Positions 1 through 64,000 of a stretch of 64,000 nt of DNA are shown here, one piece after another. Made by a program: the position numbers and the translations under genes. The stretch is taken from NCBI RefSeq assembly GCF_003352065.1, contig NZ_CP025803.1, positions 3,079,574-3,143,573 of the forward strand, written 5' to 3'. Within the stretch, counting starts at the first letter, position 1, and every line of letters begins with the position of its first letter. This stretch comes from Sulfitobacter sp. SK011. Its GTDB lineage: Bacteria; Pseudomonadota; Alphaproteobacteria; Rhodobacterales; Rhodobacteraceae. Under the pieces are notes generated by a model. The model had not been told where the DNA came from and did not search any database. It worked only from the letters and a program-made list of their open reading frames with translations.

Positions 1-185
1 ACGCGCGCGGCCACCACGGCGGGCGTGACCCGTTACAGCAAGAGGCGGCACTGTATTATTTTGGGCCCGCGAAAGGGCCATCAGAGGACACAGTGATTGA
101 TCAATTGCAACTGGCCCCGACAATCCTGCACCGGCTCGGTGCGCCGATTGCCAAGACCATGAAAGCCAAGAGTTTTCTCACCTGA
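1..185 (+). CDS. C-terminus of alkaline-phosphatase-superfamily phosphodiesterase-like protein (5' truncated by window)
   Basis: Reading frame 3 is open from the window edge to a TGA at 183-185 and encodes about 60 residues ending in APTILHRLGAPIAKTMKAKS followed by FLT. The 'APTIL-x-x-LGxPI-x-x-TM-x-x-KS' ending is typical of type I phosphodiesterase/nucleotide pyrophosphatase and sulfatase-like proteins of the alkaline phosphatase superfamily. The metal-binding core is outside the window, so the substrate cannot be told. It converges on the esterase gene on the other strand, with 21 bp between the stop codons. Confidence 0.55.
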   Translation, partial: ARGHHGGRDPLQQEAALYYFGPAKGPSEDTVIDQLQLAPTILHRLGAPIAKTMKAKSFLT

Positions 186-206
186 GGCGGTTGGATCAAC
201 CCGACT

Positions 207-1142
207 TCAATACGGCCATTCGCGCCGCCCCAGCGCGTCAATTGCACCGACTACCTGATCGAAAAAACCAGCCGCTTTTTGCGACATCACCCGCGCCCGC
301 AAACAGCCGTGCACCATGCCCGCCACATTGATCCATTCCGCCTGCCCCCCCGCCGCGCGCAGCGCATCTCGATAGTTTTGCCCATCGCTGGCCAGCGGGT
401 CACATTCTGCCGTGATCATCACCGAGGGTGGCACACCCGCAAAGTCGATGTCCTGCAACGGCGCATAGCGCGGGTCACCTTTGGGGGGCCCACTGCCACC
501 CGTGCGCATGTTCATATAGAATTCCATGTCAGCGGTGCTGAGATGTGGCGCATTGGCGTGCTCCACATAAGACCCCTGCCCCCAGTCACCGCCAAGCCCC
601 GGATAGATCAGCACCTGACCAACAATGCGCCCGTCATGCGTGGCCCGCGCGTGATGTGCCATCGCCGCGGCCAGATTGCCACCGGCACTGTCGCCCGACA
701 GGATCAGATCACCGTCATATGCGGTTGCGATCGCCGCGAAAGCCCGCCAGGCATCGTCGAAACATCCCGGAAAAATCACCTCGGGGGCCAGTCCGTAATC
801 GACCGAAATAACCCTATACCCAGTGCGCTGGCAGATCTCGGCACAGACATCATCATGACTGTCGAGCCCGCCAACAACAAAGCCACCACCGTGGTAATAG
901 ATCACCGTCACATCGCTTTTGCTGGCCTCATAACGGCGGCAGGGAACGCCACCGTGCGGCTCATCGCAGACCTGCACACCTTCGGGCCTGCCCTGATAGA
1001 ACACCTTGCACATGCCGTCATAGACATCGCGCTGCTCAGCAATGGTCAGATCGACAGCACCGGGCGGATAGGTACTGTTCAGCCGCTCGATGAATGCCCA
1101 CATTTCGGCGTCAATCAAGCGGCGATAATCCGGTGTTCTCAC
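207..1142 (-). CDS. alpha/beta hydrolase, hormone-sensitive-lipase (HSL/GDXG) family esterase
   Basis: The protein of about 310 residues has the oxyanion-hole motif HGGGF near residue 85, the nucleophile elbow GDSAGG near 150, an acid segment ECDPLASD and a late VHG that supplies the histidine. This is the complete HSL-family triad, expected to hydrolyse short acyl esters in the cytoplasm. An ATG exists at 1154, but the GTG at 1142 has GGGAGG five bases upstream and overlaps the stop of the upstream acyl-CoA synthetase as GTGA, so I prefer 1142. Together the two genes form a translationally coupled acyl-handling operon. The natural ester is unknown. Confidence 0.9.
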   Translation of the reverse strand: MRTPDYRRLIDAEMWAFIERLNSTYPPGAVDLTIAEQRDVYDGMCKVFYQGRPEGVQVCDEPHGGVPCRRYEASKSDVTVIYYHGGGFVVGGLDSHDDVCAEICQRTGYRVISVDYGLAPEVIFPGCFDDAWRAFAAIATAYDGDLILSGDSAGGNLAAAMAHHARATHDGRIVGQVLIYPGLGGDWGQGSYVEHANAPHLSTADMEFYMNMRTGGSGPPKGDPRYAPLQDIDFAGVPPSVMITAECDPLASDGQNYRDALRAAGGQAEWINVAGMVHGCLRARVMSQKAAGFFDQVVGAIDALGRREWPY

Positions 1143-3016
1143 ACGGCCTCCCATGGCCTTGTGAACGCTCCGAGCACTTTGCCGACATCTGCATCTGACG
1201 CGCCACCCATCGTGACCTGTGCCACCAGACCGCGCTTTTTGTCGTCAATCACGGAAGTCACCCGCGCCTCCAACGATGCCTCTTTCAGTGCGGCATTATA
1301 AATGCGCGTGATCGCATGTTTGCGCAGATCAGGTTTGAAAATTTTGCCCACAGCCGTTTTGGGCAATTCGTCCATGATCGTCATATGCTTGGGCTGAGCG
1401 GCCCGCTCATGGACCTTTTCCTTGCAAAACGCCAACAGCTCTTCTTCGGTCACGGACGCACCGGAAACCAGTTCGACAAAGGCACAGGGCACTTCGCCAG
1501 CATGGGCATCGGGCTGTCCGATTGCCCCGGCAAAGGCCACGGCGTCATGGCCCAAAAGCGCCTCTTCAATCTCGGCGGGGTCGATGTTGTGGCCGCCCCG
1601 GATGATCAGATCCTTGGCCCGCCCGGTGATCCACAGATAACCATCACTGTCGACTCGGCCCAGATCGCCTGTGCGCAGATATTTTTCGTCATAATAGAGG
1701 TCTTTGTTCTTGTCGGCCTCGGTATAGGTATGCCCTGCATAGACACCGGGGTTAGACACGCAAATTTCGCCAATCTCGTCCACGCCCGCATCCACCGGCC
1801 CGTCATTGGTGCCCTTGATGATCCGCACTTTGGAATAGGGCAATGGGATGCCAATGCTGCCAACTTTCTTTTGACCATCGGTCGGATTGACCGACACAAG
1901 GCATGTCGCTTCGGTCAATCCATAGCCTTCTACAAGAGTGACGCCTGTGGCTTCTTCAAAGCGCCGGAAAAGCTCAAGCGGCAATGGTGCAGAGCCTGAG
2001 AACGCCGTCTTGACCGTGCTCACATCCGCATCAATGGGCCGCTGCATCTTGGCCGATATGGCGGTCGGTACAGTAATGATAAAGCTGATCTTCCAGCGCT
2101 CAACCAGTTTCCAGAAATTATCGAATACACCTTCACCACGGTATCCCTGCGGTGTCGGAAAGACCACATGCGCGCCCGAATGGACCGCCGCCATCAGGAT
2201 CACGTGACAGGCAAAGACATGGAACAGCGGCAGCGGACACATGATGTTGTCGTTCTCGTCAAACAACAACCGATGCCCCAGCCAGCCGTTATAGACCAGC
2301 CCCTGATAGGTATGCTGTGCAACTTTCGGCATGCCCGTGGTGCCGCCGGTGTGGAAATAACATGCCACGCGGTCCTCTTGCGGGTCTTCAAACGCCAGCG
2401 TTGTTGGTTGCTTGGCAAGTTCTGCGTTGAAATTCAGATATTTGGCCTGATTGCCGATCTTCAGCTTGGGCCGGATCAGCGGGATAATCCATGACTTTGG
2501 TGGCGTGATGTATCGCAGCAGGTCAACCTCAAGCACCGTATGCACACCCGGTGCCAATTTGACCGCTTCTGCGGTTTTTTCAGCCACATCGGTTTTTGGG
2601 AAAGGCCGCAATGTCACGACCACCGACGCCCCGGTTTCGCGCAGGATTGACCCGATTTGTTCGGGTTCCAACAAAGGGTTGATCGGGTTCGCGATGCCTG
2701 CAACGGCACCGCCCAACAGAGTGATTGTCGTTTCATTACAATTGGGCAGAACATAGGCCACCACATCCTTGGGGCCGACGCCAAGGGATCTAAACATATT
2801 GGCCGCTTGGGTCACCTTGCCGTGCAATTGCTTCCAGGTGAGCGTTTCAGCTTTGTCTTTTTGACCAGAGAATATCTGGTAACTGACGGCCTTGTGCTGC
2901 GGGAACTTTGCCGCTGTGCTGCTGAGCAATCCGTATAGCGTCTTTGCAACATCGCGTTCTGCCCATGGCACTTCCGCTTCGATTGCCTTGCAATCCTTGA
3001 TCCCGCCAAATGGCAT
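1139..3016 (-). CDS. acyl-CoA synthetase (AMP-forming), ANL superfamily
   Basis: This 625-residue protein activates a carboxylic acid to acyl-AMP and then acyl-CoA. The ANL motifs appear in order: P-loop TGGTTGMPK (about residue 228), VEGYGLTEATC, the YLRTGDLGR aspartate, the hinge GRAKDLIIRGGHNIDP, and the C-terminal lysine in KTAVGKIFKPDLR. Length and the N-terminal region fit medium/long-chain acyl-CoA ligases rather than acetyl-CoA synthetase. A GGGGAGGA ribosome site precedes the ATG. It is the first gene of an operon with the esterase, which suggests uptake and activation of fatty acyl esters. The exact acid is not predictable. Confidence 0.92.
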   Translation of the reverse strand: MPFGGIKDCKAIEAEVPWAERDVAKTLYGLLSSTAAKFPQHKAVSYQIFSGQKDKAETLTWKQLHGKVTQAANMFRSLGVGPKDVVAYVLPNCNETTITLLGGAVAGIANPINPLLEPEQIGSILRETGASVVVTLRPFPKTDVAEKTAEAVKLAPGVHTVLEVDLLRYITPPKSWIIPLIRPKLKIGNQAKYLNFNAELAKQPTTLAFEDPQEDRVACYFHTGGTTGMPKVAQHTYQGLVYNGWLGHRLLFDENDNIMCPLPLFHVFACHVILMAAVHSGAHVVFPTPQGYRGEGVFDNFWKLVERWKISFIITVPTAISAKMQRPIDADVSTVKTAFSGSAPLPLELFRRFEEATGVTLVEGYGLTEATCLVSVNPTDGQKKVGSIGIPLPYSKVRIIKGTNDGPVDAGVDEIGEICVSNPGVYAGHTYTEADKNKDLYYDEKYLRTGDLGRVDSDGYLWITGRAKDLIIRGGHNIDPAEIEEALLGHDAVAFAGAIGQPDAHAGEVPCAFVELVSGASVTEEELLAFCKEKVHERAAQPKHMTIMDELPKTAVGKIFKPDLRKHAITRIYNAALKEASLEARVTSVIDDKKRGLVAQVTMGGASDADVGKVLGAFTRPWEAV

Positions 3017-3155
3017 GGCCGTCCTCCCCTAAAAGCTGGTTTTCCAGCTGTGTTTTTTTACTCGCCAAAAGGATGCGTCGAAATCCAGTTTTCTGCAAGC
3101 ATGCTGGCCGTTGCGACGCTGCGTAAGACAAGATAACGCAGCGGCAAAACAAAAA

Positions 3156-3184
3156 GGGCGGCTGTGCGTCATGCACAACCGCCC
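3156..3184 (-). terminator. Rho-independent terminator of the BON/LysM gene
   Basis: GGGCGGCTGTGC pairs with GCACAACCGCCC across a 5-nt loop with one mismatch. On the minus strand the stem is followed by a T-rich run (TTTTTGTTTT). It lies 40 bp beyond the stop of the LysM gene. On the plus strand a short TTTTT also follows, so it may work in both directions. Confidence 0.75.
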
Positions 3185-3224
3185 CAATCTTTTTGGTCTT
3201 ATTTGATCTGAAACCGATGACCGC

Positions 3225-3656
3225 TCACGCGGCCGGAATACGCAGAACCTGACCGGGATAGATTTTGTCAGGATGGCTCAACATTGGCTTGTTGGCTTCA
3301 AAAATCTCTTCGTACCGGGCACCGTTGCCAAGTGTTTTCGCTGAGATTGCCCAAAGGGTGTCACCCTTTTCGACAGTGTGAAACGTCGGATCCGCGCCGT
3401 CACCTTCGATGTCTTCTTCAACCTCTGCGACGCCCTCGACATTGCCAACTGCCAGGATGACTTTCTCTTTCATCTCCTGGCTGACGGCCTTGCCGCTGAC
3501 TTTTACCTTGTCACCGTCCACGGTGATATCAAGACCCTTGGCATCGAGGCCAAGATCCTTCAATTCATCCTGCAGTGCGGCCCCTGAGACCTCTGCGTCG
3601 TCACCACCGCCAAAAACTTTTTTGCCGGCATCTTTAACGAAACTCCACAAACCCAT
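3225..3656 (-). CDS. BON and LysM domain protein (Kbp/YgaU-like)
   Basis: The 143-residue protein starts MGLWSFVKDAGKKVFGGGDD, continues with a BON domain (about residues 30-85, GLDITVDGDKVKVSGK...VEGVAEVEEDI) and ends with a LysM domain (about 93-143, HTVEKGDTLWAISAKTLGNG...IYPGQVLRIP). This layout and length match the E. coli potassium-binding protein Kbp (YgaU) family. LysM binds peptidoglycan-like glycans, but Kbp is cytoplasmic and no signal peptide is seen here. AAAGGAGA lies 8 bp upstream of the ATG. It is a single gene with its own terminator. Confidence 0.9.
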   Translation of the reverse strand: MGLWSFVKDAGKKVFGGGDDAEVSGAALQDELKDLGLDAKGLDITVDGDKVKVSGKAVSQEMKEKVILAVGNVEGVAEVEEDIEGDGADPTFHTVEKGDTLWAISAKTLGNGARYEEIFEANKPMLSHPDKIYPGQVLRIPAA

Positions 3657-3725
3657 ATCAGTTCTCCTTTGCTTATGAACTCATGGACCATAGTTTCGTT
3701 CCACGCCAAGGGACACAAGGGGGAA

Positions 3726-5528
3726 TTAAAGAGCTTGCGCACCATCGGTGAATTGCAGTTTTGCCAGCCGGGCATAAAGACCGCCCTTGGCAACCAACTC
3801 ATCGTGGGTTCCGATTGCCACAATGCGACCCGCCTCCAGCACCACAATGCGGTCCGCTTTTTTGACCGTCGCCAACCGGTGCGCCACGATAAGGGTCGTC
3901 CGGTCGGCGCTCAACTTGTCCACGGCGGCTTGCACGGCACGTTCGCTTTCCGCATCCAACGCGCTGGTGGCTTCGTCCAGCAGCAACACCGGCGTATCGC
4001 GCAGGATCGCCCGTGCGATGGCGATGCGTTGCTTCTGGCCGCCTGACAACATCACGCCCCGTTCCCCAAGATAGCTGTCATAGCCTTCGGGCAAGGCCGC
4101 GATGAATTCATCTGCCGCCGCCGCTTTGGCAGCAGCCACGACATCGGCGTCGCTGGCATCGGGCCTGCCGAACCGGATGTTTTCTGCGGCACTGGCGGCA
4201 AAGATCACCGGGTCCTGAGGGACAAGCGCAATATGGCGACGGAATACATCACGGCGCATATCGCGCAGGTCGACACCATCCAGCCTGATCTGGCCCTGCG
4301 CGGGATCATAAAACCGCAAGATGAGCTGAATAATCGTCGTTTTACCCGCGCCGGACGGACCAACAAAAGCCACGGTTTCACCTGGGCTGATCTCCAGATC
4401 AATCCCATCAAGTGCTGCGACACCGGGCCGCGCCGGATATGAAAAATGCACCCCATCAAAGGTGATCCGTCCGGTCACTGTATCCGGCAGGGCCTGGCCG
4501 TGGGCCGGATCGTTGACCGCATCTTCGCTTTGAAGAAGATCGACAAGCCGCTCGGTGGCCCCTGCCGCGCGCTGCAATTCGGACCAGATTTCAGACAGCG
4601 CCGCAACCGCACCTGCCACCATCACCGCATAGATGACAAACTGCACCAGCCCGCCCGCCGACATATCCCCCGCACGCACATCACGCGCGCCGATCCACAA
4701 CACGCCGACCACGCCTGAGAAAACCAAAAAGATCACGATCACGGTCATCGCCGCACGGGTTTTGATGCGCCGACGTGCCGCGTCAAAGGACGCTTCTGTC
4801 ATTTGACCAAATTGATCCCGACTTGCCGCCTCGTGGGTAAATGCCTGCACGGTCTGCACAGCGGTCAGGCTTTCGGATGCGTTGCCGGATGACGCCGCGA
4901 TCCAATCCTGATTTTCGCGGCTGATCACCCGCAGCCGCCGTCCCAGCGTCAGGATCGGCACCACCACTGCGGGCACGATCAACAGCACCAGCAGGGTCAA
5001 TTTGGTCGAGGTCAGCATCATCAGCCCCAGACCCCCGACAAAAATCAGCATATTGCGCAGGGCAATCGACACCGATGAACCGATCACGGAAAGGATCAGC
5101 GTGGTATCCGTGGTGATCCGGCTCAACACTTCGCCGGTCATGATCCGCTCGTAAAATGACGGGCTCATGCCGATTACACGGTCAAACACCGCCTTTCGAA
5201 TGTCTGCAACCACCCGTTCACCCAACCGCGTCACCAGCGCATAGCGCAGCCCGGTCCCCACGGCGAGCAGGGCCGCAATCACCAATGCCCCCATGAAATA
5301 TTGATCCAAGAGTTGGGTCTCGCCCGTGCGAAAATTATCCACGACCCGGCGCACTGCCAGCGGTAACGCCAGCGAAATCATTGCCGTGAGCACCAAGGCG
5401 CAGATCGACGCGATCATCAGTAACCGGTAAGGCCACAGAAACGGCACCAAAGCGCGCAATGCGCCCAGCTGCTTGGATTTTTCGCGTTCCTCAGTCTGGG
5501 ACGGTGCAGGAATTGGAGGTCGGGCCAT
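3726..5528 (-). CDS. ABC exporter, fused permease and ATPase (MsbA/LmrA type)
   Basis: About 600 residues: an N-terminal type I exporter membrane domain with six hydrophobic spans (residues 30-330) and a C-terminal nucleotide-binding domain with Walker A GPSGAGKTT, Q-loop PQDPVIF, signature LSGGQ, Walker B VLLLDEATSALD and the H-loop AHR. It would act as a homodimer in the inner membrane and export lipids or hydrophobic compounds. The frame is open upstream to 5618, but that extension has no family character and runs almost to the tRNA gene. The ATG at 5528 (MARPPIP) is the likely start. No neighbour identifies the substrate. Confidence 0.92.
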   Translation of the reverse strand: MARPPIPAPSQTEEREKSKQLGALRALVPFLWPYRLLMIASICALVLTAMISLALPLAVRRVVDNFRTGETQLLDQYFMGALVIAALLAVGTGLRYALVTRLGERVVADIRKAVFDRVIGMSPSFYERIMTGEVLSRITTDTTLILSVIGSSVSIALRNMLIFVGGLGLMMLTSTKLTLLVLLIVPAVVVPILTLGRRLRVISRENQDWIAASSGNASESLTAVQTVQAFTHEAASRDQFGQMTEASFDAARRRIKTRAAMTVIVIFLVFSGVVGVLWIGARDVRAGDMSAGGLVQFVIYAVMVAGAVAALSEIWSELQRAAGATERLVDLLQSEDAVNDPAHGQALPDTVTGRITFDGVHFSYPARPGVAALDGIDLEISPGETVAFVGPSGAGKTTIIQLILRFYDPAQGQIRLDGVDLRDMRRDVFRRHIALVPQDPVIFAASAAENIRFGRPDASDADVVAAAKAAAADEFIAALPEGYDSYLGERGVMLSGGQKQRIAIARAILRDTPVLLLDEATSALDAESERAVQAAVDKLSADRTTLIVAHRLATVKKADRIVVLEAGRIVAIGTHDELVAKGGLYARLAKLQFTDGAQAL

Positions 5529-5626
5529 GAAATGTCCTTTGGTGGTGCTCTCGCGGTCATGGCGCGGCTGAGCAGCAGGGTCAAGCACTGCGCGTGCGGC
5601 ATAAACTACAAAGGACATGGATATGT

Positions 5627-5670
5627 TGGAGCGGGCGGCGGGAATCGAACCCGCGTCATTAGCTTGGAAG
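5627..5670 (-). tRNA. 3' half of disrupted tRNA-Gly(UCC), island left junction
   Basis: Read on the minus strand this is anticodon loop CTTCCAA, stem GCTAA, a 4-nt variable region, a perfect T arm (GCGGG, TTCGATT, CCCGC), acceptor CGCCCGC, discriminator T and encoded CCA. Nothing upstream of the loop resembles a tRNA. The missing 5' half, with the complementary TTAGC anticodon stem, is at 46906-46942 on the same strand. Joined at the shared 7-bp loop they give a 74-nt tRNA with anticodon UCC. Confidence 0.93.
5664..5670. other. Left attachment core TTGGAAG
   Basis: Seven bases shared exactly with 46906-46912. In tRNA terms this is the whole anticodon loop, a common crossover site for tyrosine integrases. 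Confidence 0.85.
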
Positions 5671-5719
5671 ACTATGCTGCAAATCGTAAATAAATCAAAT
5701 AAAACATAGGCATAACGAA

Positions 5720-5732
5720 ACCCGTAGCGGGT
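5720..5732 (-). terminator. Possible terminator of the island-borne tRNA-Gly
   Basis: On the minus strand ACCCG-CTA-CGGGT is followed by TTTCGTT, 32 bp downstream of the CCA end of the intact tRNA-Gly. The stem is only 5 bp, so this is a weak call. Confidence 0.4.
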
Positions 5733-5763
5733 CTTTGTCGGTAAACTGTCGGAAATGATTTTT

Positions 5764-5838
5764 TGGAGCGGGCGGGGGGAATCGAACCCCCATCTTCAGT
5801 TTGGAAAACTGAGGTCTTAACCATTACACAACGCCCGC
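5764..5838 (-). tRNA. tRNA-Gly(UCC), complete, island-borne
   Basis: 75 nt including encoded CCA. Acceptor GCGGGCG/CGCCCGC is perfect, anticodon stem TCAGT/ACTGA is perfect, loop TTTCCAA gives anticodon UCC, and the T arm is GGGGG-TTCGATT-CCCCC. The 5' half is almost the same as the disrupted host gene at the island edges, but the anticodon stem and T stem differ, so it is a diverged gene and not a copy made on insertion. It reads GGA (and by wobble GGG) codons. As the host UCC gene is split, this gene may supply that function. Confidence 0.95.
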
Positions 5839-5849
5839 TTACTATTTGC

Positions 5850-5878
5850 CCAATATTTCATACAAGTTTTGGGGTCAA
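5850..5878 (-). promoter_or_regulatory. Sigma-70-type promoter of island-borne tRNA-Gly
   Basis: On the minus strand TTGACC (5873-5878) and TATTGG (5850-5855) are 17 bp apart, 11 bp before the tRNA 5' end. The same arrangement (TTGACC, 17 bp, TACTAG) precedes the broken host tRNA at 46956-46984. Confidence 0.65.
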
Positions 5879-6084
5879 GTAGTATGTGATCAGTCACATG
5901 AGACGAGGGTCTGTCTTAGAAGACGAACACTTGCTGCAAGGCACATTCGGCTCTAGTCTGGATCCAGCTGCAGAATGGCATTCCAATTTAATTCCCACCA
6001 CCCTTCAAGCAACCATTCAACCAATAGCTCTCCGTCCTACTTGCAATCCTCTAGGCGGGAAATCAACAACGCAACAGTGTTTGT

Positions 6085-6129
6085 CTGTTAATCAATTGGT
6101 CGTAGGTTCGATCCCTACCGCCGGAGCCA
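6085..6129 (+). tRNA. 3' fragment of tRNA-Asn(GUU), remnant attachment site
   Basis: The 45 bp begin exactly at the anticodon loop CTGTTAA and run through TCAAT stem, T arm (GTAGG-TTCGATC-CCTAC), acceptor CGCCGGA and GCCA. Upstream sequence does not pair with the anticodon stem, so no functional tRNA is made. It is a scar or attP-derived end of another element that used tRNA-Asn, and it uses the same position (anticodon loop) as the outer island does in tRNA-Gly. Confidence 0.85.
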
Positions 6130-6160
6130 AAATCTCTCTTAGTTAACAAGAGAGTAACAA

Positions 6161-6182
6161 GTCGCCCTCCGGGGCGGCTTTT
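6161..6182 (+). terminator. Terminator downstream of tRNA-Asn fragment
   Basis: GTCGCCC and GGGCGGC form a 7-bp stem with loop TCCG, followed by TTTT. It probably came along with the tRNA-Asn 3' end. Confidence 0.7.
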
Positions 6183-6667
6183 GGCATTCTGCAACATCTC
6201 TGCAACATTGTGATTGATCTAAGATATCCGCAAGGCTCCAACCCCACTTGGCTTTGGACCATTAGCCTTCAGTGATTTGTCATTAGGCGATTGAGGCGCG
6301 AAGCTCTCCCAGCATAATGGACGACCAATGATTTACGCAATCTCGGAAAACGCCGACGGATAGTGGCTTGATGCAAAGATCGAGTTGGACGGCATCACTA
6401 TCTTGCTGCGTGTTGAGACGCGAACGCAGCGACGATGAGGCCAGCCCCGACATCACCGTGCCCGGAGGCGTTGCAGCTCTGAGTGCAGATCTGGTGGCGA
6501 CACGCTTTGGCGCGACCTTGCCATACCTAACAACCTCAGTCAGTGCCGTGCCTGTTTTTGCGGTTGCTTTGTTTTCAATGAGAATTCAGATTGGAACAAT
6601 AAACGCATGAACCTGTGTTGGCATTCATTTGAAAACACAACAAAAAATACAAGGCTAGGCAGCAAGT
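6183..6667. other. Intergenic region with paired GCAACA motifs, no gene called
   Basis: Two GCAACA motifs 11 bp apart (6191-6196, 6202-6207) lie right after the tRNA-Asn terminator and resemble integrase arm sites. A related pair in inverted orientation occurs at 13975-13992. A short 80-codon frame at 6368-6610 has no recognisable features. The rest should hold the promoter of the restriction operon, whose first ATG is at 6668. Confidence 0.4.
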
Positions 6668-9367
6668 ATGAACGTCATTGAGATTGAGGAACAGATCGAC
6701 GCTATTGTTGCAAAAGATTTTAATCCTGACGAGTTCGTTTTTGACTTCGTGGAGGCCTTTGATGCCCCTAAGGCCACGGTCAAACAGCTTAGACAGGGGC
6801 AACAAAACGCATCTGACATCGGTGGCATCCTTTGGCGTCGCAACCTGCATTACATACAAGCCCTGAACGGCCTGGTCAGACAAGCCCTGGACAAGTTGCA
6901 AGCCAGCAAGGAAACAGCCAAGCAAAAGGTCCGCTACATCGTCAGCACCGACGGAAATGAGTTTGGTGCACGCGATCTCAAGACCGGTGAAACACTCAAC
7001 TGCCTAATCAGCGAACTAGGATTACATTTCGGCTTCTTTCTGCCGCTCGCCAATATCGAACGATACAAGATTGCCGATGAAAACCCTATAGACATCAAGG
7101 CGACTGGTCGCCTTGCCAAGTTATATGACGCCATTCTTATGGATAACCCTACCTGGAAAGGCGACGAGAAGAGGCACGCTCTCAATCATTTCATGACGCA
7201 GATCGTGTTTTGTCTTTTCGCTGAAGACACTGGCATCTTTGCAGAGAATTCCTTCAGTGAAACGATAGCCACATACTGCGAGACAGATAGCACCCAGGCA
7301 AAAACTGTTCTGACAAACGTCTTCACGGCCATGAGCCTGTCCGAAGACCACCGCGGCGACTGCCCCGCTTACGCCAAGAAATTCCCATTTGTTAATGGCG
7401 GCCTGTTCAAGGGCGCAGCTGACGTTCCGCGCCTGACGCGTGGCTCGGTGCGTTATCTCATTGACGCAGGTCAATTAGACTGGCGCGAGATCAATCCCGA
7501 CATCTTCGGATCAATGATCCAGTCAATCGTAAACGAAGACCAGCGTGGCGAGCTGGGCATGCACTACACGTCAGTGCCCAACATCCTCAAAGTATTGGAT
7601 CCATTGTTTTTAGATGACCTGCGCGAACAAGTTCTAGCGGGATGGGACAAAAAGAAATCTCTCCAAAATGTGCTGGATCGGCTCAGCAAGATACGCGTTT
7701 TCGACCCAGCGTGCGGATCCGGAAACTTCCTCGTGATTGCATACCGCGAGCTACGCAAAATCGAAATAAAGGTGATCAGTCGGCTAGCCGAAATCGACAA
7801 CTATTCTGCGCCGCTTTGGTCGCATGTCGAATTAACGAACTTCTACGGTATTGAATATGCCGACTTTGCTGCGGAAACAGCGCGTCTGTCGCTATGGATT
7901 GCTGAGTATCAGATGAACAGCCGCTATGAAGCAGCATTTGGACGCCGTGCGCCAGCATTGCCACTCAAGGCCACTGGCAGAATAGTCAACGGCAATGCAC
8001 TTCGGATAAATTGGGAAAGAGTGTGCCCACATCCGGACGATCAAACCATCGAGACCTATATTGTCGGTAACCCCCCGTATTTAGGTCGTCAATTGCAAAC
8101 TCCCGAGCAAAAAGAGGACAAAGCGATAGCGTTCGCTGGCACAGTGAAGAACTTTAAATCACTTGACTATGTTGCTAGTTGGTTCGTTCTAGGCAACAAA
8201 TATATTCTTAAATCTTGTGGCAAATCAGCATATTCCTTCGTGGCCACCAACTCGATAGCTCAAGGACAGCACGTGTCTGTCTTGTGGACCAAACTGCTTT
8301 CTGATCCGGTCGAGATAATCTATGCACATGAAGCATTCAATTGGCGCAACAACGCAAAACAGAACGCAGCAGTCATTGTTGTCATTGTTGCGGTTAGCAA
8401 AATTGGCAAAAATCATCAAAAGAAGATCTACACGAAGGATCAAATATTTTCGGTAAAAAATATCTCGCCTTATCTGACTTCCAGCGACAATACGATTGTC
8501 CTTCCAATTTCTAACTCGAGGTCTGATCGGCCCAAAATGAGCTTTGGAAATATGGCTCTAAACGGAGGTGCCCTCATCTTAAGCAGCTCAGAAGTAACTG
8601 AATTGGTCAGTAGAAATCCTGAAGCGAAGAGATATTTGCGAAAGCTGGTCGGGTCCGAAGAGTTCATCAGAAACACGGAACGCTTCTGCCTGTGGATCCG
8701 AGATTCCGAAGCAGACGACGCACTTCAAATTGAAGAAATTAAAGGAAGGGTAGAAGAGGTCAAGGCACTCCGTCTAGCTAGCTCAGACTCTGCGACGAGG
8801 AGATTTGCGGAGATGCCTTATCGTTTTCGTGAACAAAATGAATGCACAGACCTGTCAATCATTATCCCTCGGGTCTCCTCAGATAGACGCCAATATATTC
8901 CATGTGGAATACTCGATTCAAACTCGATAATTTCGGACTCCGCGTTTGGCATTTTTGATGGCGAGCTATGGATGTTGAGCGTCTTAAGCTCTTCACTTCA
9001 TTTGGCTTGGATCAAAGCAGTATGCGGAAAACTAAAGGGTGACTACCGCTATTCAAATACCCTTGGCTGGAATACGTTCCCGGTTCCACGATTGACTAGT
9101 ACAAACTACGAGACCTTAGCAAAGGTGGCCGAGAATATATTGTTGGCTAGAGATGCATACTTCGACAAAACAATTGCTGAGCTATATGAGCCTGAAAACA
9201 TGGAGAAGGAGTTTCCTGAACTCCAAAAAGCTCATCAAGAAAACGATGATGTACTAGAGACAATATACAATGGCACGCCGTTCAGAAATGATCCCGAGCG
9301 TCTCGAACATCTTTTCAAGCGATATGTTGAAATAGTTGACGCCCAAATGGAAGAAACATCATCATGA
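6668..9367 (+). CDS. MmeI-like class I SAM-dependent DNA N6-adenine methyltransferase
   Basis: The 899-residue protein has methyltransferase motif I FDPACGSGNFL (about residue 344) and motif IV GNPPYLG (about 467), the N6-adenine/gamma-class arrangement. A helical region (LPLANIERY..., FCLFAEDTGIF) precedes it and a target-recognition and C-terminal part follows, as in MmeI/type IIL and type ISP enzymes. I do not see a clear D-(E/Q)xK endonuclease motif in the first 150 residues, so it may only methylate. Its stop overlaps the helicase start (ATGA, 9364-9367), showing a coupled operon in which the helicase and GIY-YIG nuclease may provide restriction. Confidence 0.88.
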   Translation: MNVIEIEEQIDAIVAKDFNPDEFVFDFVEAFDAPKATVKQLRQGQQNASDIGGILWRRNLHYIQALNGLVRQALDKLQASKETAKQKVRYIVSTDGNEFGARDLKTGETLNCLISELGLHFGFFLPLANIERYKIADENPIDIKATGRLAKLYDAILMDNPTWKGDEKRHALNHFMTQIVFCLFAEDTGIFAENSFSETIATYCETDSTQAKTVLTNVFTAMSLSEDHRGDCPAYAKKFPFVNGGLFKGAADVPRLTRGSVRYLIDAGQLDWREINPDIFGSMIQSIVNEDQRGELGMHYTSVPNILKVLDPLFLDDLREQVLAGWDKKKSLQNVLDRLSKIRVFDPACGSGNFLVIAYRELRKIEIKVISRLAEIDNYSAPLWSHVELTNFYGIEYADFAAETARLSLWIAEYQMNSRYEAAFGRRAPALPLKATGRIVNGNALRINWERVCPHPDDQTIETYIVGNPPYLGRQLQTPEQKEDKAIAFAGTVKNFKSLDYVASWFVLGNKYILKSCGKSAYSFVATNSIAQGQHVSVLWTKLLSDPVEIIYAHEAFNWRNNAKQNAAVIVVIVAVSKIGKNHQKKIYTKDQIFSVKNISPYLTSSDNTIVLPISNSRSDRPKMSFGNMALNGGALILSSSEVTELVSRNPEAKRYLRKLVGSEEFIRNTERFCLWIRDSEADDALQIEEIKGRVEEVKALRLASSDSATRRFAEMPYRFREQNECTDLSIIIPRVSSDRRQYIPCGILDSNSIISDSAFGIFDGELWMLSVLSSSLHLAWIKAVCGKLKGDYRYSNTLGWNTFPVPRLTSTNYETLAKVAENILLARDAYFDKTIAELYEPENMEKEFPELQKAHQENDDVLETIYNGTPFRNDPERLEHLFKRYVEIVDAQMEETSS

Positions 9368-11433
9368 AAGACGTAATCCACGTTCAGTACGAACAAACAG
9401 GGAGTAGCCAGGTCGACAAGGGCATGGGAATGCGTGCAATGCAAGCCCGCGCCTATGAGAAACGCGATGAGCAATACATCCTTGTCAAAGCACCTCCTGC
9501 GTCGGGTAAATCTCGAGCACTAATGTTCCTTGGTTTACATAAGCTGCATAACCAAGGTGTGAAGAAAGTAATAGTAGCGGTACCCGAAAAGACCATCGGC
9601 AATTCCTTTCGCACCACCAAATTAAAAAAGCACGGTTTCTTCGCAGACTGGAACGTTAATCCTGATTGGAACCTGTGCTCTGATGAAGCGGTTTCGGATC
9701 AGGGCGCTGTGTTGCGCGGCAAGGTGCAGCGGCTAGGAGAATTTCTTAAGAATGATGAACAAATATTGGTGTGCACTCATGCCACGCTACGCTTCGCGTT
9801 TGATCAGTTCCCTGTCGAGAATTTTGACGACTGCCTGATCGCGGTGGACGAGTTTCACCATGTGTCAGCTTATGAAGAAAATCGACTTGGTGAGGTGGTG
9901 CGAGAACTAATCGCACGCGGAAAGACGCATATCATTGCTATGACCGGTTCCTACTTCAGGGGCGACACAGTACTCGTGATGCGCCCCGAAGATGAAGCGA
10001 AGTTCGTCAGCGTTTCATACACTTACTACGAGCAGCTGAACGGATACAAACACCTCAAATCGCTGGGTATTGGCTATCATTTCTATTCCGGTATTTACAC
10101 TAAGAGCATTGGCGAAGTGCTCGACACATCCAAAAAGACTATCATTCATATCCCCCACGTAGGCAGCTCTGCCTCAACCGGTGACAAGTACCGAGAAGTT
10201 CAGGACATCTTCGACGCCATCGGTGATTATCAGGGGGTAGACGAGAAGACCGGGTTACACCTAATTGAAAAGAGCGGGCGGCTCTTGCGTGTCGCAGATT
10301 TGGTTGAAGACAGCACGGACCTACGACAAAGAGTGCAGAAAACGCTTCGACACCTCGAAGATCGAGACGCGGTAGACATCATCATTGCCTTAGGCATGGC
10401 GAAAGAGGGTTTCGACTGGATTTGGTGTGAGCATGCACTGACCGTTGGTTATCGGTCATCTCTCACAGAGATCATTCAGATCATTGGTCGTGCCACCCGA
10501 GATGCCCCAGGGAAGACGCATGCCCAATTTACCAACTTGCTCCCCGAGCCTGAGGCCACACAGGGAACAGTTACAGAGGCGGTCAACGACTTACTCAAAG
10601 CAATCTCTGCATCCCTGTTGATGCAGCAGGTCCTCGCTCCAAAGTTTAAGTTTTTCACCAAGACGTCAAAAGACGAAGATGAGGACGATGGGAGACCCGA
10701 CTTTGAAGTTGATGACGAAACAGGTGAAGTTCGTATCGCCGTCAGGGGGTTAAAAGAGCCATCTTCGGATCGTGTCCGCCAGATAGTTGATGAGGATATT
10801 AATGAAATAATTCATGATATCTGCACCGACAATGACGTAGCATTGCATGCATCAACCAATCCAGACCTTGAGCCGGAAACGCTAAATCGAGTGCTTGTAC
10901 CCAAGGTGATCGAGCGTCGCTACGCCGATCTGGATGACGAACAGATTGAAGAGGTTCGTCAGCAGATTGTTGCACGGATGAATATCCTGGATGCTGCGCA
11001 ACGCCTTGATTTTGACGAGCCTATGCCTACCGACCCTGACGATGATCAAACTGGCGTCGAGAAAGATCCTAAGAAGAGCGGTGGTGAGGCAGGCTTGCTA
11101 AAGTTGGTACGTCAGTTCGTTAACGTACGCGACCTCGACATCGACCTAATTGACGAGATCAATGCCTTCCAATCGGCCTATGAAATTCTATCTAGAGACC
11201 TTGATGCGAAAACACTTGCGCAGGTTCAGACAGCCATCACAGGCAAGATGATCCAAGTAACGGAAGAAGAGGCTCTTCGTGCCTGGCCTCGCATCATGAA
11301 ATTCAAGGATGACAACAACCGCTTGCCTTCCGCACTTGCGGCCAATGAGATCGAAAAAAGGCTCGGAGAAATCTACGCTTGGCTAATGCGTAAAAAGCGA
11401 GAGATGGCTGCCAAAGCGCAAGGAGATCAGTAA
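9364..11433 (+). CDS. SF2 DEAD/DEAH-type helicase of restriction-like operon
   Basis: 689 residues. Walker A is the variant APPASGKSRA near residue 44, motif II is VDEFHH near 161, motif III is MTGS, and motif VI QIIGRATRDAPG is near 371, preceded by GMAKEGFDW. These place it with DNA translocases of the restriction-enzyme helicase type. The C-terminal 250 residues are acidic and helical without a known domain, and could bind the partners. It overlaps the methyltransferase by 4 nt and ends 2 nt before the nuclease gene, so the three products are probably made together. Confidence 0.85.
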   Translation: MKDVIHVQYEQTGSSQVDKGMGMRAMQARAYEKRDEQYILVKAPPASGKSRALMFLGLHKLHNQGVKKVIVAVPEKTIGNSFRTTKLKKHGFFADWNVNPDWNLCSDEAVSDQGAVLRGKVQRLGEFLKNDEQILVCTHATLRFAFDQFPVENFDDCLIAVDEFHHVSAYEENRLGEVVRELIARGKTHIIAMTGSYFRGDTVLVMRPEDEAKFVSVSYTYYEQLNGYKHLKSLGIGYHFYSGIYTKSIGEVLDTSKKTIIHIPHVGSSASTGDKYREVQDIFDAIGDYQGVDEKTGLHLIEKSGRLLRVADLVEDSTDLRQRVQKTLRHLEDRDAVDIIIALGMAKEGFDWIWCEHALTVGYRSSLTEIIQIIGRATRDAPGKTHAQFTNLLPEPEATQGTVTEAVNDLLKAISASLLMQQVLAPKFKFFTKTSKDEDEDDGRPDFEVDDETGEVRIAVRGLKEPSSDRVRQIVDEDINEIIHDICTDNDVALHASTNPDLEPETLNRVLVPKVIERRYADLDDEQIEEVRQQIVARMNILDAAQRLDFDEPMPTDPDDDQTGVEKDPKKSGGEAGLLKLVRQFVNVRDLDIDLIDEINAFQSAYEILSRDLDAKTLAQVQTAITGKMIQVTEEEALRAWPRIMKFKDDNNRLPSALAANEIEKRLGEIYAWLMRKKREMAAKAQGDQ

Positions 11434-11435
11434 TT

Positions 11436-12728
11436 ATGACTGACAAAATTCTCTCACTAGACGACATTTTCGCTGCGCTTCCTGATGCATCGCCAGCGGC
11501 TGCAATTCGATCGTCTGTTGATGCAAAAACCAAAGAGGCCTTTGGACAAATCAATGCCTTTGTTCAGAAATTCGGTCGCGAGCCGATGGACGATCATACT
11601 GTTGAGTTCGAAGAGCGTTCCCTCGCCAAGAAATTGAAAAGAATTCGAGCCATAGCCGGTATGTGGGAAACATTGAGAACGGAGGATGAGTTCGACCTTC
11701 TTAAAGACGCACGAAACCAAGATACAGAAGCACCGGAGGTTGATGGAAGCGAAAATGCCACATCACAGCATGAGGCGGAAGAACCATCGGGAACCAGTAG
11801 CGAGCCGATAATAGCATCCGACGACGAACTCGAAGGATATGATGCGCCGGACGACCTGGAAGAATTGATGACCGCGCTTACAGAGGCTGAGAACGATGAC
11901 GACAGCATCTTTAAGCTAAGGCACGTTCGTTCTTATGATCGACAGATGGCCAGTGCTGACTTCACGTCTCAACGCGAAAAATGTCCTAACTTCCACGAGT
12001 ACGAACCTCTCTTTGAGCAAGTGAACAAAGAAATTGCCAGCGGCATTCGTGAACCATTGCCGTTTCGAAAAGAACAAGAAATTTACCAAGGTCAATTTTT
12101 TATCTTAAACGGCTTGATGGTTTACATTGCTGAGGTTGGTGAAGCATTTGAGAAGAATGGCAAAAAGAATGCTCGACTTAAAACAATTTTTTCGAATGGC
12201 ACCCAAGGGAATAACCTGCTGAGATCACTTGCGACTGAGCTTTATAAGGACTCAAACGGTAGGAGGATCAGCGATCCCAAAACCGGTGGCCTGTTCAGCA
12301 ATGTAGCAGCCGAAAATGACATCGGGACAGGTACCGTCTATGTGCTGGAAAGCTTATCACTACAGCCTTCAGTGCTTCCCAACCGAAAAATCCTTCATAA
12401 GATTGGTGTAACGAAAGGACCTGTCGCAACACGGATCGCAAATGCTGAAAAGGAAGCGACCTACCTTCTCGCGCCAGTTAAAGTGGTTGCTGAGTTTGAA
12501 GTATTCAACATCAAAGCCAGAAACATCGAAAAGCTTTTGCATGCCTACTTCGACACAGCACGTGCAGAGATCACGATCAAAGACAGATTTGGGAAGCCAG
12601 TTCAATCCAGGGAATGGTTCTTTGCGCCCGTTAACGCAATTAAAGAAGCCGTTGATCGACTGATCGATGGAACGCTTGGTGAAACGTTTTATGACGCCAA
12701 GGCTGGTCAGATCAGACCTAGGCAGTGA
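11436..12728 (+). CDS. GIY-YIG (T5orf172-type) nuclease
   Basis: 430 residues. The C-terminal third carries a GIY-YIG fold: GTVYVLESLS near residue 298, HKIGVTKGPVATRIANAEKEA after it, and a late EKLLHAYF helix with the conserved glutamate, as in T5orf172/Mug113 nucleases. The N-terminal half is acidic (residues 85-170 rich in E and D) with no recognised domain. As third gene of the methyltransferase-helicase operon it is the best candidate for the cutting subunit. Self DNA would be spared by methylation. This is inferred from gene order, not shown. Confidence 0.82.
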   Translation: MTDKILSLDDIFAALPDASPAAAIRSSVDAKTKEAFGQINAFVQKFGREPMDDHTVEFEERSLAKKLKRIRAIAGMWETLRTEDEFDLLKDARNQDTEAPEVDGSENATSQHEAEEPSGTSSEPIIASDDELEGYDAPDDLEELMTALTEAENDDDSIFKLRHVRSYDRQMASADFTSQREKCPNFHEYEPLFEQVNKEIASGIREPLPFRKEQEIYQGQFFILNGLMVYIAEVGEAFEKNGKKNARLKTIFSNGTQGNNLLRSLATELYKDSNGRRISDPKTGGLFSNVAAENDIGTGTVYVLESLSLQPSVLPNRKILHKIGVTKGPVATRIANAEKEATYLLAPVKVVAEFEVFNIKARNIEKLLHAYFDTARAEITIKDRFGKPVQSREWFFAPVNAIKEAVDRLIDGTLGETFYDAKAGQIRPRQ

Positions 12729-12896
12729 TAATCGACCTTCCGTAAAGTTCTCAACAAATGAGCTCATAATCCAGGCTAAGCTCATGTGATAAAATACGTC
12801 TTCTTCGATACCAAAAAAACACAGGCACGGACACGACACGATCAATGCGCCCCCGCCGTACGGCACATGAGGAAATAAGAATAAGGGACTAAAAAG

Positions 12897-13655
12897 ATGC
12901 TGGTTTTCATTGATACGAACATCTTCCTGGACCTTTACCGCATGGGTAGTGGGCAGGGAGCATTGAGGCAGTTGGAACTGCTCAGTCAAGTTAAGGATCA
13001 CGTCATCACAACCTATCAAGTTGAGATGGAATATAAGAAGCACCGTCAACAAATGATTATTGATACGCATAATCAGTTAAGGGGGGTTTCGTCTGACCAT
13101 AAACAGTTCTCGCCACTTCTTCTAGATTCGCAGCCAGTGAAGATGATCAAAAGGAACATCAAGGCAATTGAGACTCAGCAAAAGAGGATCAAAGAGCGTA
13201 TGGATAGAATTCTTCTCAATCCTGCCAACAACGACCCAATCTATCAGCATCTGCAGAGAATGTTTAAAGCCAAGTCCACGCTGAACTTAAATAGAGACAA
13301 AGAAGTTCGACACACGATCAGGCGACAAGCGAAAAAACGGTTCTTTCTTGGCTATCCACCGCGTAAGCCAGATGACAATTCCATTGGAGATGCGGTGAAT
13401 TGGGAGTGGATTGTTAAGTGCGCCATTCAAGAAAAAACTGATGTGACCATTGTTAGCAGAGACAACGACTTTGGCATTTCCCATAATAAAAAGCGCTACA
13501 TCAATGATTGGCTCAAACAAGAGTTCAAAGAACGAGTGGGGCGCAAAGACGTCATTCTTACAGATAAGATGATGGACGCACTGGCGCAGCTTAAGGTCAG
13601 AGTATCTTCGAAGGATCGCGAGGAAGAGAACGCTCTGGTGGAATCAGGCGACTAA
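12897..13655 (+). CDS. PIN-domain protein (DUF4935-like)
   Basis: The 252-residue protein begins MLVFIDTNIFLDLYRMG, the first acidic motif of PIN ribonucleases, and has later acidic positions in KPDDNSIGDAVNW and TIVSRDNDFG. The spacing matches the longer DUF4935 PIN type, which contains a basic helical insert (residues 40-140 here). It probably cuts RNA using Mg2+. It starts 168 bp after the nuclease gene on the same strand and may be a toxin-like or abortive arm of that cluster. No small antitoxin gene is evident beside it. Confidence 0.8.
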   Translation: MLVFIDTNIFLDLYRMGSGQGALRQLELLSQVKDHVITTYQVEMEYKKHRQQMIIDTHNQLRGVSSDHKQFSPLLLDSQPVKMIKRNIKAIETQQKRIKERMDRILLNPANNDPIYQHLQRMFKAKSTLNLNRDKEVRHTIRRQAKKRFFLGYPPRKPDDNSIGDAVNWEWIVKCAIQEKTDVTIVSRDNDFGISHNKKRYINDWLKQEFKERVGRKDVILTDKMMDALAQLKVRVSSKDREEENALVESGD

Positions 13656-13843
13656 ATGACCTTATGTTCTGGGCTGGGCGAGAACTTATTTGAAAGCGTG
13701 TTAATATCTCGCTGACGGAAACGCCACGATCCGCCTACCTTGAATCCTGGAATTTTTCCTTCCGCGGCAAGACGATAAGCAGTCTTCTCTTTGATCTTGA
13801 GATAGGCAGCCACCTCTCTCACCGTCAGAATGTCTGTGTCCAT
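13652..13843 (-). CDS. Excisionase-family helix-turn-helix protein
   Basis: 63 residues with the MerR/excisionase DNA-binding pattern LTVREVAAYLKIKEKTAYRLAAEGKIPGFKVGGSWRF (given here as one domain, residues 6-43). Such proteins bend attachment-site DNA for excision or act as small repressors. It overlaps the PIN gene tail-to-tail by 4 bp. Its place near GTTGC repeat pairs and a tRNA-Asn-like 12-mer (14064-14075) suggests it belonged to a nested element. Confidence 0.8.
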   Translation of the reverse strand: MDTDILTVREVAAYLKIKEKTAYRLAAEGKIPGFKVGGSWRFRQRDINTLSNKFSPSPEHKVI

Positions 13844-14276
13844 TGCAGCCTCGAAAAAACGGCAGTATTGAGAAAATGCGGGAAATATCAGTAAAAGGCA
13901 AGAAGTAGTGAGATGTCGCTCTCACAAGAACACCGGAGCCTATGGACGTTCGCCGGGTCCGAAGTCACAGGCATTGTTGCAGAGAACGTTGCAAGCCAGG
14001 TCAGAAATGAATTGAACCCATTGAACGTCAAATAGTTAAAACACCGCGAGCAAAAGATTGATTATCAATTGGTCGGAACAACACGGCCGTACTGGTAAGA
14101 TACGGCGGGCTATTTTAGGTGGAGCAGCGCAAAAAATGAGGCGTTTTAGCGCAACATGTAAAAACCAACCCTCCCCAAGCAACTTACCTTTTTACAGATT
14201 GCTGCTTGCGTGACTTGCAATTCGGAATGCAGGTGCGACTCTGTTCAAGACGCAATGGGACACAGGGACGAGAAAC
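13844..14276. other. Intergenic region with candidate attachment remnants
   Basis: No gene called over 433 bp. It contains paired GTTGC motifs (13976-13980 and 13988-13992) that mirror those at 6191-6207, and ATCAATTGGTCG (14064-14075), identical to 6091-6102 inside the tRNA-Asn fragment. These may mark the right end of an 8-kb nested element. Confidence 0.35.
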
Positions 14277-14924
14277 ATGGCCACAAAAGAAGATATTCTT
14301 GAGCAAATCGTCGAAGAGTTTCTTATCCATCGCGGATATTTTGTGCAGCACAATCTGAAATTTTTACCGCGCAAAGATCACCCTGAATTCATCACGAACA
14401 AGGATTCAAATCACAGCGACATCGATGTTGTTGGCTATCACCCGAAACTTGAAGGTCCTAAAAAAGTGGTCGCTGTCAGCTGTAAGAGCTGGCAGAGCGG
14501 TTTTCACCCTGCTTCCAAGATTGATGCGATTGAAAACAACAAAAAAATTAGTGGCCGGATGGCTTGGCAGGGATTCCGCGAGCTTACTGTCCCCAAGTGG
14601 TCAGAAGCATTCATCCAAGCAATTGAGGACGCAACCGGGACGAAGGAATTTACCTACATTACAGCTGTCTCAAAGGTTCGCGGAGATAAGGCAATCTGGG
14701 AAACCTATCCACCCTTTCAAAATGCGCTCGGTGGAAACCCCATACGCATTCTAACATTCGAGGAAATGGTTCTTGAAATACAGAACTCACTTTCCACGAC
14801 ACTGGCAGCGACTGAAGTCGGGAGGATGCTTCAAATGTTCCAAGCTGCGGGCATTCAAGTTAGAAAGACTGGGTCGCCGCACAAGGATCAAACGGCTTCT
14901 ATATTGCCAAGCGCTACGACATAA
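14277..14924 (+). CDS. PD-(D/E)XK-like restriction endonuclease fold protein
   Basis: 215 residues. HSDIDVVGYHP (about 49-59) followed by KVVAVSCKSWQSGF (about 66-79) matches the D...(E/Q)xK core of Mrr/VRR-like nucleases, but the middle position is S (SCK) where E or Q is usual, so activity is uncertain. The remainder is alpha/beta with no other domain seen. It precedes the giant RecQ-UvrD gene on the same strand by 223 bp. The two might work as nuclease and helicase, though the gap contains an operator-like inverted repeat that suggests separate promoters. Confidence 0.6.
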   Translation: MATKEDILEQIVEEFLIHRGYFVQHNLKFLPRKDHPEFITNKDSNHSDIDVVGYHPKLEGPKKVVAVSCKSWQSGFHPASKIDAIENNKKISGRMAWQGFRELTVPKWSEAFIQAIEDATGTKEFTYITAVSKVRGDKAIWETYPPFQNALGGNPIRILTFEEMVLEIQNSLSTTLAATEVGRMLQMFQAAGIQVRKTGSPHKDQTASILPSATT

Positions 14925-15036
14925 GACATCCTGATACTGGCTGGAAAGCGCGCAGAGCAATTTGCTTTGTTTCGTTAGCTGGGGTGAAGGGATCTGGAAT
15001 GGGCCACAAGCACTACTCATTTCTTGGCTTTAACAA

Positions 15037-15066
15037 TCTATAGTGGCAACTATGAACCACTATAGA
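15037..15066. promoter_or_regulatory. Perfect 10-bp inverted repeat upstream of the RecQ-UvrD gene
   Basis: TCTATAGTGG (15037-15046) and CCACTATAGA (15057-15066) are exact inverted copies separated by 10 bp, 81 bp before the start codon. No T run follows, so an operator for a dimeric repressor fits better than a terminator. Confidence 0.6.
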
Positions 15067-15147
15067 TGAGTCCCGGCATTGCCCTACTTCCCTTTCCCGT
15101 CACAAAAAGTAAGGCTCTCAAAAAACTATCAATAGATTGCAGGCACT

Positions 15148-18100
15148 TTGAGCTTCGATTCAGACCCATCTACTACAACCCCTGACATATTGGGGCGGTG
15201 CGTTTCGATCGACCTAGAAGTCGATCCGGCGCAAGCGAAGATATTTGCGCTTGCGGCGGTGACGCACGATCCCGCTTTGGCAGCTCTCACTGTGAAGTCC
15301 GACCTCAAAGCAGGTTTGGATAAACTGGATGAATTCTGCCGAGGGTTTGATCATGTGATTGGTCACAACATCCTTGCGCATGACCTTCCGCATCTCGCCG
15401 CTGCATCACCACTGTTTGTGGCCTTAGCAGATGCCCCAATCGACACTCTTTGGCTAAACCCACTGGCGTTTCCACGAAACCCTTACCACCACCTTGTCAA
15501 ACACTACCAAGATGGCCGCCTTCAATCTGGTCGCGTCAATGACCCCACTTTCGATGCGCGCCTCGTCTTCGAAGTTCTGGAAAACCAAATCACTGCCTTT
15601 TCAGAGCTCAAGGATCGCTCACCGGACGCGTTGTTGGCTTATCACTATCTTTGTTGTCGTTCTCCCCAAAGCGGCGGGTTCGACAGGCTCTTCGAAGGGG
15701 TCCGCAACAGCCAGAAGCCTGATCGCGACGAGGCACACACCGCAATCCGCAGAATGCTCAAAGACGCAGCCTGTTCTGCGATGTTGGGCAAAACCCTCGA
15801 GCAACTTGACAATACTCGTCTGTCCTGGCCCATGGCCTATGCGCTGTCCTGGATTTCAGTCGCTGGAGGTGACTCCGTTATGCCGCCGTGGGTGCGCGCT
15901 CAATTCAAAGACGCCGCAAGGATTGTGCGGGACCTAAGAGACACCAATTGCAAGAGCCCTTGGTGCAACTATTGCAGAACGCACAATGATCCAAAGCGCG
16001 CCTTGTCCCGTTGGTTTGGATTTGAGAGCTTTCGCCCAGAGCCAGCGGATGAATTCGGCAGACCTCTCCAAGAGCGGATCGTGGAAAGCGCGATGGAGCG
16101 CGAAAGCGTGCTTGGCATCCTGCCGACAGGGACTGGCAAATCTATTTGCTATCAGATCCCTGCTCTTTCGCGGTTCGACAAAACTGGCACGCTTACAGTC
16201 GTTATTTCACCACTCGTCGCGTTAATGGCGGACCAAGTACAGGGAATGGCGCGTGCCGGAATATCATCGGCTGTGACTATCAATGGATTGTTGTCACTCC
16301 CTGAGCGCCACGATGCACTGGACAAAGTCCGCCTTGGTGATGCTGCTATCTTATTGATTTCCCCTGAGCAGCTACGCAGCACGTCGGTACGATCAGTGCT
16401 TGCCCAGCGCGAAGTTGGCATGTGGGTCTTGGATGAAGCGCACTGTGTCTCAAAATGGGGTCACGACTTCAGACCGGACTATCGCTATGTGAGCCGGTTC
16501 ATTAAGGAAAGTTCTGGCGACGAAGTCGCACCTATTCTTTGCCTTACCGCAACCGCGAAGCCCGATGTCGTACAAGACATATGTGGGCATTTCAGTGAGC
16601 GCCTAGGGCTCGATCTAACGCTCCTCGACGGTGGTGCCTCTCGTACCAACCTCAGCTTTAAGGTTCTTCCCACGCAGCGGACCACTAAAATGGCTGACAT
16701 TCTGGATGCACTAGAGGCCGACCTTCCAACCAATGGAGTATCCGGAGCTGTCGTCTATTGCGCCACACGTAGCGCCACTGAACGCGTTGCTGAATTTCTC
16801 AAACAACAAGGGCTTGCAGCCGACCGCTATCACGCTGGCCTCACGGTCGATGAGAAACGTGACATCCAAGAGGCTTTCCGCGTCGGTGAACTCCGTATCA
16901 TTGCAGCGACCAACGCGTTTGGCATGGGGATCGATAAGCCCGACATCCGGCTGGTCATCCACGGTGATGTACCAGGCTCGCTTGAGAACTACTTGCAGGA
17001 AGCAGGCCGCGCCGGGCGTGATAGAGATCCCGCCCAGTGCGTCTTGCTGTTCAATACCGACGATGTGGACCGGCAGTTTAGCTTGAGCGCGCGCTCTAGG
17101 TTGGCGCGTCATGAAATCGGTGCGATCCTAAAGTCCATCCGGCGGTTGGATAGCAGAACGCGCAAGAACGGTGAGGTTGTCGCGACAGCTGGAGAGATCG
17201 TCAAAGAAGAGATGGATCATGACTTCCAGCGTGACAGCACGACCGACGACACACGCGTCAAAACTGCTGTAGCCTGGCTCGAAGAAGCAAAGCTCCTCAG
17301 ACGCGAAGAAAATCGCGTCCAGGTCTTCCCTGCCTCATTGCTTGTACGTGACACTGCAAAAGTAAGAGAAATTCTAGAGCGCGTGGAAATCTCCGAGACC
17401 CGGAAACGTCAACTATTGAGCGTCGTCCAGCACATAATCAACGCTTCTCCTGAAGAAGGCGTTTCGACTGATGCGCTGTGTGGAGCCAGTGGGCTCACTG
17501 CACCAGCGCTCCGAAAGGCACTTACCGACCTCGAAGCCCTGGGTATCGCCAACGACGACACCAACATCACAATCTTTGTTCACGTTGGCGTAGAAAACGC
17601 ATCGCGCGCGCGTCTTGAAGCTGCAGCGCGGCTAGAAGCCGATCTCATTGCCCTTTTGCGCGAAGAGGCTCCTGACGCAGACAGCGGCGAGCCAACGCCA
17701 TTCAATCTTTCTGCCACAAGCCAAATGCTGAGGGAAAGAGGTCATATTTCCGTCCGTCCTGATATTGTTGAAGGCCTCTTACGAGGCATGGCTCAAGATG
17801 GTCGTGATATGGAAGGCGGGCGCGGGAACCTTCATTTGCGCAAGGCATCTCGCGGTAGCCTATTTGTTAGACTGCAGCGCTCTTGGTCTATCATTGAACA
17901 AACAGCCGAACTGCGCAGACTTGGGGCAGAACGACTACTCAATTACCTTGCTGACCGCGTGCCAAAGGGAACGCGCGGTAAGGACATTCCGGTCGAAACA
18001 ACATTGGGCGGCCTCCTTTCCGCGATCAATGGTGATGCTGTTCTTAGAGGTTCGGTCAACGATCCCAACAAACTGATGGATCGCGCACTGCTTTGGCTTC

Positions 18101-20673
18101 ACGAACAGCAAGTTATCACACTTGGTAAAGGCTTGTCGGTGTTCAGGCCGGCAATAACGCTTCATCTCGACCCTAAGGGCGGGAACTTTACCGTTCAAAA
18201 TTTTACACCGCTCGAAGAGCACTACACAGAACAGACAATTCAGACCCATGTCATGGCTGCATATGCCGAAAAGGGCCTCAAGGGCATTGGTGAGGCGGAG
18301 AAACTCTCAGCAGATTACTTTGTTCTAGACCAGGACGCATTCATGCGCCGGTGGATGCCAGGCCGCGGGACTGAGTTTCGCAGGCAGGCCACGGGTCAAG
18401 CCTGGGAGGAAATCGTCGACTCTCTTGGGAACCCGATCCAGGAACAAATCGTACGCGATGACCGCGAGCAGACAAATGTTCTCGTCTTGGCAGGACCGGG
18501 CTCAGGCAAGACGCGTGTTCTGGTGCATCGCATCGCCTATCTTGTGAAGATCAAGCGCGAAGATCCCAACGGTATTCTCGTGCTTGCCTACAACCGCCAT
18601 GCAGCCGCCGAAATCAGAGAACGCCTTCGCCGCTTGATTGGGGATGAAGCGCGCTTTGTGACCGTCTCAACGATCCATGCCCTCGCAATGCGTTTGGTGG
18701 GTGCAAGCTTTAGCGGGGGCGCTTCGACAGAGAGCCAGGACTTTAGCAGTTTACTTATGGATGCGGTTCGACTTCTTCGCGGCGATGGCATGGACAAAAC
18801 CGCGGCAGAAGCGCTGCGTGAAACACTTGTCCAGGGTTACCGTTGGATGTTGGTGGACGAGTACCAGGACATCGGCCCCGAAGAATACGCGCTAATTGCT
18901 GCTGTGGCGGGTCGCAGTCTAGATGATCCAGACCTCCGTATCAGCCTATTTGCGGTCGGCGATGACGATCAAAACATCTATTCCTTTGCGGGAGCCTCAG
19001 TCCGTCACATCCGACAGTTCGAAGAGGATTACGCTGCCAAGCCTGTCTTCTTGACTGAGAACTACCGATCCGTGGGTCACATCATCGCCACTGCAAATAC
19101 CGTCATTGAAGAGTCTGCAGACCGGATGAAGATTGGACACGACATCTCAGTGGATCGCGCCAGAACCAAAGAGCCTCTCGGTGGAGAGATGGCCGCGCTG
19201 GATCCTGTCGCCCAAGGCCGGGTCCAGATTCTTGGCTGCCCATCCGGTAACGATGCTCAGGCAATGGCAGCACTTGAGGAGATGCTAAGGCTATCTCGCC
19301 TCATTCCCGACTGGAACTGGTCGGGGACTGCGATCATCTCGCGAGATTGGCAAAAGCTTGTTCCCGTGAGGGACTTTGCTGAAACGCTGGGCATCCCGGT
19401 GGACGTTGCAAACGAACGCCTTCCGGGTCTCTGGCGCATGCGCGAAATGCAGATGTTCGTCGAAGCCTTGAGGCAAGATCAAACTCGTGTCGTTTCCGTG
19501 GCCGACATGACAGCCATGCTGAATGCAATTCCGTCCTCTCGTTGGACAGACCAAATCGGTTTGGGGCTCGGTATTCTCGCAAGGGAAATCGATGCTCGAA
19601 ACCTTCCAGTCACTGATGTCATTGAGTGGTTTGCGGAATGGGCGCGGGAGACATGGGGCGAACAAACTGGCTTAAAGCTTCTTACAGCCCACCGAGCAAA
19701 GGGCCTTGAGTTCGACGATGTGATTATTCTCGATGGAGGCTGGGAACGCCCCTCCCGCAACGAAGACCAAGACGCCCCGCGACGCCTATTCTACGTGGCC
19801 ATGACGCGTGCGCGACGCAACCTCATCGTGATGAGTAACGACAACCACGAGTATCTGCCCAAAAACTCATCTTCCGTTATCAACCGTGTTGTGATTCCGG
19901 ATCTGGAGGCATTCCCGGGGCCGCGAAGGTATTTTCAGTCGGCTGAAGCGCGAATGGTTGATCTGTCGTTCGCTGGTCGCCAAGGACACAAGCACCCTGC
20001 CCTAAACGCCATCGCTGATGCCCGAATTAGCGATCCTATTGCCTTGAATTTGGAACAGGGTCGGTGGTATCTCAATGACTCCGAAGGACGCAGTCTGGGA
20101 CGAATGTCAAAAAGCTTTGCGCCTCCCCCGAACACACGATTTGTATCTGGTGAAGTGGCGGCAATTCTGCGTTGGCGCAAAGAAGATGGTGACGAAGCGT
20201 TTCATCACACCCTCAGGCGAGATGCTTGGGAGATTGTTATTCCTGAGTTGGTCTTCGAGGCCGATGGCCCAAACGAGGAACCTTCTCGCGTAGTGGGCTT
20301 GACCAGTGGGACCGATATTCAGGAGACAAGAACGGCTCCTGGCGATCAGAAACTGCCAGAACCAGCGTCAATTCAAAACAATGACATCCGTGAAGCGAAC
20401 CTAGATCAGCTTCGCTCAAAGTTCTCAGAAGCGGTCGACTCATCAAGGTCATGGGATGAGCTACAAACACTGCTCAGAATAGAAAACAGGGAGTTAGCCC
20501 CCCGTGGAGGGGGTCTTATTTTGAGATCAGTATCTCCTCAGGAGACCCTCTGCAAAGCCTCTGAGCTGGGATTTGGCTATGCTTCTCTTATCAAGATATT
20601 CAACGATGGATTTCCCGGTCACTCCCATACTTGGATCGCGGAGCGCGCGTTGGGGGAAGCCAAATCCGACTAA
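15148..20673 (+). CDS. Giant DEDD exonuclease-RecQ-UvrD helicase fusion
   Basis: 1841 residues from a TTG start. Residues 15-190 look like a DEDD 3'-5' exonuclease (SIDLEV, VIGHNILAHDLPHL, NDPTFDARL). Residues 300-640 are a RecQ helicase: LPTGTGKSICYQ (about 325), VLDEAHCVSKWGHDFRPDY (428), LTATA, and EAGRAGRDRD (617). Residues 1100-1580 are a UvrD/PcrA SF1 helicase: LAGPGSGKTR (1116), LVDEYQDI (1236), VGDDDQNIYSFAG, LTENYRS, TAHRAKGLEFD and YVAMTRARR (1549). Such fusions of two opposite superfamily motors occur in accessory DNA and suggest processing of invading DNA ends. Defence function is inference. Confidence 0.9.
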   Translation: MSFDSDPSTTTPDILGRCVSIDLEVDPAQAKIFALAAVTHDPALAALTVKSDLKAGLDKLDEFCRGFDHVIGHNILAHDLPHLAAASPLFVALADAPIDTLWLNPLAFPRNPYHHLVKHYQDGRLQSGRVNDPTFDARLVFEVLENQITAFSELKDRSPDALLAYHYLCCRSPQSGGFDRLFEGVRNSQKPDRDEAHTAIRRMLKDAACSAMLGKTLEQLDNTRLSWPMAYALSWISVAGGDSVMPPWVRAQFKDAARIVRDLRDTNCKSPWCNYCRTHNDPKRALSRWFGFESFRPEPADEFGRPLQERIVESAMERESVLGILPTGTGKSICYQIPALSRFDKTGTLTVVISPLVALMADQVQGMARAGISSAVTINGLLSLPERHDALDKVRLGDAAILLISPEQLRSTSVRSVLAQREVGMWVLDEAHCVSKWGHDFRPDYRYVSRFIKESSGDEVAPILCLTATAKPDVVQDICGHFSERLGLDLTLLDGGASRTNLSFKVLPTQRTTKMADILDALEADLPTNGVSGAVVYCATRSATERVAEFLKQQGLAADRYHAGLTVDEKRDIQEAFRVGELRIIAATNAFGMGIDKPDIRLVIHGDVPGSLENYLQEAGRAGRDRDPAQCVLLFNTDDVDRQFSLSARSRLARHEIGAILKSIRRLDSRTRKNGEVVATAGEIVKEEMDHDFQRDSTTDDTRVKTAVAWLEEAKLLRREENRVQVFPASLLVRDTAKVREILERVEISETRKRQLLSVVQHIINASPEEGVSTDALCGASGLTAPALRKALTDLEALGIANDDTNITIFVHVGVENASRARLEAAARLEADLIALLREEAPDADSGEPTPFNLSATSQMLRERGHISVRPDIVEGLLRGMAQDGRDMEGGRGNLHLRKASRGSLFVRLQRSWSIIEQTAELRRLGAERLLNYLADRVPKGTRGKDIPVETTLGGLLSAINGDAVLRGSVNDPNKLMDRALLWLHEQQVITLGKGLSVFRPAITLHLDPKGGNFTVQNFTPLEEHYTEQTIQTHVMAAYAEKGLKGIGEAEKLSADYFVLDQDAFMRRWMPGRGTEFRRQATGQAWEEIVDSLGNPIQEQIVRDDREQTNVLVLAGPGSGKTRVLVHRIAYLVKIKREDPNGILVLAYNRHAAAEIRERLRRLIGDEARFVTVSTIHALAMRLVGASFSGGASTESQDFSSLLMDAVRLLRGDGMDKTAAEALRETLVQGYRWMLVDEYQDIGPEEYALIAAVAGRSLDDPDLRISLFAVGDDDQNIYSFAGASVRHIRQFEEDYAAKPVFLTENYRSVGHIIATANTVIEESADRMKIGHDISVDRARTKEPLGGEMAALDPVAQGRVQILGCPSGNDAQAMAALEEMLRLSRLIPDWNWSGTAIISRDWQKLVPVRDFAETLGIPVDVANERLPGLWRMREMQMFVEALRQDQTRVVSVADMTAMLNAIPSSRWTDQIGLGLGILAREIDARNLPVTDVIEWFAEWARETWGEQTGLKLLTAHRAKGLEFDDVIILDGGWERPSRNEDQDAPRRLFYVAMTRARRNLIVMSNDNHEYLPKNSSSVINRVVIPDLEAFPGPRRYFQSAEARMVDLSFAGRQGHKHPALNAIADARISDPIALNLEQGRWYLNDSEGRSLGRMSKSFAPPPNTRFVSGEVAAILRWRKEDGDEAFHHTLRRDAWEIVIPELVFEADGPNEEPSRVVGLTSGTDIQETRTAPGDQKLPEPASIQNNDIREANLDQLRSKFSEAVDSSRSWDELQTLLRIENRELAPRGGGLILRSVSPQETLCKASELGFGYASLIKIFNDGFPGHSHTWIAERALGEAKSD

Positions 20674-21156
20674 AATGTCTGACGTCAGCACTCATGTGAC
20701 AGATTTGAGTATTTGGCTTGGCTTGAACTCGGGCCTGCTCCAAGATCCGGTTAGGGCCGGTGAGTGGCAGGGGGCTAAACGGATAAAATTGGGGAAAAAT
20801 GATCTGGTTTTCTGTTATTTTGACTGCGGGGTCTCGCAGATACGCATGCGCCTTCCCTCACTTAAAATCTGGCTACCAACCCTATGTTTTAAAGTACTTA
20901 TTTTCATCAAAAGCATGGAAAAACAAGGCGCGCCCACATTTTTCAGATACCGCGACTTCAACCTAAATCATCATGAAATTTTGCCCTTCGTCGGGAAAAA
21001 AATCTGCGAGTGGGGGCATAACAGGTGTGGCGCAGACCGGGTTTCTGACTTTTGACCCACCCCCCCCCAACTGTTTGGCTGAGAAAACAAAGACAACCCA
21101 AATTTCAACTTCCGAATATATGTTCAGACTATTCGGTCACAGCGTCCGAATTACCC
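20674..21156. other. Intergenic region before the IS relic
   Basis: About 480 bp without a recognisable gene. Frames here lack domains. A run of ten C's at 21058-21067 precedes the frame that enters the transposase relic. The upstream part of the IS is missing, so the relic boundary lies in this stretch. Confidence 0.35.
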
Positions 21157-21660
21157 GCGTGGTTAATCGACAAGGCCGGACGCCCCGACGGCACCTGGAC
21201 ACGCACAGACTTCGAATGGGACGCTGAGAATGATCAATATATCTGCCCCGAGGGTCACGCGCTTAAACAGTTCCGCCGGAATTATTCCGATCCGAACCGG
21301 GGGCCGACGGGCAAGGGCACAGCGCGCTATCGCGCCTTGAATGAAGTCTGCCAGGTCTGCCCGTCCAAACAAAAATGCTGCCCCAACGCCGATGCGCGCA
21401 AGATCACCCGCGAGGAGCACGAAGATGCGCGTCAGGTCGCCAGGAATCTGGCCAAAACCGAAGAGTACCAGATTGCGATGAAGCTCAGAAAGAAGGTTGA
21501 GATGCTCTTTGCCCACCTCAAACGCATTCTCGGGCTGGGACGACTGCGATTACGTGGGCCGTGCGGCGCAAATGACGAATTCCTCCTCGCCGCCACCGCC
21601 CAAAACCTCCGTAAACTAGCCAAGATCCTTCCTGCACCGCAGCAAACGCGCAAAGCCTGA
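21157..21660 (+). pseudogene. IS1182-family transposase, C-terminal relic
   Basis: The frame encodes only the last 170 or so residues of a DDE transposase: WLIDKAGRPDGTWTRTDF, a cysteine cluster CPEGH...CQVCPSKQKCCPNA, KLRKKVEMLFAHLKRILGLGRLRLRG with the final glutamate, and AATAQNLRKLAK. This order is typical of IS1182-group transposases of 450-500 residues. The N-terminal two thirds are absent and no intact inverted repeats are evident, so it is dead. The open frame reaches back to 21052, but residues before 21157 lack family resemblance. Confidence 0.82.
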
Positions 21661-21989
21661 TAGAAAAGGCGCTCGCGCTCCGTTCGGAACCACGTTTTCT
21701 GCGCCAGCAACACGTTGTTTTTCCACAGAATCGGCGGATTCCGGCCATTCGCTGCAACCGCGAGCCCGGATTGCCTTTCCGGCGGGAGCCGACATTCAAA
21801 TGATACCGAAACAGGTTTTGTTCTGCACTGCCGCAAGGCAGCTTCAAGCCCATTCCGGAAGTGTTTCGGCTGTGGCGCTCGCAGGTGCAGCAAGCCAATC
21901 GACTGACCCCGCCAGATGCGCCGCAGATAAAAAACCGTCGTTGCGCGAAAGTGCGGCTCGTTGTAGCTTTCGAGTAAGGAGATCCATCC
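21661..21989. other. Intergenic remnant after IS relic
   Basis: About 330 bp with no credible gene. It ends with GAGTAAGGAGATCCATCC, the ribosome site of the ankyrin gene. Confidence 0.35.
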
Positions 21990-22583
21990 ATGCGGCGGAT
22001 TGGCACCATCTTTGCAGCGATATTCTGTCTACTTGGGCCCGCTCAAGCGGGTCCTTTATTCGATGCCGCAAAGCAGGGGGATACTGCGACCGTCGAGGCC
22101 CTGTTGGAAGATGGGATCTCGGTCGATGAGCGGGGTCCGAACCAGGCTACTCCCTTGATTGCAGCTGCATTGACTGGAAACACTGAGGCCGCTGCGGCCC
22201 TGATCGAGGCAGGCGCTGATGTGATGGCGCGCAATCACAGTGGTTTCACACCGCTTCATGCGGCGGCTTATGGTGGCCATGTGGATATAGCGCGTCTGCT
22301 TCTCGCGCGTGGCGCAGATGTGAATGGGCGCATCAACAGGGCCGAAAAATCACCCATCTTTTTGGCGGCCGACGAGGGCCATATCGAGGTGATTGAGCTA
22401 CTGCTCGACCATGATGCGGATATCGTGACCCTCGACAACGAGGGCTTCACGGTTCTGATCCGAACGATGTTCCGCAAGCACTATGATATCGTGGCGTTCC
22501 TCAAGCAGCACGGGGCCACATGCCCCCCGCAAGACGCGTTCGGCCCGGAATTTCATCGCCTTTGCTTGGAGGCAGGCAAATAA
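21990..22583 (+). CDS. Secreted ankyrin-repeat protein
   Basis: 197 residues. A signal peptide (MRRIGTIFAAIFCLLGPAQA) precedes five or so ankyrin repeats, with the usual TPLIAAALTGNTEAAAALIEAG and FTPLHAAAYGGHVDIARLLLARGADV type signatures. Export to the periplasm is expected, as in bacterial AnkB-like proteins. It lies 15 bp before the YHS gene and is probably cotranscribed. Ankyrin repeats bind protein partners; the partner here may be the YHS protein. Confidence 0.88.
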   Translation: MRRIGTIFAAIFCLLGPAQAGPLFDAAKQGDTATVEALLEDGISVDERGPNQATPLIAAALTGNTEAAAALIEAGADVMARNHSGFTPLHAAAYGGHVDIARLLLARGADVNGRINRAEKSPIFLAADEGHIEVIELLLDHDADIVTLDNEGFTVLIRTMFRKHYDIVAFLKQHGATCPPQDAFGPEFHRLCLEAGK

Positions 22584-22598
22584 GGGAAGGTCAAGAAA

Positions 22599-23078
22599 AT
22601 GAACTTTCGACTTCTGATGAGCGGCCTGTTTCTGGCAGGCATGAGCAATGCCGCGCTGGCCGCTGACCCCATCAATACCGGGCCCTTCGGCGATGTTGCG
22701 ATCAAGGGCTATGACACCGTTGCCTATTTCACGGAAAGCCGTGCCGTGAAGGGATCAAGCGAGTTTGCATATGAATGGCTTGGCACGCCGTGGCACTTCA
22801 ACAGCTCAGAGAACCGCGATCTGTTCAAGACCGACCCGGTCAAATATGCACCTCAATACGGCGGCTATTGCGCATTGGGTGTCGGGCTAGGAGCAAACGC
22901 GTCCGAAAACATCGACCCGGTAAATTCCTGGCGGATCATCGATGGGAAGCTTTATTTCGTCTCGGACCCGACCGGTGCGGAAGTGCTCGACCATCCCGAA
23001 GGGAATGCTATGCTCGCCAAGGCGGATGCGAACTGGGAAGACACCAAGCCTCTGGCGGCGAAGGATTACTCCAACTGA
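22599..23078 (+). CDS. Secreted YHS-domain protein
   Basis: 159 residues with a signal peptide (cleavage after AALA) and a YHS-like domain: AIKGYDTVAYFTESRAVKGSSEFAYEWLGTPWHF is the family's opening block (residues 31-64), followed by NRDLFKTDPVKYAPQYGGYCALG. The family is found in periplasmic proteins linked to metal or redox stress, but the reaction is not known. AAGGTCAAG before ATG and 15-bp spacing mark an operon with the ankyrin gene. It converges on the cyclase gene. Confidence 0.88.
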   Translation: MNFRLLMSGLFLAGMSNAALAADPINTGPFGDVAIKGYDTVAYFTESRAVKGSSEFAYEWLGTPWHFNSSENRDLFKTDPVKYAPQYGGYCALGVGLGANASENIDPVNSWRIIDGKLYFVSDPTGAEVLDHPEGNAMLAKADANWEDTKPLAAKDYSN

Positions 23079-23097
23079 CACGCGCCACCGTCGCGGA

Positions 23098-25302
23098 TCA
23101 CCCGTCCGGGCCAAAGTGAAACAGAATATGCGCGTTAACGTAGGTATACGGCAAGCCCTTACCGGCAGCGTCTTTGACTCTTTTGTAGATTGGACCACAG
23201 GCTGGGCGACCTAGCGCAAGACCCGGTTGTCGGATGCACAAGGTATCGTCTTTCACATAGGCCGACCCGGTGATGAACAATGTGGATGTGCGCATCGCCA
23301 CACTACCACTGTCTGATATCTGCATCAGACCGAGGCCGTGCCCTTCGAAAGTTCCCTGCCACACATTTCCATCGATCAGCGCGGCGATCTGATCGGCAGA
23401 CAGCCTTTCGCGTATGCCCGGTTGAAAATCGAAGGGCCATTCCTGCAGGCCCGCACGCAACATTGCGTCAATGATCCGATCGAGGTCCTCCTGTCGCTGA
23501 AAATGGGTAAAGATGACCCGGTAACGCTGCGCCGAGATGTGCGGCGCGAAACTGGCTACCTCGCCTGTGGTGGCTTGAGCCTTTTGCATCCGGCCAGCCT
23601 CCAAATACGCAGCGGCGAGGATCGTGAAGTAGTCCTCGATGCCTTGCGAACTGTCCTTGATCTCCTCGAGGATTTCGACCGCACGTTCGGGACGGCTTGC
23701 GAGTATGTAAGACAGGCTGGCGATCTGCCGCGCATAGCTGGGCAGGAGCGGGTTCAGACGCAGCGCTGTTTCGAAATTCTCGATCGCCTCTTCGTGGTGC
23801 CCGGAGAACGTCTGCGCGAAGCTGAGTGCGAGATAGGCGGCCGCTTCGCCGGGGGCCTTCTCGACCGAGAGCCACGCCGAGCGCATCGCTTCCTCGTAGC
23901 GGCGATCCACAGTTTGCAATTCGCTCAGCACGGCAAAGGGCATCGCTGCATCGGGATCGATTTCCAAGGCACGCCCGGCATGTTCGTAGGCGCGTTTCCG
24001 GGCGACCGGGGAAGGCAGCACGTCGTCGTAGTTTCGTCGCATGACCAATGCCTCGATACGCGCCTGCGCTGCGAAGGCTCCGGCAAAGGCCGGATCGATT
24101 GCGGTCGCCTCCGAATAGAGACCCAACGCCTCGCGCAGGCCGGGCCGGAAGCCGCTGCGCGCGGCCTCTTCGGCCCTGAGGAAGAAGTCATACGCTTCCA
24201 GATCAGTGGTTGGGAGGCGTTCGATCCGCTCCTTTTCGGACACGCTCAAATCCACCCCCAACCGATTAATGATCTCGGTTACCAAGCTGTCTTCGATGGA
24301 GAAGATATCGTCTTCGTCCCGCTCCATACGCTCGGCCCAAAGCGTCTGCCCGCTGCTCACATCTGTCAGCCGGGCGTTGACCAGAAGCCGTGCACCTGCT
24401 CTGCGCACGCTGCCCTCGAGAACATAGCGGACACCCAGCTCGCGACCGACGGCCCGGCTGTCGATTGTCCGGTCCCGGTAGGAAAACGCTGTATTGCTGC
24501 CGATCACCATCAGCCCCGCGACTTTCGAGAAATCGGTAATCAGGTCGTCTGTGAGACCATCGGCGATGTAGCGCTCCGAATCAGGCAGTCCGAGATTTTC
24601 AAAGGGCCGCACGATGAGAGAGGGGCGCACGTCCTCTCCCGCGATCATCTCGCCCTCCGAACCGCCGAACAGGGCCGCTACGTCGTCGAGCAGCACGAAA
24701 GCGGCACTTGAAAGAATGGCGACCACGGCCACCGCCGCGACGGCGACGCGAGCATTCCGGCGTGACCAGAGTGGGTATGGTGTGCCATTTGGGTCCGCCA
24801 TGCGGAAGACCGCGATCGGCTCAGGTATGTTTTTGACACGGTGCACACCTGCAGGCTCGAACGGTCTGCTGACCTTGCCGCGCGTATGTTCGTAGACATG
24901 GCGCGAGATGCAGATGCTTCCGGGCTTCGCAAGGGGTTCAAGGCGCGCGGCAATATTGACGCCGTCTCCGTAGATATCGTCGCCATCGATGATCAAGTCG
25001 CCCAGGTTGATACCGATCCGGAACTCGATCCGCTGGCTGGGATCAGTGGTGGCGTTTCTGTTGGAAACTGCATCCTGTATCTGGATCGCGGCTTCCACGG
25101 CATCGACGACACTTGCAAATTCAGCCAGCAGACCGTCGCCGATAAGCTTGACGACCCGCCCGCTCTTTTCTTCTATCAAACGGGTCAGGATGTCTTGGCG
25201 CAACGCGGTCAAACGTTCGAACGTGCCCACTTCATCCTCGGCCATCATGCGGCTGAAACCGACCACGTCTGCGGCAAATATGGCGGCAAGCCTGCGTTCC
25301 AA
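23098..25302 (-). CDS. Class III adenylate/guanylate cyclase-like protein with TolB-like and TPR regions
   Basis: About 735 residues: an N-terminal cyclase homology domain (LERRLAAIFAADVVGFSRMM, KLIGDGLLAEF with both metal aspartates, GDGVNIAARLE), one transmembrane helix near residue 190-210 (AVAAVAVVAILSSAAFVLL), a TolB-like N-domain (VRPFENLG...YIADGLTDDLITDFSKV...YVLEGSVRRAG) and TPRs, then a C-terminal 100-residue domain. The frame opens at TTG 25356, but the TTG at 25302 has a strong GGAGGAGAGGGG site and begins at the conserved ERRLAAI block. It probably couples a sensor to cAMP production at the membrane. A related, soluble form is at 50712-52502. Confidence 0.87.
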   Translation of the reverse strand: MERRLAAIFAADVVGFSRMMAEDEVGTFERLTALRQDILTRLIEEKSGRVVKLIGDGLLAEFASVVDAVEAAIQIQDAVSNRNATTDPSQRIEFRIGINLGDLIIDGDDIYGDGVNIAARLEPLAKPGSICISRHVYEHTRGKVSRPFEPAGVHRVKNIPEPIAVFRMADPNGTPYPLWSRRNARVAVAAVAVVAILSSAAFVLLDDVAALFGGSEGEMIAGEDVRPSLIVRPFENLGLPDSERYIADGLTDDLITDFSKVAGLMVIGSNTAFSYRDRTIDSRAVGRELGVRYVLEGSVRRAGARLLVNARLTDVSSGQTLWAERMERDEDDIFSIEDSLVTEIINRLGVDLSVSEKERIERLPTTDLEAYDFFLRAEEAARSGFRPGLREALGLYSEATAIDPAFAGAFAAQARIEALVMRRNYDDVLPSPVARKRAYEHAGRALEIDPDAAMPFAVLSELQTVDRRYEEAMRSAWLSVEKAPGEAAAYLALSFAQTFSGHHEEAIENFETALRLNPLLPSYARQIASLSYILASRPERAVEILEEIKDSSQGIEDYFTILAAAYLEAGRMQKAQATTGEVASFAPHISAQRYRVIFTHFQRQEDLDRIIDAMLRAGLQEWPFDFQPGIRERLSADQIAALIDGNVWQGTFEGHGLGLMQISDSGSVAMRTSTLFITGSAYVKDDTLCIRQPGLALGRPACGPIYKRVKDAAGKGLPYTYVNAHILFHFGPDG

Positions 25303-25670
25303 GGTCTGCCCCTCTCCTCCGAAAATGCGGGCGGTACCGTCAAGCGTAACACTCAAAAAGCGTGACGGAAACTGCGCTCAATTAGAATATTTAACGGTGC
25401 CGCCGCGGGTCATTCAAGGGCACGGTCGAGCAACCAATCTGGTTGTCGTTGTATCAGCATAAGGCAACTTCGTCGCGCGATTTGTGAATTCGCTGATCAA
25501 TCGATTTCGCAATCGCAGCGAATGGCCGGAATGACAGGCCTGACCGCTGCATAGCAAACGGTCGCTGGATGGCAGGTCCGGGCCGAAGTTCCGCGTGTCT
25601 TTTTTATCTGCTTTCACAAAGTCACCAGACGCATTAGGCAACCCTAATCTTCGCAATTCTGGGAAAAACC
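25303..25670. other. Intergenic region holding repeat copy R1
   Basis: Contains the cyclase promoter and a dispersed repeat copy (25481-25588) that runs into the 708-bp direct repeat. No gene seen. Confidence 0.5.
25481..25588. repeat. Dispersed intergenic repeat R1 (about 110 bp)
   Basis: Starts TTTGTGAATTCGCTGATCAA, has the core TCGCAGCGAATGGCCGGAAT and ends at GGGCCGAAG. Related copies are at 27617-27732, 30421-30531 and 40353-40462, with shortened forms at 26218-26288, 31161-31231 and 42288-42357. All lie between genes of the island. Confidence 0.65.
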
Positions 25671-26287
25671 ATGGCACAAAAAGCCACCATTTATAAAGTT
25701 GAACTGTCCGTTTCCGATATGGATAGTCACTATTATGAGACCCATAAACTGACCGTTGCCAAACACCCTTCGGAGACGGATGAACGATTAATGGTGCGTA
25801 TTCTCGCTTTTGCACTGAATGCCCACGAGCAATTGGAACTAACTAAGGGCCTTTCAACTGATGACGAGCCAGACATTTGGCAAAAAAGCCTGAGCGGCGA
25901 GCTTGAGTTATGGGTGGCGTTGGGACTTCCCAGCGAGAAGATTGTCCGCCAGTCCTGCGGTAAAGCCAACAAGGTGATTGTCTATTGTTACGGCGGCAGG
26001 ACGGCTGAGGTGTGGTGGGAGAAAATCAAAAATAGCACCACCCGGTTTGATAACCTTCGGGTTATAAATTTTTCGGAGAAGGACACCAACGAACTGAGCA
26101 AACTGGCAAGTCGCTCGATGAAGCTGCAAGTTAATATTCAGGACGGCGATGTGATGGTTAGCGTTGATGATGGCATCGTTTACGTTACCCCGGTCAAATG
26201 GAAAAATGCTGCGTAGTTTGTAGATGTCCGCAATGCGGAGGCTGCAACGCAGCACGAGACTAACCGACCAAGGTCGGCAATGGGCCG
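25580..26287 (+). repeat. Long direct repeat, left copy (708 bp, contains yaeQ-like gene)
   Basis: Nearly identical to 30523-31230 at a constant offset of 4943 bp, with only a few substitutions (for example GTT/GCT in codon 10 of the gene). It could recombine with the right copy and lose the segment between them. Confidence 0.92.
25671..26216 (+). CDS. YaeQ family protein (copy 1)
   Basis: 181 residues starting MAQKATIYKVELSVSDMDSH, with DERLMVRILAFALNA, KGLSTDDEPDIWQKSLSGELELWVALGLPSEKIVRQSCGKA and VYCYGG blocks that are diagnostic of YaeQ. The family has a PD-(D/E)XK nuclease fold (the E-L-W-V and later K/Q positions are retained), but its role is unknown; E. coli YaeQ was once tied to RfaH-dependent expression. 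It differs from the second copy at 30614 by one residue (V10/A10). Confidence 0.93.
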   Translation: MAQKATIYKVELSVSDMDSHYYETHKLTVAKHPSETDERLMVRILAFALNAHEQLELTKGLSTDDEPDIWQKSLSGELELWVALGLPSEKIVRQSCGKANKVIVYCYGGRTAEVWWEKIKNSTTRFDNLRVINFSEKDTNELSKLASRSMKLQVNIQDGDVMVSVDDGIVYVTPVKWKNAA

Positions 26288-26288
26288 A
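26218..26288. repeat. Short form of dispersed repeat (R2)
   Basis: GTCCGCAATGCGGAGGCTGC through AAGGTCGGCAATGGGCCG matches the 3' half of the repeat family and lies directly after the YaeQ stop. Confidence 0.5.
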
Positions 26289-26373
26289 CCTTACCGGTGA
26301 TGTTGTGCCCGTGAAGCTTACATTCTGCATTTGCTCCGATGGCTGCGATGAGCCCAAAGCAGACTTCAGTTAG

Positions 26374-27120
26374 TTATTCAGCAGCGTCGTAAGTCGGTAT
26401 GGCTTCTTTGGACAAATCGCCCTTGTACTGGATCACTTCGGAGAGGTCTTGTTTTGTCCAATGGTAAAACCACCTATCCATGGTTCGGGAGAGAATGGCA
26501 TCACCGCTTAGAAAAAGTCGGCCCTCTTCCAGTTCTCGTGCAATGGTCGTGCGACTGAGAATGATAGAAGACAGTGACATACAATTTGTCTCGATGTAGA
26601 GATCAATCTTGTCACTCGGGGCCGTTACGCAGATTTCAATAGGAAATCCGGGCCGGTTCAGCGCCCAATATTTGCTGTATTCAAGGTCCGGATCGGTGAA
26701 GCGAAATTGAAAAACCAACTGGCGGACAGGCAGATGTTCCGGGTCGAGATAGTTCCGCATCTGCCACATCAAGTTTGATACGGTCAGATTTGCCAGTGCA
26801 TCATTTGCCTGAATGTTGCGTTGCGCCCATTTGCCCATGGCATCCAGCACGGGTTCAAGCTCAATGGCTCTTTGGGTCCTTATATAATCGACCTGACCGG
26901 TCGCCGGGTCTTCAAGCCTCTCAATCAACCCCTGTGCAACAAGCTCCTTCAATCGCCGGGACAAAAGAGCCGTTGAGATATTGCCCACACCCCGCCGAAT
27001 ATCATTGTAACGTGTCGCGCCGCCCCACATTTCGGTCAGGATCGGAATAGTCCAGCGCGGCTCAAGCACTTCGCAGGCATGCGTGATTGGGCAAATCAAT
27101 CCGTAGGGTTTGGTGGGCAT
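26374..27120 (-). CDS. HxlR-family winged-helix regulator
   Basis: 248 residues. The first 100 form an HxlR winged helix (CPITHACEVLEPRWTIPILTEMWGGATRYNDIRRGVGNISTALLSRRLKELVAQGLIER in this order), with the conserved early cysteine that can sense redox or electrophiles. The C-terminal 140 residues are a SCP2/ligand-binding-like extension found in longer members. It is divergent from the DUF4242 gene, and a CTTCAC-TAT-GTGAAG palindrome between them (27171-27185) is a likely operator. Confidence 0.88.
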   Translation of the reverse strand: MPTKPYGLICPITHACEVLEPRWTIPILTEMWGGATRYNDIRRGVGNISTALLSRRLKELVAQGLIERLEDPATGQVDYIRTQRAIELEPVLDAMGKWAQRNIQANDALANLTVSNLMWQMRNYLDPEHLPVRQLVFQFRFTDPDLEYSKYWALNRPGFPIEICVTAPSDKIDLYIETNCMSLSSIILSRTTIARELEEGRLFLSGDAILSRTMDRWFYHWTKQDLSEVIQYKGDLSKEAIPTYDAAE

Positions 27121-27170
27121 GAAATATCCTCCATCGGGTTCAGCCTACAGTGTTACCGCAAATAGAGCCA

Positions 27171-27185
27171 CTTCACTATGTGAAG
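27171..27185. promoter_or_regulatory. Likely HxlR operator palindrome
   Basis: CTTCAC-TAT-GTGAAG is a perfect palindrome. Another half site CTTCACTATC begins 9 bp further on (27194). Both lie between the divergent HxlR and DUF4242 genes. Confidence 0.65.
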
Positions 27186-27266
27186 CGGGGGTGCTTCACT
27201 ATCTAAACTATCCAAACACGGCTTCGCGCTCCACGATCATCGCACCTAAATAAAAAGGAAATCACA

Positions 27267-27548
27267 ATGCCTAAATTCATCGTTGAAAGAAACATCCCCG
27301 GTGCCGATACGCTGACCCGTGACGATCTCCGCGACATCTCGGCCAAGTCCAATTCTGTCGTTGACGGTCTTGGGGTGCCCTATGTCTGGCACCACACTTA
27401 TGCAGCGGGCGACAAACTTTACTGCGTACATGAAGCAGAGAGCGCAGACGTAATTTACCGCCATGCGAAAGAGGGCGGCTTCCCTGCTGACCTTGTGGCG
27501 GAGATCAAGAACACATTCGGACCTGATACCGCAACTAATGCTGCCTGA
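27267..27548 (+). CDS. DUF4242-family small protein
   Basis: 93 residues, MPKFIVERNIPGADTLTRDD at the start and KLYCVHEAESADVIYRHAKEGGFPADLVAEIK near the end, the hallmark of DUF4242 (ferredoxin-like, dimeric; some members bind nickel). No catalytic role is established. An AAAAGGAAA site precedes the ATG. Probably controlled by the divergent HxlR protein. Confidence 0.85.
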   Translation: MPKFIVERNIPGADTLTRDDLRDISAKSNSVVDGLGVPYVWHHTYAAGDKLYCVHEAESADVIYRHAKEGGFPADLVAEIKNTFGPDTATNAA

Positions 27549-27616
27549 CTTCACAAACCCAGGAGCCGTGGGGTTTGGTTCCTGGGTGCACCAACGAGCG
27601 GCTGCATTGTCCGCAA

Positions 27617-27732
27617 TTTGTGAATTCGACGACACCAAGATTGTGCAGCTGCGGCGAACGACGGCAAAGCGGGTTGCCACCGCAGCATCGAGGTGATGTG
27701 GCCAATGTCGGCTTTGGGCCGGAAGCGCCCGC
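27617..27732. repeat. Dispersed intergenic repeat R3
   Basis: TTTGTGAATTCGACGACACC at the start, CACCGCAGCATCGAGGTGAT in the middle and TTTGGGCCGGAAGCG at the end align with the other copies. Confidence 0.6.
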
Positions 27733-28079
27733 CTTCACGAAGGGCGGATTGCGGACTTTCGCTGCGGCGTAATGAATACTTGCTCTGAAATTGGAAGCCG
27801 ACGATCAGTTACTGACCAACCCAGAAATCGTTCTGTAACTACACTGCCGTTAGGAGTGATCACAAGTATTATAGGCAAAGAGGTCGACCTAGTAATCGGC
27901 GACGAGTTAGTCGTCCCAACGCTGAGCAAAACGCTATGTATTTTGAACTCATCTGCGAGATCACGGTGAGATGCACTTGGAGCCCTCGCGCCCCAAGAGT
28001 ACAGTTTTTGATATGAAGCGAATGGTTTTTGATCAAGCAATTTTAGTGCGCCATCGGGCTTCCTAAGGCCCCGATTAGG

Positions 28080-28100
28080 CTATAGCTTAATAAGCTGTAG
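28080..28100. promoter_or_regulatory. Inverted repeat upstream of Mrr-nSTAND gene
   Basis: CTATAGCTTA and TAAGCTGTAG pair with one mismatch around a single A, 22 bp before the GTG start. It could be an operator, or an mRNA hairpin that limits translation. Confidence 0.45.
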
Positions 28101-28122
28101 ACGCATCGTTTTAGGAAATACT

Positions 28123-30411
28123 GTGCCGGATTATAGTTTTGAGAATTTGAACGACAAAGAATTTGAGGTGCTCGTAAATGATCTCATATCTGTCAAAGAG
28201 GCTATCGAAGTCGACCGGTACAAGTCCGGAAAAGACGGTGGAATAGATGGGCGATTTTTCACAGTTAACAAGGGCGAGACAATTATCCAAAGCAAGCATT
28301 GGATCAAGTCGGGTATTGCCGCTCTGATTGCAAGGTTAGAGAAAGATGAGGTAGACAAAGTCCGTTCTCTTAATCCCAAGAGATATATCCTCGCAACATC
28401 ACTGCCCTTGTCAAAGGTAAACAAGGATAAGATCAAACAGATTTTTGACCCATATATTTTGTCACACAATGACATCATAGGTCAGGATAATCTCAACTAT
28501 CTGCTTGGAAAGTTCGGTGAAATTGAGCGAAAGCACTACAAATTATGGTTATCTAGCAGCAACGTACTGAGTTCCATGCTTAACGCCGCATTGACTGGGC
28601 GAAGTGAGGCAAAACGAGACGCCATCATCAATGCTACAAAAATGTATGTGATAACAGGCAACCACGGTAAATCTCTAGAAAAGCTTGAAACGCTACATTC
28701 GGTGGTAATCACCGGTGAAGCAGGCATTGGAAAGACCTCTTTGGCGGATCAATTGGCGCACCACTACATTGCGGAGGATTACGAGCTTTGTGTAATCGAG
28801 AACGATGTCTCCGAAGCTGAAGATCGATTTGAAAAAGGCAAGAAGCAGGTTTTTTATTTTGATGATTTCCTTGGCCGCAACTATCTTATGGCGATAGAAG
28901 GGCATAAGGACAGCCACGTTCTGAATTTTCTAGACAGGGTTAGTAGAGATAAGACGAAAAGGTTCATACTGACGTCGAGATCAACTGTATTGAGTCAAGG
29001 AAAGCAACACAGCGATCTACTGTACATCAAGAAGATCGACAAAAAGGAATACGAAATTACGATCCAATCCCTATCAGTTCTTGATAGGGCGAAAATTTTG
29101 TATAACCACATTTGGCACAGTGGACTGTCGGAAAAGCACATTGCGGAACTCTATGTTGACCGACGATATCTTAAGATAGCAAATCATCGGAATTTTAACC
29201 CCCGACTGATCTCGTTCATCACCGATCCTGATAGAGTTAGCAGTGTGAAACCGAAAAAGTACTGGGATTACATTATTGATAGATTAGATAACCCAAAGGA
29301 TATCTGGGCTGACGTATACGATAATCAGATTGACGAGCTGACTAGGCAGACAGTTTGCCTCCTTGTCTTTAATGGTTCCAGTATTGCCGAAGAGAACCTA
29401 CGTGCTCCACTATACAAAATCGCGATTTCTGAGGGCTTGATAAGCCCTTCGAACGCTTCTAGCCGTTACACAAATATGTTAAAGGCAGCCGTTGGTACAG
29501 TTCTCCAAAGAAATATTGGTGGTATTGACGGTGTAGCAAAATTGGATTTATTCAATCCTTCCGTCGCAGATTTCATATTGGGTCGATATTTGGATGACGC
29601 TCTTGCTATGCAGTTGTACTTCTTGAGTTTGAATACTCTAGCGTCATTGCGTAACTTGAAGAGCTTAAACCAAAATGATGGCTTGAAAAATGGAATTTAT
29701 TTTGAGGTATTAAAGAAACTTTCATGCGAGAAGATCGACGAGGGTTTTTATAGTGAGAACCCTGAGTATGTCTTACGGCTTACCCAGATGATTATTGAAA
29801 ACCCAAGCGCATCTTCAAAATGCGATGTGCAGAGCACTGTTGAGTTTCTGTGCCCTCTAATTGAAAAGAGCGTACCCAGCGGATTTGTAGATGAAGTTTC
29901 AAGTTTATTGGAGTTAGGTTTATCAAAGAAACTGGATCGTTTTCAGGAAGTTGCTACGAAATTCATTTCGAAAACTGCGTTGGAAAATCCGTCAATAGAT
30001 GAATTGCTTAGAATAGAAAAACTAAGAAAAAATGTCCCGAACTTGCACCAAGATATTGATGCTAGTTTACTTGAGGCCATACAACGAGAGGCTGTTTCAT
30101 ACTGGAAAGATGAGGCCCGTCAGGAACTTCTTGACAATGGGGTATTGGAGGATTTCTTCTTGCCGGAGCATGAGGATGAAGCATATCATGTTGCGGCTGA
30201 TTTCGTCGAAGAGGCTTTAGCGGCTTTTGGTATATCATCAGAAATTGCTACAGAAGTTACTGACTTCGTAGACGTTGCAGACATTTTGGAAGACAATCTC
30301 CAAGCTAGAAGTGAAGCGGAGTTTCATTATAGTCAAAAGGACTCGGGCCTCGGTGGTGCTTTTGGTGGCGATACAGATGCCCTAGTGGATGACCTTTTTG
30401 AACGCGATTAG
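28123..30411 (+). CDS. Mrr-like restriction endonuclease fused to nSTAND3-type NTPase
   Basis: 762 residues from a GTG start. Residues 5-110 form a Mrr-like nuclease (FEVLVNDLIS, GKDGGIDGRF about 36-45, IIQSKHW with QxK at about 56-60). A STAND NTPase follows with Walker A ITGEAGIGKTS at about 195 and Walker B-like VFYFDDFLG at about 244, then sensor SRS and a long helical C-terminal part (420-760) that probably recognises a trigger. This nuclease-STAND-sensor layout is that of Avs-like antiviral ATPases. The gene is visibly richer in A+T than the backbone and sits between the two 708-bp repeats, pointing to recent transfer. Confidence 0.85.
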   Translation: MPDYSFENLNDKEFEVLVNDLISVKEAIEVDRYKSGKDGGIDGRFFTVNKGETIIQSKHWIKSGIAALIARLEKDEVDKVRSLNPKRYILATSLPLSKVNKDKIKQIFDPYILSHNDIIGQDNLNYLLGKFGEIERKHYKLWLSSSNVLSSMLNAALTGRSEAKRDAIINATKMYVITGNHGKSLEKLETLHSVVITGEAGIGKTSLADQLAHHYIAEDYELCVIENDVSEAEDRFEKGKKQVFYFDDFLGRNYLMAIEGHKDSHVLNFLDRVSRDKTKRFILTSRSTVLSQGKQHSDLLYIKKIDKKEYEITIQSLSVLDRAKILYNHIWHSGLSEKHIAELYVDRRYLKIANHRNFNPRLISFITDPDRVSSVKPKKYWDYIIDRLDNPKDIWADVYDNQIDELTRQTVCLLVFNGSSIAEENLRAPLYKIAISEGLISPSNASSRYTNMLKAAVGTVLQRNIGGIDGVAKLDLFNPSVADFILGRYLDDALAMQLYFLSLNTLASLRNLKSLNQNDGLKNGIYFEVLKKLSCEKIDEGFYSENPEYVLRLTQMIIENPSASSKCDVQSTVEFLCPLIEKSVPSGFVDEVSSLLELGLSKKLDRFQEVATKFISKTALENPSIDELLRIEKLRKNVPNLHQDIDASLLEAIQREAVSYWKDEARQELLDNGVLEDFFLPEHEDEAYHVAADFVEEALAAFGISSEIATEVTDFVDVADILEDNLQARSEAEFHYSQKDSGLGGAFGGDTDALVDDLFERD

Positions 30412-30420
30412 CAAAGTCTA

Positions 30421-30531
30421 TGAACTGTGAATTCACGGGTCACCTGATTTCGCGGTTTCGGCGAATGTCCGCAATGACGGTCCGCACCGCAGCATTCGAG
30501 ATGGTTGGCGGATGGCGGGTTTGGGCCGAAG
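30421..30531. repeat. Dispersed intergenic repeat R4
   Basis: GTGAATTCACGGGTCACC, then CGAATGTCCGCAATGACGGT and CCGCACCGCAGCATTCGAG, ending GGGCCGAAG. Its last bases are also the start of the right 708-bp copy. Confidence 0.65.
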
Positions 30532-31230
30532 TTCCGCGTGTCTTTTTTATCTGCTTTCACAAAGTCACCAGACGCATTAGGCAACCCTAATCTTCGCAAT
30601 TCTGGGAAAAACCATGGCACAAAAAGCCACCATTTATAAAGCTGAACTGTCCGTTTCCGATATGGATAGTCACTATTATGAGACCCATAAACTGACCGTT
30701 GCCAAACACCCTTCGGAGACGGATGAACGATTAATGGTGCGTATTCTCGCTTTTGCACTGAATGCCCACGAGCAATTGGAACTGACTAAGGGCCTTTCAA
30801 CTGATGACGAGCCAGACATTTGGCAAAAAAGCCTGAGCGGCGAGCTTGAGTTATGGGTGGCGTTGGGACTTCCCAGCGAGAAGATTGTCCGCCAGTCCTG
30901 CGGTAAAGCCAACAAGGTGATTGTCTATTGTTACGGCGGCAGGACGGCTGAGGTGTGGTGGGAGAAAATCAAAAATAGCACCACCCGGTTTGATAACCTT
31001 CGGGTTATAAATTTTTCGGAGAAGGACACCAACGAACTGAGCAAACTGGCAAGTCGCTCGATGAAGCTGCAAGTTAATATTCAGGACGGCGATGTGATGG
31101 TTAGTGTTGATGATGGCATCGTTTACGTTACCCCGGTCAAATGGAAAAATGCTGCGTAGTTTGCAGATGTCCGCTATGCGGAGGCTGCAACGCAGCACGA
31201 GACTAACCGACCAAGGTCGGCAAAGGGCCG
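30523..31230 (+). repeat. Long direct repeat, right copy (708 bp, contains yaeQ-like gene)
   Basis: Partner of 25580-26287 in the same orientation. Both ends of the identity fall inside dispersed-repeat sequence, which may be where the duplication recombined. Confidence 0.92.
30614..31159 (+). CDS. YaeQ family protein (copy 2)
   Basis: 181 residues, identical to the copy at 25671 except A10 for V10. The promoter region, ribosome site and 3' flank are duplicated as well, so both copies should be expressed alike. Retained identity at third codon positions shows a recent duplication. Confidence 0.93.
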   Translation: MAQKATIYKAELSVSDMDSHYYETHKLTVAKHPSETDERLMVRILAFALNAHEQLELTKGLSTDDEPDIWQKSLSGELELWVALGLPSEKIVRQSCGKANKVIVYCYGGRTAEVWWEKIKNSTTRFDNLRVINFSEKDTNELSKLASRSMKLQVNIQDGDVMVSVDDGIVYVTPVKWKNAA

Positions 31231-31231
31231 T
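31161..31231. repeat. Short form of dispersed repeat (R5)
   Basis: Same position after the YaeQ stop as R2 and nearly identical to it up to the end of the 708-bp repeat. Confidence 0.5.
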
Positions 31232-31375
31232 CCACGACAGCTACCGGTGACACCTCAACGGGATTTGCTGCGACTGATCTAATGGCGGCAAGGAGCCCAA
31301 TGGAGACCTTGCGAAACGCTATTTCTTGCGGATGCAGCAATGAATCGACTAAAATCCCTCGCTTTGGACGAAATC

Positions 31376-32458
31376 TCAGTTCGCGCGACGTTTGATTGAT
31401 ATGATGCAGTCGGCATGTTGGGGATGCAGAGCAGGCAAGTCTCGGCCAAGTACATCAATTGAACCGATATGGCGTAACGCTCCAGAGACTGAAACACGCC
31501 GATCAGAGAGCGATTTGCGCTGTCCGTGGCCACTTGCAACACAATGCCAAGGTTGTCCGCCCTCCGATGCTTCAAATTCTGGTAAATTGTGCTGTTCCTG
31601 ACGGCCGGGGCTTCTCGTTATGTGTTCTTTTTTGAGTGCGGGAGCCGTTGCGGCCGATTGGTGGGACGTTGCCCCCCCCTTTGCGACAGGTTTTTGGGCA
31701 GTCGGCCGAGGTTTCGGCCTCGGTACCATAATCGGTTTGGCCTGCGGTGCCTTCGGGGGACTGGTTGAAGGCGTTTTTCCGTTGGTCTTGCTCTGGATGA
31801 GCGACGGTATCAAGTATGGTGTTCCCTGCGGTGTTTTTGACGGAATAGCTGTTGGTATTTGTGGTGGTATCTGCTGCGGTTCCGGAAAGGGGATCGCACC
31901 GGTCCCCGTAAAACTGGGTTGTGCAATGGGTTGTACGATGATGGTCGCCGGAACTTTTCCGTAACCCACAAAGGTCTGCGGAGAGTTGGGTTGAATTGTC
32001 ACAACCGGCAGGCCGAATCCGGTAAAGGAAGGTGCAAGCTGTGGGGTTACTGTGGTTACAGGCGATGTCCCTGTGATTACTTGCGGTGGCAGAGGACGCA
32101 GCGTGATAGTCGGCGTCCCAGTGCCTGTTATTGTAGGTCCCGGTTGCCCGACGATTGGCGGCACCTGACCAGTACCAGTGATCGTTTGCCCCGGTTGCGG
32201 TGTAACCACGATGACCTGAGTAGGTAGCCCACCAGGTGTTTGCGGATTGGTGGGGCCTGTTGCAGGTTTTTGATTGGCAGTTGGCACGCTTGAGGGTGTC
32301 TGACTTGGTTGCGTTGAACCCGAGCTTCCACAATTTGAACCACGGTGCGGATTTCCTACGCCGTTACACCATCCATAGTGATTACCCTTGGCTGAAACCT
32401 GTCCGGCTGAAGTTGCGGCAACAAAGGACAGAATTGCGGCGGATACATAACGTTTCAT
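31376..32458 (-). CDS. Secreted proline/threonine-rich repeat protein, possible secretion partner of the TpsB gene
   Basis: About 360 residues from the ATG at 32458, with signal peptide MKRYVSAAILSFVAATSAGQVSA. Residues 35-260 are rich in P, T, Q and G with loose repeats of about 20 residues built around P-x-(I/F)-(T/V)-G-(T/F/Y)-G. The last 70 residues form a compact-looking end with VSGALRHIGSIDVLGRDLPA and two cysteines. It starts 5 bp after the TpsB stop, so the two are cotranslated. It lacks the TPS/hemagglutinin domain of classical TpsA substrates, so the partnership is inferred only from position. Confidence 0.7.
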   Translation of the reverse strand: MKRYVSAAILSFVAATSAGQVSAKGNHYGWCNGVGNPHRGSNCGSSGSTQPSQTPSSVPTANQKPATGPTNPQTPGGLPTQVIVVTPQPGQTITGTGQVPPIVGQPGPTITGTGTPTITLRPLPPQVITGTSPVTTVTPQLAPSFTGFGLPVVTIQPNSPQTFVGYGKVPATIIVQPIAQPSFTGTGAIPFPEPQQIPPQIPTAIPSKTPQGTPYLIPSLIQSKTNGKTPSTSPPKAPQAKPIMVPRPKPRPTAQKPVAKGGATSHQSAATAPALKKEHITRSPGRQEQHNLPEFEASEGGQPWHCVASGHGQRKSLSDRRVSVSGALRHIGSIDVLGRDLPALHPQHADCIISIKRRAN

Positions 32459-32462
32459 AGGG

Positions 32463-34034
32463 TCACCAGCTTTTGGAAAGGGCAAGATAGAAGGCAGGGT
32501 CGCCGGAGTCTGTCTCGGGACCGGATGTCGTGGGCACGGCCACATAAGCCTGTGCGAAGAACCTGTTATCGAACTCAAGATCGACGCCAAAGCCAACGGA
32601 AGACAAGAACTCGTCATCCTTTTCTGTGGCAGACGGATCGTTGTTGTCCACATATCCCGCATCGACAAAGGCAAAGGGTCTGTAGCGCCTCACCGTGCTT
32701 GATTGGGGAAAGAAATCGCGCCCGGCTTGAAAGACTGCGGAGACGCCGGAATCGCCCTGAACTTCAGCAAAAGTATATCCGCGTTCATCGTCGATACCAC
32801 CAAGATAGAACTCTTCGATGCCGGGCAAGCGGTCCGTCGTATACTGCCCCCAAATCTCGGCGCGGAAGCTCGAGTTCTCTCCGAACCACGACACGGGCTG
32901 TTGGTAGCCTGCACCCGCGCGGAGATGCCAAAAGTCTTCGTCGCCATCGTCAAAACCATCCGCGTCACTGCTGCGTGATCCAAATGCGAGGTTCGTTGCA
33001 TATTCGAATGCCCCGCCGTTCTGCAGCGCACGCCCGTAAATCCACGACGCGGCAATCACATTGACGGTACTTTCAAAGTCCGTGCTGATGCCATCAACAT
33101 CACTGTCCGAACTTGACCGGCGCGCCTCAAGCAATGCGTAACCGTAAGTGTCGATATTGCGAATAACCGGATGGCCGATTGCAAGGATCACAGTATCCCC
33201 GTCTAGGTCCGTCTGGCGCAGCGTTCCGGTGGCATCGCGATCTCCTACAGCGTTGCCCAAATAAACTTCGCCGTAGGTGCCCGAGACACCAATCGGCGCG
33301 CGATAGATCACAGAGCCATATAGATCGTTTTCGCCACCGTCGAAGGCTGCGGTGCCGGATAATTCAAAACGGAACAGGTCGCCGGGCGTGAGCAAGCTGA
33401 CAAATTCCTGACCGAAGGTCAGTGTTGCCGCATCCCCGAACTCGCGCGCAGGGTTGTCCAGCGTTACATAGCCAGAGCTTGTGTCTTGCTGTTCGGCCAC
33501 AACACGGACATGTGCAGTATCCTGACCCTCGGGGTAGTAAATTTCGGCGGAGGCGGCAACGGATTGGATATCTTCGGTCAGCATCACGGCGCGCTCGAAC
33601 TCTGCGAGCGTTACACCCTGCTTGCCGACAACCGGACGGAAATAACCGTTGATTAGATTGAACGTCCTCTGGTCCACGCCTTCAATGGAAACAGAGCCAA
33701 TTTCGCCTTCATCGACAATAATTGTGCGCCCGTCGCGGCTGACGCGCGCTTCCGCAAGGAAATAACCGTCTTCACGGTATATCGTCTCGATCGTGCGCGC
33801 GATCCCTGCAGCGGTAACGGCACCGGTTCTTTGCAGTGCTAGCTGTGCGGCAAAGCTCAGGATTTCTTCTGCATTGTAAGCGCCCGCGCCTTGCAATTCA
33901 AAAGTTTGCGTTTGAGCCTGAACGTCTGTGACACAGACTACCGTCAGGATCATAGCAGTTAATAGGCACACAATCGTATTTGCTGCTTGCACCTTGTGTC
34001 GGACATAATGTTGCAAATGCTCAAACCTCAGCAT
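32463..34034 (-). CDS. ShlB/FhaC/HecB-type outer-membrane TpsB transporter
   Basis: About 523 residues. A hydrophobic signal segment ends ...VVCVTDVQA, then POTRA-like regions (AYNAEEILSFAAQLALQRTG...TIYREDGYFLAEARVSRDGRTIIVDEGEIGSVSIEGV, residues 35-170), and a beta-barrel with alternating strands, DxxRGY-like IDDERGYTFAEVQGD and a C-terminal aromatic (SKSW). These belong to two-partner secretion B proteins of the Omp85 family. The frame opens at 34097 but the ATG at 34034 gives a shorter, more usual N-terminus. The downstream product is probably what it exports. Confidence 0.87.
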   Translation of the reverse strand: MLRFEHLQHYVRHKVQAANTIVCLLTAMILTVVCVTDVQAQTQTFELQGAGAYNAEEILSFAAQLALQRTGAVTAAGIARTIETIYREDGYFLAEARVSRDGRTIIVDEGEIGSVSIEGVDQRTFNLINGYFRPVVGKQGVTLAEFERAVMLTEDIQSVAASAEIYYPEGQDTAHVRVVAEQQDTSSGYVTLDNPAREFGDAATLTFGQEFVSLLTPGDLFRFELSGTAAFDGGENDLYGSVIYRAPIGVSGTYGEVYLGNAVGDRDATGTLRQTDLDGDTVILAIGHPVIRNIDTYGYALLEARRSSSDSDVDGISTDFESTVNVIAASWIYGRALQNGGAFEYATNLAFGSRSSDADGFDDGDEDFWHLRAGAGYQQPVSWFGENSSFRAEIWGQYTTDRLPGIEEFYLGGIDDERGYTFAEVQGDSGVSAVFQAGRDFFPQSSTVRRYRPFAFVDAGYVDNNDPSATEKDDEFLSSVGFGVDLEFDNRFFAQAYVAVPTTSGPETDSGDPAFYLALSKSW

Positions 34035-34256
34035 GTTTTTAGACAAGCATACAACTAAAAACCAAGGCGAAACTATGGCAAATGCTGACCTGCACATTTT
34101 TCATTTTGTTTGATATCAAAACAACACAACCAAAGATCAAAAGCGCTTCTTTAAAGCCTGTGCGGCATCAGTATACAAGATTGCCTTCGCGCTCATGATA
34201 TTTTGCCTTAAATTGTTATCAGCGCAGGTCAGCCATTTCGCGCAAAGGATAAACAA

Positions 34257-34718
34257 ATGTCTCGTTCACTCTTAGCACCACTGGTTTTGATAGGGGTCTT
34301 GGTAGGTCCTGCATCTTCTCAACCTCTTTTGGAGGAGCCTATGGCTTTCAATCCTTATAGTGAGACTGCAATGGCGATCACGGGACCGGTAATCTTGTCT
34401 ACCACAAAGATGGTTTTCGAGACTGGTAAGTTTATCAATCTCGAAATGTTGGACTCTCAGGCTGCTGGGGGTTGGGGTGCTTCCGGTGATTTGCCCGTGG
34501 CTCAGGTATTTCGGGTGTTAGGGAGCGCCGGGCCGCTGCGTCGTGGAAACACGCTCTGTGGCGATCAGCCGGTGACCTACATGGCGGCCTGGAATGAGAA
34601 CACCTCCGAATTTAAGCTTTTGGGCATTGCAATGTTTACCGGGCTGGATGCGCCGACGGGTGTCGCCGCCCAAGGTATTTGCGCGACCTATTTCTTCTCG
34701 ATGGATGCCCTGAACTAA
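34257..34718 (+). CDS. Hypothetical secreted protein
   Basis: 153 residues with a signal peptide (MSRSLLAPLVLIGVLVGPASS). The mature part has two cysteines (NTLCGD and QGICAT) that may form a disulfide. An AAAGGATAAACAA leader precedes the ATG. No family recognised. It opens a run of small exported proteins. Confidence 0.65.
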   Translation: MSRSLLAPLVLIGVLVGPASSQPLLEEPMAFNPYSETAMAITGPVILSTTKMVFETGKFINLEMLDSQAAGGWGASGDLPVAQVFRVLGSAGPLRRGNTLCGDQPVTYMAAWNENTSEFKLLGIAMFTGLDAPTGVAAQGICATYFFSMDALN

Positions 34719-34782
34719 TTTGTCGGGCAGATCATTCTATTGAGCTGTATCTATCGTTTACTGATGTCGAAAAGAGTTTGGT

Positions 34783-35109
34783 TCAGCGATAGGGAATGCT
34801 GAAAAACGTGTAACTGTTCGTCTGGGTGAGCGTTCCCGCTCCTGTTTCCGACACTAAACTGGACATAGACGCGCTTCCAGTCGGACAAGCAATAAGATCA
34901 GCTGCGTCATCTAGGAACTCGGAGGTGAAGGCGCTTTCACCGACAAGTTGGCACTCATCTGTTGGGCCACGGTATCCACGGACAAAGACAAGCTCGGGAT
35001 CAGGTTCGCTGATCGCAAGATCCGGTGCAGTCTCGACACAACCCGTCACTAGCGTTGTCATGACCACGGCAAACAGGGTGATAATGAGAGGCTTAAGGAT
35101 ATCAGTCAT
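34783..35109 (-). CDS. Small hypothetical lipoprotein
   Basis: About 108 residues from the ATG at 35109. MTDILKPLIITLFAVVMTTLVTGC is a lipoprotein signal with lipobox LVTGC. The rest has no recognised domain. Its start overlaps the stop of the upstream secreted gene (35112) closely, suggesting coexpression. Confidence 0.7.
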   Translation of the reverse strand: MTDILKPLIITLFAVVMTTLVTGCVETAPDLAISEPDPELVFVRGYRGPTDECQLVGESAFTSEFLDDAADLIACPTGSASMSSLVSETGAGTLTQTNSYTFFSIPYR

Positions 35110-35111
35110 TA

Positions 35112-35621
35112 CTATTCCCACTTTGCTTCAGTGCTGCGCCACATCATTTCGTCATCGTCCCAAACGCTGGCCACAACGCAGGGGCTTGGGCTGATCCCGC
35201 CGCACTGCGAATAATGCACATTCGCCAAGAGAACCCTGTGGGGACCGATCTGTGCCATATCCCAACCCTGATTGAGCAGTGAGTCGATATTATCGCCAAT
35301 CAGGAAATGAGAGACACATCCACCTGTGCCACAATACATTGAAGGTACAGAAGAGCAGGCGAACCTGGCTTCGTCCAGCACCCAGTTGTTATAGAGGTCA
35401 CCATCAAGATCAACCCTGTGCACGGCTCCGAATTCGACGGCGAACTGCCCGTTGTCCAAATCTGAACATGCCTGCCATGCGGCCTCCACTTTTTCAAGCA
35501 ACTGCGCGGGCAGCCCGGACAAATCCTGGGCATTCGCCGAGACGGCAAGGAACGCCGCGTTGACGGCTGCCAGGAAGACAGCCCGGCTGACTTTGCCATT
35601 GGTTTTGCCGACTGACCACAT
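35112..35621 (-). CDS. Hypothetical secreted protein, cysteine-containing
   Basis: 169 residues with signal peptide ending ...LAVSANAQ. Six or so cysteines (including CGTGGC and QCGGISPSPC) suggest disulfides. GGAGGATAGAG lies before the ATG. Homologue-like traits (DLDGD, SHFLIGD, VWDDDE) resemble exported Rhodobacterales proteins of unknown role. Forms an operon with the lipoprotein gene after it. Confidence 0.75.
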   Translation of the reverse strand: MWSVGKTNGKVSRAVFLAAVNAAFLAVSANAQDLSGLPAQLLEKVEAAWQACSDLDNGQFAVEFGAVHRVDLDGDLYNNWVLDEARFACSSVPSMYCGTGGCVSHFLIGDNIDSLLNQGWDMAQIGPHRVLLANVHYSQCGGISPSPCVVASVWDDDEMMWRSTEAKWE

Positions 35622-35793
35622 TTTGCTCTATCCTCCATTCATAAAGCCTGCGTCAACCATTCAACTGCGATGAGGGGCTCTCGCTTGTGTCCGAACCATC
35701 CAAAAAGTGCCAACCGCCCAGATGAAAAGGGCGATGGCATTTGTCGCTATTGATGCCCGGAAGGCGACGCTTAGGCGGCGCGCCACGGCTGCG

Positions 35794-36090
35794 TCAGAGA
35801 AAGCCTTCGTCTGTCAAAGACGTGATACCGGCGGTCGTTCCGTCGCTATAGGCAATGCACTCCCAAGGTGCGGCATCTGGGCCAACACCAACTTTAACCA
35901 AAGTCCCCGCTTCAGAAAATTCAGATGACAAAAGTCGCACTTGGCTATTGCCAGTCGACTGTGCAACCGCATTTAGACAAGCTTGGTCTGCCGGAGTCGG
36001 CGATGACGTCGCAGAGCCAGTATCTTCCACGCATGCTGACAATAAAGTGCCAAAGATCACACAAGAAGCCAGTTTAAGTGTTGTGTTCAT
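35794..36090 (-). CDS. Small hypothetical lipoprotein
   Basis: 98 residues from the ATG at 36090 (MNTTLKLASCVIFGTLLSAC; lipobox LLSAC). The mature part has an ADQACLNAV segment and WECIAYSDGTTAGI, a pattern of short exported proteins of Rhodobacterales. The longer frame to 36258 has no such start. Confidence 0.72.
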   Translation of the reverse strand: MNTTLKLASCVIFGTLLSACVEDTGSATSSPTPADQACLNAVAQSTGNSQVRLLSSEFSEAGTLVKVGVGPDAAPWECIAYSDGTTAGITSLTDEGFL

Positions 36091-36202
36091 GTTTATTCCT
36101 TTTCTGTGTTTTATGAAGCCATTTTGGTAGAACGTGTTAGATCTGCGACGAAAGCGGTGGGACTTGCCAAATTTGAGACAGCACGCCGCCGAGACATCTA
36201 AG

Positions 36203-36976
36203 TCAATTGCATTGGATGTATTGGTAGTCTCCGTATTCGAGCCAGTTCTTGTTGCCATCTTTGAAGACGAGGAACTCGGACCGATCTTCTCCTAACAGTG
36301 CGACCACAAATCCCCGTGGCGGCTCTGCATTTCCAAAGTAGCTATAGGCCGTCATTGCACGCGTGGTTTTGCCGTTGACTGTTACGATCGCGTCCCATTG
36401 GCCCTGTGCCTTATCAAGGATCAGGTACTCGATCTGGCGTTTTATTTGGCCACCACCGCAGTACACCACCCCCTCTGGGGCCTCCATGGTGTTGTTGCCT
36501 GCTTGCGGCGCAGAACCGCAAGAGGACCGTAGTGATCGAATAGCCTTGCCCGATCCTTTAAGGTCGAAAAGTCCATAGCTCACATCTTGATCCGCCATGG
36601 ATAGATTGAGGACGGCGTTGGCTGCAATCTGATCAAGAACGAACTGGTAGTCAGCGGAGTCTTGGAACACAACTTCGACAGGGTAGTTATCGACGATCCG
36701 CAGGGTGGCGTTCCCTTGACCCGCTTGAAAAGATCCGACTTCTGTCGAACCATTTTTCATAAACCTAATTGAAAGGCTTTGCTTTCCGACGATATCTTCG
36801 CTGTCGGCATACCCAACAGGTGCAAAGCGCAATCGGTCACATTGCAATTCCAGCGTCATGTCGCCTGTCTGAATAAACGCATTTGGGGTCTGGCCACCGC
36901 TAAATCCCCATTCCGCAAATGCAGGTGCAGCGGACATGCAAAACATTAGACACCCAGAAAGAAAAGCACTTTTCAT
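36203..36976 (-). CDS. Hypothetical secreted protein
   Basis: 257 residues with signal peptide MKSAFLSGCLMFCMSAAPAFA. The mature chain has a beta-rich first part (TLELQCDRLRFAPVG..., SLSIRFMKNG) and a second part starting at CGSAPQ, with a WDAIVTVNGKTTRAM block. No family recognised. TTAGGAGTTAAG precedes the ATG. Confidence 0.75.
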   Translation of the reverse strand: MKSAFLSGCLMFCMSAAPAFAEWGFSGGQTPNAFIQTGDMTLELQCDRLRFAPVGYADSEDIVGKQSLSIRFMKNGSTEVGSFQAGQGNATLRIVDNYPVEVVFQDSADYQFVLDQIAANAVLNLSMADQDVSYGLFDLKGSGKAIRSLRSSCGSAPQAGNNTMEAPEGVVYCGGGQIKRQIEYLILDKAQGQWDAIVTVNGKTTRAMTAYSYFGNAEPPRGFVVALLGEDRSEFLVFKDGNKNWLEYGDYQYIQCN

Positions 36977-37054
36977 TCTTAACTCCTAAAAATCCCCGAT
37001 TTCTGGGGTGATAACGGTTCTACAGTGTAGAGGTAAAAGTGATTGATCACCCGT

Positions 37055-37567
37055 TTACGACTGTGCTCCATAAGCATTCGTGCCCTCTTCTGAGGGCCGC
37101 GTCAGCCACCAGATCATCACGACTGAAAGGCAAAGTTGGATAGCGTACATGACAATCAAACCTGTTCCGCCAATAAGGGCTGCCGGCCCTCTCAGAGCCT
37201 CAGGATTCCCGCTTCCGGACTCGACGACTGAGAAAACAGCGACGCCGGTCAATAGCATTATCATCGTTGCGAGACTGAAGGCCAAAGGCAGAAGAAGATA
37301 CCATCCAGGACGGCCTGTATCATGTAATCGACGCCACCCTGCGGCAAGCAAGGGAAGCATGATCGCCAGTTGAAAAACCGAGCTCAGCAAGTTCGATCCC
37401 TGACCCGTTTCCGGATCAGTGCCAAAAAGGACCGCACCGAGTATCGCCAGCCCAACGCTGACCAAAATTGCGAACAGCACGAACCACCAATACTCTGATC
37501 TACGCGCGCGGCCAGAAAACACCACATACTTGGACAGGCAGGTCTTGACCGATTGCGTAAAACCCAT
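37055..37567 (-). CDS. DUF805 membrane protein
   Basis: 170 residues with the DUF805 opening KYVVFSGRARRSEYWWFVLF and four hydrophobic helices, plus GWRRLHDTGRPGWYLLLPL, both diagnostic. An inner-membrane protein of unknown role (YhaH-like). GGAGATC is the ribosome site. Confidence 0.92.
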   Translation of the reverse strand: MGFTQSVKTCLSKYVVFSGRARRSEYWWFVLFAILVSVGLAILGAVLFGTDPETGQGSNLLSSVFQLAIMLPLLAAGWRRLHDTGRPGWYLLLPLAFSLATMIMLLTGVAVFSVVESGSGNPEALRGPAALIGGTGLIVMYAIQLCLSVVMIWWLTRPSEEGTNAYGAQS

Positions 37568-37772
37568 TGCTGATCTCCTGATTTTTCATTCTAAATCCCA
37601 ACTTTGTTCTTTTATGATTTAGGACAATAAACGACGAAGCAAGTTTTTTTTGCGGATCGTGGTTTTCAGACTGGTAGCCCGCACGGCAAATGACGTACTT
37701 TAAACGCAGTGTTTTCGAACCAATACGTGTCCCCTAACAACCCAATTTTTTGTCTTTAGCCAAAGGTACTTA

Positions 37773-38540
37773 ATGTCACAGCCCGCATATTTGCATCTGG
37801 TTTTGGGCGGAAGTGCCGGCGGCTGTGTGCGCGCCGCAGTTGTAACTTACGGCCTGACCGGACGTGTGCATGTGTTCGATGATGATCTGAGCCACGGCCC
37901 GTTGAACGACAAGCAAGCGCGAGCAGCATATTTCAGAACGCTTTACCAAAACTATGGTCAGCTGCCTGAAGATCCGGTTCCTTCATTGGCCGATTTTGAT
38001 AGCCTCCCAGTCCATTTGGGGCAAGATATCTCGCCGGAAGTTTGCATATGGGTGGGCGAAAATGCGTCGGAACGAACGTTCATGGAGATGGCTTGTCATC
38101 AACTGGGCTATTTCAAGGGAACAGTGACGCGTGTTGGCAAGACGGGTCTAAAGTCACTGCCCTATATCGGCGCACAAACTCCGGCCCTATTGGCGAGCCT
38201 TTTTGATCAACGAGACGCGATAGACTCTATGACAAGAGCAGCGCTGTCTTCTGATTTTCTGCGTCTGCGAGACAGTGGTGCTACACTGCGTAAATGGGAA
38301 GCAGGCAAGATCGTCGATGTTTCCGAAGACTACTATGACGGCCTGCTGTTGGCATGTTGTGCAACAAACTGGTTTTGTGCCGCACGCGTGGTCGGTACTG
38401 CCATGGGTCGTGGCGATGAACATAATTTGTTGAGCGATGTATTTCTGTCCGGCAGGCTTCAGCGCCTGATTGCGACAGGCCTGATTGAGGCATCTGGCCC
38501 ACAGACGAGCCTGCGAGACTATAGTGTGCGACTTACATGA
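37773..38540 (+). CDS. DUF1835/DUF3658 domain protein
   Basis: 255 residues. LHLVLGGSAGGCVRAAV at the start and DDDLSHGPLND (about 34-44) fit DUF1835; the end, LSDVFLSGRLQRLIATGLIEASG, fits DUF3658. These paired domains occur in proteins of unknown, perhaps nucleotide-linked, function. A single gene between the divergent DUF805 gene and the next hypothetical gene. Confidence 0.8.
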   Translation: MSQPAYLHLVLGGSAGGCVRAAVVTYGLTGRVHVFDDDLSHGPLNDKQARAAYFRTLYQNYGQLPEDPVPSLADFDSLPVHLGQDISPEVCIWVGENASERTFMEMACHQLGYFKGTVTRVGKTGLKSLPYIGAQTPALLASLFDQRDAIDSMTRAALSSDFLRLRDSGATLRKWEAGKIVDVSEDYYDGLLLACCATNWFCAARVVGTAMGRGDEHNLLSDVFLSGRLQRLIATGLIEASGPQTSLRDYSVRLT

Positions 38541-38634
38541 CCCTTCCGCACTTTGGCGCAATGTTGAGTATTGATGCGTCAATGACGAGCGGGTCCGGTA
38601 GGATGACACGCAGGCACCGTTGAGAGGATTTCGA

Positions 38635-39099
38635 ATGACGAGGACGAACATGACGGTCATTGCGGCAATCATAGTGGCCGTAGTTTTGTCCTTCTGGGCC
38701 GGATCCGAATTTCGACAGGCACAAATTGATGACCTATGCCTTGATCTTGGTGGGGGGCGAAATCCGGGGGAGTACCCGATTTGCGTCGTTGAAGTGCAAA
38801 ATACGGCACTTTGGTTGGGGCCGATCAGGGTCACGCGAAAGGACGTGGTCGAATTCGAACTCCAGCGCGGAGTTGATGGGCAGCCGCAGGTCCGCCTTGT
38901 GCTGACCCCTGAAATCGCAAGCCCTTTGACCGCTTTCACAAAGCAATCCATTGGCCAAGATATGGACATTAGTATTGGCAGCCAATTGGCCAACTCCGTG
39001 CGAATTTCAGATGCGGTTCAAGGCACCAGCTTCATCCTGGCGCTTTCTGAAGCACAAGCGGAGAAGCTGAAAACACTGCTCTCTCCGGACACAAACTGA
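38635..39099 (+). CDS. Hypothetical membrane-anchored protein
   Basis: 154 residues with an N-terminal membrane anchor (TVIAAIIVAVVLSFWAGSEF) and a soluble domain with CLDLGGGRNPGEYPIC, which may hold a disulfide. A TTG five codons upstream (38620) is an alternative start. No family recognised. Confidence 0.6.
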   Translation: MTRTNMTVIAAIIVAVVLSFWAGSEFRQAQIDDLCLDLGGGRNPGEYPICVVEVQNTALWLGPIRVTRKDVVEFELQRGVDGQPQVRLVLTPEIASPLTAFTKQSIGQDMDISIGSQLANSVRISDAVQGTSFILALSEAQAEKLKTLLSPDTN

Positions 39100-39164
39100 G
39101 TCACAGGTACGCCACTTGTTTGGGTGTCCAGCACCCGGCTCAGATCCAAAAAGGAAAAATCATC

Positions 39165-39364
39165 ATGAAATCTAAACTTCGTTCTGTTGGATTTGTGGCT
39201 TTGGTTCTCGCCGGGCTATCGTGGCTGGTTGAGACAGCGTTTTATGGCGATATAGACGCAAACGGTGTCGTTCAGGAGAGCTTTTCCTCCCTCTGACGTT
39301 CATTCTGGCTGCATTGGGGATTGTATTGCTATTAGCTTCTCTGCTGGTCAAGTTCCGTCAATGA
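39165..39364 (+). pseudogene. DUF3955 small membrane protein, frameshifted
   Basis: The ATG at 39165 opens a 43-codon frame (MKSKLRSVGFVALVLAGLSW... GDIDANGVVQESFSSL) that stops at TGA 39294-39296. Shifting frame at the T run in AGCTTTTCC (about 39280) gives ESFFLPLTFILAALGIVLLL and a stop at 39362-39364, restoring a normal DUF3955 protein of about 66 residues with two membrane helices. One missing T explains it: a mutation, a sequencing error or, less likely, programmed slippage. Confidence 0.75.
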
Positions 39365-39431
39365 GGGGCCAATCGGGTCTCGCCGTTTTGCACAACAGCC
39401 AAGCTTTGGATAAAGACATGGAAGGTTTCAC

Positions 39432-40184
39432 ATGAAGTCTCTTCGACTACGACTGGCAGTCTGCATCGCAGTCATTTTGGCGGCGGTTTGCGCAAACGCG
39501 TCAGGTCACCTCACTGTGGGGGGTGTGCAAGAAGGGCCCGGGGGCGAAATCGAGGCGCTGACCGAAGGCCAGTTCTACATAGACGGCACTGCCTCCAGCG
39601 CCAGAGTGTTCACGTTCTCGAACGGAACTCGGTCTCTTCATTTCATTCCTATGATTCACCAAGCCGAGCCAGCGTTTTATGAGGCGGTGGCTGGCGAGGT
39701 AAAGCGTCTTAAAGCGCAGGGTAGCGACCTTTTCTATGAGTTCATCGACTTCGAAGCAGCGACCCTCGCAGACAAGCGTAGGATCAGGGCTATGTATGGT
39801 CTCATTCCTACACCAGCTTTTTATGCGCAGAATGCATCTCACGAATTGATAGGGCAGGATAACGCGATGTTCTTGGGTTTTCCGGGTGGCAGAGACGTCA
39901 ACGTCGATCTGTCTCCGGCAGAGTTGGCAGATGCCTATGAGAATTTGGTTGGTCCGCTTGATATCAGCGACGAGAACCTCACCACACCAATTGAGGAGTT
40001 CGTCATGCCAACTGCGGATGTCATGCAACTTACGAGTGTCATAATCGATCAGAGAAACGGGCACTTAGCGAGGGTGATCAATGAAGCACAGAGTAGTGTC
40101 ATTGTTCTCTACGGCGCGGCCCACGGCGCGGGAACAATGAAAAACCTGCTTGCTCTCGACCCACACTGGCGTCGGGAAAATTGA
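39432..40184 (+). CDS. TraB/GumN (TIKI)-like secreted protein
   Basis: 250 residues with a signal peptide (cleavage near CANASG). SLHFIPMIHQAEPAFYEAV, DLFYEF and a late VLYGAAHGAG correspond to the conserved his/glu/GxxH blocks of the TraB/PrgY/GumN (TIKI) metalloprotease-like superfamily. It might cleave an exported peptide. The match is from motif spacing, so family membership is likely but not certain. Confidence 0.65.
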   Translation: MKSLRLRLAVCIAVILAAVCANASGHLTVGGVQEGPGGEIEALTEGQFYIDGTASSARVFTFSNGTRSLHFIPMIHQAEPAFYEAVAGEVKRLKAQGSDLFYEFIDFEAATLADKRRIRAMYGLIPTPAFYAQNASHELIGQDNAMFLGFPGGRDVNVDLSPAELADAYENLVGPLDISDENLTTPIEEFVMPTADVMQLTSVIIDQRNGHLARVINEAQSSVIVLYGAAHGAGTMKNLLALDPHWRREN

Positions 40185-40487
40185 GTCCAAAGCGACGCAA
40201 CAACGTGGGATGTTGTGTCTTAGAGCCTATTTCATAACTCTCCTAATGGCATTACCAGAAGGATGCCCCGCTTTATCAGTTAAAGAGATGAGTGGCCGCA
40301 ATGGGCCGAAAGCACCAGTTCTACTGATTTTTGCGAAGGTCGGGAAAGTCCGCGAACTGTGAATTCGCATGTTCGATGATTTAGCAGTCGCAGCGAAAGT
40401 CCGGTCTGACGGGCCGCACCGCAGCATCAGATTGGCTGGTCAACGGCAGCAATGGGCCGCCTTAACCAGAGGCAGCTCTTCGTTCAG
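40185..40487. other. Intergenic region with repeat copy R6
   Basis: 303 bp. The repeat covers 40353-40462. The remainder contains no credible gene. Confidence 0.45.
40353..40462. repeat. Dispersed intergenic repeat R6
   Basis: GAACTGTGAATTCGCATGTT, GCAGTCGCAGCGAAAGTCCG and GGGCCGCACCGCAGCATCAG, ending near GGCAGCAATGGGCCG. This is the most complete copy of the family. Confidence 0.65.
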
Positions 40488-40724
40488 TCAAGGCTTTGGC
40501 GCATTGGTGAAAAGGGCTTTGAACAGTTCTTCTGACCGGCGCAAGCCGTCGTTTGTAAGCACCACCGACTTTGCTTTGCCGACCGGATCCTGAATGAGTC
40601 CCTTTTCGTGCAGCCGACCGAGCACGTCCCAGACATAGCCCTTCCAGGCGCGGTGCCCGTCGTGGAGCGTCAGCCAGAGCAGCGCCAGAACCGCGTCGTC
40701 AACACTGTCCTCATTGATATTCAT
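40488..40724 (-). CDS. DUF6429 family protein
   Basis: 78 residues from the ATG at 40724. MNINEDSVDDAVLALLWLTL...HRAWKGYVWDVLGRLHEKGLI and DPVGKAKSVVLTNDGLRRSEELF are characteristic of DUF6429, a small helical family common on mobile elements. It looks like a winged helix. The frame can extend to 40760. Confidence 0.78.
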   Translation of the reverse strand: MNINEDSVDDAVLALLWLTLHDGHRAWKGYVWDVLGRLHEKGLIQDPVGKAKSVVLTNDGLRRSEELFKALFTNAPKP

Positions 40725-40912
40725 AGTCACAGGGAACGCCAGCAATGTGGGTTTCGTCAAGCTTCAATGCAGCAAATGGCCTAAGATATCAGGGGCTGCT
40801 TTGGGCCGGTTGCGATTGTTATTTTCTCAAATCAACGGCACCCATGTGCTGACACCGGTTCGCAACTTGACTAAGAATTGCGCTGAATGCGGCTAAGAGT
40901 TGGAGAGCTGAC

Positions 40913-42247
40913 GTGCGCAATGACATCTCGGATTTACTTACATTCATCAGTCAGGATGATCTTTGGTTTGGACGCTTGCAGGAGGTTGTGGCGGAGCACT
41001 TGACGCCAGCTCTTGAAGAATTTGACCTTGACTATGATGATCTGCCCGAAATGTTGGGTGAGCCTTGGCCCGGCGTTTTATGGGGATGTGGTTTCGAAGA
41101 TTTCCTCAGCCGCCAGTACGAAGACGGCAACATTGTCGACCTTTACCTCAAGCGACGCGGATGGAACGAACCAACTGCCAATCGTGAGTATTTCGTAGCT
41201 CTGCGAGATACACCAGTCAGCCTTTACGAAGTCAGTGAGGTTAAGCCCGGAACGTCCATGATGCTTAAGGATCTGCTTGGAGACACAAAGCCAGTCACGG
41301 TGCTTGAAGGATCGGCAACGCAGTCATTGAAGCAGTGGGACCGGATTGCCGTTCGTGTCATTGCCGAAAACGACGCCCACGTGATTTCGGGTGCGCTCCT
41401 GGCTTTTTCTAGAGAGGCGGTTGCGTTCTTGTTTGATGCTTTGTCCACCGTGCTGAACGTCGATAAAAACGATGAGCTATCACTCCCGACAGACCAGCTT
41501 TTGAAATGCGCGCCGATCTTCACCAGCGCTTGGCTATTTACCGCCCTACCACGGGCGCTTTCGGAGGAATTTCCCGAATTCACCAATGCAGATGGTGAAG
41601 ACATTATGTTTCATGATCTGAGATTTCCATTTGAGACAGACGTTAGGCAGAAAGACGTTTCCGTTTGCCTGAACCAGGTCAATGGCTTTGCCGCTGATGG
41701 TGCACGTTGTTGGACTTGGATTGCGCCACACGGTGGCAAGGTCTCAAGGGAGAGCGATGGTCTAGTGTTGGATTCAAAGACCGACGGTCGCACTGTGCTA
41801 GGTCATCTCGAACTCAAAGGTAAATCGCTACTTATTAATGTGAACTCATCCGCTCGCGCGGACAGAGTGCGCAATGTAGTGATGAAGGCGGCGGGCCAAC
41901 ATTTAAAACAGCCTCTGACCACGATCCGCACAGTCGAACAGATGATGGCTGAAGAGCAAGATGAATTAGACTTGGAGGATGCTGACGAAATTCCACCAGA
42001 GACTGCTCGGCAGATAGTTCAGGAGCACATGGACCAGCACTATCGCGAAACGCTTGATGCGCCGATACCAGCGCTTGGCGGTAAATCACCGTACCAAGCG
42101 GTGCGGAGTAAAGCAGGCCGTGCAAAGGTGGTCGACTGGCTAAAGACGCTAGAAAACAACAGCGCTAAGCATCGCAATGACGCAATCGAAGAATACGATT
42201 TTGGCTGGATGTGGGCTGAGCTAGGTCTGCAAGAATACCGAAAGTAA
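40913..42247 (+). CDS. Hypothetical protein, C-terminus resembling Xre/MbcA/ParS toxin-binding helix region
   Basis: 444 residues from a GTG start with GGAGAG before it. The N-terminal 330 residues are alpha/beta without a known domain. Near the end, TLDAPIPALGGKSPYQAVRS followed by KVVDWLKTLE resembles the conserved block found in DUF2384-type and SEC-C-associated proteins. Function unknown. Confidence 0.55.
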   Translation: MRNDISDLLTFISQDDLWFGRLQEVVAEHLTPALEEFDLDYDDLPEMLGEPWPGVLWGCGFEDFLSRQYEDGNIVDLYLKRRGWNEPTANREYFVALRDTPVSLYEVSEVKPGTSMMLKDLLGDTKPVTVLEGSATQSLKQWDRIAVRVIAENDAHVISGALLAFSREAVAFLFDALSTVLNVDKNDELSLPTDQLLKCAPIFTSAWLFTALPRALSEEFPEFTNADGEDIMFHDLRFPFETDVRQKDVSVCLNQVNGFAADGARCWTWIAPHGGKVSRESDGLVLDSKTDGRTVLGHLELKGKSLLINVNSSARADRVRNVVMKAAGQHLKQPLTTIRTVEQMMAEEQDELDLEDADEIPPETARQIVQEHMDQHYRETLDAPIPALGGKSPYQAVRSKAGRAKVVDWLKTLENNSAKHRNDAIEEYDFGWMWAELGLQEYRK

Positions 42248-42287
42248 GGTCGCTGGCACGATGAACTGAAATGCTGCGCAACCGCTC

Positions 42288-42357
42288 AACGTCCGCTATG
42301 GGGATGCTGCAATGCGGCAGCCCAGAACGCTATGAAACGCAGCTTTGGGCCGGAAGC
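42288..42357. repeat. Short form of dispersed repeat (R7)
   Basis: CGTCCGCTATGGGGATGCTG through GCAGCTTTGGGCCGGAAGCG matches the 3' half of the family. It follows the previous gene's stop by 40 bp. Confidence 0.45.
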
Positions 42358-42439
42358 GACAAATACCTGAACTTTATACAGATGCTGATATTACTGCACT
42401 GCGCATAGCAACTAAGCTCCAACCCGGACAGGCGGCCCC

Positions 42440-42718
42440 CTACTGCTCCCTGCCCCGTCTTGCCAAGAACTCTGCGAGCGCCCGCGGCAATCCTCCATCG
42501 TATTCAATTATGGCGGCCCGCTCTTCAAACTCATATTCCTGATCCGTAATCAATCTGCCTGCAGACGCTTTAGGCTGCGGCAACTGCGGCATTTGCGGCA
42601 AAGCTCGTCCCAAGAGTCCTTGCGCAGACTCACGGCAGCCTTCGGGGCAGACAATCGGGAAGATCTGTTCAGCGTTAGCAACGCACGTCTGAATAAGGCC
42701 TATACCGATTGAGGTCAT
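42440..42718 (-). CDS. Small hypothetical protein coupled to the DUF3987 gene
   Basis: 92 residues. Its ATG overlaps the stop of the DUF3987 gene (ATGA, 42715-42718), so it is probably translated with it. A middle PQMPQLPQPKA linker and a C-terminal ALAEFLARRGRE helix are the only features. No family recognised. Confidence 0.6.
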   Translation of the reverse strand: MTSIGIGLIQTCVANAEQIFPIVCPEGCRESAQGLLGRALPQMPQLPQPKASAGRLITDQEYEFEERAAIIEYDGGLPRALAEFLARRGREQ

Positions 42719-44235
42719 TCTACCGCGCCCCGGCGCACAACACGCCAGTATGTTTTACTGTTGGACCCATTGATAACCTGCCGCCCAGGCTCACGAGCCA
42801 GCCAGCCGTGCTCAGTGAGCTTTTTGATGCAGAAGTCCAATGTGTTCCCATCACGCAGATGACCGGGGCCATTTTTCATCATGGTTCGCTTGTCGATGAA
42901 CTCTTCGGCCCATTTGTTCACAACCCACTGCCTTAACGCTTCGGCCGCGCAGAGTTCCTCGTTTGGGCGGCCCGTATCCGAGACACGCTGCATCTCTGAG
43001 AGATACCACTCCATCATGATTATTCCGTTTGACATCATCCCTTCGGTAATCTCAGTCGCAAGTTCGTCCGCATAAAGCGTCTGCACACCAGCGATCCTCA
43101 CTGCCATTTCAGGGGCCTTTGCCGCAAATCCGGTCATGTATTCAAACGCCTCACCCCTGTTTGAGGCGTGTTCCACGCAATTATAAAACTCTTCAAGTTT
43201 TGCACGCGCCTGATCGGATAGTTTTAAAATCCTGGGTTCAAGATCCGCCCTGGTCTCCGGATGGATTGGCAATGCAAGCTTAAGAAGCGCTTTAATGCGC
43301 TCATCAAATGCGACCAAATTCGCCTTCGCTTCGCTTTCCTCAGCAATACGTGATGGATCTTTAGTGATTTGACGTGATCCAATCTTACTGTCGGGCCAGG
43401 CGATCAGTATGCGAGAGAGGAGCCCTTGGTCCTTCATCATCGGGTCTCCAATCACAGTCTGCGCCATGCCTGGCTGAAGCATGAGATGCAACGACACCCG
43501 CTTCCCGTAAAGCACACTGGGTTCAGACGATGCACGGCTCTTGCTGATTGAGGAACCATCCCAAAGCTTGGAAAACCCGGCCGCTGTTTTGAGCGCGTTT
43601 TCTTTTTTCATACTGTGACCACCGAAGAACTGGCCACCTTCATCGGTCATCAAAGCGACAGACGGCGTTCCCGTCTCCAAACGCCGGTGGAGCCCTTCGA
43701 TTGTGACATCGCTGATCAATATTGTGGGAACAAGCGGTGGTTCAGGAGCCAAATCACACTTTGAGTCTCCGGGATCTCCTTCAATAACCTCAAAGTCTTT
43801 ATTAGATTTGCGTCTCTGACCTTTCTGGAACTCCAGCAACTCGGCTTCAAACACGCGTTTTGCAAGGCGGTACTGACGTTCCCGCTCTTGGTCCACGTCT
43901 TTAATTGCAGCTGTCGCCAACGCGTCACACGCCGATTTGCGCTCCCCAGACTTAGCAATTGTGAGCGCAAACAAGCTTATCGGCACATGCCCGCGAAGGG
44001 TTTCCACATCCGCAAGCCCCTGCGTAACGGTACTGACGACGGTCAATACACTTTGCATCGCGATCGCAGCCGGTGCTTGCGTCAACGTTGAGATACTCAT
44101 GATGGGGTCAGCCAAAGGACCAAGCGCCGCCCATGGAACCGGCTCAGCTTCGCGCAGTTCGCCAAACAGAGGAACTGGTTCGGATTGGGGGGTAGAGGCA
44201 CAGCTCTCCCCTTTGCTAAACTTACTAGTCAGCAT
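42715..44235 (-). CDS. DUF3987 (YfjI-like) protein
   Basis: 506 residues. AALGPLADPIMSISTLTQAPAAIAMQSVLTVVSTVTQ, HVPISLFALTIAKSGERKSA (P-loop-like GERKS) and MTDEGGQFFGGHSM fit DUF3987, the helicase/primase-associated ATPase-like family of integrative elements and prophages. It probably supports element replication or maintenance. GGAGAAAG precedes the ATG. Downstream of the AlpA-like regulator and upstream of the small protein in one transcription direction. Confidence 0.87.
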   Translation of the reverse strand: MLTSKFSKGESCASTPQSEPVPLFGELREAEPVPWAALGPLADPIMSISTLTQAPAAIAMQSVLTVVSTVTQGLADVETLRGHVPISLFALTIAKSGERKSACDALATAAIKDVDQERERQYRLAKRVFEAELLEFQKGQRRKSNKDFEVIEGDPGDSKCDLAPEPPLVPTILISDVTIEGLHRRLETGTPSVALMTDEGGQFFGGHSMKKENALKTAAGFSKLWDGSSISKSRASSEPSVLYGKRVSLHLMLQPGMAQTVIGDPMMKDQGLLSRILIAWPDSKIGSRQITKDPSRIAEESEAKANLVAFDERIKALLKLALPIHPETRADLEPRILKLSDQARAKLEEFYNCVEHASNRGEAFEYMTGFAAKAPEMAVRIAGVQTLYADELATEITEGMMSNGIIMMEWYLSEMQRVSDTGRPNEELCAAEALRQWVVNKWAEEFIDKRTMMKNGPGHLRDGNTLDFCIKKLTEHGWLAREPGRQVINGSNSKTYWRVVRRGAVE

Positions 44236-44383
44236 TACTTTCTCCAGTGATTTTTCAGATGTGCCAGTGTTCTGGCAAAGCTATTTTGAAAGGCCGCTAG
44301 CTAAGGTGAGGATGACCGATTACAGCGCCTTTCAGACTGGGCCAGCGATAGCGAACTGCTGTGGTCCAAATACAGGTTGCCGA

Positions 44384-44587
44384 TTAAACGACTTTCACAG
44401 CATCGACGGCGCAAAACTCGATCCAAGCTTCGATATCAGCGACGCGATACCTCACCGAACGCCCCACGCGGACTAAGCGGGGACCTTCTCCGCGGCCAAT
44501 AGCCAGTTCGAGATAGCGTTTCGAGATGCCAAAGCGCTCTTCCACTTCGGACCTGGTAAGCAACCGGTCAATATTTTGGTGTTTCAT
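44384..44587 (-). CDS. AlpA-family helix-turn-helix regulator/excisionase
   Basis: 67 residues: LLTRSEVEERFGISKRYLELAIGRGEGPRLVRVGRSVRYRVADIEAW is the AlpA/excisionase DNA-binding pattern (residues 9-56). Such proteins switch on integrase and excision in P4-like islands. It lies between the DUF3987 gene and the integrase block in the standard order of these elements. Confidence 0.88.
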   Translation of the reverse strand: MKHQNIDRLLTRSEVEERFGISKRYLELAIGRGEGPRLVRVGRSVRYRVADIEAWIEFCAVDAVKVV

Positions 44588-44706
44588 CAGCAGTCTCCGT
44601 TTTACGTTTTGCTAAGGAGAAACTTGCAAAATTTCGTGTTCAATAAAACGGGTGAACCTGATTAATACTTAGGGGGTTTGATTTATCTTATTGATTTTTA
44701 TGTATA

Positions 44707-45699
44707 TTAATAATTTCTGCGGCCGCTCTTCTTCATATCGGGGATGTTTGCGTCTTTCCAAACCATCTTGGCAGCGTTCTTGCTTAGCCCAAAATTTTTC
44801 ACCATTTCCTGGAGAAACCAATCCTTCTTTTGTATTGATTCGCGGTCACTTCGGCTCGCGTAACATTCCTCTAGCCAACGCAATGCATCTCTGGATGCTT
44901 TGCGGGCTCCTTTATCGAGCGGCCCGCCCGCTGCAGCAAACCATGTCTTTGGGAGATCTGCAGCGAAAACGAAACTGTAGCGGTCATTCAAAATATATTG
45001 ATAGGGCTCTCTTTGCCATCGGGCTGGTGGCGTGATCCCATGGTCCGGACAGAATACTAATATCCGCCCCTCACGCAGACATTTTTGAGTAAAGGCATTC
45101 TGGGAGTGCTTCAACCTCTCGAGTTCCTCACCAAATCTCACCCATTCTGGTCCGATCATGCGATAATGGTAAGGCAAACCTGGTTGGGTAGGGCCGTGCG
45201 CGGGTAGCAGGCCAAGTTCTCTTCTGTCTTCGTTTGAATAGCGTTCGCGGGCACATTTAGATGGCGATGTGTTTTTTAGATTCCGCAATATTGCTTCTAG
45301 TTGAGCAAAGATGTTCACTGTGCGCCTGGATTTACAAAGCAGCACATTCCAGACATGCGGTACAAGGTCTGTATCGAACCAGCGTATCTCGCATTCCTCA
45401 ACCAAAGAATTGAGTCGACCACCATCGAGTAACTTGGATTGGGTTTTCTCTAGCAGCTTTGGTTCGGTGACTGATGGACCAATCAGATCAACTTGATGCA
45501 AGAGATCGCTGAGGCCCTCGATTAAACTAAAAGGTGGAAATTCTTGTACCGGATCCAATTCGACAGCGCATTCGGATATCAGTCTGAGGGCCGTCTGATC
45601 AGACAAGGAAATGCGCATACCTTTGTGGACGGGTTGATCCTCTACATGCCCGTGATCTAAGGCTATAACTGAAACTTGAGTACTTGGCTTATCTACCAT
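44707..45699 (-). CDS. Hypothetical island protein adjoining the integrase
   Basis: 330 residues. It overlaps the integrase stop by 7 bp, so it is coupled to it. There is a CPDHGITPPARW block and a basic C-terminal tail with a helix-turn-helix-like stretch (VKNFGLSKNAAKMVWKDANI). No family recognised. It could help recombination or regulate the element. Confidence 0.6.
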   Translation of the reverse strand: MVDKPSTQVSVIALDHGHVEDQPVHKGMRISLSDQTALRLISECAVELDPVQEFPPFSLIEGLSDLLHQVDLIGPSVTEPKLLEKTQSKLLDGGRLNSLVEECEIRWFDTDLVPHVWNVLLCKSRRTVNIFAQLEAILRNLKNTSPSKCARERYSNEDRRELGLLPAHGPTQPGLPYHYRMIGPEWVRFGEELERLKHSQNAFTQKCLREGRILVFCPDHGITPPARWQREPYQYILNDRYSFVFAADLPKTWFAAAGGPLDKGARKASRDALRWLEECYASRSDRESIQKKDWFLQEMVKNFGLSKNAAKMVWKDANIPDMKKSGRRNY

Positions 45700-46775
45700 T
45701 GCGCACCTGTCCTCTTGACCAACTCATCGCATCCCATTTGCATAGCTGGGCGAAGCGCGTCCAAAGATGGACGTACATACCTTCTGCCCGTAATCGAAAG
45801 TGGGGTGTGGTTGAGAAGCCGCCCTACTATCTCTTCCAGCACACCAGCTTCCATCGCCACAGTTGCGAATGTCCTGCGATGCATATGCGGGTTGTACTTT
45901 AGCCTTTCAGGCTTTGTTATATGTCCCATCACCGACTTTGGAGACGGAAACACCCATTTTCGGCCGAGTGGGCGCAGCGGGGCCAAAATCTCATGGTGCA
46001 ATTGGAAGATCGGCAAGTCAAAACTCCGGCCGTTCTTTGTCATCGGAAGATGGATGCGATCTTCCTGAATTTGCTGCCATTGCAGCGTAAGCGCCTCAGT
46101 TTTCCTGAGACCTGTGAATAGGAGAAGCTCATAGAACACGCGATGTATTGGGTTGTCCAAGCCATCGATTGTGGCCCGCCAATCCTTTAGGTCATTGATG
46201 ATCCGACCGTCTGGGTTATCCTCGAACCATTCTATTGCTATCGCCGGGCATTCCCCCAGATCGCACGTCCGACGGGCATGGTTGTAGATTGCACGAAAGC
46301 TCCGAAGCACATGATTGGCAGCGGATGGCGTTTTAGCCATTTCCTGATGGCGACGGACAACCATTGCTTTGCTGATCTCGTCAAGTGGCAGTCGCAACCA
46401 GTCTTTGAGATGGAGTTCTATTTGCTGACGTGTTCCGCTCTTATGGGCATCAGATCGAAGCTTCGGGCGGGCTAAATATACTTCCATCGCAGCCACAAGC
46501 GTCGGCGCTCCAATCTGGGCCACCTTCCCTGCCCCCCTCCCCATCTCCAGCGCAAACCCAAGGGCCGTCTGTCGTGCAGCACCCGCCGAGATGGTGGGAA
46601 ATCGGCCGAGCAGAATGCGCTTGGTCTGACCGCCAACGTCTTTCTGGAAATACCAGGTTTTGGAGCGCTTCCCGACGAAGAGCACCAGACCTCTGATTTC
46701 GGCATCCCAATACTTGTCCGTACCGGCTTTCGCGTGTGGTAGCTTCTTGGCAAACGTCTCTGTGAGCTTTGGCAT
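45693..46775 (-). CDS. Tyrosine recombinase (P4-type integrase) of the tRNA-Gly island
   Basis: About 360 residues from the ATG at 46775 (MPKLTETFAKKLPHAKAGTD), with an N-terminal DUF4102-like arm-binding part (ILLGRFPTISAGAARQTAL) and a catalytic domain with R in FTGLRKTEALTLQW (about 223), HxxR in HMHRRTF (about 297), H in LLNHTPLS and Y in RRYV (about 330). All five expected positions are present. It lies next to the right attachment core, within 130 bp, and probably cut and joined the tRNA anticodon loop. Confidence 0.93.
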   Translation of the reverse strand: MPKLTETFAKKLPHAKAGTDKYWDAEIRGLVLFVGKRSKTWYFQKDVGGQTKRILLGRFPTISAGAARQTALGFALEMGRGAGKVAQIGAPTLVAAMEVYLARPKLRSDAHKSGTRQQIELHLKDWLRLPLDEISKAMVVRRHQEMAKTPSAANHVLRSFRAIYNHARRTCDLGECPAIAIEWFEDNPDGRIINDLKDWRATIDGLDNPIHRVFYELLLFTGLRKTEALTLQWQQIQEDRIHLPMTKNGRSFDLPIFQLHHEILAPLRPLGRKWVFPSPKSVMGHITKPERLKYNPHMHRRTFATVAMEAGVLEEIVGRLLNHTPLSITGRRYVRPSLDALRPAMQMGCDELVKRTGAQW

Positions 46776-46905
46776 TCTTTGTCGGCCTTTTGTAGGTAAC
46801 GGTATGCAAATCAGTGCTACACCATGCAACTCTACGTAAGATAAAAGTCAACAAAAATAAAGACTAAGATACTATATGATACTGTGAGAAATTCAGAAGC
46901 TTTGT

Positions 46906-46912
46906 TTGGAAG
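46906..46912. other. Right attachment core TTGGAAG
   Basis: Identical to 5664-5670. To its left the sequence does not restore the 3' half of the tRNA. Confidence 0.85.
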
Positions 46913-46942
46913 GCTAAGGTCTTACCACTACACAACGCCCGC
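46906..46942 (-). tRNA. 5' half of disrupted tRNA-Gly(UCC), island right junction
   Basis: On the minus strand: acceptor GCGGGCG, D arm, stem TTAGC and loop CTTCCAA, then unrelated island sequence (ACAAAGC...). It pairs with the 3' half at 5627-5670. A transcript from the native promoter would now be a dead half-tRNA joined to island RNA. Confidence 0.93.
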
Positions 46943-46955
46943 TCTGTGATTTGAT

Positions 46956-46984
46956 CTAGTATTTCACGGTACTTGAATGGTCAA
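46956..46984 (-). promoter_or_regulatory. Native promoter of the split tRNA-Gly(UCC)
   Basis: TTGACC (46979-46984) and TACTAG (46956-46961) with 17-bp spacing on the minus strand, ending 13 bp before the tRNA 5' end. It now reads into the island toward the integrase gene. Confidence 0.65.
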
Positions 46985-47114
46985 GTGTCGGCAGTTCGCA
47001 TCACCATTTTCGGCAGCCATCAGTTTATAGAAGAAGGATATACAAAAAGACGCGTTTCCGTGCTAGGTTTCAAAGAACATTTTGAATAAATTCATTCATT
47101 TCGAGGGTATTGCA

Positions 47115-47807
47115 ATGGCTGAACATACAGACGGACCTGTGCCATTTGCCGCTGATATTTTTGCCGGCGCTGGGCTTGGGTTGCTGTTGGGTTCTGTTAT
47201 GGGGCTGTCCGTCACGCCGGTGGTGGCCATCGTGATCGGTGCGCTCACGTCAGTTTTGGCAGTGTTTTTGGGGCTGGACGGCAAGGGCAGCCTGACCAAA
47301 CTGCCCAAAGTCAACGCGGTCAGGATTGGCGCTTTTGGCTTTGCCACTGTCGCGGGTTTGGCTTTGGGGTTGCACGTCCGGATCAACAACCCAATTGCTG
47401 TCGATCCCAGTGTTGCGCTGGCCCGTTGGGATGCGGCCTTTCCCGACAATGCGACGCTGGCCAGACAAATGATGGTCTATGAACGCACTGCGATTGTGCC
47501 TGCAACCCTCGCGTTTCAAGACAGCAAGTCTGCAACAAATGTGACAACCGACCCCACAGCGGCAGGTGCCAAACAGGCGGTCCTGTTTCTTACCTTGTCG
47601 AAGTTCGATGCCTGCTCTCGCCTTGATCCGGCGCGTTTTGCCACGCCCGCCGATGTCCTCGCCGCCTATAATCGCGACGATGTCCCTGATCTTGTGCGCG
47701 CATTTGCAGAGCAGATGAAGGGAACCGAAGAAGGCGATTTAGAAGCCAGGTTAGAGCTTGCCCATGGGGTATTGTGCCGGATGCAAGATCTGGGCGACGC
47801 GAAATGA
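47115..47807 (+). CDS. Hypothetical membrane protein
   Basis: About 230 residues from the ATG at 47115 (MAEHTDGPVPF). Three hydrophobic helices (residues 15-95) precede a soluble domain with one cysteine near each end. Its stop overlaps the start of the protease gene (ATGA, 47804-47807), so the two are coupled and may form a membrane-bound pair. Confidence 0.7.
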   Translation: MAEHTDGPVPFAADIFAGAGLGLLLGSVMGLSVTPVVAIVIGALTSVLAVFLGLDGKGSLTKLPKVNAVRIGAFGFATVAGLALGLHVRINNPIAVDPSVALARWDAAFPDNATLARQMMVYERTAIVPATLAFQDSKSATNVTTDPTAAGAKQAVLFLTLSKFDACSRLDPARFATPADVLAAYNRDDVPDLVRAFAEQMKGTEEGDLEARLELAHGVLCRMQDLGDAK

Positions 47808-49903
47808 GCCGGTGGCTCGTATTGCTCCTTCTTTGCATTTCGATGCCGACTGTCTTGCTTTCGCAATCCAAAGGAAAAGCCTCGCATTCTGTTGTGCAAA
47901 TCCGTTGCGCGACACCTGATGGGGATATGAAAGCCACTGGTTTCATATGGCCTGAACCCGGATATGTCGTGACAGCATTGCATGCGATTGCTGGCTGCGC
48001 GCCGGGCAAGGGGCTGGTTTACAGCGAGAGCGCCAAAAAGGAGACCCTGATCGCAACGTACCTGACCGCTGATCTTGAAGGGGATCTGGCCTTGCTGAAG
48101 TTGGAAGACGATCTGGGTCTGCCAGCGTTGATGATATCAGATATGCAGCCGGCGCTAACAGACGCCCATATTGTCTGGGGCTATCCACTGGCCGCAGAAC
48201 AGATGATCGGGCTGCGGATCGAATTCGCGCTGGGTCTGGATGCGGGTGCGACGACATTGGGTCGGGCATTTTCATCTGCAGATCTGGCGAAACTCTTTCG
48301 AAATCAGGGCTACCCGAAGCGCAATACTCAAATCCTGCGCGTCACAACCACCATACAGCCCGGCCATTCCGGCGCACCTATTCTCGACCCCAAAGGGCGG
48401 GTCGTTGCAATTGCTGATGGTGGACTTTTGGGCGGCTGGCGTGGGATCAACTGGTCTGTTCCGGCCGGTGTCTATCTCCCTGATCTGCCAAATTCGACCG
48501 ACCCCTTCCCCAGCACAATCTCCGAGCAGGCCAATCTTTTCAGCGCCATGACAGTGCGCGATCCGATCACCGTGGCCTTGGGCCAGACCACCCCCAAGTA
48601 TCGAACAGATCAGGATGGTCCGGCGCATGCCGGATCGGTTCCTTTCCCGGTTGCTTTGGATGCCTATGGCATTGCTGAGGACGAAGATCTGTCTTGGATC
48701 ATCGATGATTTGATCGACATGCTGCCAACTCAAAAATCAAGAGACCTGCTAATGCTGACCGGGCTTTTGCCTGCGGGTGCCGACCAGCCCATCTTTGTCC
48801 CCGAACGCGTGAAATTCACTTACGATCCAGCATTTGGGTCCATTGAGGCCCTCAGCACGGATGGGTCTGTCCGCCAAGTAACGGTGAGCTATGAAGGAGA
48901 TGATTTTGAAGACGCCCTTGCAAAGGGGTCGGCGCTACTGGTCGACAAACTCACAGCACTTGGCATCGACGCCCGGACTGTCACCGTTCCGGAAAACGAA
49001 ATCGACCGACAGCTTGAATTTGTCAACTATGTTGCCCCCTTCGGCGAGACGGACAGCCCGTTGGCCACGAATTTCACTGTTCAGGTCAATGGCCCGCATT
49101 TTTCAGGGCGCGCCTTACACCGCACAAAGACAACCAAGGACATGACGGACACCGATTACATCGACTACTTGATGATGGATTTTGCGACCTTCGATCTCAA
49201 CAGTCTTGCCCCGCTTGAGAATGAAATCTGGGACCGCCTGGACCCGGATGACCTTCAGATTGAGCAGAACGCGGAAGAGCCAAGCGCGCTGACACTGGTG
49301 CGCCGCATCCCGCTTGCAAATGTGGCACTGGAATTTGTCGAAGCACAGGATTTCGAGTGGAAAGAAAGTCTGGTCGGACTCAAAGAGCAACTGGATGATC
49401 CTGGCGATTTTGATGCTCTGGCTTTTGACATTTACGAGGATCGCCTCACCGGAGCGACCATTGCCGTGCCATCGGGATTGCCGCTGGCGTGGGATCCTGC
49501 ACTGGGTGCTGTCAAGACCAGCATTGGTGACGGAAGCGTGGAACTTGCGATTGCCGTGGAACGGACGGCGGATTTGGCGACAGCTGCGGACAGAAAGCTA
49601 GCAAAGTTTGTCGAACAAATTTCAACGCATGCGGCTTGGACAGACCAAAAACCAACAGATTGCAAATTGGTGGAGGTGCCAGACGACGACTTGGCCACCT
49701 GTTGGGGGTACTTCGAGGGTACCGACCGCACGACTGACGAATTTGCGGATCTCTATCTGGCTCTTGATGTGCGCAACAACGTTCTTTTGGGGACGTCGGT
49801 CTACATCGTGGGCAAGGAAGAAGACCTGACCAAGCAAGAAGCCATCACGTATCGGATGATGCTGATTGCAGCAGAACATCTGACGGATTTTGCTGCAAAA
49901 TAG
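47804..49903 (+). CDS. Trypsin-like serine protease (S1C/HtrA-like) with large C-terminal region
   Basis: 699 residues from the ATG at 47804. A signal peptide (SRWLVLLLLCISMPTVLLS) leads to a chymotrypsin-fold domain with VVTALHAIAGC (His), DLEGDLALLKLE (Asp) and TIQPGHSGAPILD (Ser), residues 35-215. The following 480 residues show repeats of about 130-170 residues without a PDZ domain. Probably periplasmic. The coupled membrane protein may anchor or sense. Confidence 0.85.
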   Translation: MSRWLVLLLLCISMPTVLLSQSKGKASHSVVQIRCATPDGDMKATGFIWPEPGYVVTALHAIAGCAPGKGLVYSESAKKETLIATYLTADLEGDLALLKLEDDLGLPALMISDMQPALTDAHIVWGYPLAAEQMIGLRIEFALGLDAGATTLGRAFSSADLAKLFRNQGYPKRNTQILRVTTTIQPGHSGAPILDPKGRVVAIADGGLLGGWRGINWSVPAGVYLPDLPNSTDPFPSTISEQANLFSAMTVRDPITVALGQTTPKYRTDQDGPAHAGSVPFPVALDAYGIAEDEDLSWIIDDLIDMLPTQKSRDLLMLTGLLPAGADQPIFVPERVKFTYDPAFGSIEALSTDGSVRQVTVSYEGDDFEDALAKGSALLVDKLTALGIDARTVTVPENEIDRQLEFVNYVAPFGETDSPLATNFTVQVNGPHFSGRALHRTKTTKDMTDTDYIDYLMMDFATFDLNSLAPLENEIWDRLDPDDLQIEQNAEEPSALTLVRRIPLANVALEFVEAQDFEWKESLVGLKEQLDDPGDFDALAFDIYEDRLTGATIAVPSGLPLAWDPALGAVKTSIGDGSVELAIAVERTADLATAADRKLAKFVEQISTHAAWTDQKPTDCKLVEVPDDDLATCWGYFEGTDRTTDEFADLYLALDVRNNVLLGTSVYIVGKEEDLTKQEAITYRMMLIAAEHLTDFAAK

Positions 49904-50095
49904 AGCCCCTCGCACCGATCTGCGCGCGTATCAGATGGCCGCCAAGAATGTTGGTATCTCAGCGCATGATTTGATATACTGAACGGATATTCTGAAAAGT
50001 AATTGTTCGAATGCCACGGAAGTGGCGACCCAATCTTTTTCGTTGGCTCGGTTGCATTGCTGACATTTAATCGGAAACGACAAGGGAATATTAGT

Positions 50096-50719
50096 ATGAC
50101 TTCAAATGAGATTAAAAATTTCTTCACCTTTCGACCTATGTCTTTGGACGATATTTCGACGTTCGCGGAATGGTTTTTGGATTTTAATGACGTGGCGATG
50201 TTTGAACGGAATATGCCTGTTCCCAAAAACGAAGACGCGCTGCGAGAAAGCTGGCGAAAATCGCTGGAGTATGCGGCGATACCGGGTGCATTCTGGTTCG
50301 TTGCGGTCAGCGCGGATGGCCAGCCCGCCGGTATCGCTGGGTTGGAAGCAGTCAATTACATACACGGTGACGCAATTGTACCCTGCTTCATCGGGCCGCA
50401 GTTTCGCAAGAAAGGTCTTGCAACAGCGATGTCAATCAGTCTTTTGGATCTGGCCTTCAGGCAGCTAAGGTTGTTCAGGCTGACAACATTTTATAGAGAA
50501 GATAACTTAGGGACGCGGTCCACGCTGTTGTCGTTAGGCTTTGAAGAAGAAGGGCGGTTTCGGGGCGGGTGGTATACGGACGGTCAAAGGCAGGATGTCG
50601 TGATTGCCGGGCTTCTGGGATCTGAATGGGACCAAAGGCGGCAATCCGTACTCGACAATTTGAGGCAAAACCACAACGTCATTCTTAAACAAACAAGTTG
50701 GAAATCCACAGGTGAATAA
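50096..50719 (+). CDS. GNAT-family N-acetyltransferase
   Basis: 207 residues from the ATG at 50096. The GNAT core FIGPQFRKKGLATAMSISLLDLAF supplies the acetyl-CoA loop (Q/RxxGxA), followed by LTTFYREDNLGTRSTLLSLGFEEEGRFRGGW typical of RimJ/RimL-like enzymes. It acetylates an amine of a protein or small molecule. It overlaps the next gene's GTG by 8 bp and is coupled to the cyclase. Confidence 0.87.
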   Translation: MTSNEIKNFFTFRPMSLDDISTFAEWFLDFNDVAMFERNMPVPKNEDALRESWRKSLEYAAIPGAFWFVAVSADGQPAGIAGLEAVNYIHGDAIVPCFIGPQFRKKGLATAMSISLLDLAFRQLRLFRLTTFYREDNLGTRSTLLSLGFEEEGRFRGGWYTDGQRQDVVIAGLLGSEWDQRRQSVLDNLRQNHNVILKQTSWKSTGE

Positions 50720-52502
50720 GGTCAAGACCATCCCCCGTTCTTCGGAACGCAAGAAACGGCGTCTCGTCGCCATTGTTTTTGCTGATATTGCGAATTTCAG
50801 CAAGATGATGAGCGTCGACGAGGAGAGAACCACCGACGCGGTGAGAGAGCGGCTGGCCATATTCCGAAGTGAAATCGGTGACTTTTCGGGTGAAATGAAA
50901 GGGTCAGCCGGAGACAGCGCCTTCATGATTTTTGAAAGCGCAGTGGATGCTGTCACTTTTGCGGTCAAAATGCAGAACATTTGCCGGGACATGAACAAGG
51001 ACCTGTCCTCTGACGAACAAATATGGTTCCGCTTTGGCGTCAATCTTGGCGAAGTTCTTGTCCACGGCGATGAAGTCTCAGGTGAAAGCATCAACATCGC
51101 GGCCCGCATCGAGGCATTTTCAAATCCCGGACGGATCTGCATATCCGGCGCGGCCTATGATCACGTCAGCAACAGCCTTGAATATGGCTATGAATATCTT
51201 GGCGGGCAGGATTTCAAAAACATTGGCAAGACCATTGACGTCTTTCAGGTGCATGAAAACCCGACCTCGGCGGCGATGACACCGGGCCTTCGGCGCGACA
51301 TCGACAAATCGGTCGACTACAGGGAACGGGCAATCTCAAGCCAATCCATCGTTGTGCTTCCTTTCGGATTTCAGGGCAGCAATAGCGATGATCATTGGTT
51401 CGCAGAGGGCCTGACCGAGGACGTGACCTCCAGCCTGTCCCGGTTTCACCAGTTTTTCGTAATTTCCCGCGATTCTGCTTATATGTACCGGGATCGCGTC
51501 AAGGCACCAAAGCAGGTGGCGAGCGAGCTGGGTGTCCGCTACGTCGTCGAGGGATCGGTCAGAAAGGCCGGTTCACGGCTGCGGATTACAATTCAACTAT
51601 TGGACGCGCTGCAAAACCGCACGATCTGGGGCGAACAATACAACCGGAACATAGAAGATCTGTTTGATTTGCAGGACGAGATCACGCAAGTGATCGTGTC
51701 CGCGACTGCGGCGCAGATCGAGGTGTCAGAACGCGAACGAACGCGGTTGTTGCCGCCGGCAAACCTGATGGCCTATGGATCGGTGCTCAGAGGTGAAAGG
51801 TATCTTGCCCAGTACACGCAGCAGGATGTGAAAAAAGCGGGTGAAATGTTTCTATCGGCTCTGCGCAGCGACGAAACCTATTCAAGGGCATATGCCGCGA
51901 ATTCCCGCACATTCAATCTGGAATGGCGCTACGATTGGGCCGAAAATTCCGACACTGCGCTTGATGAGGCGCTGATGCTCGCGCGTCGGGCGATTGAGTT
52001 GGATCCGTCCGACGCGCGGGGGTTTGGTGAACTGGGTTTCGCGCATCTCTATCGCAAGGAGCATGACGCGGCCATCAATGCCTATGAGCGCGCTTTAAAG
52101 CTTAATCCCAATGATGCCAATGTGATGTCTGACATGGCCGACGCTTTGGCCCATTGTGGCCGATCCGAAGAGGCGATTGCCCTGTTGCAAAAGGCCATGC
52201 TGCTTAATCCGTTCTATCCGGATCAATACATCTGGCATTTGGGTGGGGCGTATTTCAATCTCAAGCGCTATGAGGAGGCAATCAAAACGATTCAGAAGAT
52301 GCAGAACCCGACCGAAGGACGGCGTCTGCTTGCGGCGAGTTACGCATTTCTAGGACGTATGGACGAGGCCAGCTATGAAGCTGACCGCGTGCGCACAGCA
52401 CATCCCAATTTTGTGGCCGAACGGTGGGCTGCAGTCCAACCTGACAAATACAAAGAGGATCTGCAGCACTTTCTGGATGGTCTCAAACGGGCTGGACTAT
52501 AA
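50712..52502 (+). CDS. Soluble adenylate/guanylate cyclase-like protein with TolB-like and TPR regions
   Basis: 596 residues from a GTG start. Cyclase domain: RLVAIVFADIANFSKMM, GSAGDSAFMIFE, ESINIAARIEAFSNPG. Then a TolB-like N-domain (IVVLPFGFQGSNSDDHWFAEGLTEDVTSSLSRF, YVVEGSVRKAG, NRTIWGEQYNR) and four or more TPRs. It is the same architecture as 23098-25302 but has no transmembrane helix. Coupled to the GNAT gene, so it may sense or control acetylation by cAMP. Confidence 0.87.
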   Translation: MNKVKTIPRSSERKKRRLVAIVFADIANFSKMMSVDEERTTDAVRERLAIFRSEIGDFSGEMKGSAGDSAFMIFESAVDAVTFAVKMQNICRDMNKDLSSDEQIWFRFGVNLGEVLVHGDEVSGESINIAARIEAFSNPGRICISGAAYDHVSNSLEYGYEYLGGQDFKNIGKTIDVFQVHENPTSAAMTPGLRRDIDKSVDYRERAISSQSIVVLPFGFQGSNSDDHWFAEGLTEDVTSSLSRFHQFFVISRDSAYMYRDRVKAPKQVASELGVRYVVEGSVRKAGSRLRITIQLLDALQNRTIWGEQYNRNIEDLFDLQDEITQVIVSATAAQIEVSERERTRLLPPANLMAYGSVLRGERYLAQYTQQDVKKAGEMFLSALRSDETYSRAYAANSRTFNLEWRYDWAENSDTALDEALMLARRAIELDPSDARGFGELGFAHLYRKEHDAAINAYERALKLNPNDANVMSDMADALAHCGRSEEAIALLQKAMLLNPFYPDQYIWHLGGAYFNLKRYEEAIKTIQKMQNPTEGRRLLAASYAFLGRMDEASYEADRVRTAHPNFVAERWAAVQPDKYKEDLQHFLDGLKRAGL

Positions 52503-52532
52503 GGCGCTAAGCGGTATGCGATGCCTGTCGGT

Positions 52533-53036
52533 CTAGTCGCTGGCATCGCCCCGTGCACCCGACACGCGTGCACCTGAGACACGCGCACCCGAAACGCGGG
52601 CACCTGAGACACGCGCACCTGAGACGCGTGCGCCCGATACACGGGCACCCGATACACGGGCACCTGAGACACCTGCGCCGCCATCGCCCCCGGTGTCAGG
52701 CAGCAGATTTTCAAATTTACCAGAATCGACATCCAGCCGGACCGTTTCGTCAGAGCGGTCGACAGTCCAGGCGCGAAGATCGGCATAGAATTTCTTGTCG
52801 CGCGGATTTGGGCCGGGCAGCGCAATATCATCTGCCTCTTCACCGTCACCATCGACCAGAAACAGCACCGGCGACGCCAACTCCAAGTAAATACCATCAA
52901 AAGTAAAACCATAAGCCCGCGCGAATTTCGGATCCTTACCCGCCGCTTTGTCAGCATCTGAAACGCTCACGGTCAAATCGTCGACGACACGACCAAATAT
53001 AACAATTTTTGAGGACGTATGAATCGTCTCTTTCAT
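52533..53036 (-). CDS. Protein with eight C-terminal VSGAR repeats (candidate modified-peptide precursor)
   Basis: 167 residues. Residues 1-120 form an acidic, probably folded domain (KIVIFGRVVDDLTVSVSDAD, LASPVLFLVDGDGEEADDIALP) of unknown family. Residues 122-162 are eight exact VSGAR copies, then GDASD. The 15-bp units differ at synonymous positions (GTC, GTA, GTT, GTG; TCA/TCG; GCC/GCA/GCG), so the peptide is under selection. It is last in the YcaO-TfuA-protease transcription direction (76 bp after the protease gene), as precursors of RiPPs often are clustered. No cysteine is present. The tail could instead be a structural linker. Confidence 0.7.
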   Translation of the reverse strand: MKETIHTSSKIVIFGRVVDDLTVSVSDADKAAGKDPKFARAYGFTFDGIYLELASPVLFLVDGDGEEADDIALPGPNPRDKKFYADLRAWTVDRSDETVRLDVDSGKFENLLPDTGGDGGAGVSGARVSGARVSGARVSGARVSGARVSGARVSGARVSGARGDASD

Positions 53037-53112
53037 GGCTTTTATCCTTTTTCGAGCAGAAATTGATTAATATTCAACCTAAAGTGTTGTTATTATAGCG
53101 CAAAAATCTCAT

Positions 53113-54423
53113 CTAGTCTATTGGCACCATGGTCCGCACTGAATTTGCGTGGCTGCCTTTATCAAGCGGTTTGAGTTGCGGGCCGACTTCAACAAAGCCG
53201 ATATCGCGCATGTCAAAGTTTCCTCGGATCAGCCGTTCAAATCGGCCCCCGGTATGTCTGGAATCGACTTCGACAAACAAATCAGCCACGTCAACGAAAT
53301 TAAGATCGGCGTTTTTCAATTCTTTCCACGTATCGGCAAGGTAGGTCCCCAATATGTCGCGCGCATCAATCAGCGCCAATTTGAATGCCTCCGGATTAGC
53401 AGCAAAAGCCTCGTCGAACATTTCCTGCATCACGGTTGCGTACTCAGGCGTTGCCAGCAACTGATCTGACATGTCTTCAAGTTCCGGCGTAATCGCATCG
53501 TAATCCAGCAGCATTTCGTGAAAGATATCCACGAAGATATCAAAGAATGCACCGGTAAGCGGCTGCGCCAGATGGTGTTCCTTGACCCAGCCCTTGGCAA
53601 ATTCACACAAACGGGAATCATTGGCGGCCACCCTGATCTGCTTGTTCTCAGACAGCTCGGCAATTCGGCTTGCCGCATTCAACGTATAAAGATTACCACG
53701 TGTCTGTTCCAGCAACAGGTCGACCAGAGAATTGAAATGCAGTGAAGAGATCAAGGCAACAAGATCAGCGGCACTTTCATGAAACCCAAAGTACTCTCCG
53801 GTTACGTTGTTGGGATCAGGGACACCCACTTCTGAATAGATGATGGCATGCCCCAATTCATGGGCGATCACATCGAAATTCAGGCTGAAGGGCGTATATC
53901 CACCATCGCTGCGATCGCCGCCCATTTCCAGGAATCCAAACCCCGAATAGGCGTTTTCCAATGACGGCAGGATGGTAAGTTCGACACGGTCATACGTGCC
54001 ATCACTTTGCCAGGGAATTTCACGGCCGAAATAGCCTTCCCAGATGTCCATCACGAACCGCACCGTGCCAAAGAGGTGCGCCGTTTCGAATTGCGGTGTG
54101 CCGGGTTCCAGATAATCAAAATTACCCTCTGCGTCCGGATATGCAGGTTCTTCGATGGCTCCCTGCCATGCAGGCGTCAGTACCGCCGAGCCATCAGGCG
54201 CAATGCCGTAAGGCTCGGTCTTGCCGATGGGAAAGATCGCATACATCCGGTCATCAGAAGGCCCCGGCCCAAGGCTCCCTGCAACCGAGGAGACCATCAC
54301 CGTTTCCGGCTCCGCAAAGTCTTTCAGAAATTGTGGCTGAGGGAACAGTCGGAACCGCGTGCCTTGCATGTATTCGACCCTTTCTTCATCTCGCGCTTCG
54401 TATCCTAGGCCAGAGATTAGCAT
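53113..54423 (-). CDS. Gluzincin (thermolysin-like) metalloprotease
   Basis: About 437 residues. FDVIAHELGHAIIYSEVG supplies HExxH (near residue 187) and FHESAADLVALI about 25 residues later supplies the third ligand glutamate, the M4-like pattern. The C-terminal part is helical. No signal peptide is clear, so it could act in the cytoplasm. Possible starts are TTG 54435, ATG 54423 and ATG 54369 (MQGTRFRLF). The gene begins at the TfuA stop and is in the YcaO-TfuA operon, where leader removal or maturation is a natural job. Confidence 0.8.
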   Translation of the reverse strand: MLISGLGYEARDEERVEYMQGTRFRLFPQPQFLKDFAEPETVMVSSVAGSLGPGPSDDRMYAIFPIGKTEPYGIAPDGSAVLTPAWQGAIEEPAYPDAEGNFDYLEPGTPQFETAHLFGTVRFVMDIWEGYFGREIPWQSDGTYDRVELTILPSLENAYSGFGFLEMGGDRSDGGYTPFSLNFDVIAHELGHAIIYSEVGVPDPNNVTGEYFGFHESAADLVALISSLHFNSLVDLLLEQTRGNLYTLNAASRIAELSENKQIRVAANDSRLCEFAKGWVKEHHLAQPLTGAFFDIFVDIFHEMLLDYDAITPELEDMSDQLLATPEYATVMQEMFDEAFAANPEAFKLALIDARDILGTYLADTWKELKNADLNFVDVADLFVEVDSRHTGGRFERLIRGNFDMRDIGFVEVGPQLKPLDKGSHANSVRTMVPID

Positions 54424-54435
54424 AGCTAAAAGCAA

Positions 54436-55221
54436 TCAGCTAAAAAAGTTGGTGTCCCCCAACAAGCGATAGCCCCCGACCTCTGGCGCGTCGGGCTCTT
54501 TACGCCGTTCTTGCCATTTCTGGGTGGAATGAACCCAAAGATCCGTCTGCTCAAAAAGAAAATCGGGCACTGGCCTTTGGAACTGACCCGTGACCATTCG
54601 ATCCAAAAGCAGGCAGGCATCATCGCGTTTCTGATCGACCTCGTTTTCGGCAATCCAGTCCAACAGGTTTTGACAATGATCCGGTCCCGGTTCAGCAACT
54701 TCCGGGTCACGCAAAACCTTGTCCCAGGTCCGGTCTTTGAAAAAGATCGCCTTGGCATGGTCGATCACCGCGTCAGCTTGATGTTGTGTGATCACCTGTG
54801 CCAGCACCGCCGCGGCGAGCGTTGCCCGCAGATTGACCATCGCGACACTCAGCGGTGCAAAACCGAATTCCTCTGGCCCATGTGTCAACGCCACTTCATC
54901 ATCGTCTTCCAGCACCCCGTCGCGATAATCGCCGTAAATCGAACCGATTCCGATCATACCGAACGCGTCCAGTTCCGCAGCGCGCAGTGCGCCCATGCTT
55001 GACGCGCCCAGCACGGCAATGCCTTGTGACATCGCCCAGAGGATTTCCTTGTGCCACACGGACGGCACACCGTCGAAATAGCCGTCGATGATCCCGATGG
55101 CGGAGGGCCCTTCCAACGTGGCAAGATAGACGTCACCTTGCCGAACTGGTGGCCGAATTTCAATAATTCCTGTACCCGGCAGCGCCACATTGGCCAGCGA
55201 CGGACCTGCGAATATGATCAT
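54436..55221 (-). CDS. TfuA-like protein
   Basis: 261 residues: MIIFAGPSLANVALPGTGII, PPVRQGDVYLATLEGPSAIGIIDGYFDGVPSVWHKEILWAMSQGIAVLGASSMGALRAAEL is the classic TfuA block (residues 25-85). TfuA proteins partner YcaO in thioamide formation (thioviridamide, trifolitoxin clusters; methyl-coenzyme M reductase in archaea). Its start overlaps the YcaO stop (ATGA, 55218-55221), so the two are made together. Confidence 0.95.
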   Translation of the reverse strand: MIIFAGPSLANVALPGTGIIEIRPPVRQGDVYLATLEGPSAIGIIDGYFDGVPSVWHKEILWAMSQGIAVLGASSMGALRAAELDAFGMIGIGSIYGDYRDGVLEDDDEVALTHGPEEFGFAPLSVAMVNLRATLAAAVLAQVITQHQADAVIDHAKAIFFKDRTWDKVLRDPEVAEPGPDHCQNLLDWIAENEVDQKRDDACLLLDRMVTGQFQRPVPDFLFEQTDLWVHSTQKWQERRKEPDAPEVGGYRLLGDTNFFS

Positions 55222-56453
55222 CGCAACCGGCCCTTTCCATTTGCGTTAAGCGCGCGATCCCCGGCAACATAACTGTCATCGTCATGCGGTGCCTCAAGCC
55301 CCGGGATGATGACCCGCACAACTGCGATCTCAAATTCCTTGCGTTCAAGATCGACAACCGCGATCTCTTCGACCCCGGCATCGCGCAAGCGTGTCTTGAG
55401 CCAAGAAAGATCGCTTTCCAGATCAGCGTTTACCGATGTCGGGACCTCATCAAATCGCTGCAAGGCCCTCTTTCCATCCTGTTCAACGGCAAAACCGGCC
55501 ATCTTCTGGTCCCTGCCCGCCGTGCTATATTCCTCAAAAGACAGGTCTTCGCGGGCACCCGTGATATAATTCAACCGGGTCTGTGCTGCTTCGTTAAGTG
55601 CGCGTTGCAGGGCCACTGCGCGGTCCGGATGGGTCCCTGACCCCAACCCAAGGTGACTTGTTTCGGCCTGAGGGTCACAAATGACACACATGAATGTGGC
55701 CACCGCGACATCGGACGTCACATTCCACACGAAACAGTCCAGCCCCGCATCCTCGAACTTCTTCAGGGCAATCAGGCAAAGCGGATCATCAATCGAGGTG
55801 ATATCCAGCTGTGACGCCCGCTGTGCATCGTCAGGCCAATGATGCCACAGCGCCAGCGCGTCACGCTCGATCACCTCGCAGATCGCATGGCATATCGCTT
55901 CAAGCCTGTTGTTGCCGGACGCCAGACCATTGGTGCTCGCCGGGAAGAAACCGGTGTCGGGCGACAGCGGATGGGTGTAATTCGCATGCACCATTTCGAG
56001 CGGGACAAGCACATTTCGATCGCTCATGAGATCAGTCGCATCGACCCAATGCAAACGCTCCAAGCGACCCGGGGCGCGCCCCCGGATACGTGGAAGCCGG
56101 TCCAGATCGATGAATGCATGATGCTTTGACAGGTCTTGAACACTCGCAAAAAAGACCGGCTGGTCAAAATGTTCCGCATGCCAGATTTCCACCGCTTCCA
56201 TCAGGGCCGAGACCTTGGCCAGAGCAAGTGTCGACCCCTTTCCCTGAGAGACCGCGATGGAGCGCGCATTGGGGCGGATGGCCAGTGCGACCGGCAATCC
56301 GATCCGATCAAGTCCCGTGACATTGGCGAGGCGGGTAATTCCAAACTCATGTTTGATCGGTAAAATGCGATCAAGCGTCTGCTGGGCTGTGCAAATGCGG
56401 TGCAGTCCGTCCACCAGCAGTTTTTGCTTGTCGCCACCAGTATCTACATTCAC
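55218..56453 (-). CDS. YcaO-domain ATP-dependent cyclodehydratase/thioamidation enzyme
   Basis: 411 residues from a GTG start. SQGKGSTLALAKVSALMEAVEIWHAEHF, NGLASGNNRLEAICHAICEVIERDALALWHHW and LGLGSGTHPDRAVALQRALNEAAQTRLNYI carry the YcaO nucleotide and metal ligands. With TfuA it should activate a backbone amide with ATP, giving a thioamide or azoline. No cyclodehydratase E1/ocin-ThiF partner is seen. First gene of a minus-strand operon: YcaO, TfuA, metalloprotease, VSGAR protein. Confidence 0.95.
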   Translation of the reverse strand: MNVDTGGDKQKLLVDGLHRICTAQQTLDRILPIKHEFGITRLANVTGLDRIGLPVALAIRPNARSIAVSQGKGSTLALAKVSALMEAVEIWHAEHFDQPVFFASVQDLSKHHAFIDLDRLPRIRGRAPGRLERLHWVDATDLMSDRNVLVPLEMVHANYTHPLSPDTGFFPASTNGLASGNNRLEAICHAICEVIERDALALWHHWPDDAQRASQLDITSIDDPLCLIALKKFEDAGLDCFVWNVTSDVAVATFMCVICDPQAETSHLGLGSGTHPDRAVALQRALNEAAQTRLNYITGAREDLSFEEYSTAGRDQKMAGFAVEQDGKRALQRFDEVPTSVNADLESDLSWLKTRLRDAGVEEIAVVDLERKEFEIAVVRVIIPGLEAPHDDDSYVAGDRALNANGKGRLR

Positions 56454-56726
56454 GTGTACCCGCCATTTTGCTCGACTTGGAATATGAAATTTTTACCACC
56501 TTTCCGATGGAAAGTATAAATAAATCAATACGTGATGCCCCCCCACACCATCCAAAATGAGGGCGATGATCGTGGTGGTGGGATCGGTGCGATTTTTGGG
56601 GCAGTACAACCACGCGAGATTGCATGCGATTGATCGCCCAAATTGATCGATGTCATATCACCCGCCACCGCGCAGCTTAGATTACCGAGACAGGCGACAC
56701 AAAAACCTATCGAGGAATTCCATCCA

Positions 56727-57737
56727 TTGAGAGATCTGTTTACCTGGTTAAATGACCAATTGCTGCGCATGGAGTGGCTATCGGATCTTGTCACTTGGAT
56801 TTTGCGCGATGGTCTGGGCATGGAAATGACCAGTCGGGTCGCCGGCAGCGTCCATTTCTTCATTTACGACGTCGTTAAAATATTCATTTTATTGTCGTTT
56901 CTCATCTTCGCCATTTCATATGTGCAAAGCTATTTCCCACCCGAACGGACACGCCGCATCCTTGGACAACGACAGGGATTGGGGGCCAATACACTTGCGG
57001 CCCTTCTGGGCACCCTTACGCCGTTCTGCTCTTGCTCATCCATTCCCCTGTTCATCGGCTTTACCAGCGCGGGACTGCCGCTTTCGGTGACGTTTTCCTT
57101 TCTCATCTCATCGCCGTTGGTTGATCTTGCCTCTGTGATCCTACTCGCAAGCATCTTTAACTGGACCATTGCCTTGAGTTATGTCGCCGTTGGATTGATC
57201 CTGGCGGTTCTGGGCGGCACGTTGATCGGTCACCTAAGACTAGAAAATCAGGTCGAGGCATTTGTTTTCCAAAGCCCGGTCAGTGATCACGACAATGACG
57301 GTCAGATCAGCCGCCGGGAACGGCTGACCTACGCCCGTGATCAGGTATTCGACATCGTGCATCGGGTCTGGCTTTTTGTCCTGATCGGTGTGGGTATCGG
57401 GGCAGCAATCCACAACTGGATTCCCGAAAGTTTCATTACTGCAACCTTGGGCCAAGACCGATGGTGGTCCGTCGTTGTTGCGACTGTGGCTGGCGTGCCG
57501 ATGTATGCCGATATCTTTGGAACGCTGCCGATCGCCGAAGCACTGGTTCTCAAAGGTGTCGGTGTTGGGACCGCGCTTGCCTTTATGATGTCGGTTACGG
57601 CGTTGTCATTGCCGTCGATGATCATGCTCAAACGGGTTGTGAAAATGCCGTTGCTGGTCATTTTTGTTGGCATCGTAACAGTTGGCATCGTTGTGATCGG
57701 ATATCTTTTTAACAGCACCACCCATCTGCTCATTTGA
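56727..57737 (+). CDS. ArsP_1/YraQ-type permease
   Basis: About 336 residues from a TTG at 56727 (an ATG at 56769 is also possible). Eight or more hydrophobic helices and the motif TPFCSCSSIPLFIGFTSAGLPL (GTLTPFCSCS around residue 90) mark the SO_0444/ArsP permease family, which moves trivalent organoarsenicals or similar. The paired CSC cysteines would bind metal or thiol. Followed by a thioredoxin-like gene 14 bp later, a common pair. Confidence 0.88.
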   Translation: MRDLFTWLNDQLLRMEWLSDLVTWILRDGLGMEMTSRVAGSVHFFIYDVVKIFILLSFLIFAISYVQSYFPPERTRRILGQRQGLGANTLAALLGTLTPFCSCSSIPLFIGFTSAGLPLSVTFSFLISSPLVDLASVILLASIFNWTIALSYVAVGLILAVLGGTLIGHLRLENQVEAFVFQSPVSDHDNDGQISRRERLTYARDQVFDIVHRVWLFVLIGVGIGAAIHNWIPESFITATLGQDRWWSVVVATVAGVPMYADIFGTLPIAEALVLKGVGVGTALAFMMSVTALSLPSMIMLKRVVKMPLLVIFVGIVTVGIVVIGYLFNSTTHLLI

Positions 57738-57751
57738 AACGGAGAAAGACG

Positions 57752-57988
57752 ATGCACATCAAGATTCTAGGGTCCGGCTGCAAAAAATGTTTGGCTTTGG
57801 CCGACAACGCACAGGCTGCGGCACAATCTGCAGGAATCGATTTTGAGATCGAAAAGGTCACCGATTTTGTCGCAATCGCGGGCTATGGCATAATGTCCAC
57901 GCCTGGATTGGTTATCGACGAAAAAGTTGTGGCTTCAGGACGGGTTTTGACCGCAACTGAGATAGGTGAGTTTCTTAAGGAAGCGTAA
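57752..57988 (+). CDS. Thioredoxin-like redox protein (thioredoxin_3 / redox-active disulfide protein 2)
   Basis: 78 residues: MHIKILGSGCKKCLALADNA has CxxC active site GCKKC, and IMSTPGLVIDEKVVASG gives the cis-proline. Such proteins pair with ArsP permeases and reduce a metal or thiol cargo. GGAGAAAGACG is before the ATG. Confidence 0.92.
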   Translation: MHIKILGSGCKKCLALADNAQAAAQSAGIDFEIEKVTDFVAIAGYGIMSTPGLVIDEKVVASGRVLTATEIGEFLKEA

Positions 57989-58135
57989 AGCGTTCCTCGG
58001 TCGGGCAATAATTGACGCGCTCTTTCTGTGACTAACGCCCTTGCCAACAGACCTTGGTGCCTTTCTCATTTGCGCGAACTTTGAACGGAAACGCTTCCTC
58101 TGCCTTCGCCTGATTCAAGCACCATTGCGTTAGTC

Positions 58136-59488
58136 TTATACAGCTACGGAATGGCGCGCGCTGCTGGATTGAAGATAGGCATCAAAAGCTGCTGCCGCGA
58201 TGCGCACCAGGGGGCGACCCTGCGGCGTCATCCGTATCTTGCCTTCGGACAGGATGAGCAAACCATCGGCTTCCATCTCTTGCAGCGTTTCGAATTCTGG
58301 AGCCCACCATCGCTCAGGTGCACCATACTGCCGACCTATTGCGGCTGCATCGACATGACAGTCGCACATCAGCCGCTCGATCACCTCGGCCCGCAATCGG
58401 TCGTCATTGGTCAGCGGCAGGCCCTTGGCAACAGGCAATGACCCCGCAGTCACAGCCCGTGCCCACGCACCCGTTTCCGCGAAATTTTGCACATATCCCG
58501 ACGGTGTTCTGCCGATCGAGGTCGCCCCCATGCCGATCATCGTCTGAGCGCGATCCGTTGTGTAGCCCTGAAAATTGCGATGCAATTGTCCAGTGCGGGA
58601 CGCCACCGAAAGTGCGTCGTTGGGTAAGGCAAAGTGATCCAGGCCAATGGCCACGTATCCTTCTGCCACCAGCGCTTGGCCGGCTGCACTGGCTTGGGCC
58701 GCACGGGCAGCGGAACCGGGAAGCGCGTCGGTCTCGATCATCCGCTGGTTCTTGGCCATCCAAGGTACATGAGCATACCCAAAGAGGGCCACGCGGTCCG
58801 GCCGCATGGCGGCACACAGCCGGACCGTCTTCACGATGCTTGCAACCGTCTGATGCGGCAGGCCGTAGATCAGATCAAAGTTGATACCCGACACCCCCGC
58901 AGCGCGCAATTGTTCGACAGACCTTTGAACCATGTCAGGAGGTTGCAAGCGGTTGATGGCGTTTTGCACCTGGATGTCGAATTCCTGCACACCAAAACTG
59001 GCCCGGTTAAAACCCAATGCACCGATGCGTTCTGCCATTTCAGCGGTAAGGGTTCGAGGGTCGCTTTCGATGGCAATCTCTGCATCCCGCGCAAAATCCC
59101 AGCGCGCGCGCACGTCCTCCATGAGGGATTGCAGGTCATCGGGGCTTAGCGCCGTCGGCGTCCCGCCGCCCCAATGAAGATGCGAGACAGTCATCCGTCC
59201 CGGTAAAGCGCGGGCGGTCAGATCTATTTCCTGCCGCAAGGTCTGCGCATATTCCCCCACCGGCCCATAGCGGGATGCCAGCTTCATGTTGCACCCGCAG
59301 TACCAACACATCTGGCGGCAGAACGGGACATGCAGGTAAAGGGACACCGGGTCGTCCCTGTCGAGTTTCGAAAGCCAGTCGCGATAGCGCGCTTCCGCAA
59401 AATCCTTTTGGAAATGGGGCGCTGTCGGATAACTGGTATAACGCGGTGCCGGGCGGCTGGCGTAGCGGGCAAACACAGTGTCCATCAT
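58136..59488 (-). CDS. hemN: Oxygen-independent coproporphyrinogen III dehydrogenase (radical SAM)
   Basis: About 450 residues. YLHVPFCRQMCWYCGCNMK holds the CxxxCxxC cluster motif (about residues 53-60), HLHWGGGTPTALS the SAM site, and FGVQEFDIQVQNAINRLQP, NFDLIYGLPHQT and the C-terminal HemN domain follow. It converts coproporphyrinogen III to protoporphyrinogen IX without oxygen, supplying haem during denitrification. The ATG pair at 59485/59488 follows AAAGGATCC; upstream codons to 59557 lack family character. An FNR/Dnr-type site lies 125 bp upstream. Confidence 0.95.
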   Translation of the reverse strand: MMDTVFARYASRPAPRYTSYPTAPHFQKDFAEARYRDWLSKLDRDDPVSLYLHVPFCRQMCWYCGCNMKLASRYGPVGEYAQTLRQEIDLTARALPGRMTVSHLHWGGGTPTALSPDDLQSLMEDVRARWDFARDAEIAIESDPRTLTAEMAERIGALGFNRASFGVQEFDIQVQNAINRLQPPDMVQRSVEQLRAAGVSGINFDLIYGLPHQTVASIVKTVRLCAAMRPDRVALFGYAHVPWMAKNQRMIETDALPGSAARAAQASAAGQALVAEGYVAIGLDHFALPNDALSVASRTGQLHRNFQGYTTDRAQTMIGMGATSIGRTPSGYVQNFAETGAWARAVTAGSLPVAKGLPLTNDDRLRAEVIERLMCDCHVDAAAIGRQYGAPERWWAPEFETLQEMEADGLLILSEGKIRMTPQGRPLVRIAAAAFDAYLQSSSARHSVAV

Positions 59489-59612
59489 TGGATCCTTTGG
59501 TTCAGCGAAAGCTAAATGCGCACGGCACGAGCAGCGCAGAAAAATCAGCGCGCCCAACCCGAGGGGCAGGCACCTTCGACCACCTGTCTATGTTTGGCGG
59601 GACCCGATTTCT

Positions 59613-59626
59613 TTGATTTAGCGCAA
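59613..59626. promoter_or_regulatory. FNR/Dnr-type site for hemN
   Basis: TTGAT-TTAG-CGCAA (reverse TTGCG-CTAA-ATCAA) matches 8 of 10 consensus positions of TTGAT-N4-ATCAA. It sits between hemN and the small membrane protein gene, where oxygen- or NO-responsive regulation of anaerobic haem synthesis is expected. Confidence 0.75.
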
Positions 59627-59735
59627 AGATTTTCAGTTCAGTTATTTTTCATTCACCGGCAAAAGACACTGCGTTGGATTAATCCGCGTCTATCCCCCAC
59701 GCATCAAGAGGTATGTCAAAAGACATCCCAGGACA

Positions 59736-60137
59736 TTAACGCGCCATGGGGAATTTCCGGACCGCGGCCGTCGCGACGATGATCCACACAATCAAGCGCA
59801 AGGTCATGGCACCGACGGTGCGCATTTCAAATGCGCCACCTTGCAAGATATGCAAACCGAGGAGCGCGAAAACCGCAGCTATTGCAAGCGCGATGTACAC
59901 TGCCATCCGGGCTGCCCAGCGTCGGCCCATCGCAATGCCGATGCCCGCTAAAATGTAAAAGAAACCAGAGAGGAAATTGAACCAGAGCACAAACGGAACG
60001 GCATCCCCAGCCGCGTCACGCATTGCGGCACTTCCAAACAGCGCTTGACTGCCAGACAGAATGGTCAGGACGCCAAACACAACGGCGACACCTGCCGCTA
60101 GTTTTGATGCCCAACTGCCTGTCGAATGTTCAACCAT
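59736..60137 (-). CDS. Small membrane protein of the denitrification region
   Basis: 133 residues with four hydrophobic helices (LAAGVAVVFGVLTILSGS, FVLWFNFLSGFFYILAGIGIAM, VYIALAIAAVFALLGLHIL, LIVWIIVATAAV). Its position beside NnrS and hemN is typical of small proteins in Rhodobacterales nitric oxide/nitrite clusters. The ATG is preceded by four period-7 repeats that each contain GGAAG. Confidence 0.78.
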   Translation of the reverse strand: MVEHSTGSWASKLAAGVAVVFGVLTILSGSQALFGSAAMRDAAGDAVPFVLWFNFLSGFFYILAGIGIAMGRRWAARMAVYIALAIAAVFALLGLHILQGGAFEMRTVGAMTLRLIVWIIVATAAVRKFPMAR

Positions 60138-60139
60138 TG

Positions 60140-60166
60140 CCTTCTTCCTTCTTCCTTCTTCCTTCT
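60140..60166 (-). repeat. Period-7 simple repeat in the ribosome-binding region
   Basis: CCTTCTT repeated almost four times; on the sense strand of the small membrane protein gene it gives GGAAGAA units ending 2 bp before the ATG, so several Shine-Dalgarno-like sites are stacked. Confidence 0.75.
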
Positions 60167-60252
60167 GGTGTTCTCCAGTCTTCTGTCGCGCGGCACGACG
60201 TCAGGGAACCAACCCGATTTAACAAATACAGAAACAACCGGTGTCTTGTCGC

Positions 60253-61464
60253 TTACCCTCCCCGCTGTTTGTCCGCCGGCAGGGTCAGCAACAAACGACC
60301 GTACACCAAAGAGAACCCACCAAAGGCCACGACCCAACCAAGCCCCGCAAGGGCGTGAAGCCAAGCCGCCTCTGACGGCCAAAGCCCCGCCCCTAGACGG
60401 GACAGGACCGCGATAAGCGCGGACACATATATGCCAACCGTTGCCGGCCCTGCTGTTAACGGCTGGCCGGTATGGCCAAGTGTGGCGCGGGTCATGACCG
60501 CCAATGTCATCATCGCGACGGCACCGGCCATCCACAGATGTTGCGCCGCTGCCGACCCAAAACTGCCGGGCCAAAGAATCTCTGCCCCAATTGCCAGCGC
60601 GCCCAGCGGCAGAAAACCATATCCGATGTGCAGCACCGCCACCAGTGGTTCTGATCCCGTCCGGTATCCCGCCCATCGTACCAGCCGGATGATATGCAGA
60701 GTCCCCGCCAATAAAAGAAAGGCTCCACTTACCGAATGGGTGGGGGCCAGAACCCAGGCAAAGAGTGCCGCCAAAAGCACCAATAGCGCTGCTTTGTCGA
60801 ACCGTTGCATGGGCGGTGTGGGAAGACGACCGCTGCCTCGTCTGACCAGCCAATTGCGGGTGAATGACGGCACGATCCGCCCGCCAATCACGCCGATCAT
60901 CATCACGCCGGCACCAAGGCCAATGCGCAGCCCATATCCCCCTGCGGGATCGGCCGACGCTGCCGCTTCCCAATGAAACAGCGCATTTCCGAGCGTGAAA
61001 ACAGCCAGCATGCCCAGCACGATTAGGTTGCGCCAATTTTCTCCCGCAACAATCTCGCGCGCAATCACAAGTCCCACGGTCACAGGGAAAGCAAGATCCA
61101 CGAACGCCACCCCCAAGGGCGACAGATTGGCCGAAACCGCCACGCCGATGCGACCTGCAACCCACAGCGCAAAGAGCGCCCCGAGCGGCCAGCCAATGAT
61201 CGGCAATCGCCCGGTCCAGTTCGGCACCGCCGTCAAAAGGAAACCTGCAACAACAGCAGAGAGGTAGCCAAACAGGAACTCGTGGGCATGCCACGACACC
61301 GGGTCAAATGCCGTGGGTAAGCTCATCATTCCGAAAAGCATCAGCAACCAAAGCGCCATCGAAAGGGTTGCCCACACCGCGGCCCCAAAAAAGAACGGGC
61401 GAAAGCCAAAGGTAAAGATTGCCGGTCCGCGCCAGGCGCGCATCTGTGCGGATGTGCTGCTCAT
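60253..61464 (-). CDS. nnrS: NnrS family membrane protein
   Basis: 403 residues, 12 hydrophobic helices, with the NnrS signatures FTFGFRPFFFGAAVWATLSMALWL, WHAHEFLFGYLSAVVAGFLLTAVPNWTGR and RIVPSFTRNWL. NnrS binds haem and copper and protects cells from nitrosative stress in denitrifiers. GGGGGGATC precedes the ATG. It reads toward the small membrane protein and hemN in one direction. Confidence 0.95.
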   Translation of the reverse strand: MSSTSAQMRAWRGPAIFTFGFRPFFFGAAVWATLSMALWLLMLFGMMSLPTAFDPVSWHAHEFLFGYLSAVVAGFLLTAVPNWTGRLPIIGWPLGALFALWVAGRIGVAVSANLSPLGVAFVDLAFPVTVGLVIAREIVAGENWRNLIVLGMLAVFTLGNALFHWEAAASADPAGGYGLRIGLGAGVMMIGVIGGRIVPSFTRNWLVRRGSGRLPTPPMQRFDKAALLVLLAALFAWVLAPTHSVSGAFLLLAGTLHIIRLVRWAGYRTGSEPLVAVLHIGYGFLPLGALAIGAEILWPGSFGSAAAQHLWMAGAVAMMTLAVMTRATLGHTGQPLTAGPATVGIYVSALIAVLSRLGAGLWPSEAAWLHALAGLGWVVAFGGFSLVYGRLLLTLPADKQRGG

Positions 61465-61946
61465 GATCCCCCCGATTGGAGTTCAACCCCAAAGGTGCAG
61501 GGGCGTGAAGCATAGCGGTCGTTTGGTTTTGGATCATTCATCGCCTTATCTCTGGCATTCAAATTGGGCAAAAGGTCGGTCGTTTCCCGGACAGATTATC
61601 TGATGCAGATGAGTCAGGAATTCACTGATTGACTCATAGATCACGGCTCATCTCACTCGGGCCTTTTGCGGAACTATTGACCATCGTCAGGCGGCAGCTT
61701 TTGGCCAATACTGTTGCGTTAATACGTAGACCTGTTAATAGGTATTGTAAATGCCTATTAAAATCACAGGAAGCAAAATGCGCCTCATCTCAGTCACCGA
61801 ATGTGGTCTACGCTTACCGATCAAAATGACCCAGCCTGACCCGGACATCCGTAAAAATATGTGCTTGGCAAAAGCCAGTCTATCTGCCGTGTTCCCTCTG
61901 GGTTCCGCAAACGTTGGCATCGCCCCCAGTCTTTGGAAACCACCTC
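61465..61946. other. Intergenic region with two palindromes
   Basis: About 480 bp between the divergent NnrS and DUF6522 genes. It has an ATGAGTCA/TGACTCAT inverted repeat (61609-61637, 13-bp gap) and a 27-bp near-perfect palindrome at 61735-61761. A possible 62-codon frame starts at 61778. Confidence 0.5.
61735..61761. promoter_or_regulatory. Long palindrome near denitrification genes, possible operator
   Basis: TTAATAGGTATT and AATGCCTATTAA pair with one mismatch around GTA. Length and symmetry suggest a dimeric repressor site, perhaps Rrf2 type, but the sequence is not the usual NsrR or FNR consensus. Confidence 0.5.
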
Positions 61947-61966
61947 ATGACCTCCGTAGAATTTGA
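61778..61966 (+). CDS. Possible short ORF overlapping the DUF6522 gene
   Basis: 62 codons from an ATG (MRLISVTECGLRLPIKM...) with AGGAAG 4 bp upstream, ending 20 bp inside the next gene in another frame. No family recognised; it could be a leader coupled to the DUF6522 gene, or chance. Confidence 0.3.
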   Translation: MRLISVTECGLRLPIKMTQPDPDIRKNMCLAKASLSAVFPLGSANVGIAPSLWKPPHDLRRI

Positions 61967-62207
61967 CGACAATGGCTTCGTGGTAGATGCGGAGATAGTT
62001 GCTCAGGCCTTCGGTATCGCACCCTCCGAGGTGCAGGGGCTTATGCGATCTCAGGCCATGACCTCCCGGTGCGAAAAAGGGGTTGATGAGGATGAGGGGC
62101 GCTGGCGGTTAACCTTCATTTACCAAAACCGTGCCTTTCGCATGACGGTGGACAACACCAACCGAATACTCAGTCGCGCAAAATTTGACGTGCCACGTCA
62201 GGCTTGA
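61947..62207 (+). CDS. DUF6522 family protein
   Basis: 86 residues: VEFDDNGFVVDAEIVAQAFGIAPSEVQGLMRSQAMTSRCEKGVDEDEGRWRLTFIYQNRAFRMTVD is the family core. DUF6522 proteins accompany haem/NO/denitrification genes in Rhodobacterales; role unknown. The single conserved cysteine in TSRCE may sense redox. The ATG at 61947 is preferred over 61914. Confidence 0.85.
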   Translation: MTSVEFDDNGFVVDAEIVAQAFGIAPSEVQGLMRSQAMTSRCEKGVDEDEGRWRLTFIYQNRAFRMTVDNTNRILSRAKFDVPRQA

Positions 62208-62222
62208 GCGCTTCAGCCGACC

Positions 62223-63131
62223 TCAGATAATTGCAATCGCTTCAAGTTTCACATCCTGAAATCGGGCAAGACAAAGATCAATCTCATCACGCGTTTGGAA
62301 CAGGCAGGCCGCCGTCGACAGGGCATCCGCAAGCGCAGCGGAAGCTGCTGATACTGTGATCTCACGCCATTTTGCCCGCGATGGTCGGCCCGTGCGTGGG
62401 TCGAGGATATGACCGACAGACGCATCTTGATCAAAAGTTGTGCCAAGCGGCGCTGAGGTTGCAAGAGCCCGCGTGGCAAGCGGCACTTCACCACCAGCCG
62501 AAAGTTTGACAGGCCACGGACGGCCATCGGGATGCCCGCCAAGCGCACGAATTTCACCGGTATCAATCAGAATATTGGTCAATCCTTCGGCACCCAGCAT
62601 CAGTGCTATGCGATCCGCGATGTAGCCTTGCGCGATCCCATTCAGGGTCAGCGCCATACCGGGTTGCAAGGCAACGGCATCGGCGCTGAATGTAACATGC
62701 TGCCAGCCGGTCAGCGCATGTGCTTTGCTCAACTCAGTGTCCGTTGGCACTGTGCCACGCGCAGATGCGTCAGCGAAACTGGCCCAAAGGGGCTGGACTG
62801 TCGGATCGAACCGACCGTCGGTTGCCTCATGAACAGCACCCGCTAGTGACAGACACTCCAGCAATTCAAATGGCGGCGCGTGAAGCACGCCAGCGTTGTT
62901 CAGCTTTGCCAAGGCGCTGTTGTTGCGGAAAAGGCTGAAAAAATCTTCCAACCGCGAGATTTCTGCAGCAACCCCCGCACTGATCTTTTTGGCATCAGGA
63001 TGCGCCAGACGAAGCGTGGCCCGGGCACCAAGGGCCACACCCTGCCATGTGTAGACAGGTTGCGCGTGGCCTTGACCCGGCAAGGCAAAAGCGGCGGCAC
63101 TGATCGCAAGGAAACGACGGCGGCTGGTCAT
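62223..63131 (-). CDS. nosX: NosX: ApbE-like FMN transferase of nitrous-oxide respiration
   Basis: About 302 residues. A Tat signal (TSRRRFLAISAAAFALPGQGHA, RRxFL) exports it. The ApbE-like domain has LEDFFSLFRNNSALAKLN, GRFDPTVQPLW, NGIAQGYIADRIA and DTGEIRALGG; it transfers FMN from FAD to a threonine, here probably on NosR. Its ATG follows the nosL stop by 4 bp, so it is in the nos operon. The frame extends upstream to 63575 but only by overlapping nosL. Confidence 0.95.
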   Translation of the reverse strand: MTSRRRFLAISAAAFALPGQGHAQPVYTWQGVALGARATLRLAHPDAKKISAGVAAEISRLEDFFSLFRNNSALAKLNNAGVLHAPPFELLECLSLAGAVHEATDGRFDPTVQPLWASFADASARGTVPTDTELSKAHALTGWQHVTFSADAVALQPGMALTLNGIAQGYIADRIALMLGAEGLTNILIDTGEIRALGGHPDGRPWPVKLSAGGEVPLATRALATSAPLGTTFDQDASVGHILDPRTGRPSRAKWREITVSAASAALADALSTAACLFQTRDEIDLCLARFQDVKLEAIAII

Positions 63132-63135
63132 GGTC

Positions 63136-63702
63136 TTACTCCCCAGGGGTGCGCGACAAGGCGCGCAAGCGATTGCTAAAATCTGCATCATCCGTGTCGC
63201 CATCCAAGGCCACGGGGGCCAGAACGGCGCTGTTCGGTATGTCGGCAAGGCGCATGACTTGCCCGCCATTGGCTTTGGCAAACCGATTGGCATTTTCAGG
63301 TGTTGAAAAAGGCACGATTTCAGGCGCACCCATGCCGCCCTTGGCACGGCCACCCACAACATAAAGCGCGTCTTCAGCAGCGATCCAGTTTGTCGGACCC
63401 GGCGCTTCCCAAGTGGCATCAGGTGCGCCCATGTCATTGACCCAGACCGCCAGAATATCATGACTTTGCTCAGGCATCCGCATATAGGCCACGACGTCGC
63501 GGACCTGACTGAAAAACAGCGGCGCGCCCGGCAATCCTGACAAATGCGCCTGTGCCTTTGGGCCATGATGTTCAAGCAGGTTCATCTGGCAAAAATGCCC
63601 AACCGTCTCTTCGGTCAGAGGCAGAGCTGCCGTGTCGTGCACCCCATCTTGCTTGCAGGCAGTCAGGACCAGCACGGCCGTGGCCAACAAAAGGTGTCTC
63701 AT
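63136..63702 (-). CDS. nosL: NosL copper chaperone lipoprotein
   Basis: 188 residues with lipoprotein signal MRHLLLATAVLVLTAC and the Cu(I) segment FCQMNLLEHHGPKAQ (C, M and H ligands). NosL brings copper to N2O reductase NosZ in the periplasm. Its start overlaps the end of nosY by 4 bp. The order nosY-nosL-nosX is standard. Confidence 0.95.
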   Translation of the reverse strand: MRHLLLATAVLVLTACKQDGVHDTAALPLTEETVGHFCQMNLLEHHGPKAQAHLSGLPGAPLFFSQVRDVVAYMRMPEQSHDILAVWVNDMGAPDATWEAPGPTNWIAAEDALYVVGGRAKGGMGAPEIVPFSTPENANRFAKANGGQVMRLADIPNSAVLAPVALDGDTDDADFSNRLRALSRTPGE

Positions 63703-64000
63703 GGCTCGAACTTTCTAAAGGCAAGTGCGGCCAAGGCCAGCGCCAACAGCGGCCAAACCAACAAAGAGCAGAGCGATTGCCATTGCGGAATGACCGTTGC
63801 GGCCCCCCCAACGCCTGAAGCTGCGGATGTGGCTTGCGATGCGGTGAGGTTGAACAGCCGAAAGGCGTCTGCAGGATTGGCGAGCAGGGCCGCAGGGAAA
63901 ATATGGGTCGTAAACGTGCCGCCGCTATCGGCGACAACCGCCGCCAGCAACCCCAGATCATAGAGCACCACCAACCCCAGCCACAGCCCGATTGCCAGAC
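63699..64000 (-). CDS. nosY: NosY ABC permease, C-terminus (5' end outside window)
   Basis: The last 100 or so residues, with two hydrophobic helices (LGLVVLYDLGLLAAVVA, SLCSLLVWPLLALALAALA) and the NPADAFRLFNL block typical of NosY. It works with NosF and NosD in maturing NosZ. It continues past the window edge, and its stop overlaps the nosL start. Confidence 0.9.
   Translation of the reverse strand, partial: LAIGLWLGLVVLYDLGLLAAVVADSGGTFTTHIFPAALLANPADAFRLFNLTASQATSAASGVGGAATVIPQWQSLCSLLVWPLLALALAALAFRKFEP

What the first reader, a model, noticed from the sequence alone, without database searches (positions are those of the whole stretch)
5627..46942. Island splits an essential-type tRNA-Gly(UCC) at the anticodon loop and carries its own intact replacement
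The tRNA halves (5627-5670 and 46906-46942) share only the 7-bp loop TTGGAAG and fit together with a perfect TTAGC/GCTAA stem over 41 kb. Integrases in tRNA genes normally restore the gene at the integrase-side junction from a 3' copy in attP. Here no restoration is seen at either junction. Instead a whole, diverged tRNA-Gly(UCC) with its own promoter lies 94 bp inside the left end. If no other UCC glycine tRNA exists in the genome, the island makes itself indispensable: loss without repair of the host gene would stop reading of GGA. Excision by the integrase would rebuild the host gene, so only partial deletions would be harmful.
Basis: partly seen in the sequence, partly recalled or inferred. 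Interest (0 to 1): 0.88.

Follow-up and report, generated by a model that had tools for sequence, protein, structure and literature searches.

The report
Islands that bring a replacement tRNA
A 41-kb mobile island cuts the bacterium's only known gene for one glycine transfer RNA in two and carries its own whole copy; related islands in other marine bacteria do the same, so an essential gene may be handed on from island to island.

Summary
A tRNA-Gly(UCC) gene is split at the anticodon loop (5627-5670, 46906-46942) and rejoins to a clean 74-nt tRNA. An intact gene (5764-5838) lies 93 bp inside the left end and is the only intact Gly-UCC gene found in the genome. This is a rule: of 45 distinct integrase relatives (at least 60% identity, N-terminal part present), 44 sit beside a tRNA-Gly 5' half and 0 beside an intact tRNA. 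At the other end a whole tRNA-Gly(UCC) stands 137-138 bp, loop to loop, from the displaced 3' half in the window and in 18 of 27 further genomes, chosen as carriers, with arm-type repeats between. Sister integrases (52-53% identity) do the same with tRNA-Gly(CCC) in 3 of 4 genomes examined. The closest known case is tRNA-dependent lysogeny of actinobacteriophages (PMC10865867). What seems new: an apparently non-phage defence island in Rhodobacterales, the tRNA built into attP at fixed spacing, clade-wide use, and sequence evidence that island-borne tRNAs become the next island's target. The window's split gene may itself be an earlier import. Dependence on the island tRNA is inferred, not shown.

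The parts
5627..5670 (-). displaced 3' half of the split tRNA-Gly(UCC); core 5664-5670
5671..5763 (.). P' arm of the attachment site, 93 bp, with arm-type repeats next to the tRNA
   Evidence: 93 bp in 15 of 16 arms measured, 94 in one
5764..5838 (-). intact island-borne tRNA-Gly(UCC), the only intact UCC gene found in the genome
5853..5878 (-). likely promoter of the island tRNA (TTGAC begins 40 nt upstream; inner end approximate)
   Evidence: TTGAC 39-47 nt upstream in 16 of 16 left ends compared
6668..9367 (+). MmeI-like type IIG restriction-modification enzyme (cargo)
9364..13655 (+). DEAD-helicase, T5orf172 and PIN-domain proteins (cargo)
15148..20673 (+). 1841-aa DEAD plus UvrD helicase protein with DpdF- and GajB-like parts (cargo)
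28123..30411 (+). nSTAND3 protein with Mrr-like N-terminus; PADLOC candidate PDC-S73 (cargo)
42715..44235 (-). DUF3987 protein, DNA-helicase-like in PHROGs
45693..46775 (-). tyrosine integrase (ORF listed to 46829; the ATG at 46775 begins a stretch shared with relatives)
46776..46905 (.). P arm of the attachment site with arm-type repeats near the integrase start
46906..46942 (-). 5' half of the split tRNA-Gly(UCC), not restored; core 46906-46912

Best explanation
An integrative genomic island whose tyrosine integrase recombines a 7-bp core with the anticodon loop of tRNA-Gly(UCC). Its attachment site carries no 3' half of the gene, so integration breaks it. Instead a complete tRNA-Gly(UCC) gene with its own promoter is built in just beyond the 93-bp P' arm and takes over reading of GGA. 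Precise excision rebuilds the split gene; other losses of the left end should be lethal or costly. Inferred: expression of the island gene, dependence on it, and the circular attP form. Also inferred, with sequence support: an island-borne tRNA can be the target of the next island, so takeovers stack up.
For: 44 of 45 distinct integrase loci lie beside a tRNA-Gly 5' half, 0 of 45 beside an intact tRNA (up to 400 nt upstream). In the genus 5 of 5 integrase carriers have intact gene plus displaced 3' half (four 137 bp apart, G027 about 1.4 kb), against 3 of 53 others (G049 has both halves on contig fragments and could not be judged). Spacing is 137-138 bp in 18 of 27 further genomes (17, G002). 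The arm is 93 bp in 15 of 16 measured; in those 15 the mean pairwise identity is 0.73 over its first 30 nt and 0.40 over nt 31-85. Right 5' half and left 3' half form 5 of 5 stem pairs in 16 of 17 islands (G-U counted); in the 6 where the test can tell the displaced half from the intact gene (window, G027, G031, G420, G434, G445) it always favours the displaced half. One tRNA variant (acceptor GCGGGTG/CACCCGC) with a similar promoter sits in G002, G027 and G035, whose displaced 3' halves differ. Expectation met in a sister clade: tRNA-Gly(CCC) split and a whole copy carried in 3 of 4 genomes.
Against: No expression, excision or essentiality data; no attP circle seen; no relative in viral contigs and none of 60% identity or more in plasmids. 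4 of 21 genomes with the integrase at 69% identity or more (G154, G240, G296, G413) have an intact tRNA without arm and half nearby, unexplained. In 11 of 17 islands the right 5' half pairs equally well with the intact gene, and in G126 better. In 6 of 17 the rebuilt gene equals the island gene, so carriage is not evident from those. In 9 of the 17 the two ends lie on different contigs and their pairing is assumed. The window's island tRNA is 97% identical to genes in 16 same-genus genomes, 15 of them without the pair. Upstream neighbours of the tRNA vary even among pair-free genomes.
Confidence: 0.88

Rival explanations
1. The intact tRNA is the old host gene; arm and 3' half are leftovers of an earlier, ordinary integration, and the island carries no tRNA.
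For: 97% identity of the window's intact gene to genes in 16 same-genus genomes; intact and rebuilt genes identical in 6 of 17 islands; in G126 the right 5' half fits the intact gene only.
Against: In the six islands where the stem test discriminates, the integrase-side 5' half pairs with the displaced 3' half. The upstream genes shared by 10 pair-free genomes are absent beside the intact tRNA of island carriers. Arm plus half track the integrase (5 of 5 against 3 of 53).
Confidence: 0.07
2. Two unrelated accidents: an island that lost its gene-restoring segment, rescued by a tRNA copy that happened to lie nearby.
For: Close phage relatives can differ in this trait (PMC10865867, section 10 read).
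Against: 137-138 bp spacing in the window and 18 of 27 further genomes; 0 of 45 restored.
Confidence: 0.02
3. The architecture is as described, but the window's island is fixed in place and no longer moves.
For: No phage structural or transfer gene among the ORFs scanned; pairs without a recognised integrase exist (G010, G020, G035).
Against: Integrase frame, core and both arms are in place, and relatives occur in many genera.
Confidence: 0.25

Closest known systems
tRNA-dependent lysogeny of actinobacteriophages (PMC10865867; abstract, sections 6, 10 and 11 and further passages read)
   Same: Tyrosine integrase; a core of 8-17 bp that does not restore the target tRNA; putative arm-type sites; a complete cognate tRNA on the element, shown there to be required.
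   Different: There temperate phages, with tRNA-Lys, Ile2 or Leu as targets; Fionnbharth's tRNA overlaps gene 37 and Gaia's lies downstream of int; restoring and non-restoring relatives are mixed. Here a cargo island in Rhodobacterales, tRNA-Gly, the tRNA directly beyond a 93-94-bp arm, no restored junction among 45 loci, and signs that carried tRNAs are targets in turn.
Sinorhizobium meliloti prophages that disrupt tRNA-Leu(UAG) (PMC11476347; passages read)
   Same: Two alphaproteobacterial prophages break a tRNA gene and carry a functionally similar one.
   Different: Prophages; the paper states no evidence that carried tRNA genes serve as new integration sites.
Gene-restoring tRNA islands (Islander, PMC4383910; passages read)
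   Same: Tyrosine integrase, anticodon-loop site, tRNA fragment at an island end.
   Different: There attP holds a fragment that restores the gene; here none does.

Membership tests
tRNA-dependent lysogeny / integration | Short core; target tRNA not reconstructed at a junction | tested here: met
   window junctions read; 0 of 45 integrase loci with an intact tRNA upstream
[quoted passage not shown]
tRNA-dependent lysogeny / integration | Disrupted host tRNA has no other copy | tested here: met
   with the caveat that the tRNA scan is incomplete
tRNA-dependent lysogeny / integration | Element tRNA required for survival after integration | not testable with these tools
   needs an experiment
tRNA-dependent lysogeny / integration | Element is a temperate phage | tested here: inconclusive
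   no structural gene among 19 island proteins (Pfam) and 10 (PHROGs); not every ORF was scanned; no relative of the integrase in viral contigs
gene-restoring tRNA island | attP fragment restores the target gene at one junction | tested here: not met

The most novel reading that the evidence does not exclude
In Rhodobacterales the single tRNA-Gly(UCC) gene is a relay baton: each incoming island breaks the resident copy, often one left by an earlier island, and installs its own, so an essential tRNA is replaced again and again by horizontal transfer and the chromosome keeps a stack of broken 5' halves. A sister clade does the same to tRNA-Gly(CCC).
Probability: 0.6. Interest if true: 0.75.

Novelty: new variant of a known kind. 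Interest (0 to 1): 0.63.

Why it matters
It extends tRNA-dependent integration, shown in phages of Actinobacteria, to cargo islands of a major marine bacterial group and makes it a clade-wide strategy. It offers a concrete route by which a single-copy essential RNA gene is replaced by horizontal transfer, and a reason why islands with defence genes may resist partial deletion. It also warns island finders that look for one restored gene plus one fragment: here there are three pieces.

Tried and rejected
Rejected: ordinary restoring integration; a second UCC gene; the intact tRNA as a host gene outside the island. The first pattern search had the wrong gap and missed even the known gene; one search replaced it. 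One search missed the half beside G413's integrase for want of tRNA variants; two searches found it. I first took an SDR gene upstream of several intact tRNAs for native context; one search found it in only 6 of 58 genomes, so it is accessory. One search's check of the rebuilt genes used a shortened 5' end; one search repeats it with exact ends, same result (16 of 17 accepted). One search scored at most 4 candidates per genome, so its 22 of 394 is a lower bound. Viral contigs gave no relative; plasmids none at 60% identity or more. Williams 2002 on tRNA sublocations was not held; what I say of sublocations is recalled or from PMC4383910. Structure prediction and fold search were not used.
Full report
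What is there. The window is C1:3079574-3143573 of a single-contig 4.19-Mb genome; the nearest named integrase relatives are Rhodobacterales such as Shimia, Litoreibacter and Roseovarius (the order name is recalled). A tRNA-Gly(UCC) gene lies in two pieces 41 kb apart sharing only TTGGAAG, the anticodon loop. Joined in a script they make a clean 74-nt tRNA. The integrase-side junction runs from the 5' half straight into island DNA. At the other end the order is ABC transporter, displaced 3' half, 93 bp, whole tRNA-Gly(UCC). The RF00005 scan found 37 tRNAs; 36 were typed and hold one Gly-GCC and one Gly-CCC; the other is the island gene. A targeted pattern found only the island gene and the displaced half. 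The 37 lack tRNA-Tyr, Ile-GAU and Ala-UGC, so the list is incomplete. GGA makes up 63 of 443 glycine codons in 12 flank ORFs; that only a UCC anticodon reads GGA here is recalled knowledge.

It is a rule. The integrase was found at E <= 1e-60 in 5 of 58 same-genus genomes (6 copies) and 22 of 394 family genomes (at most 4 candidates scored per genome); the window's genome and G008 are in both sets. The named collection gave 26 loci. One search compared 55 loci: 2 were exact duplicates over a 300-nt piece, 5 were below 60% identity and 3 lacked the N-terminal part. Of the remaining 45, 44 lie beside a tRNA-Gly 5' half within 400 nt and none beside a tRNA that ARAGORN accepts; the miss is L139.

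The left end is as regular. In one search, 17 of 27 genomes show intact gene and 3' half 137 bp apart (138 in G010); G002 is an eighteenth (its half has a changed loop); G027 has them about 1.4 kb apart. The 27 were picked as carriers of the integrase or of the arrangement, so this is no population frequency. Of the 21 genomes with the integrase at 69% identity or more, 16 have the close pair, G027 the wide one, and G154, G240, G296 and G413 neither. In the genus all 5 integrase carriers have intact gene plus half, against 3 of 53 others (G010, G020, G035); G049 shows both halves on contig fragments and could not be judged. The arm was measured in 16 genomes: 93 bp in 15, 94 in one; its first 30 nt next to the tRNA are conserved (0.73 mean pairwise identity), nt 31-85 are not (0.40). 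Similar repeats stand before the integrase. I read these as arm-type integrase sites, by analogy.

The tRNA travels with the island. Among 17 islands (8 with both ends on one contig, 9 with ends on two contigs whose pairing is assumed) the right 5' half pairs 5 of 5 with the left 3' half in 16, G-U counted. It pairs equally well with the intact gene in 10 of these 16; in the six that discriminate (window, G027, G031, G420, G434, G445) the displaced half always wins; in G126 the intact gene does. G002, G027 and G035 carry one tRNA variant with a similar 48-51-nt stretch upstream, though their displaced 3' halves differ; no other intact copy of it was seen in the loci fetched. Upstream of the tRNA, 10 pair-free genomes share two genes absent from this position in the island carriers examined; other pair-free genomes have other neighbours, so 'native' is an inference.

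Serial takeover. (a) In G126 the right 5' half equals its own island tRNA (30 of 30) and does not pair with the left 3' half (2 of 5); a second integrase beside another 5' half lies on contig C9. (b) In G002 two integrases with broken 5' halves follow each other, pieces of a third lie beside the upstream gene shared by pair-free relatives, and the stretch from the displaced 3' half to that gene is about 164 kb. The sequence before one broken half resembles that before the window's intact tRNA (63 nt at 78%, 115 nt at 74%). (c) The variant of G002, G027 and G035 occurs as a broken half beside an integrase in Loktanella sp. D2R18 (L160), though the upstream sequence differs. (d) In the window's own genome a 5' half at C1:2470892-2470934 has 1.2 kb upstream 79% and 74% identical to that of the intact tRNAs of G008 and G031, including an SDR gene found in 6 of 58 genomes. 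Each left end keeps only one 3' half; I infer that direct repeats 137 bp apart delete others. This section is inference from sequence.

The window's split gene may be an import: it is identical to intact genes of G093, G197 and G296 from other genera, and the shared upstream genes are not in the window.

A sister clade. Integrases of 52-53% identity (L133-L135) lie beside a broken tRNA whose loop reads CCC. I then looked for a whole tRNA-Gly(CCC) with a displaced 3' half. In G212 and G416 they are 149 and 119 bp apart with arm-like repeats between; in G285 1.2 kb apart; G067 (49%) has an intact gene and, beside the integrase, a 3' half instead. Whether these genomes hold other Gly-CCC genes was not settled.

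Would excision rescue the cell? With exact ends ARAGORN accepts the rejoined gene in 16 of 17 islands, the window among them. Blemishes appear in the rejoined genes of G002 and G027 (loop), G420 (T-stem 4 of 5) and G445 (acceptor 6 of 7 and D-loop). Of the intact genes only G126 falls short in the two stems counted (T-stem 4 of 5), leaving aside G394, which was padded with N.

Comparison. tRNA-dependent lysogeny (PMC10865867) is the same logic with experimental proof in mycobacteriophages; its discussion expects wider use. Two S. meliloti prophages are a further case (PMC11476347, passages), recalled by the same group in PMC12429752 (passages). My ten literature searches showed no account of it in Rhodobacterales islands in their listings; one search listed 12 of 105 papers, and the library holds open-licence papers only.

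Cargo. A type IIG enzyme, helicase proteins and an nSTAND3 protein suggest a defence island. No phage structural or transfer gene appeared among the ORFs scanned; how the island moves between cells is unknown.

Noticed in passing
window 6085-6129 (+): A 3' fragment of tRNA-Asn, from the anticodon loop to CCA, lies about 250 bp inside the left end of the tRNA-Gly island. The same fragment stands at C1:2470266, about 44.6 kb from the intact tRNA-Asn at C1:2425590, as at the end of another island.
   Followed up: partly
L089 (G000:C1:2464000-2478000), 6893-6935 (-): A second broken tRNA-Gly(UCC) 5' half in the same genome, about 600 bp from that tRNA-Asn fragment, with a distant integrase relative (24% identity) nearby.
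   Followed up: partly
L133-L136 and L233-L241: Sister integrases split tRNA-Gly(CCC); three islands carry a whole tRNA-Gly(CCC); G067 has the integrase beside the 3' half instead.
   Followed up: partly
L096 (G002:C1:2028000-2036000), 4379-4414 (+): A tRNA-Gly 5' half away from the main locus; the sequence after it resembles that after the half at C1:2470892 of the window's genome, perhaps a further element type.
   Followed up: no
window 54436-56453 (-): TfuA-like and YcaO genes side by side in the right flank, suggesting a peptide-modification locus.
   Followed up: no
window 44707-45699 (-): A 330-aa protein next to the integrase with no match in Pfam, PHROGs or NCBIfam at E 0.001.
   Followed up: no
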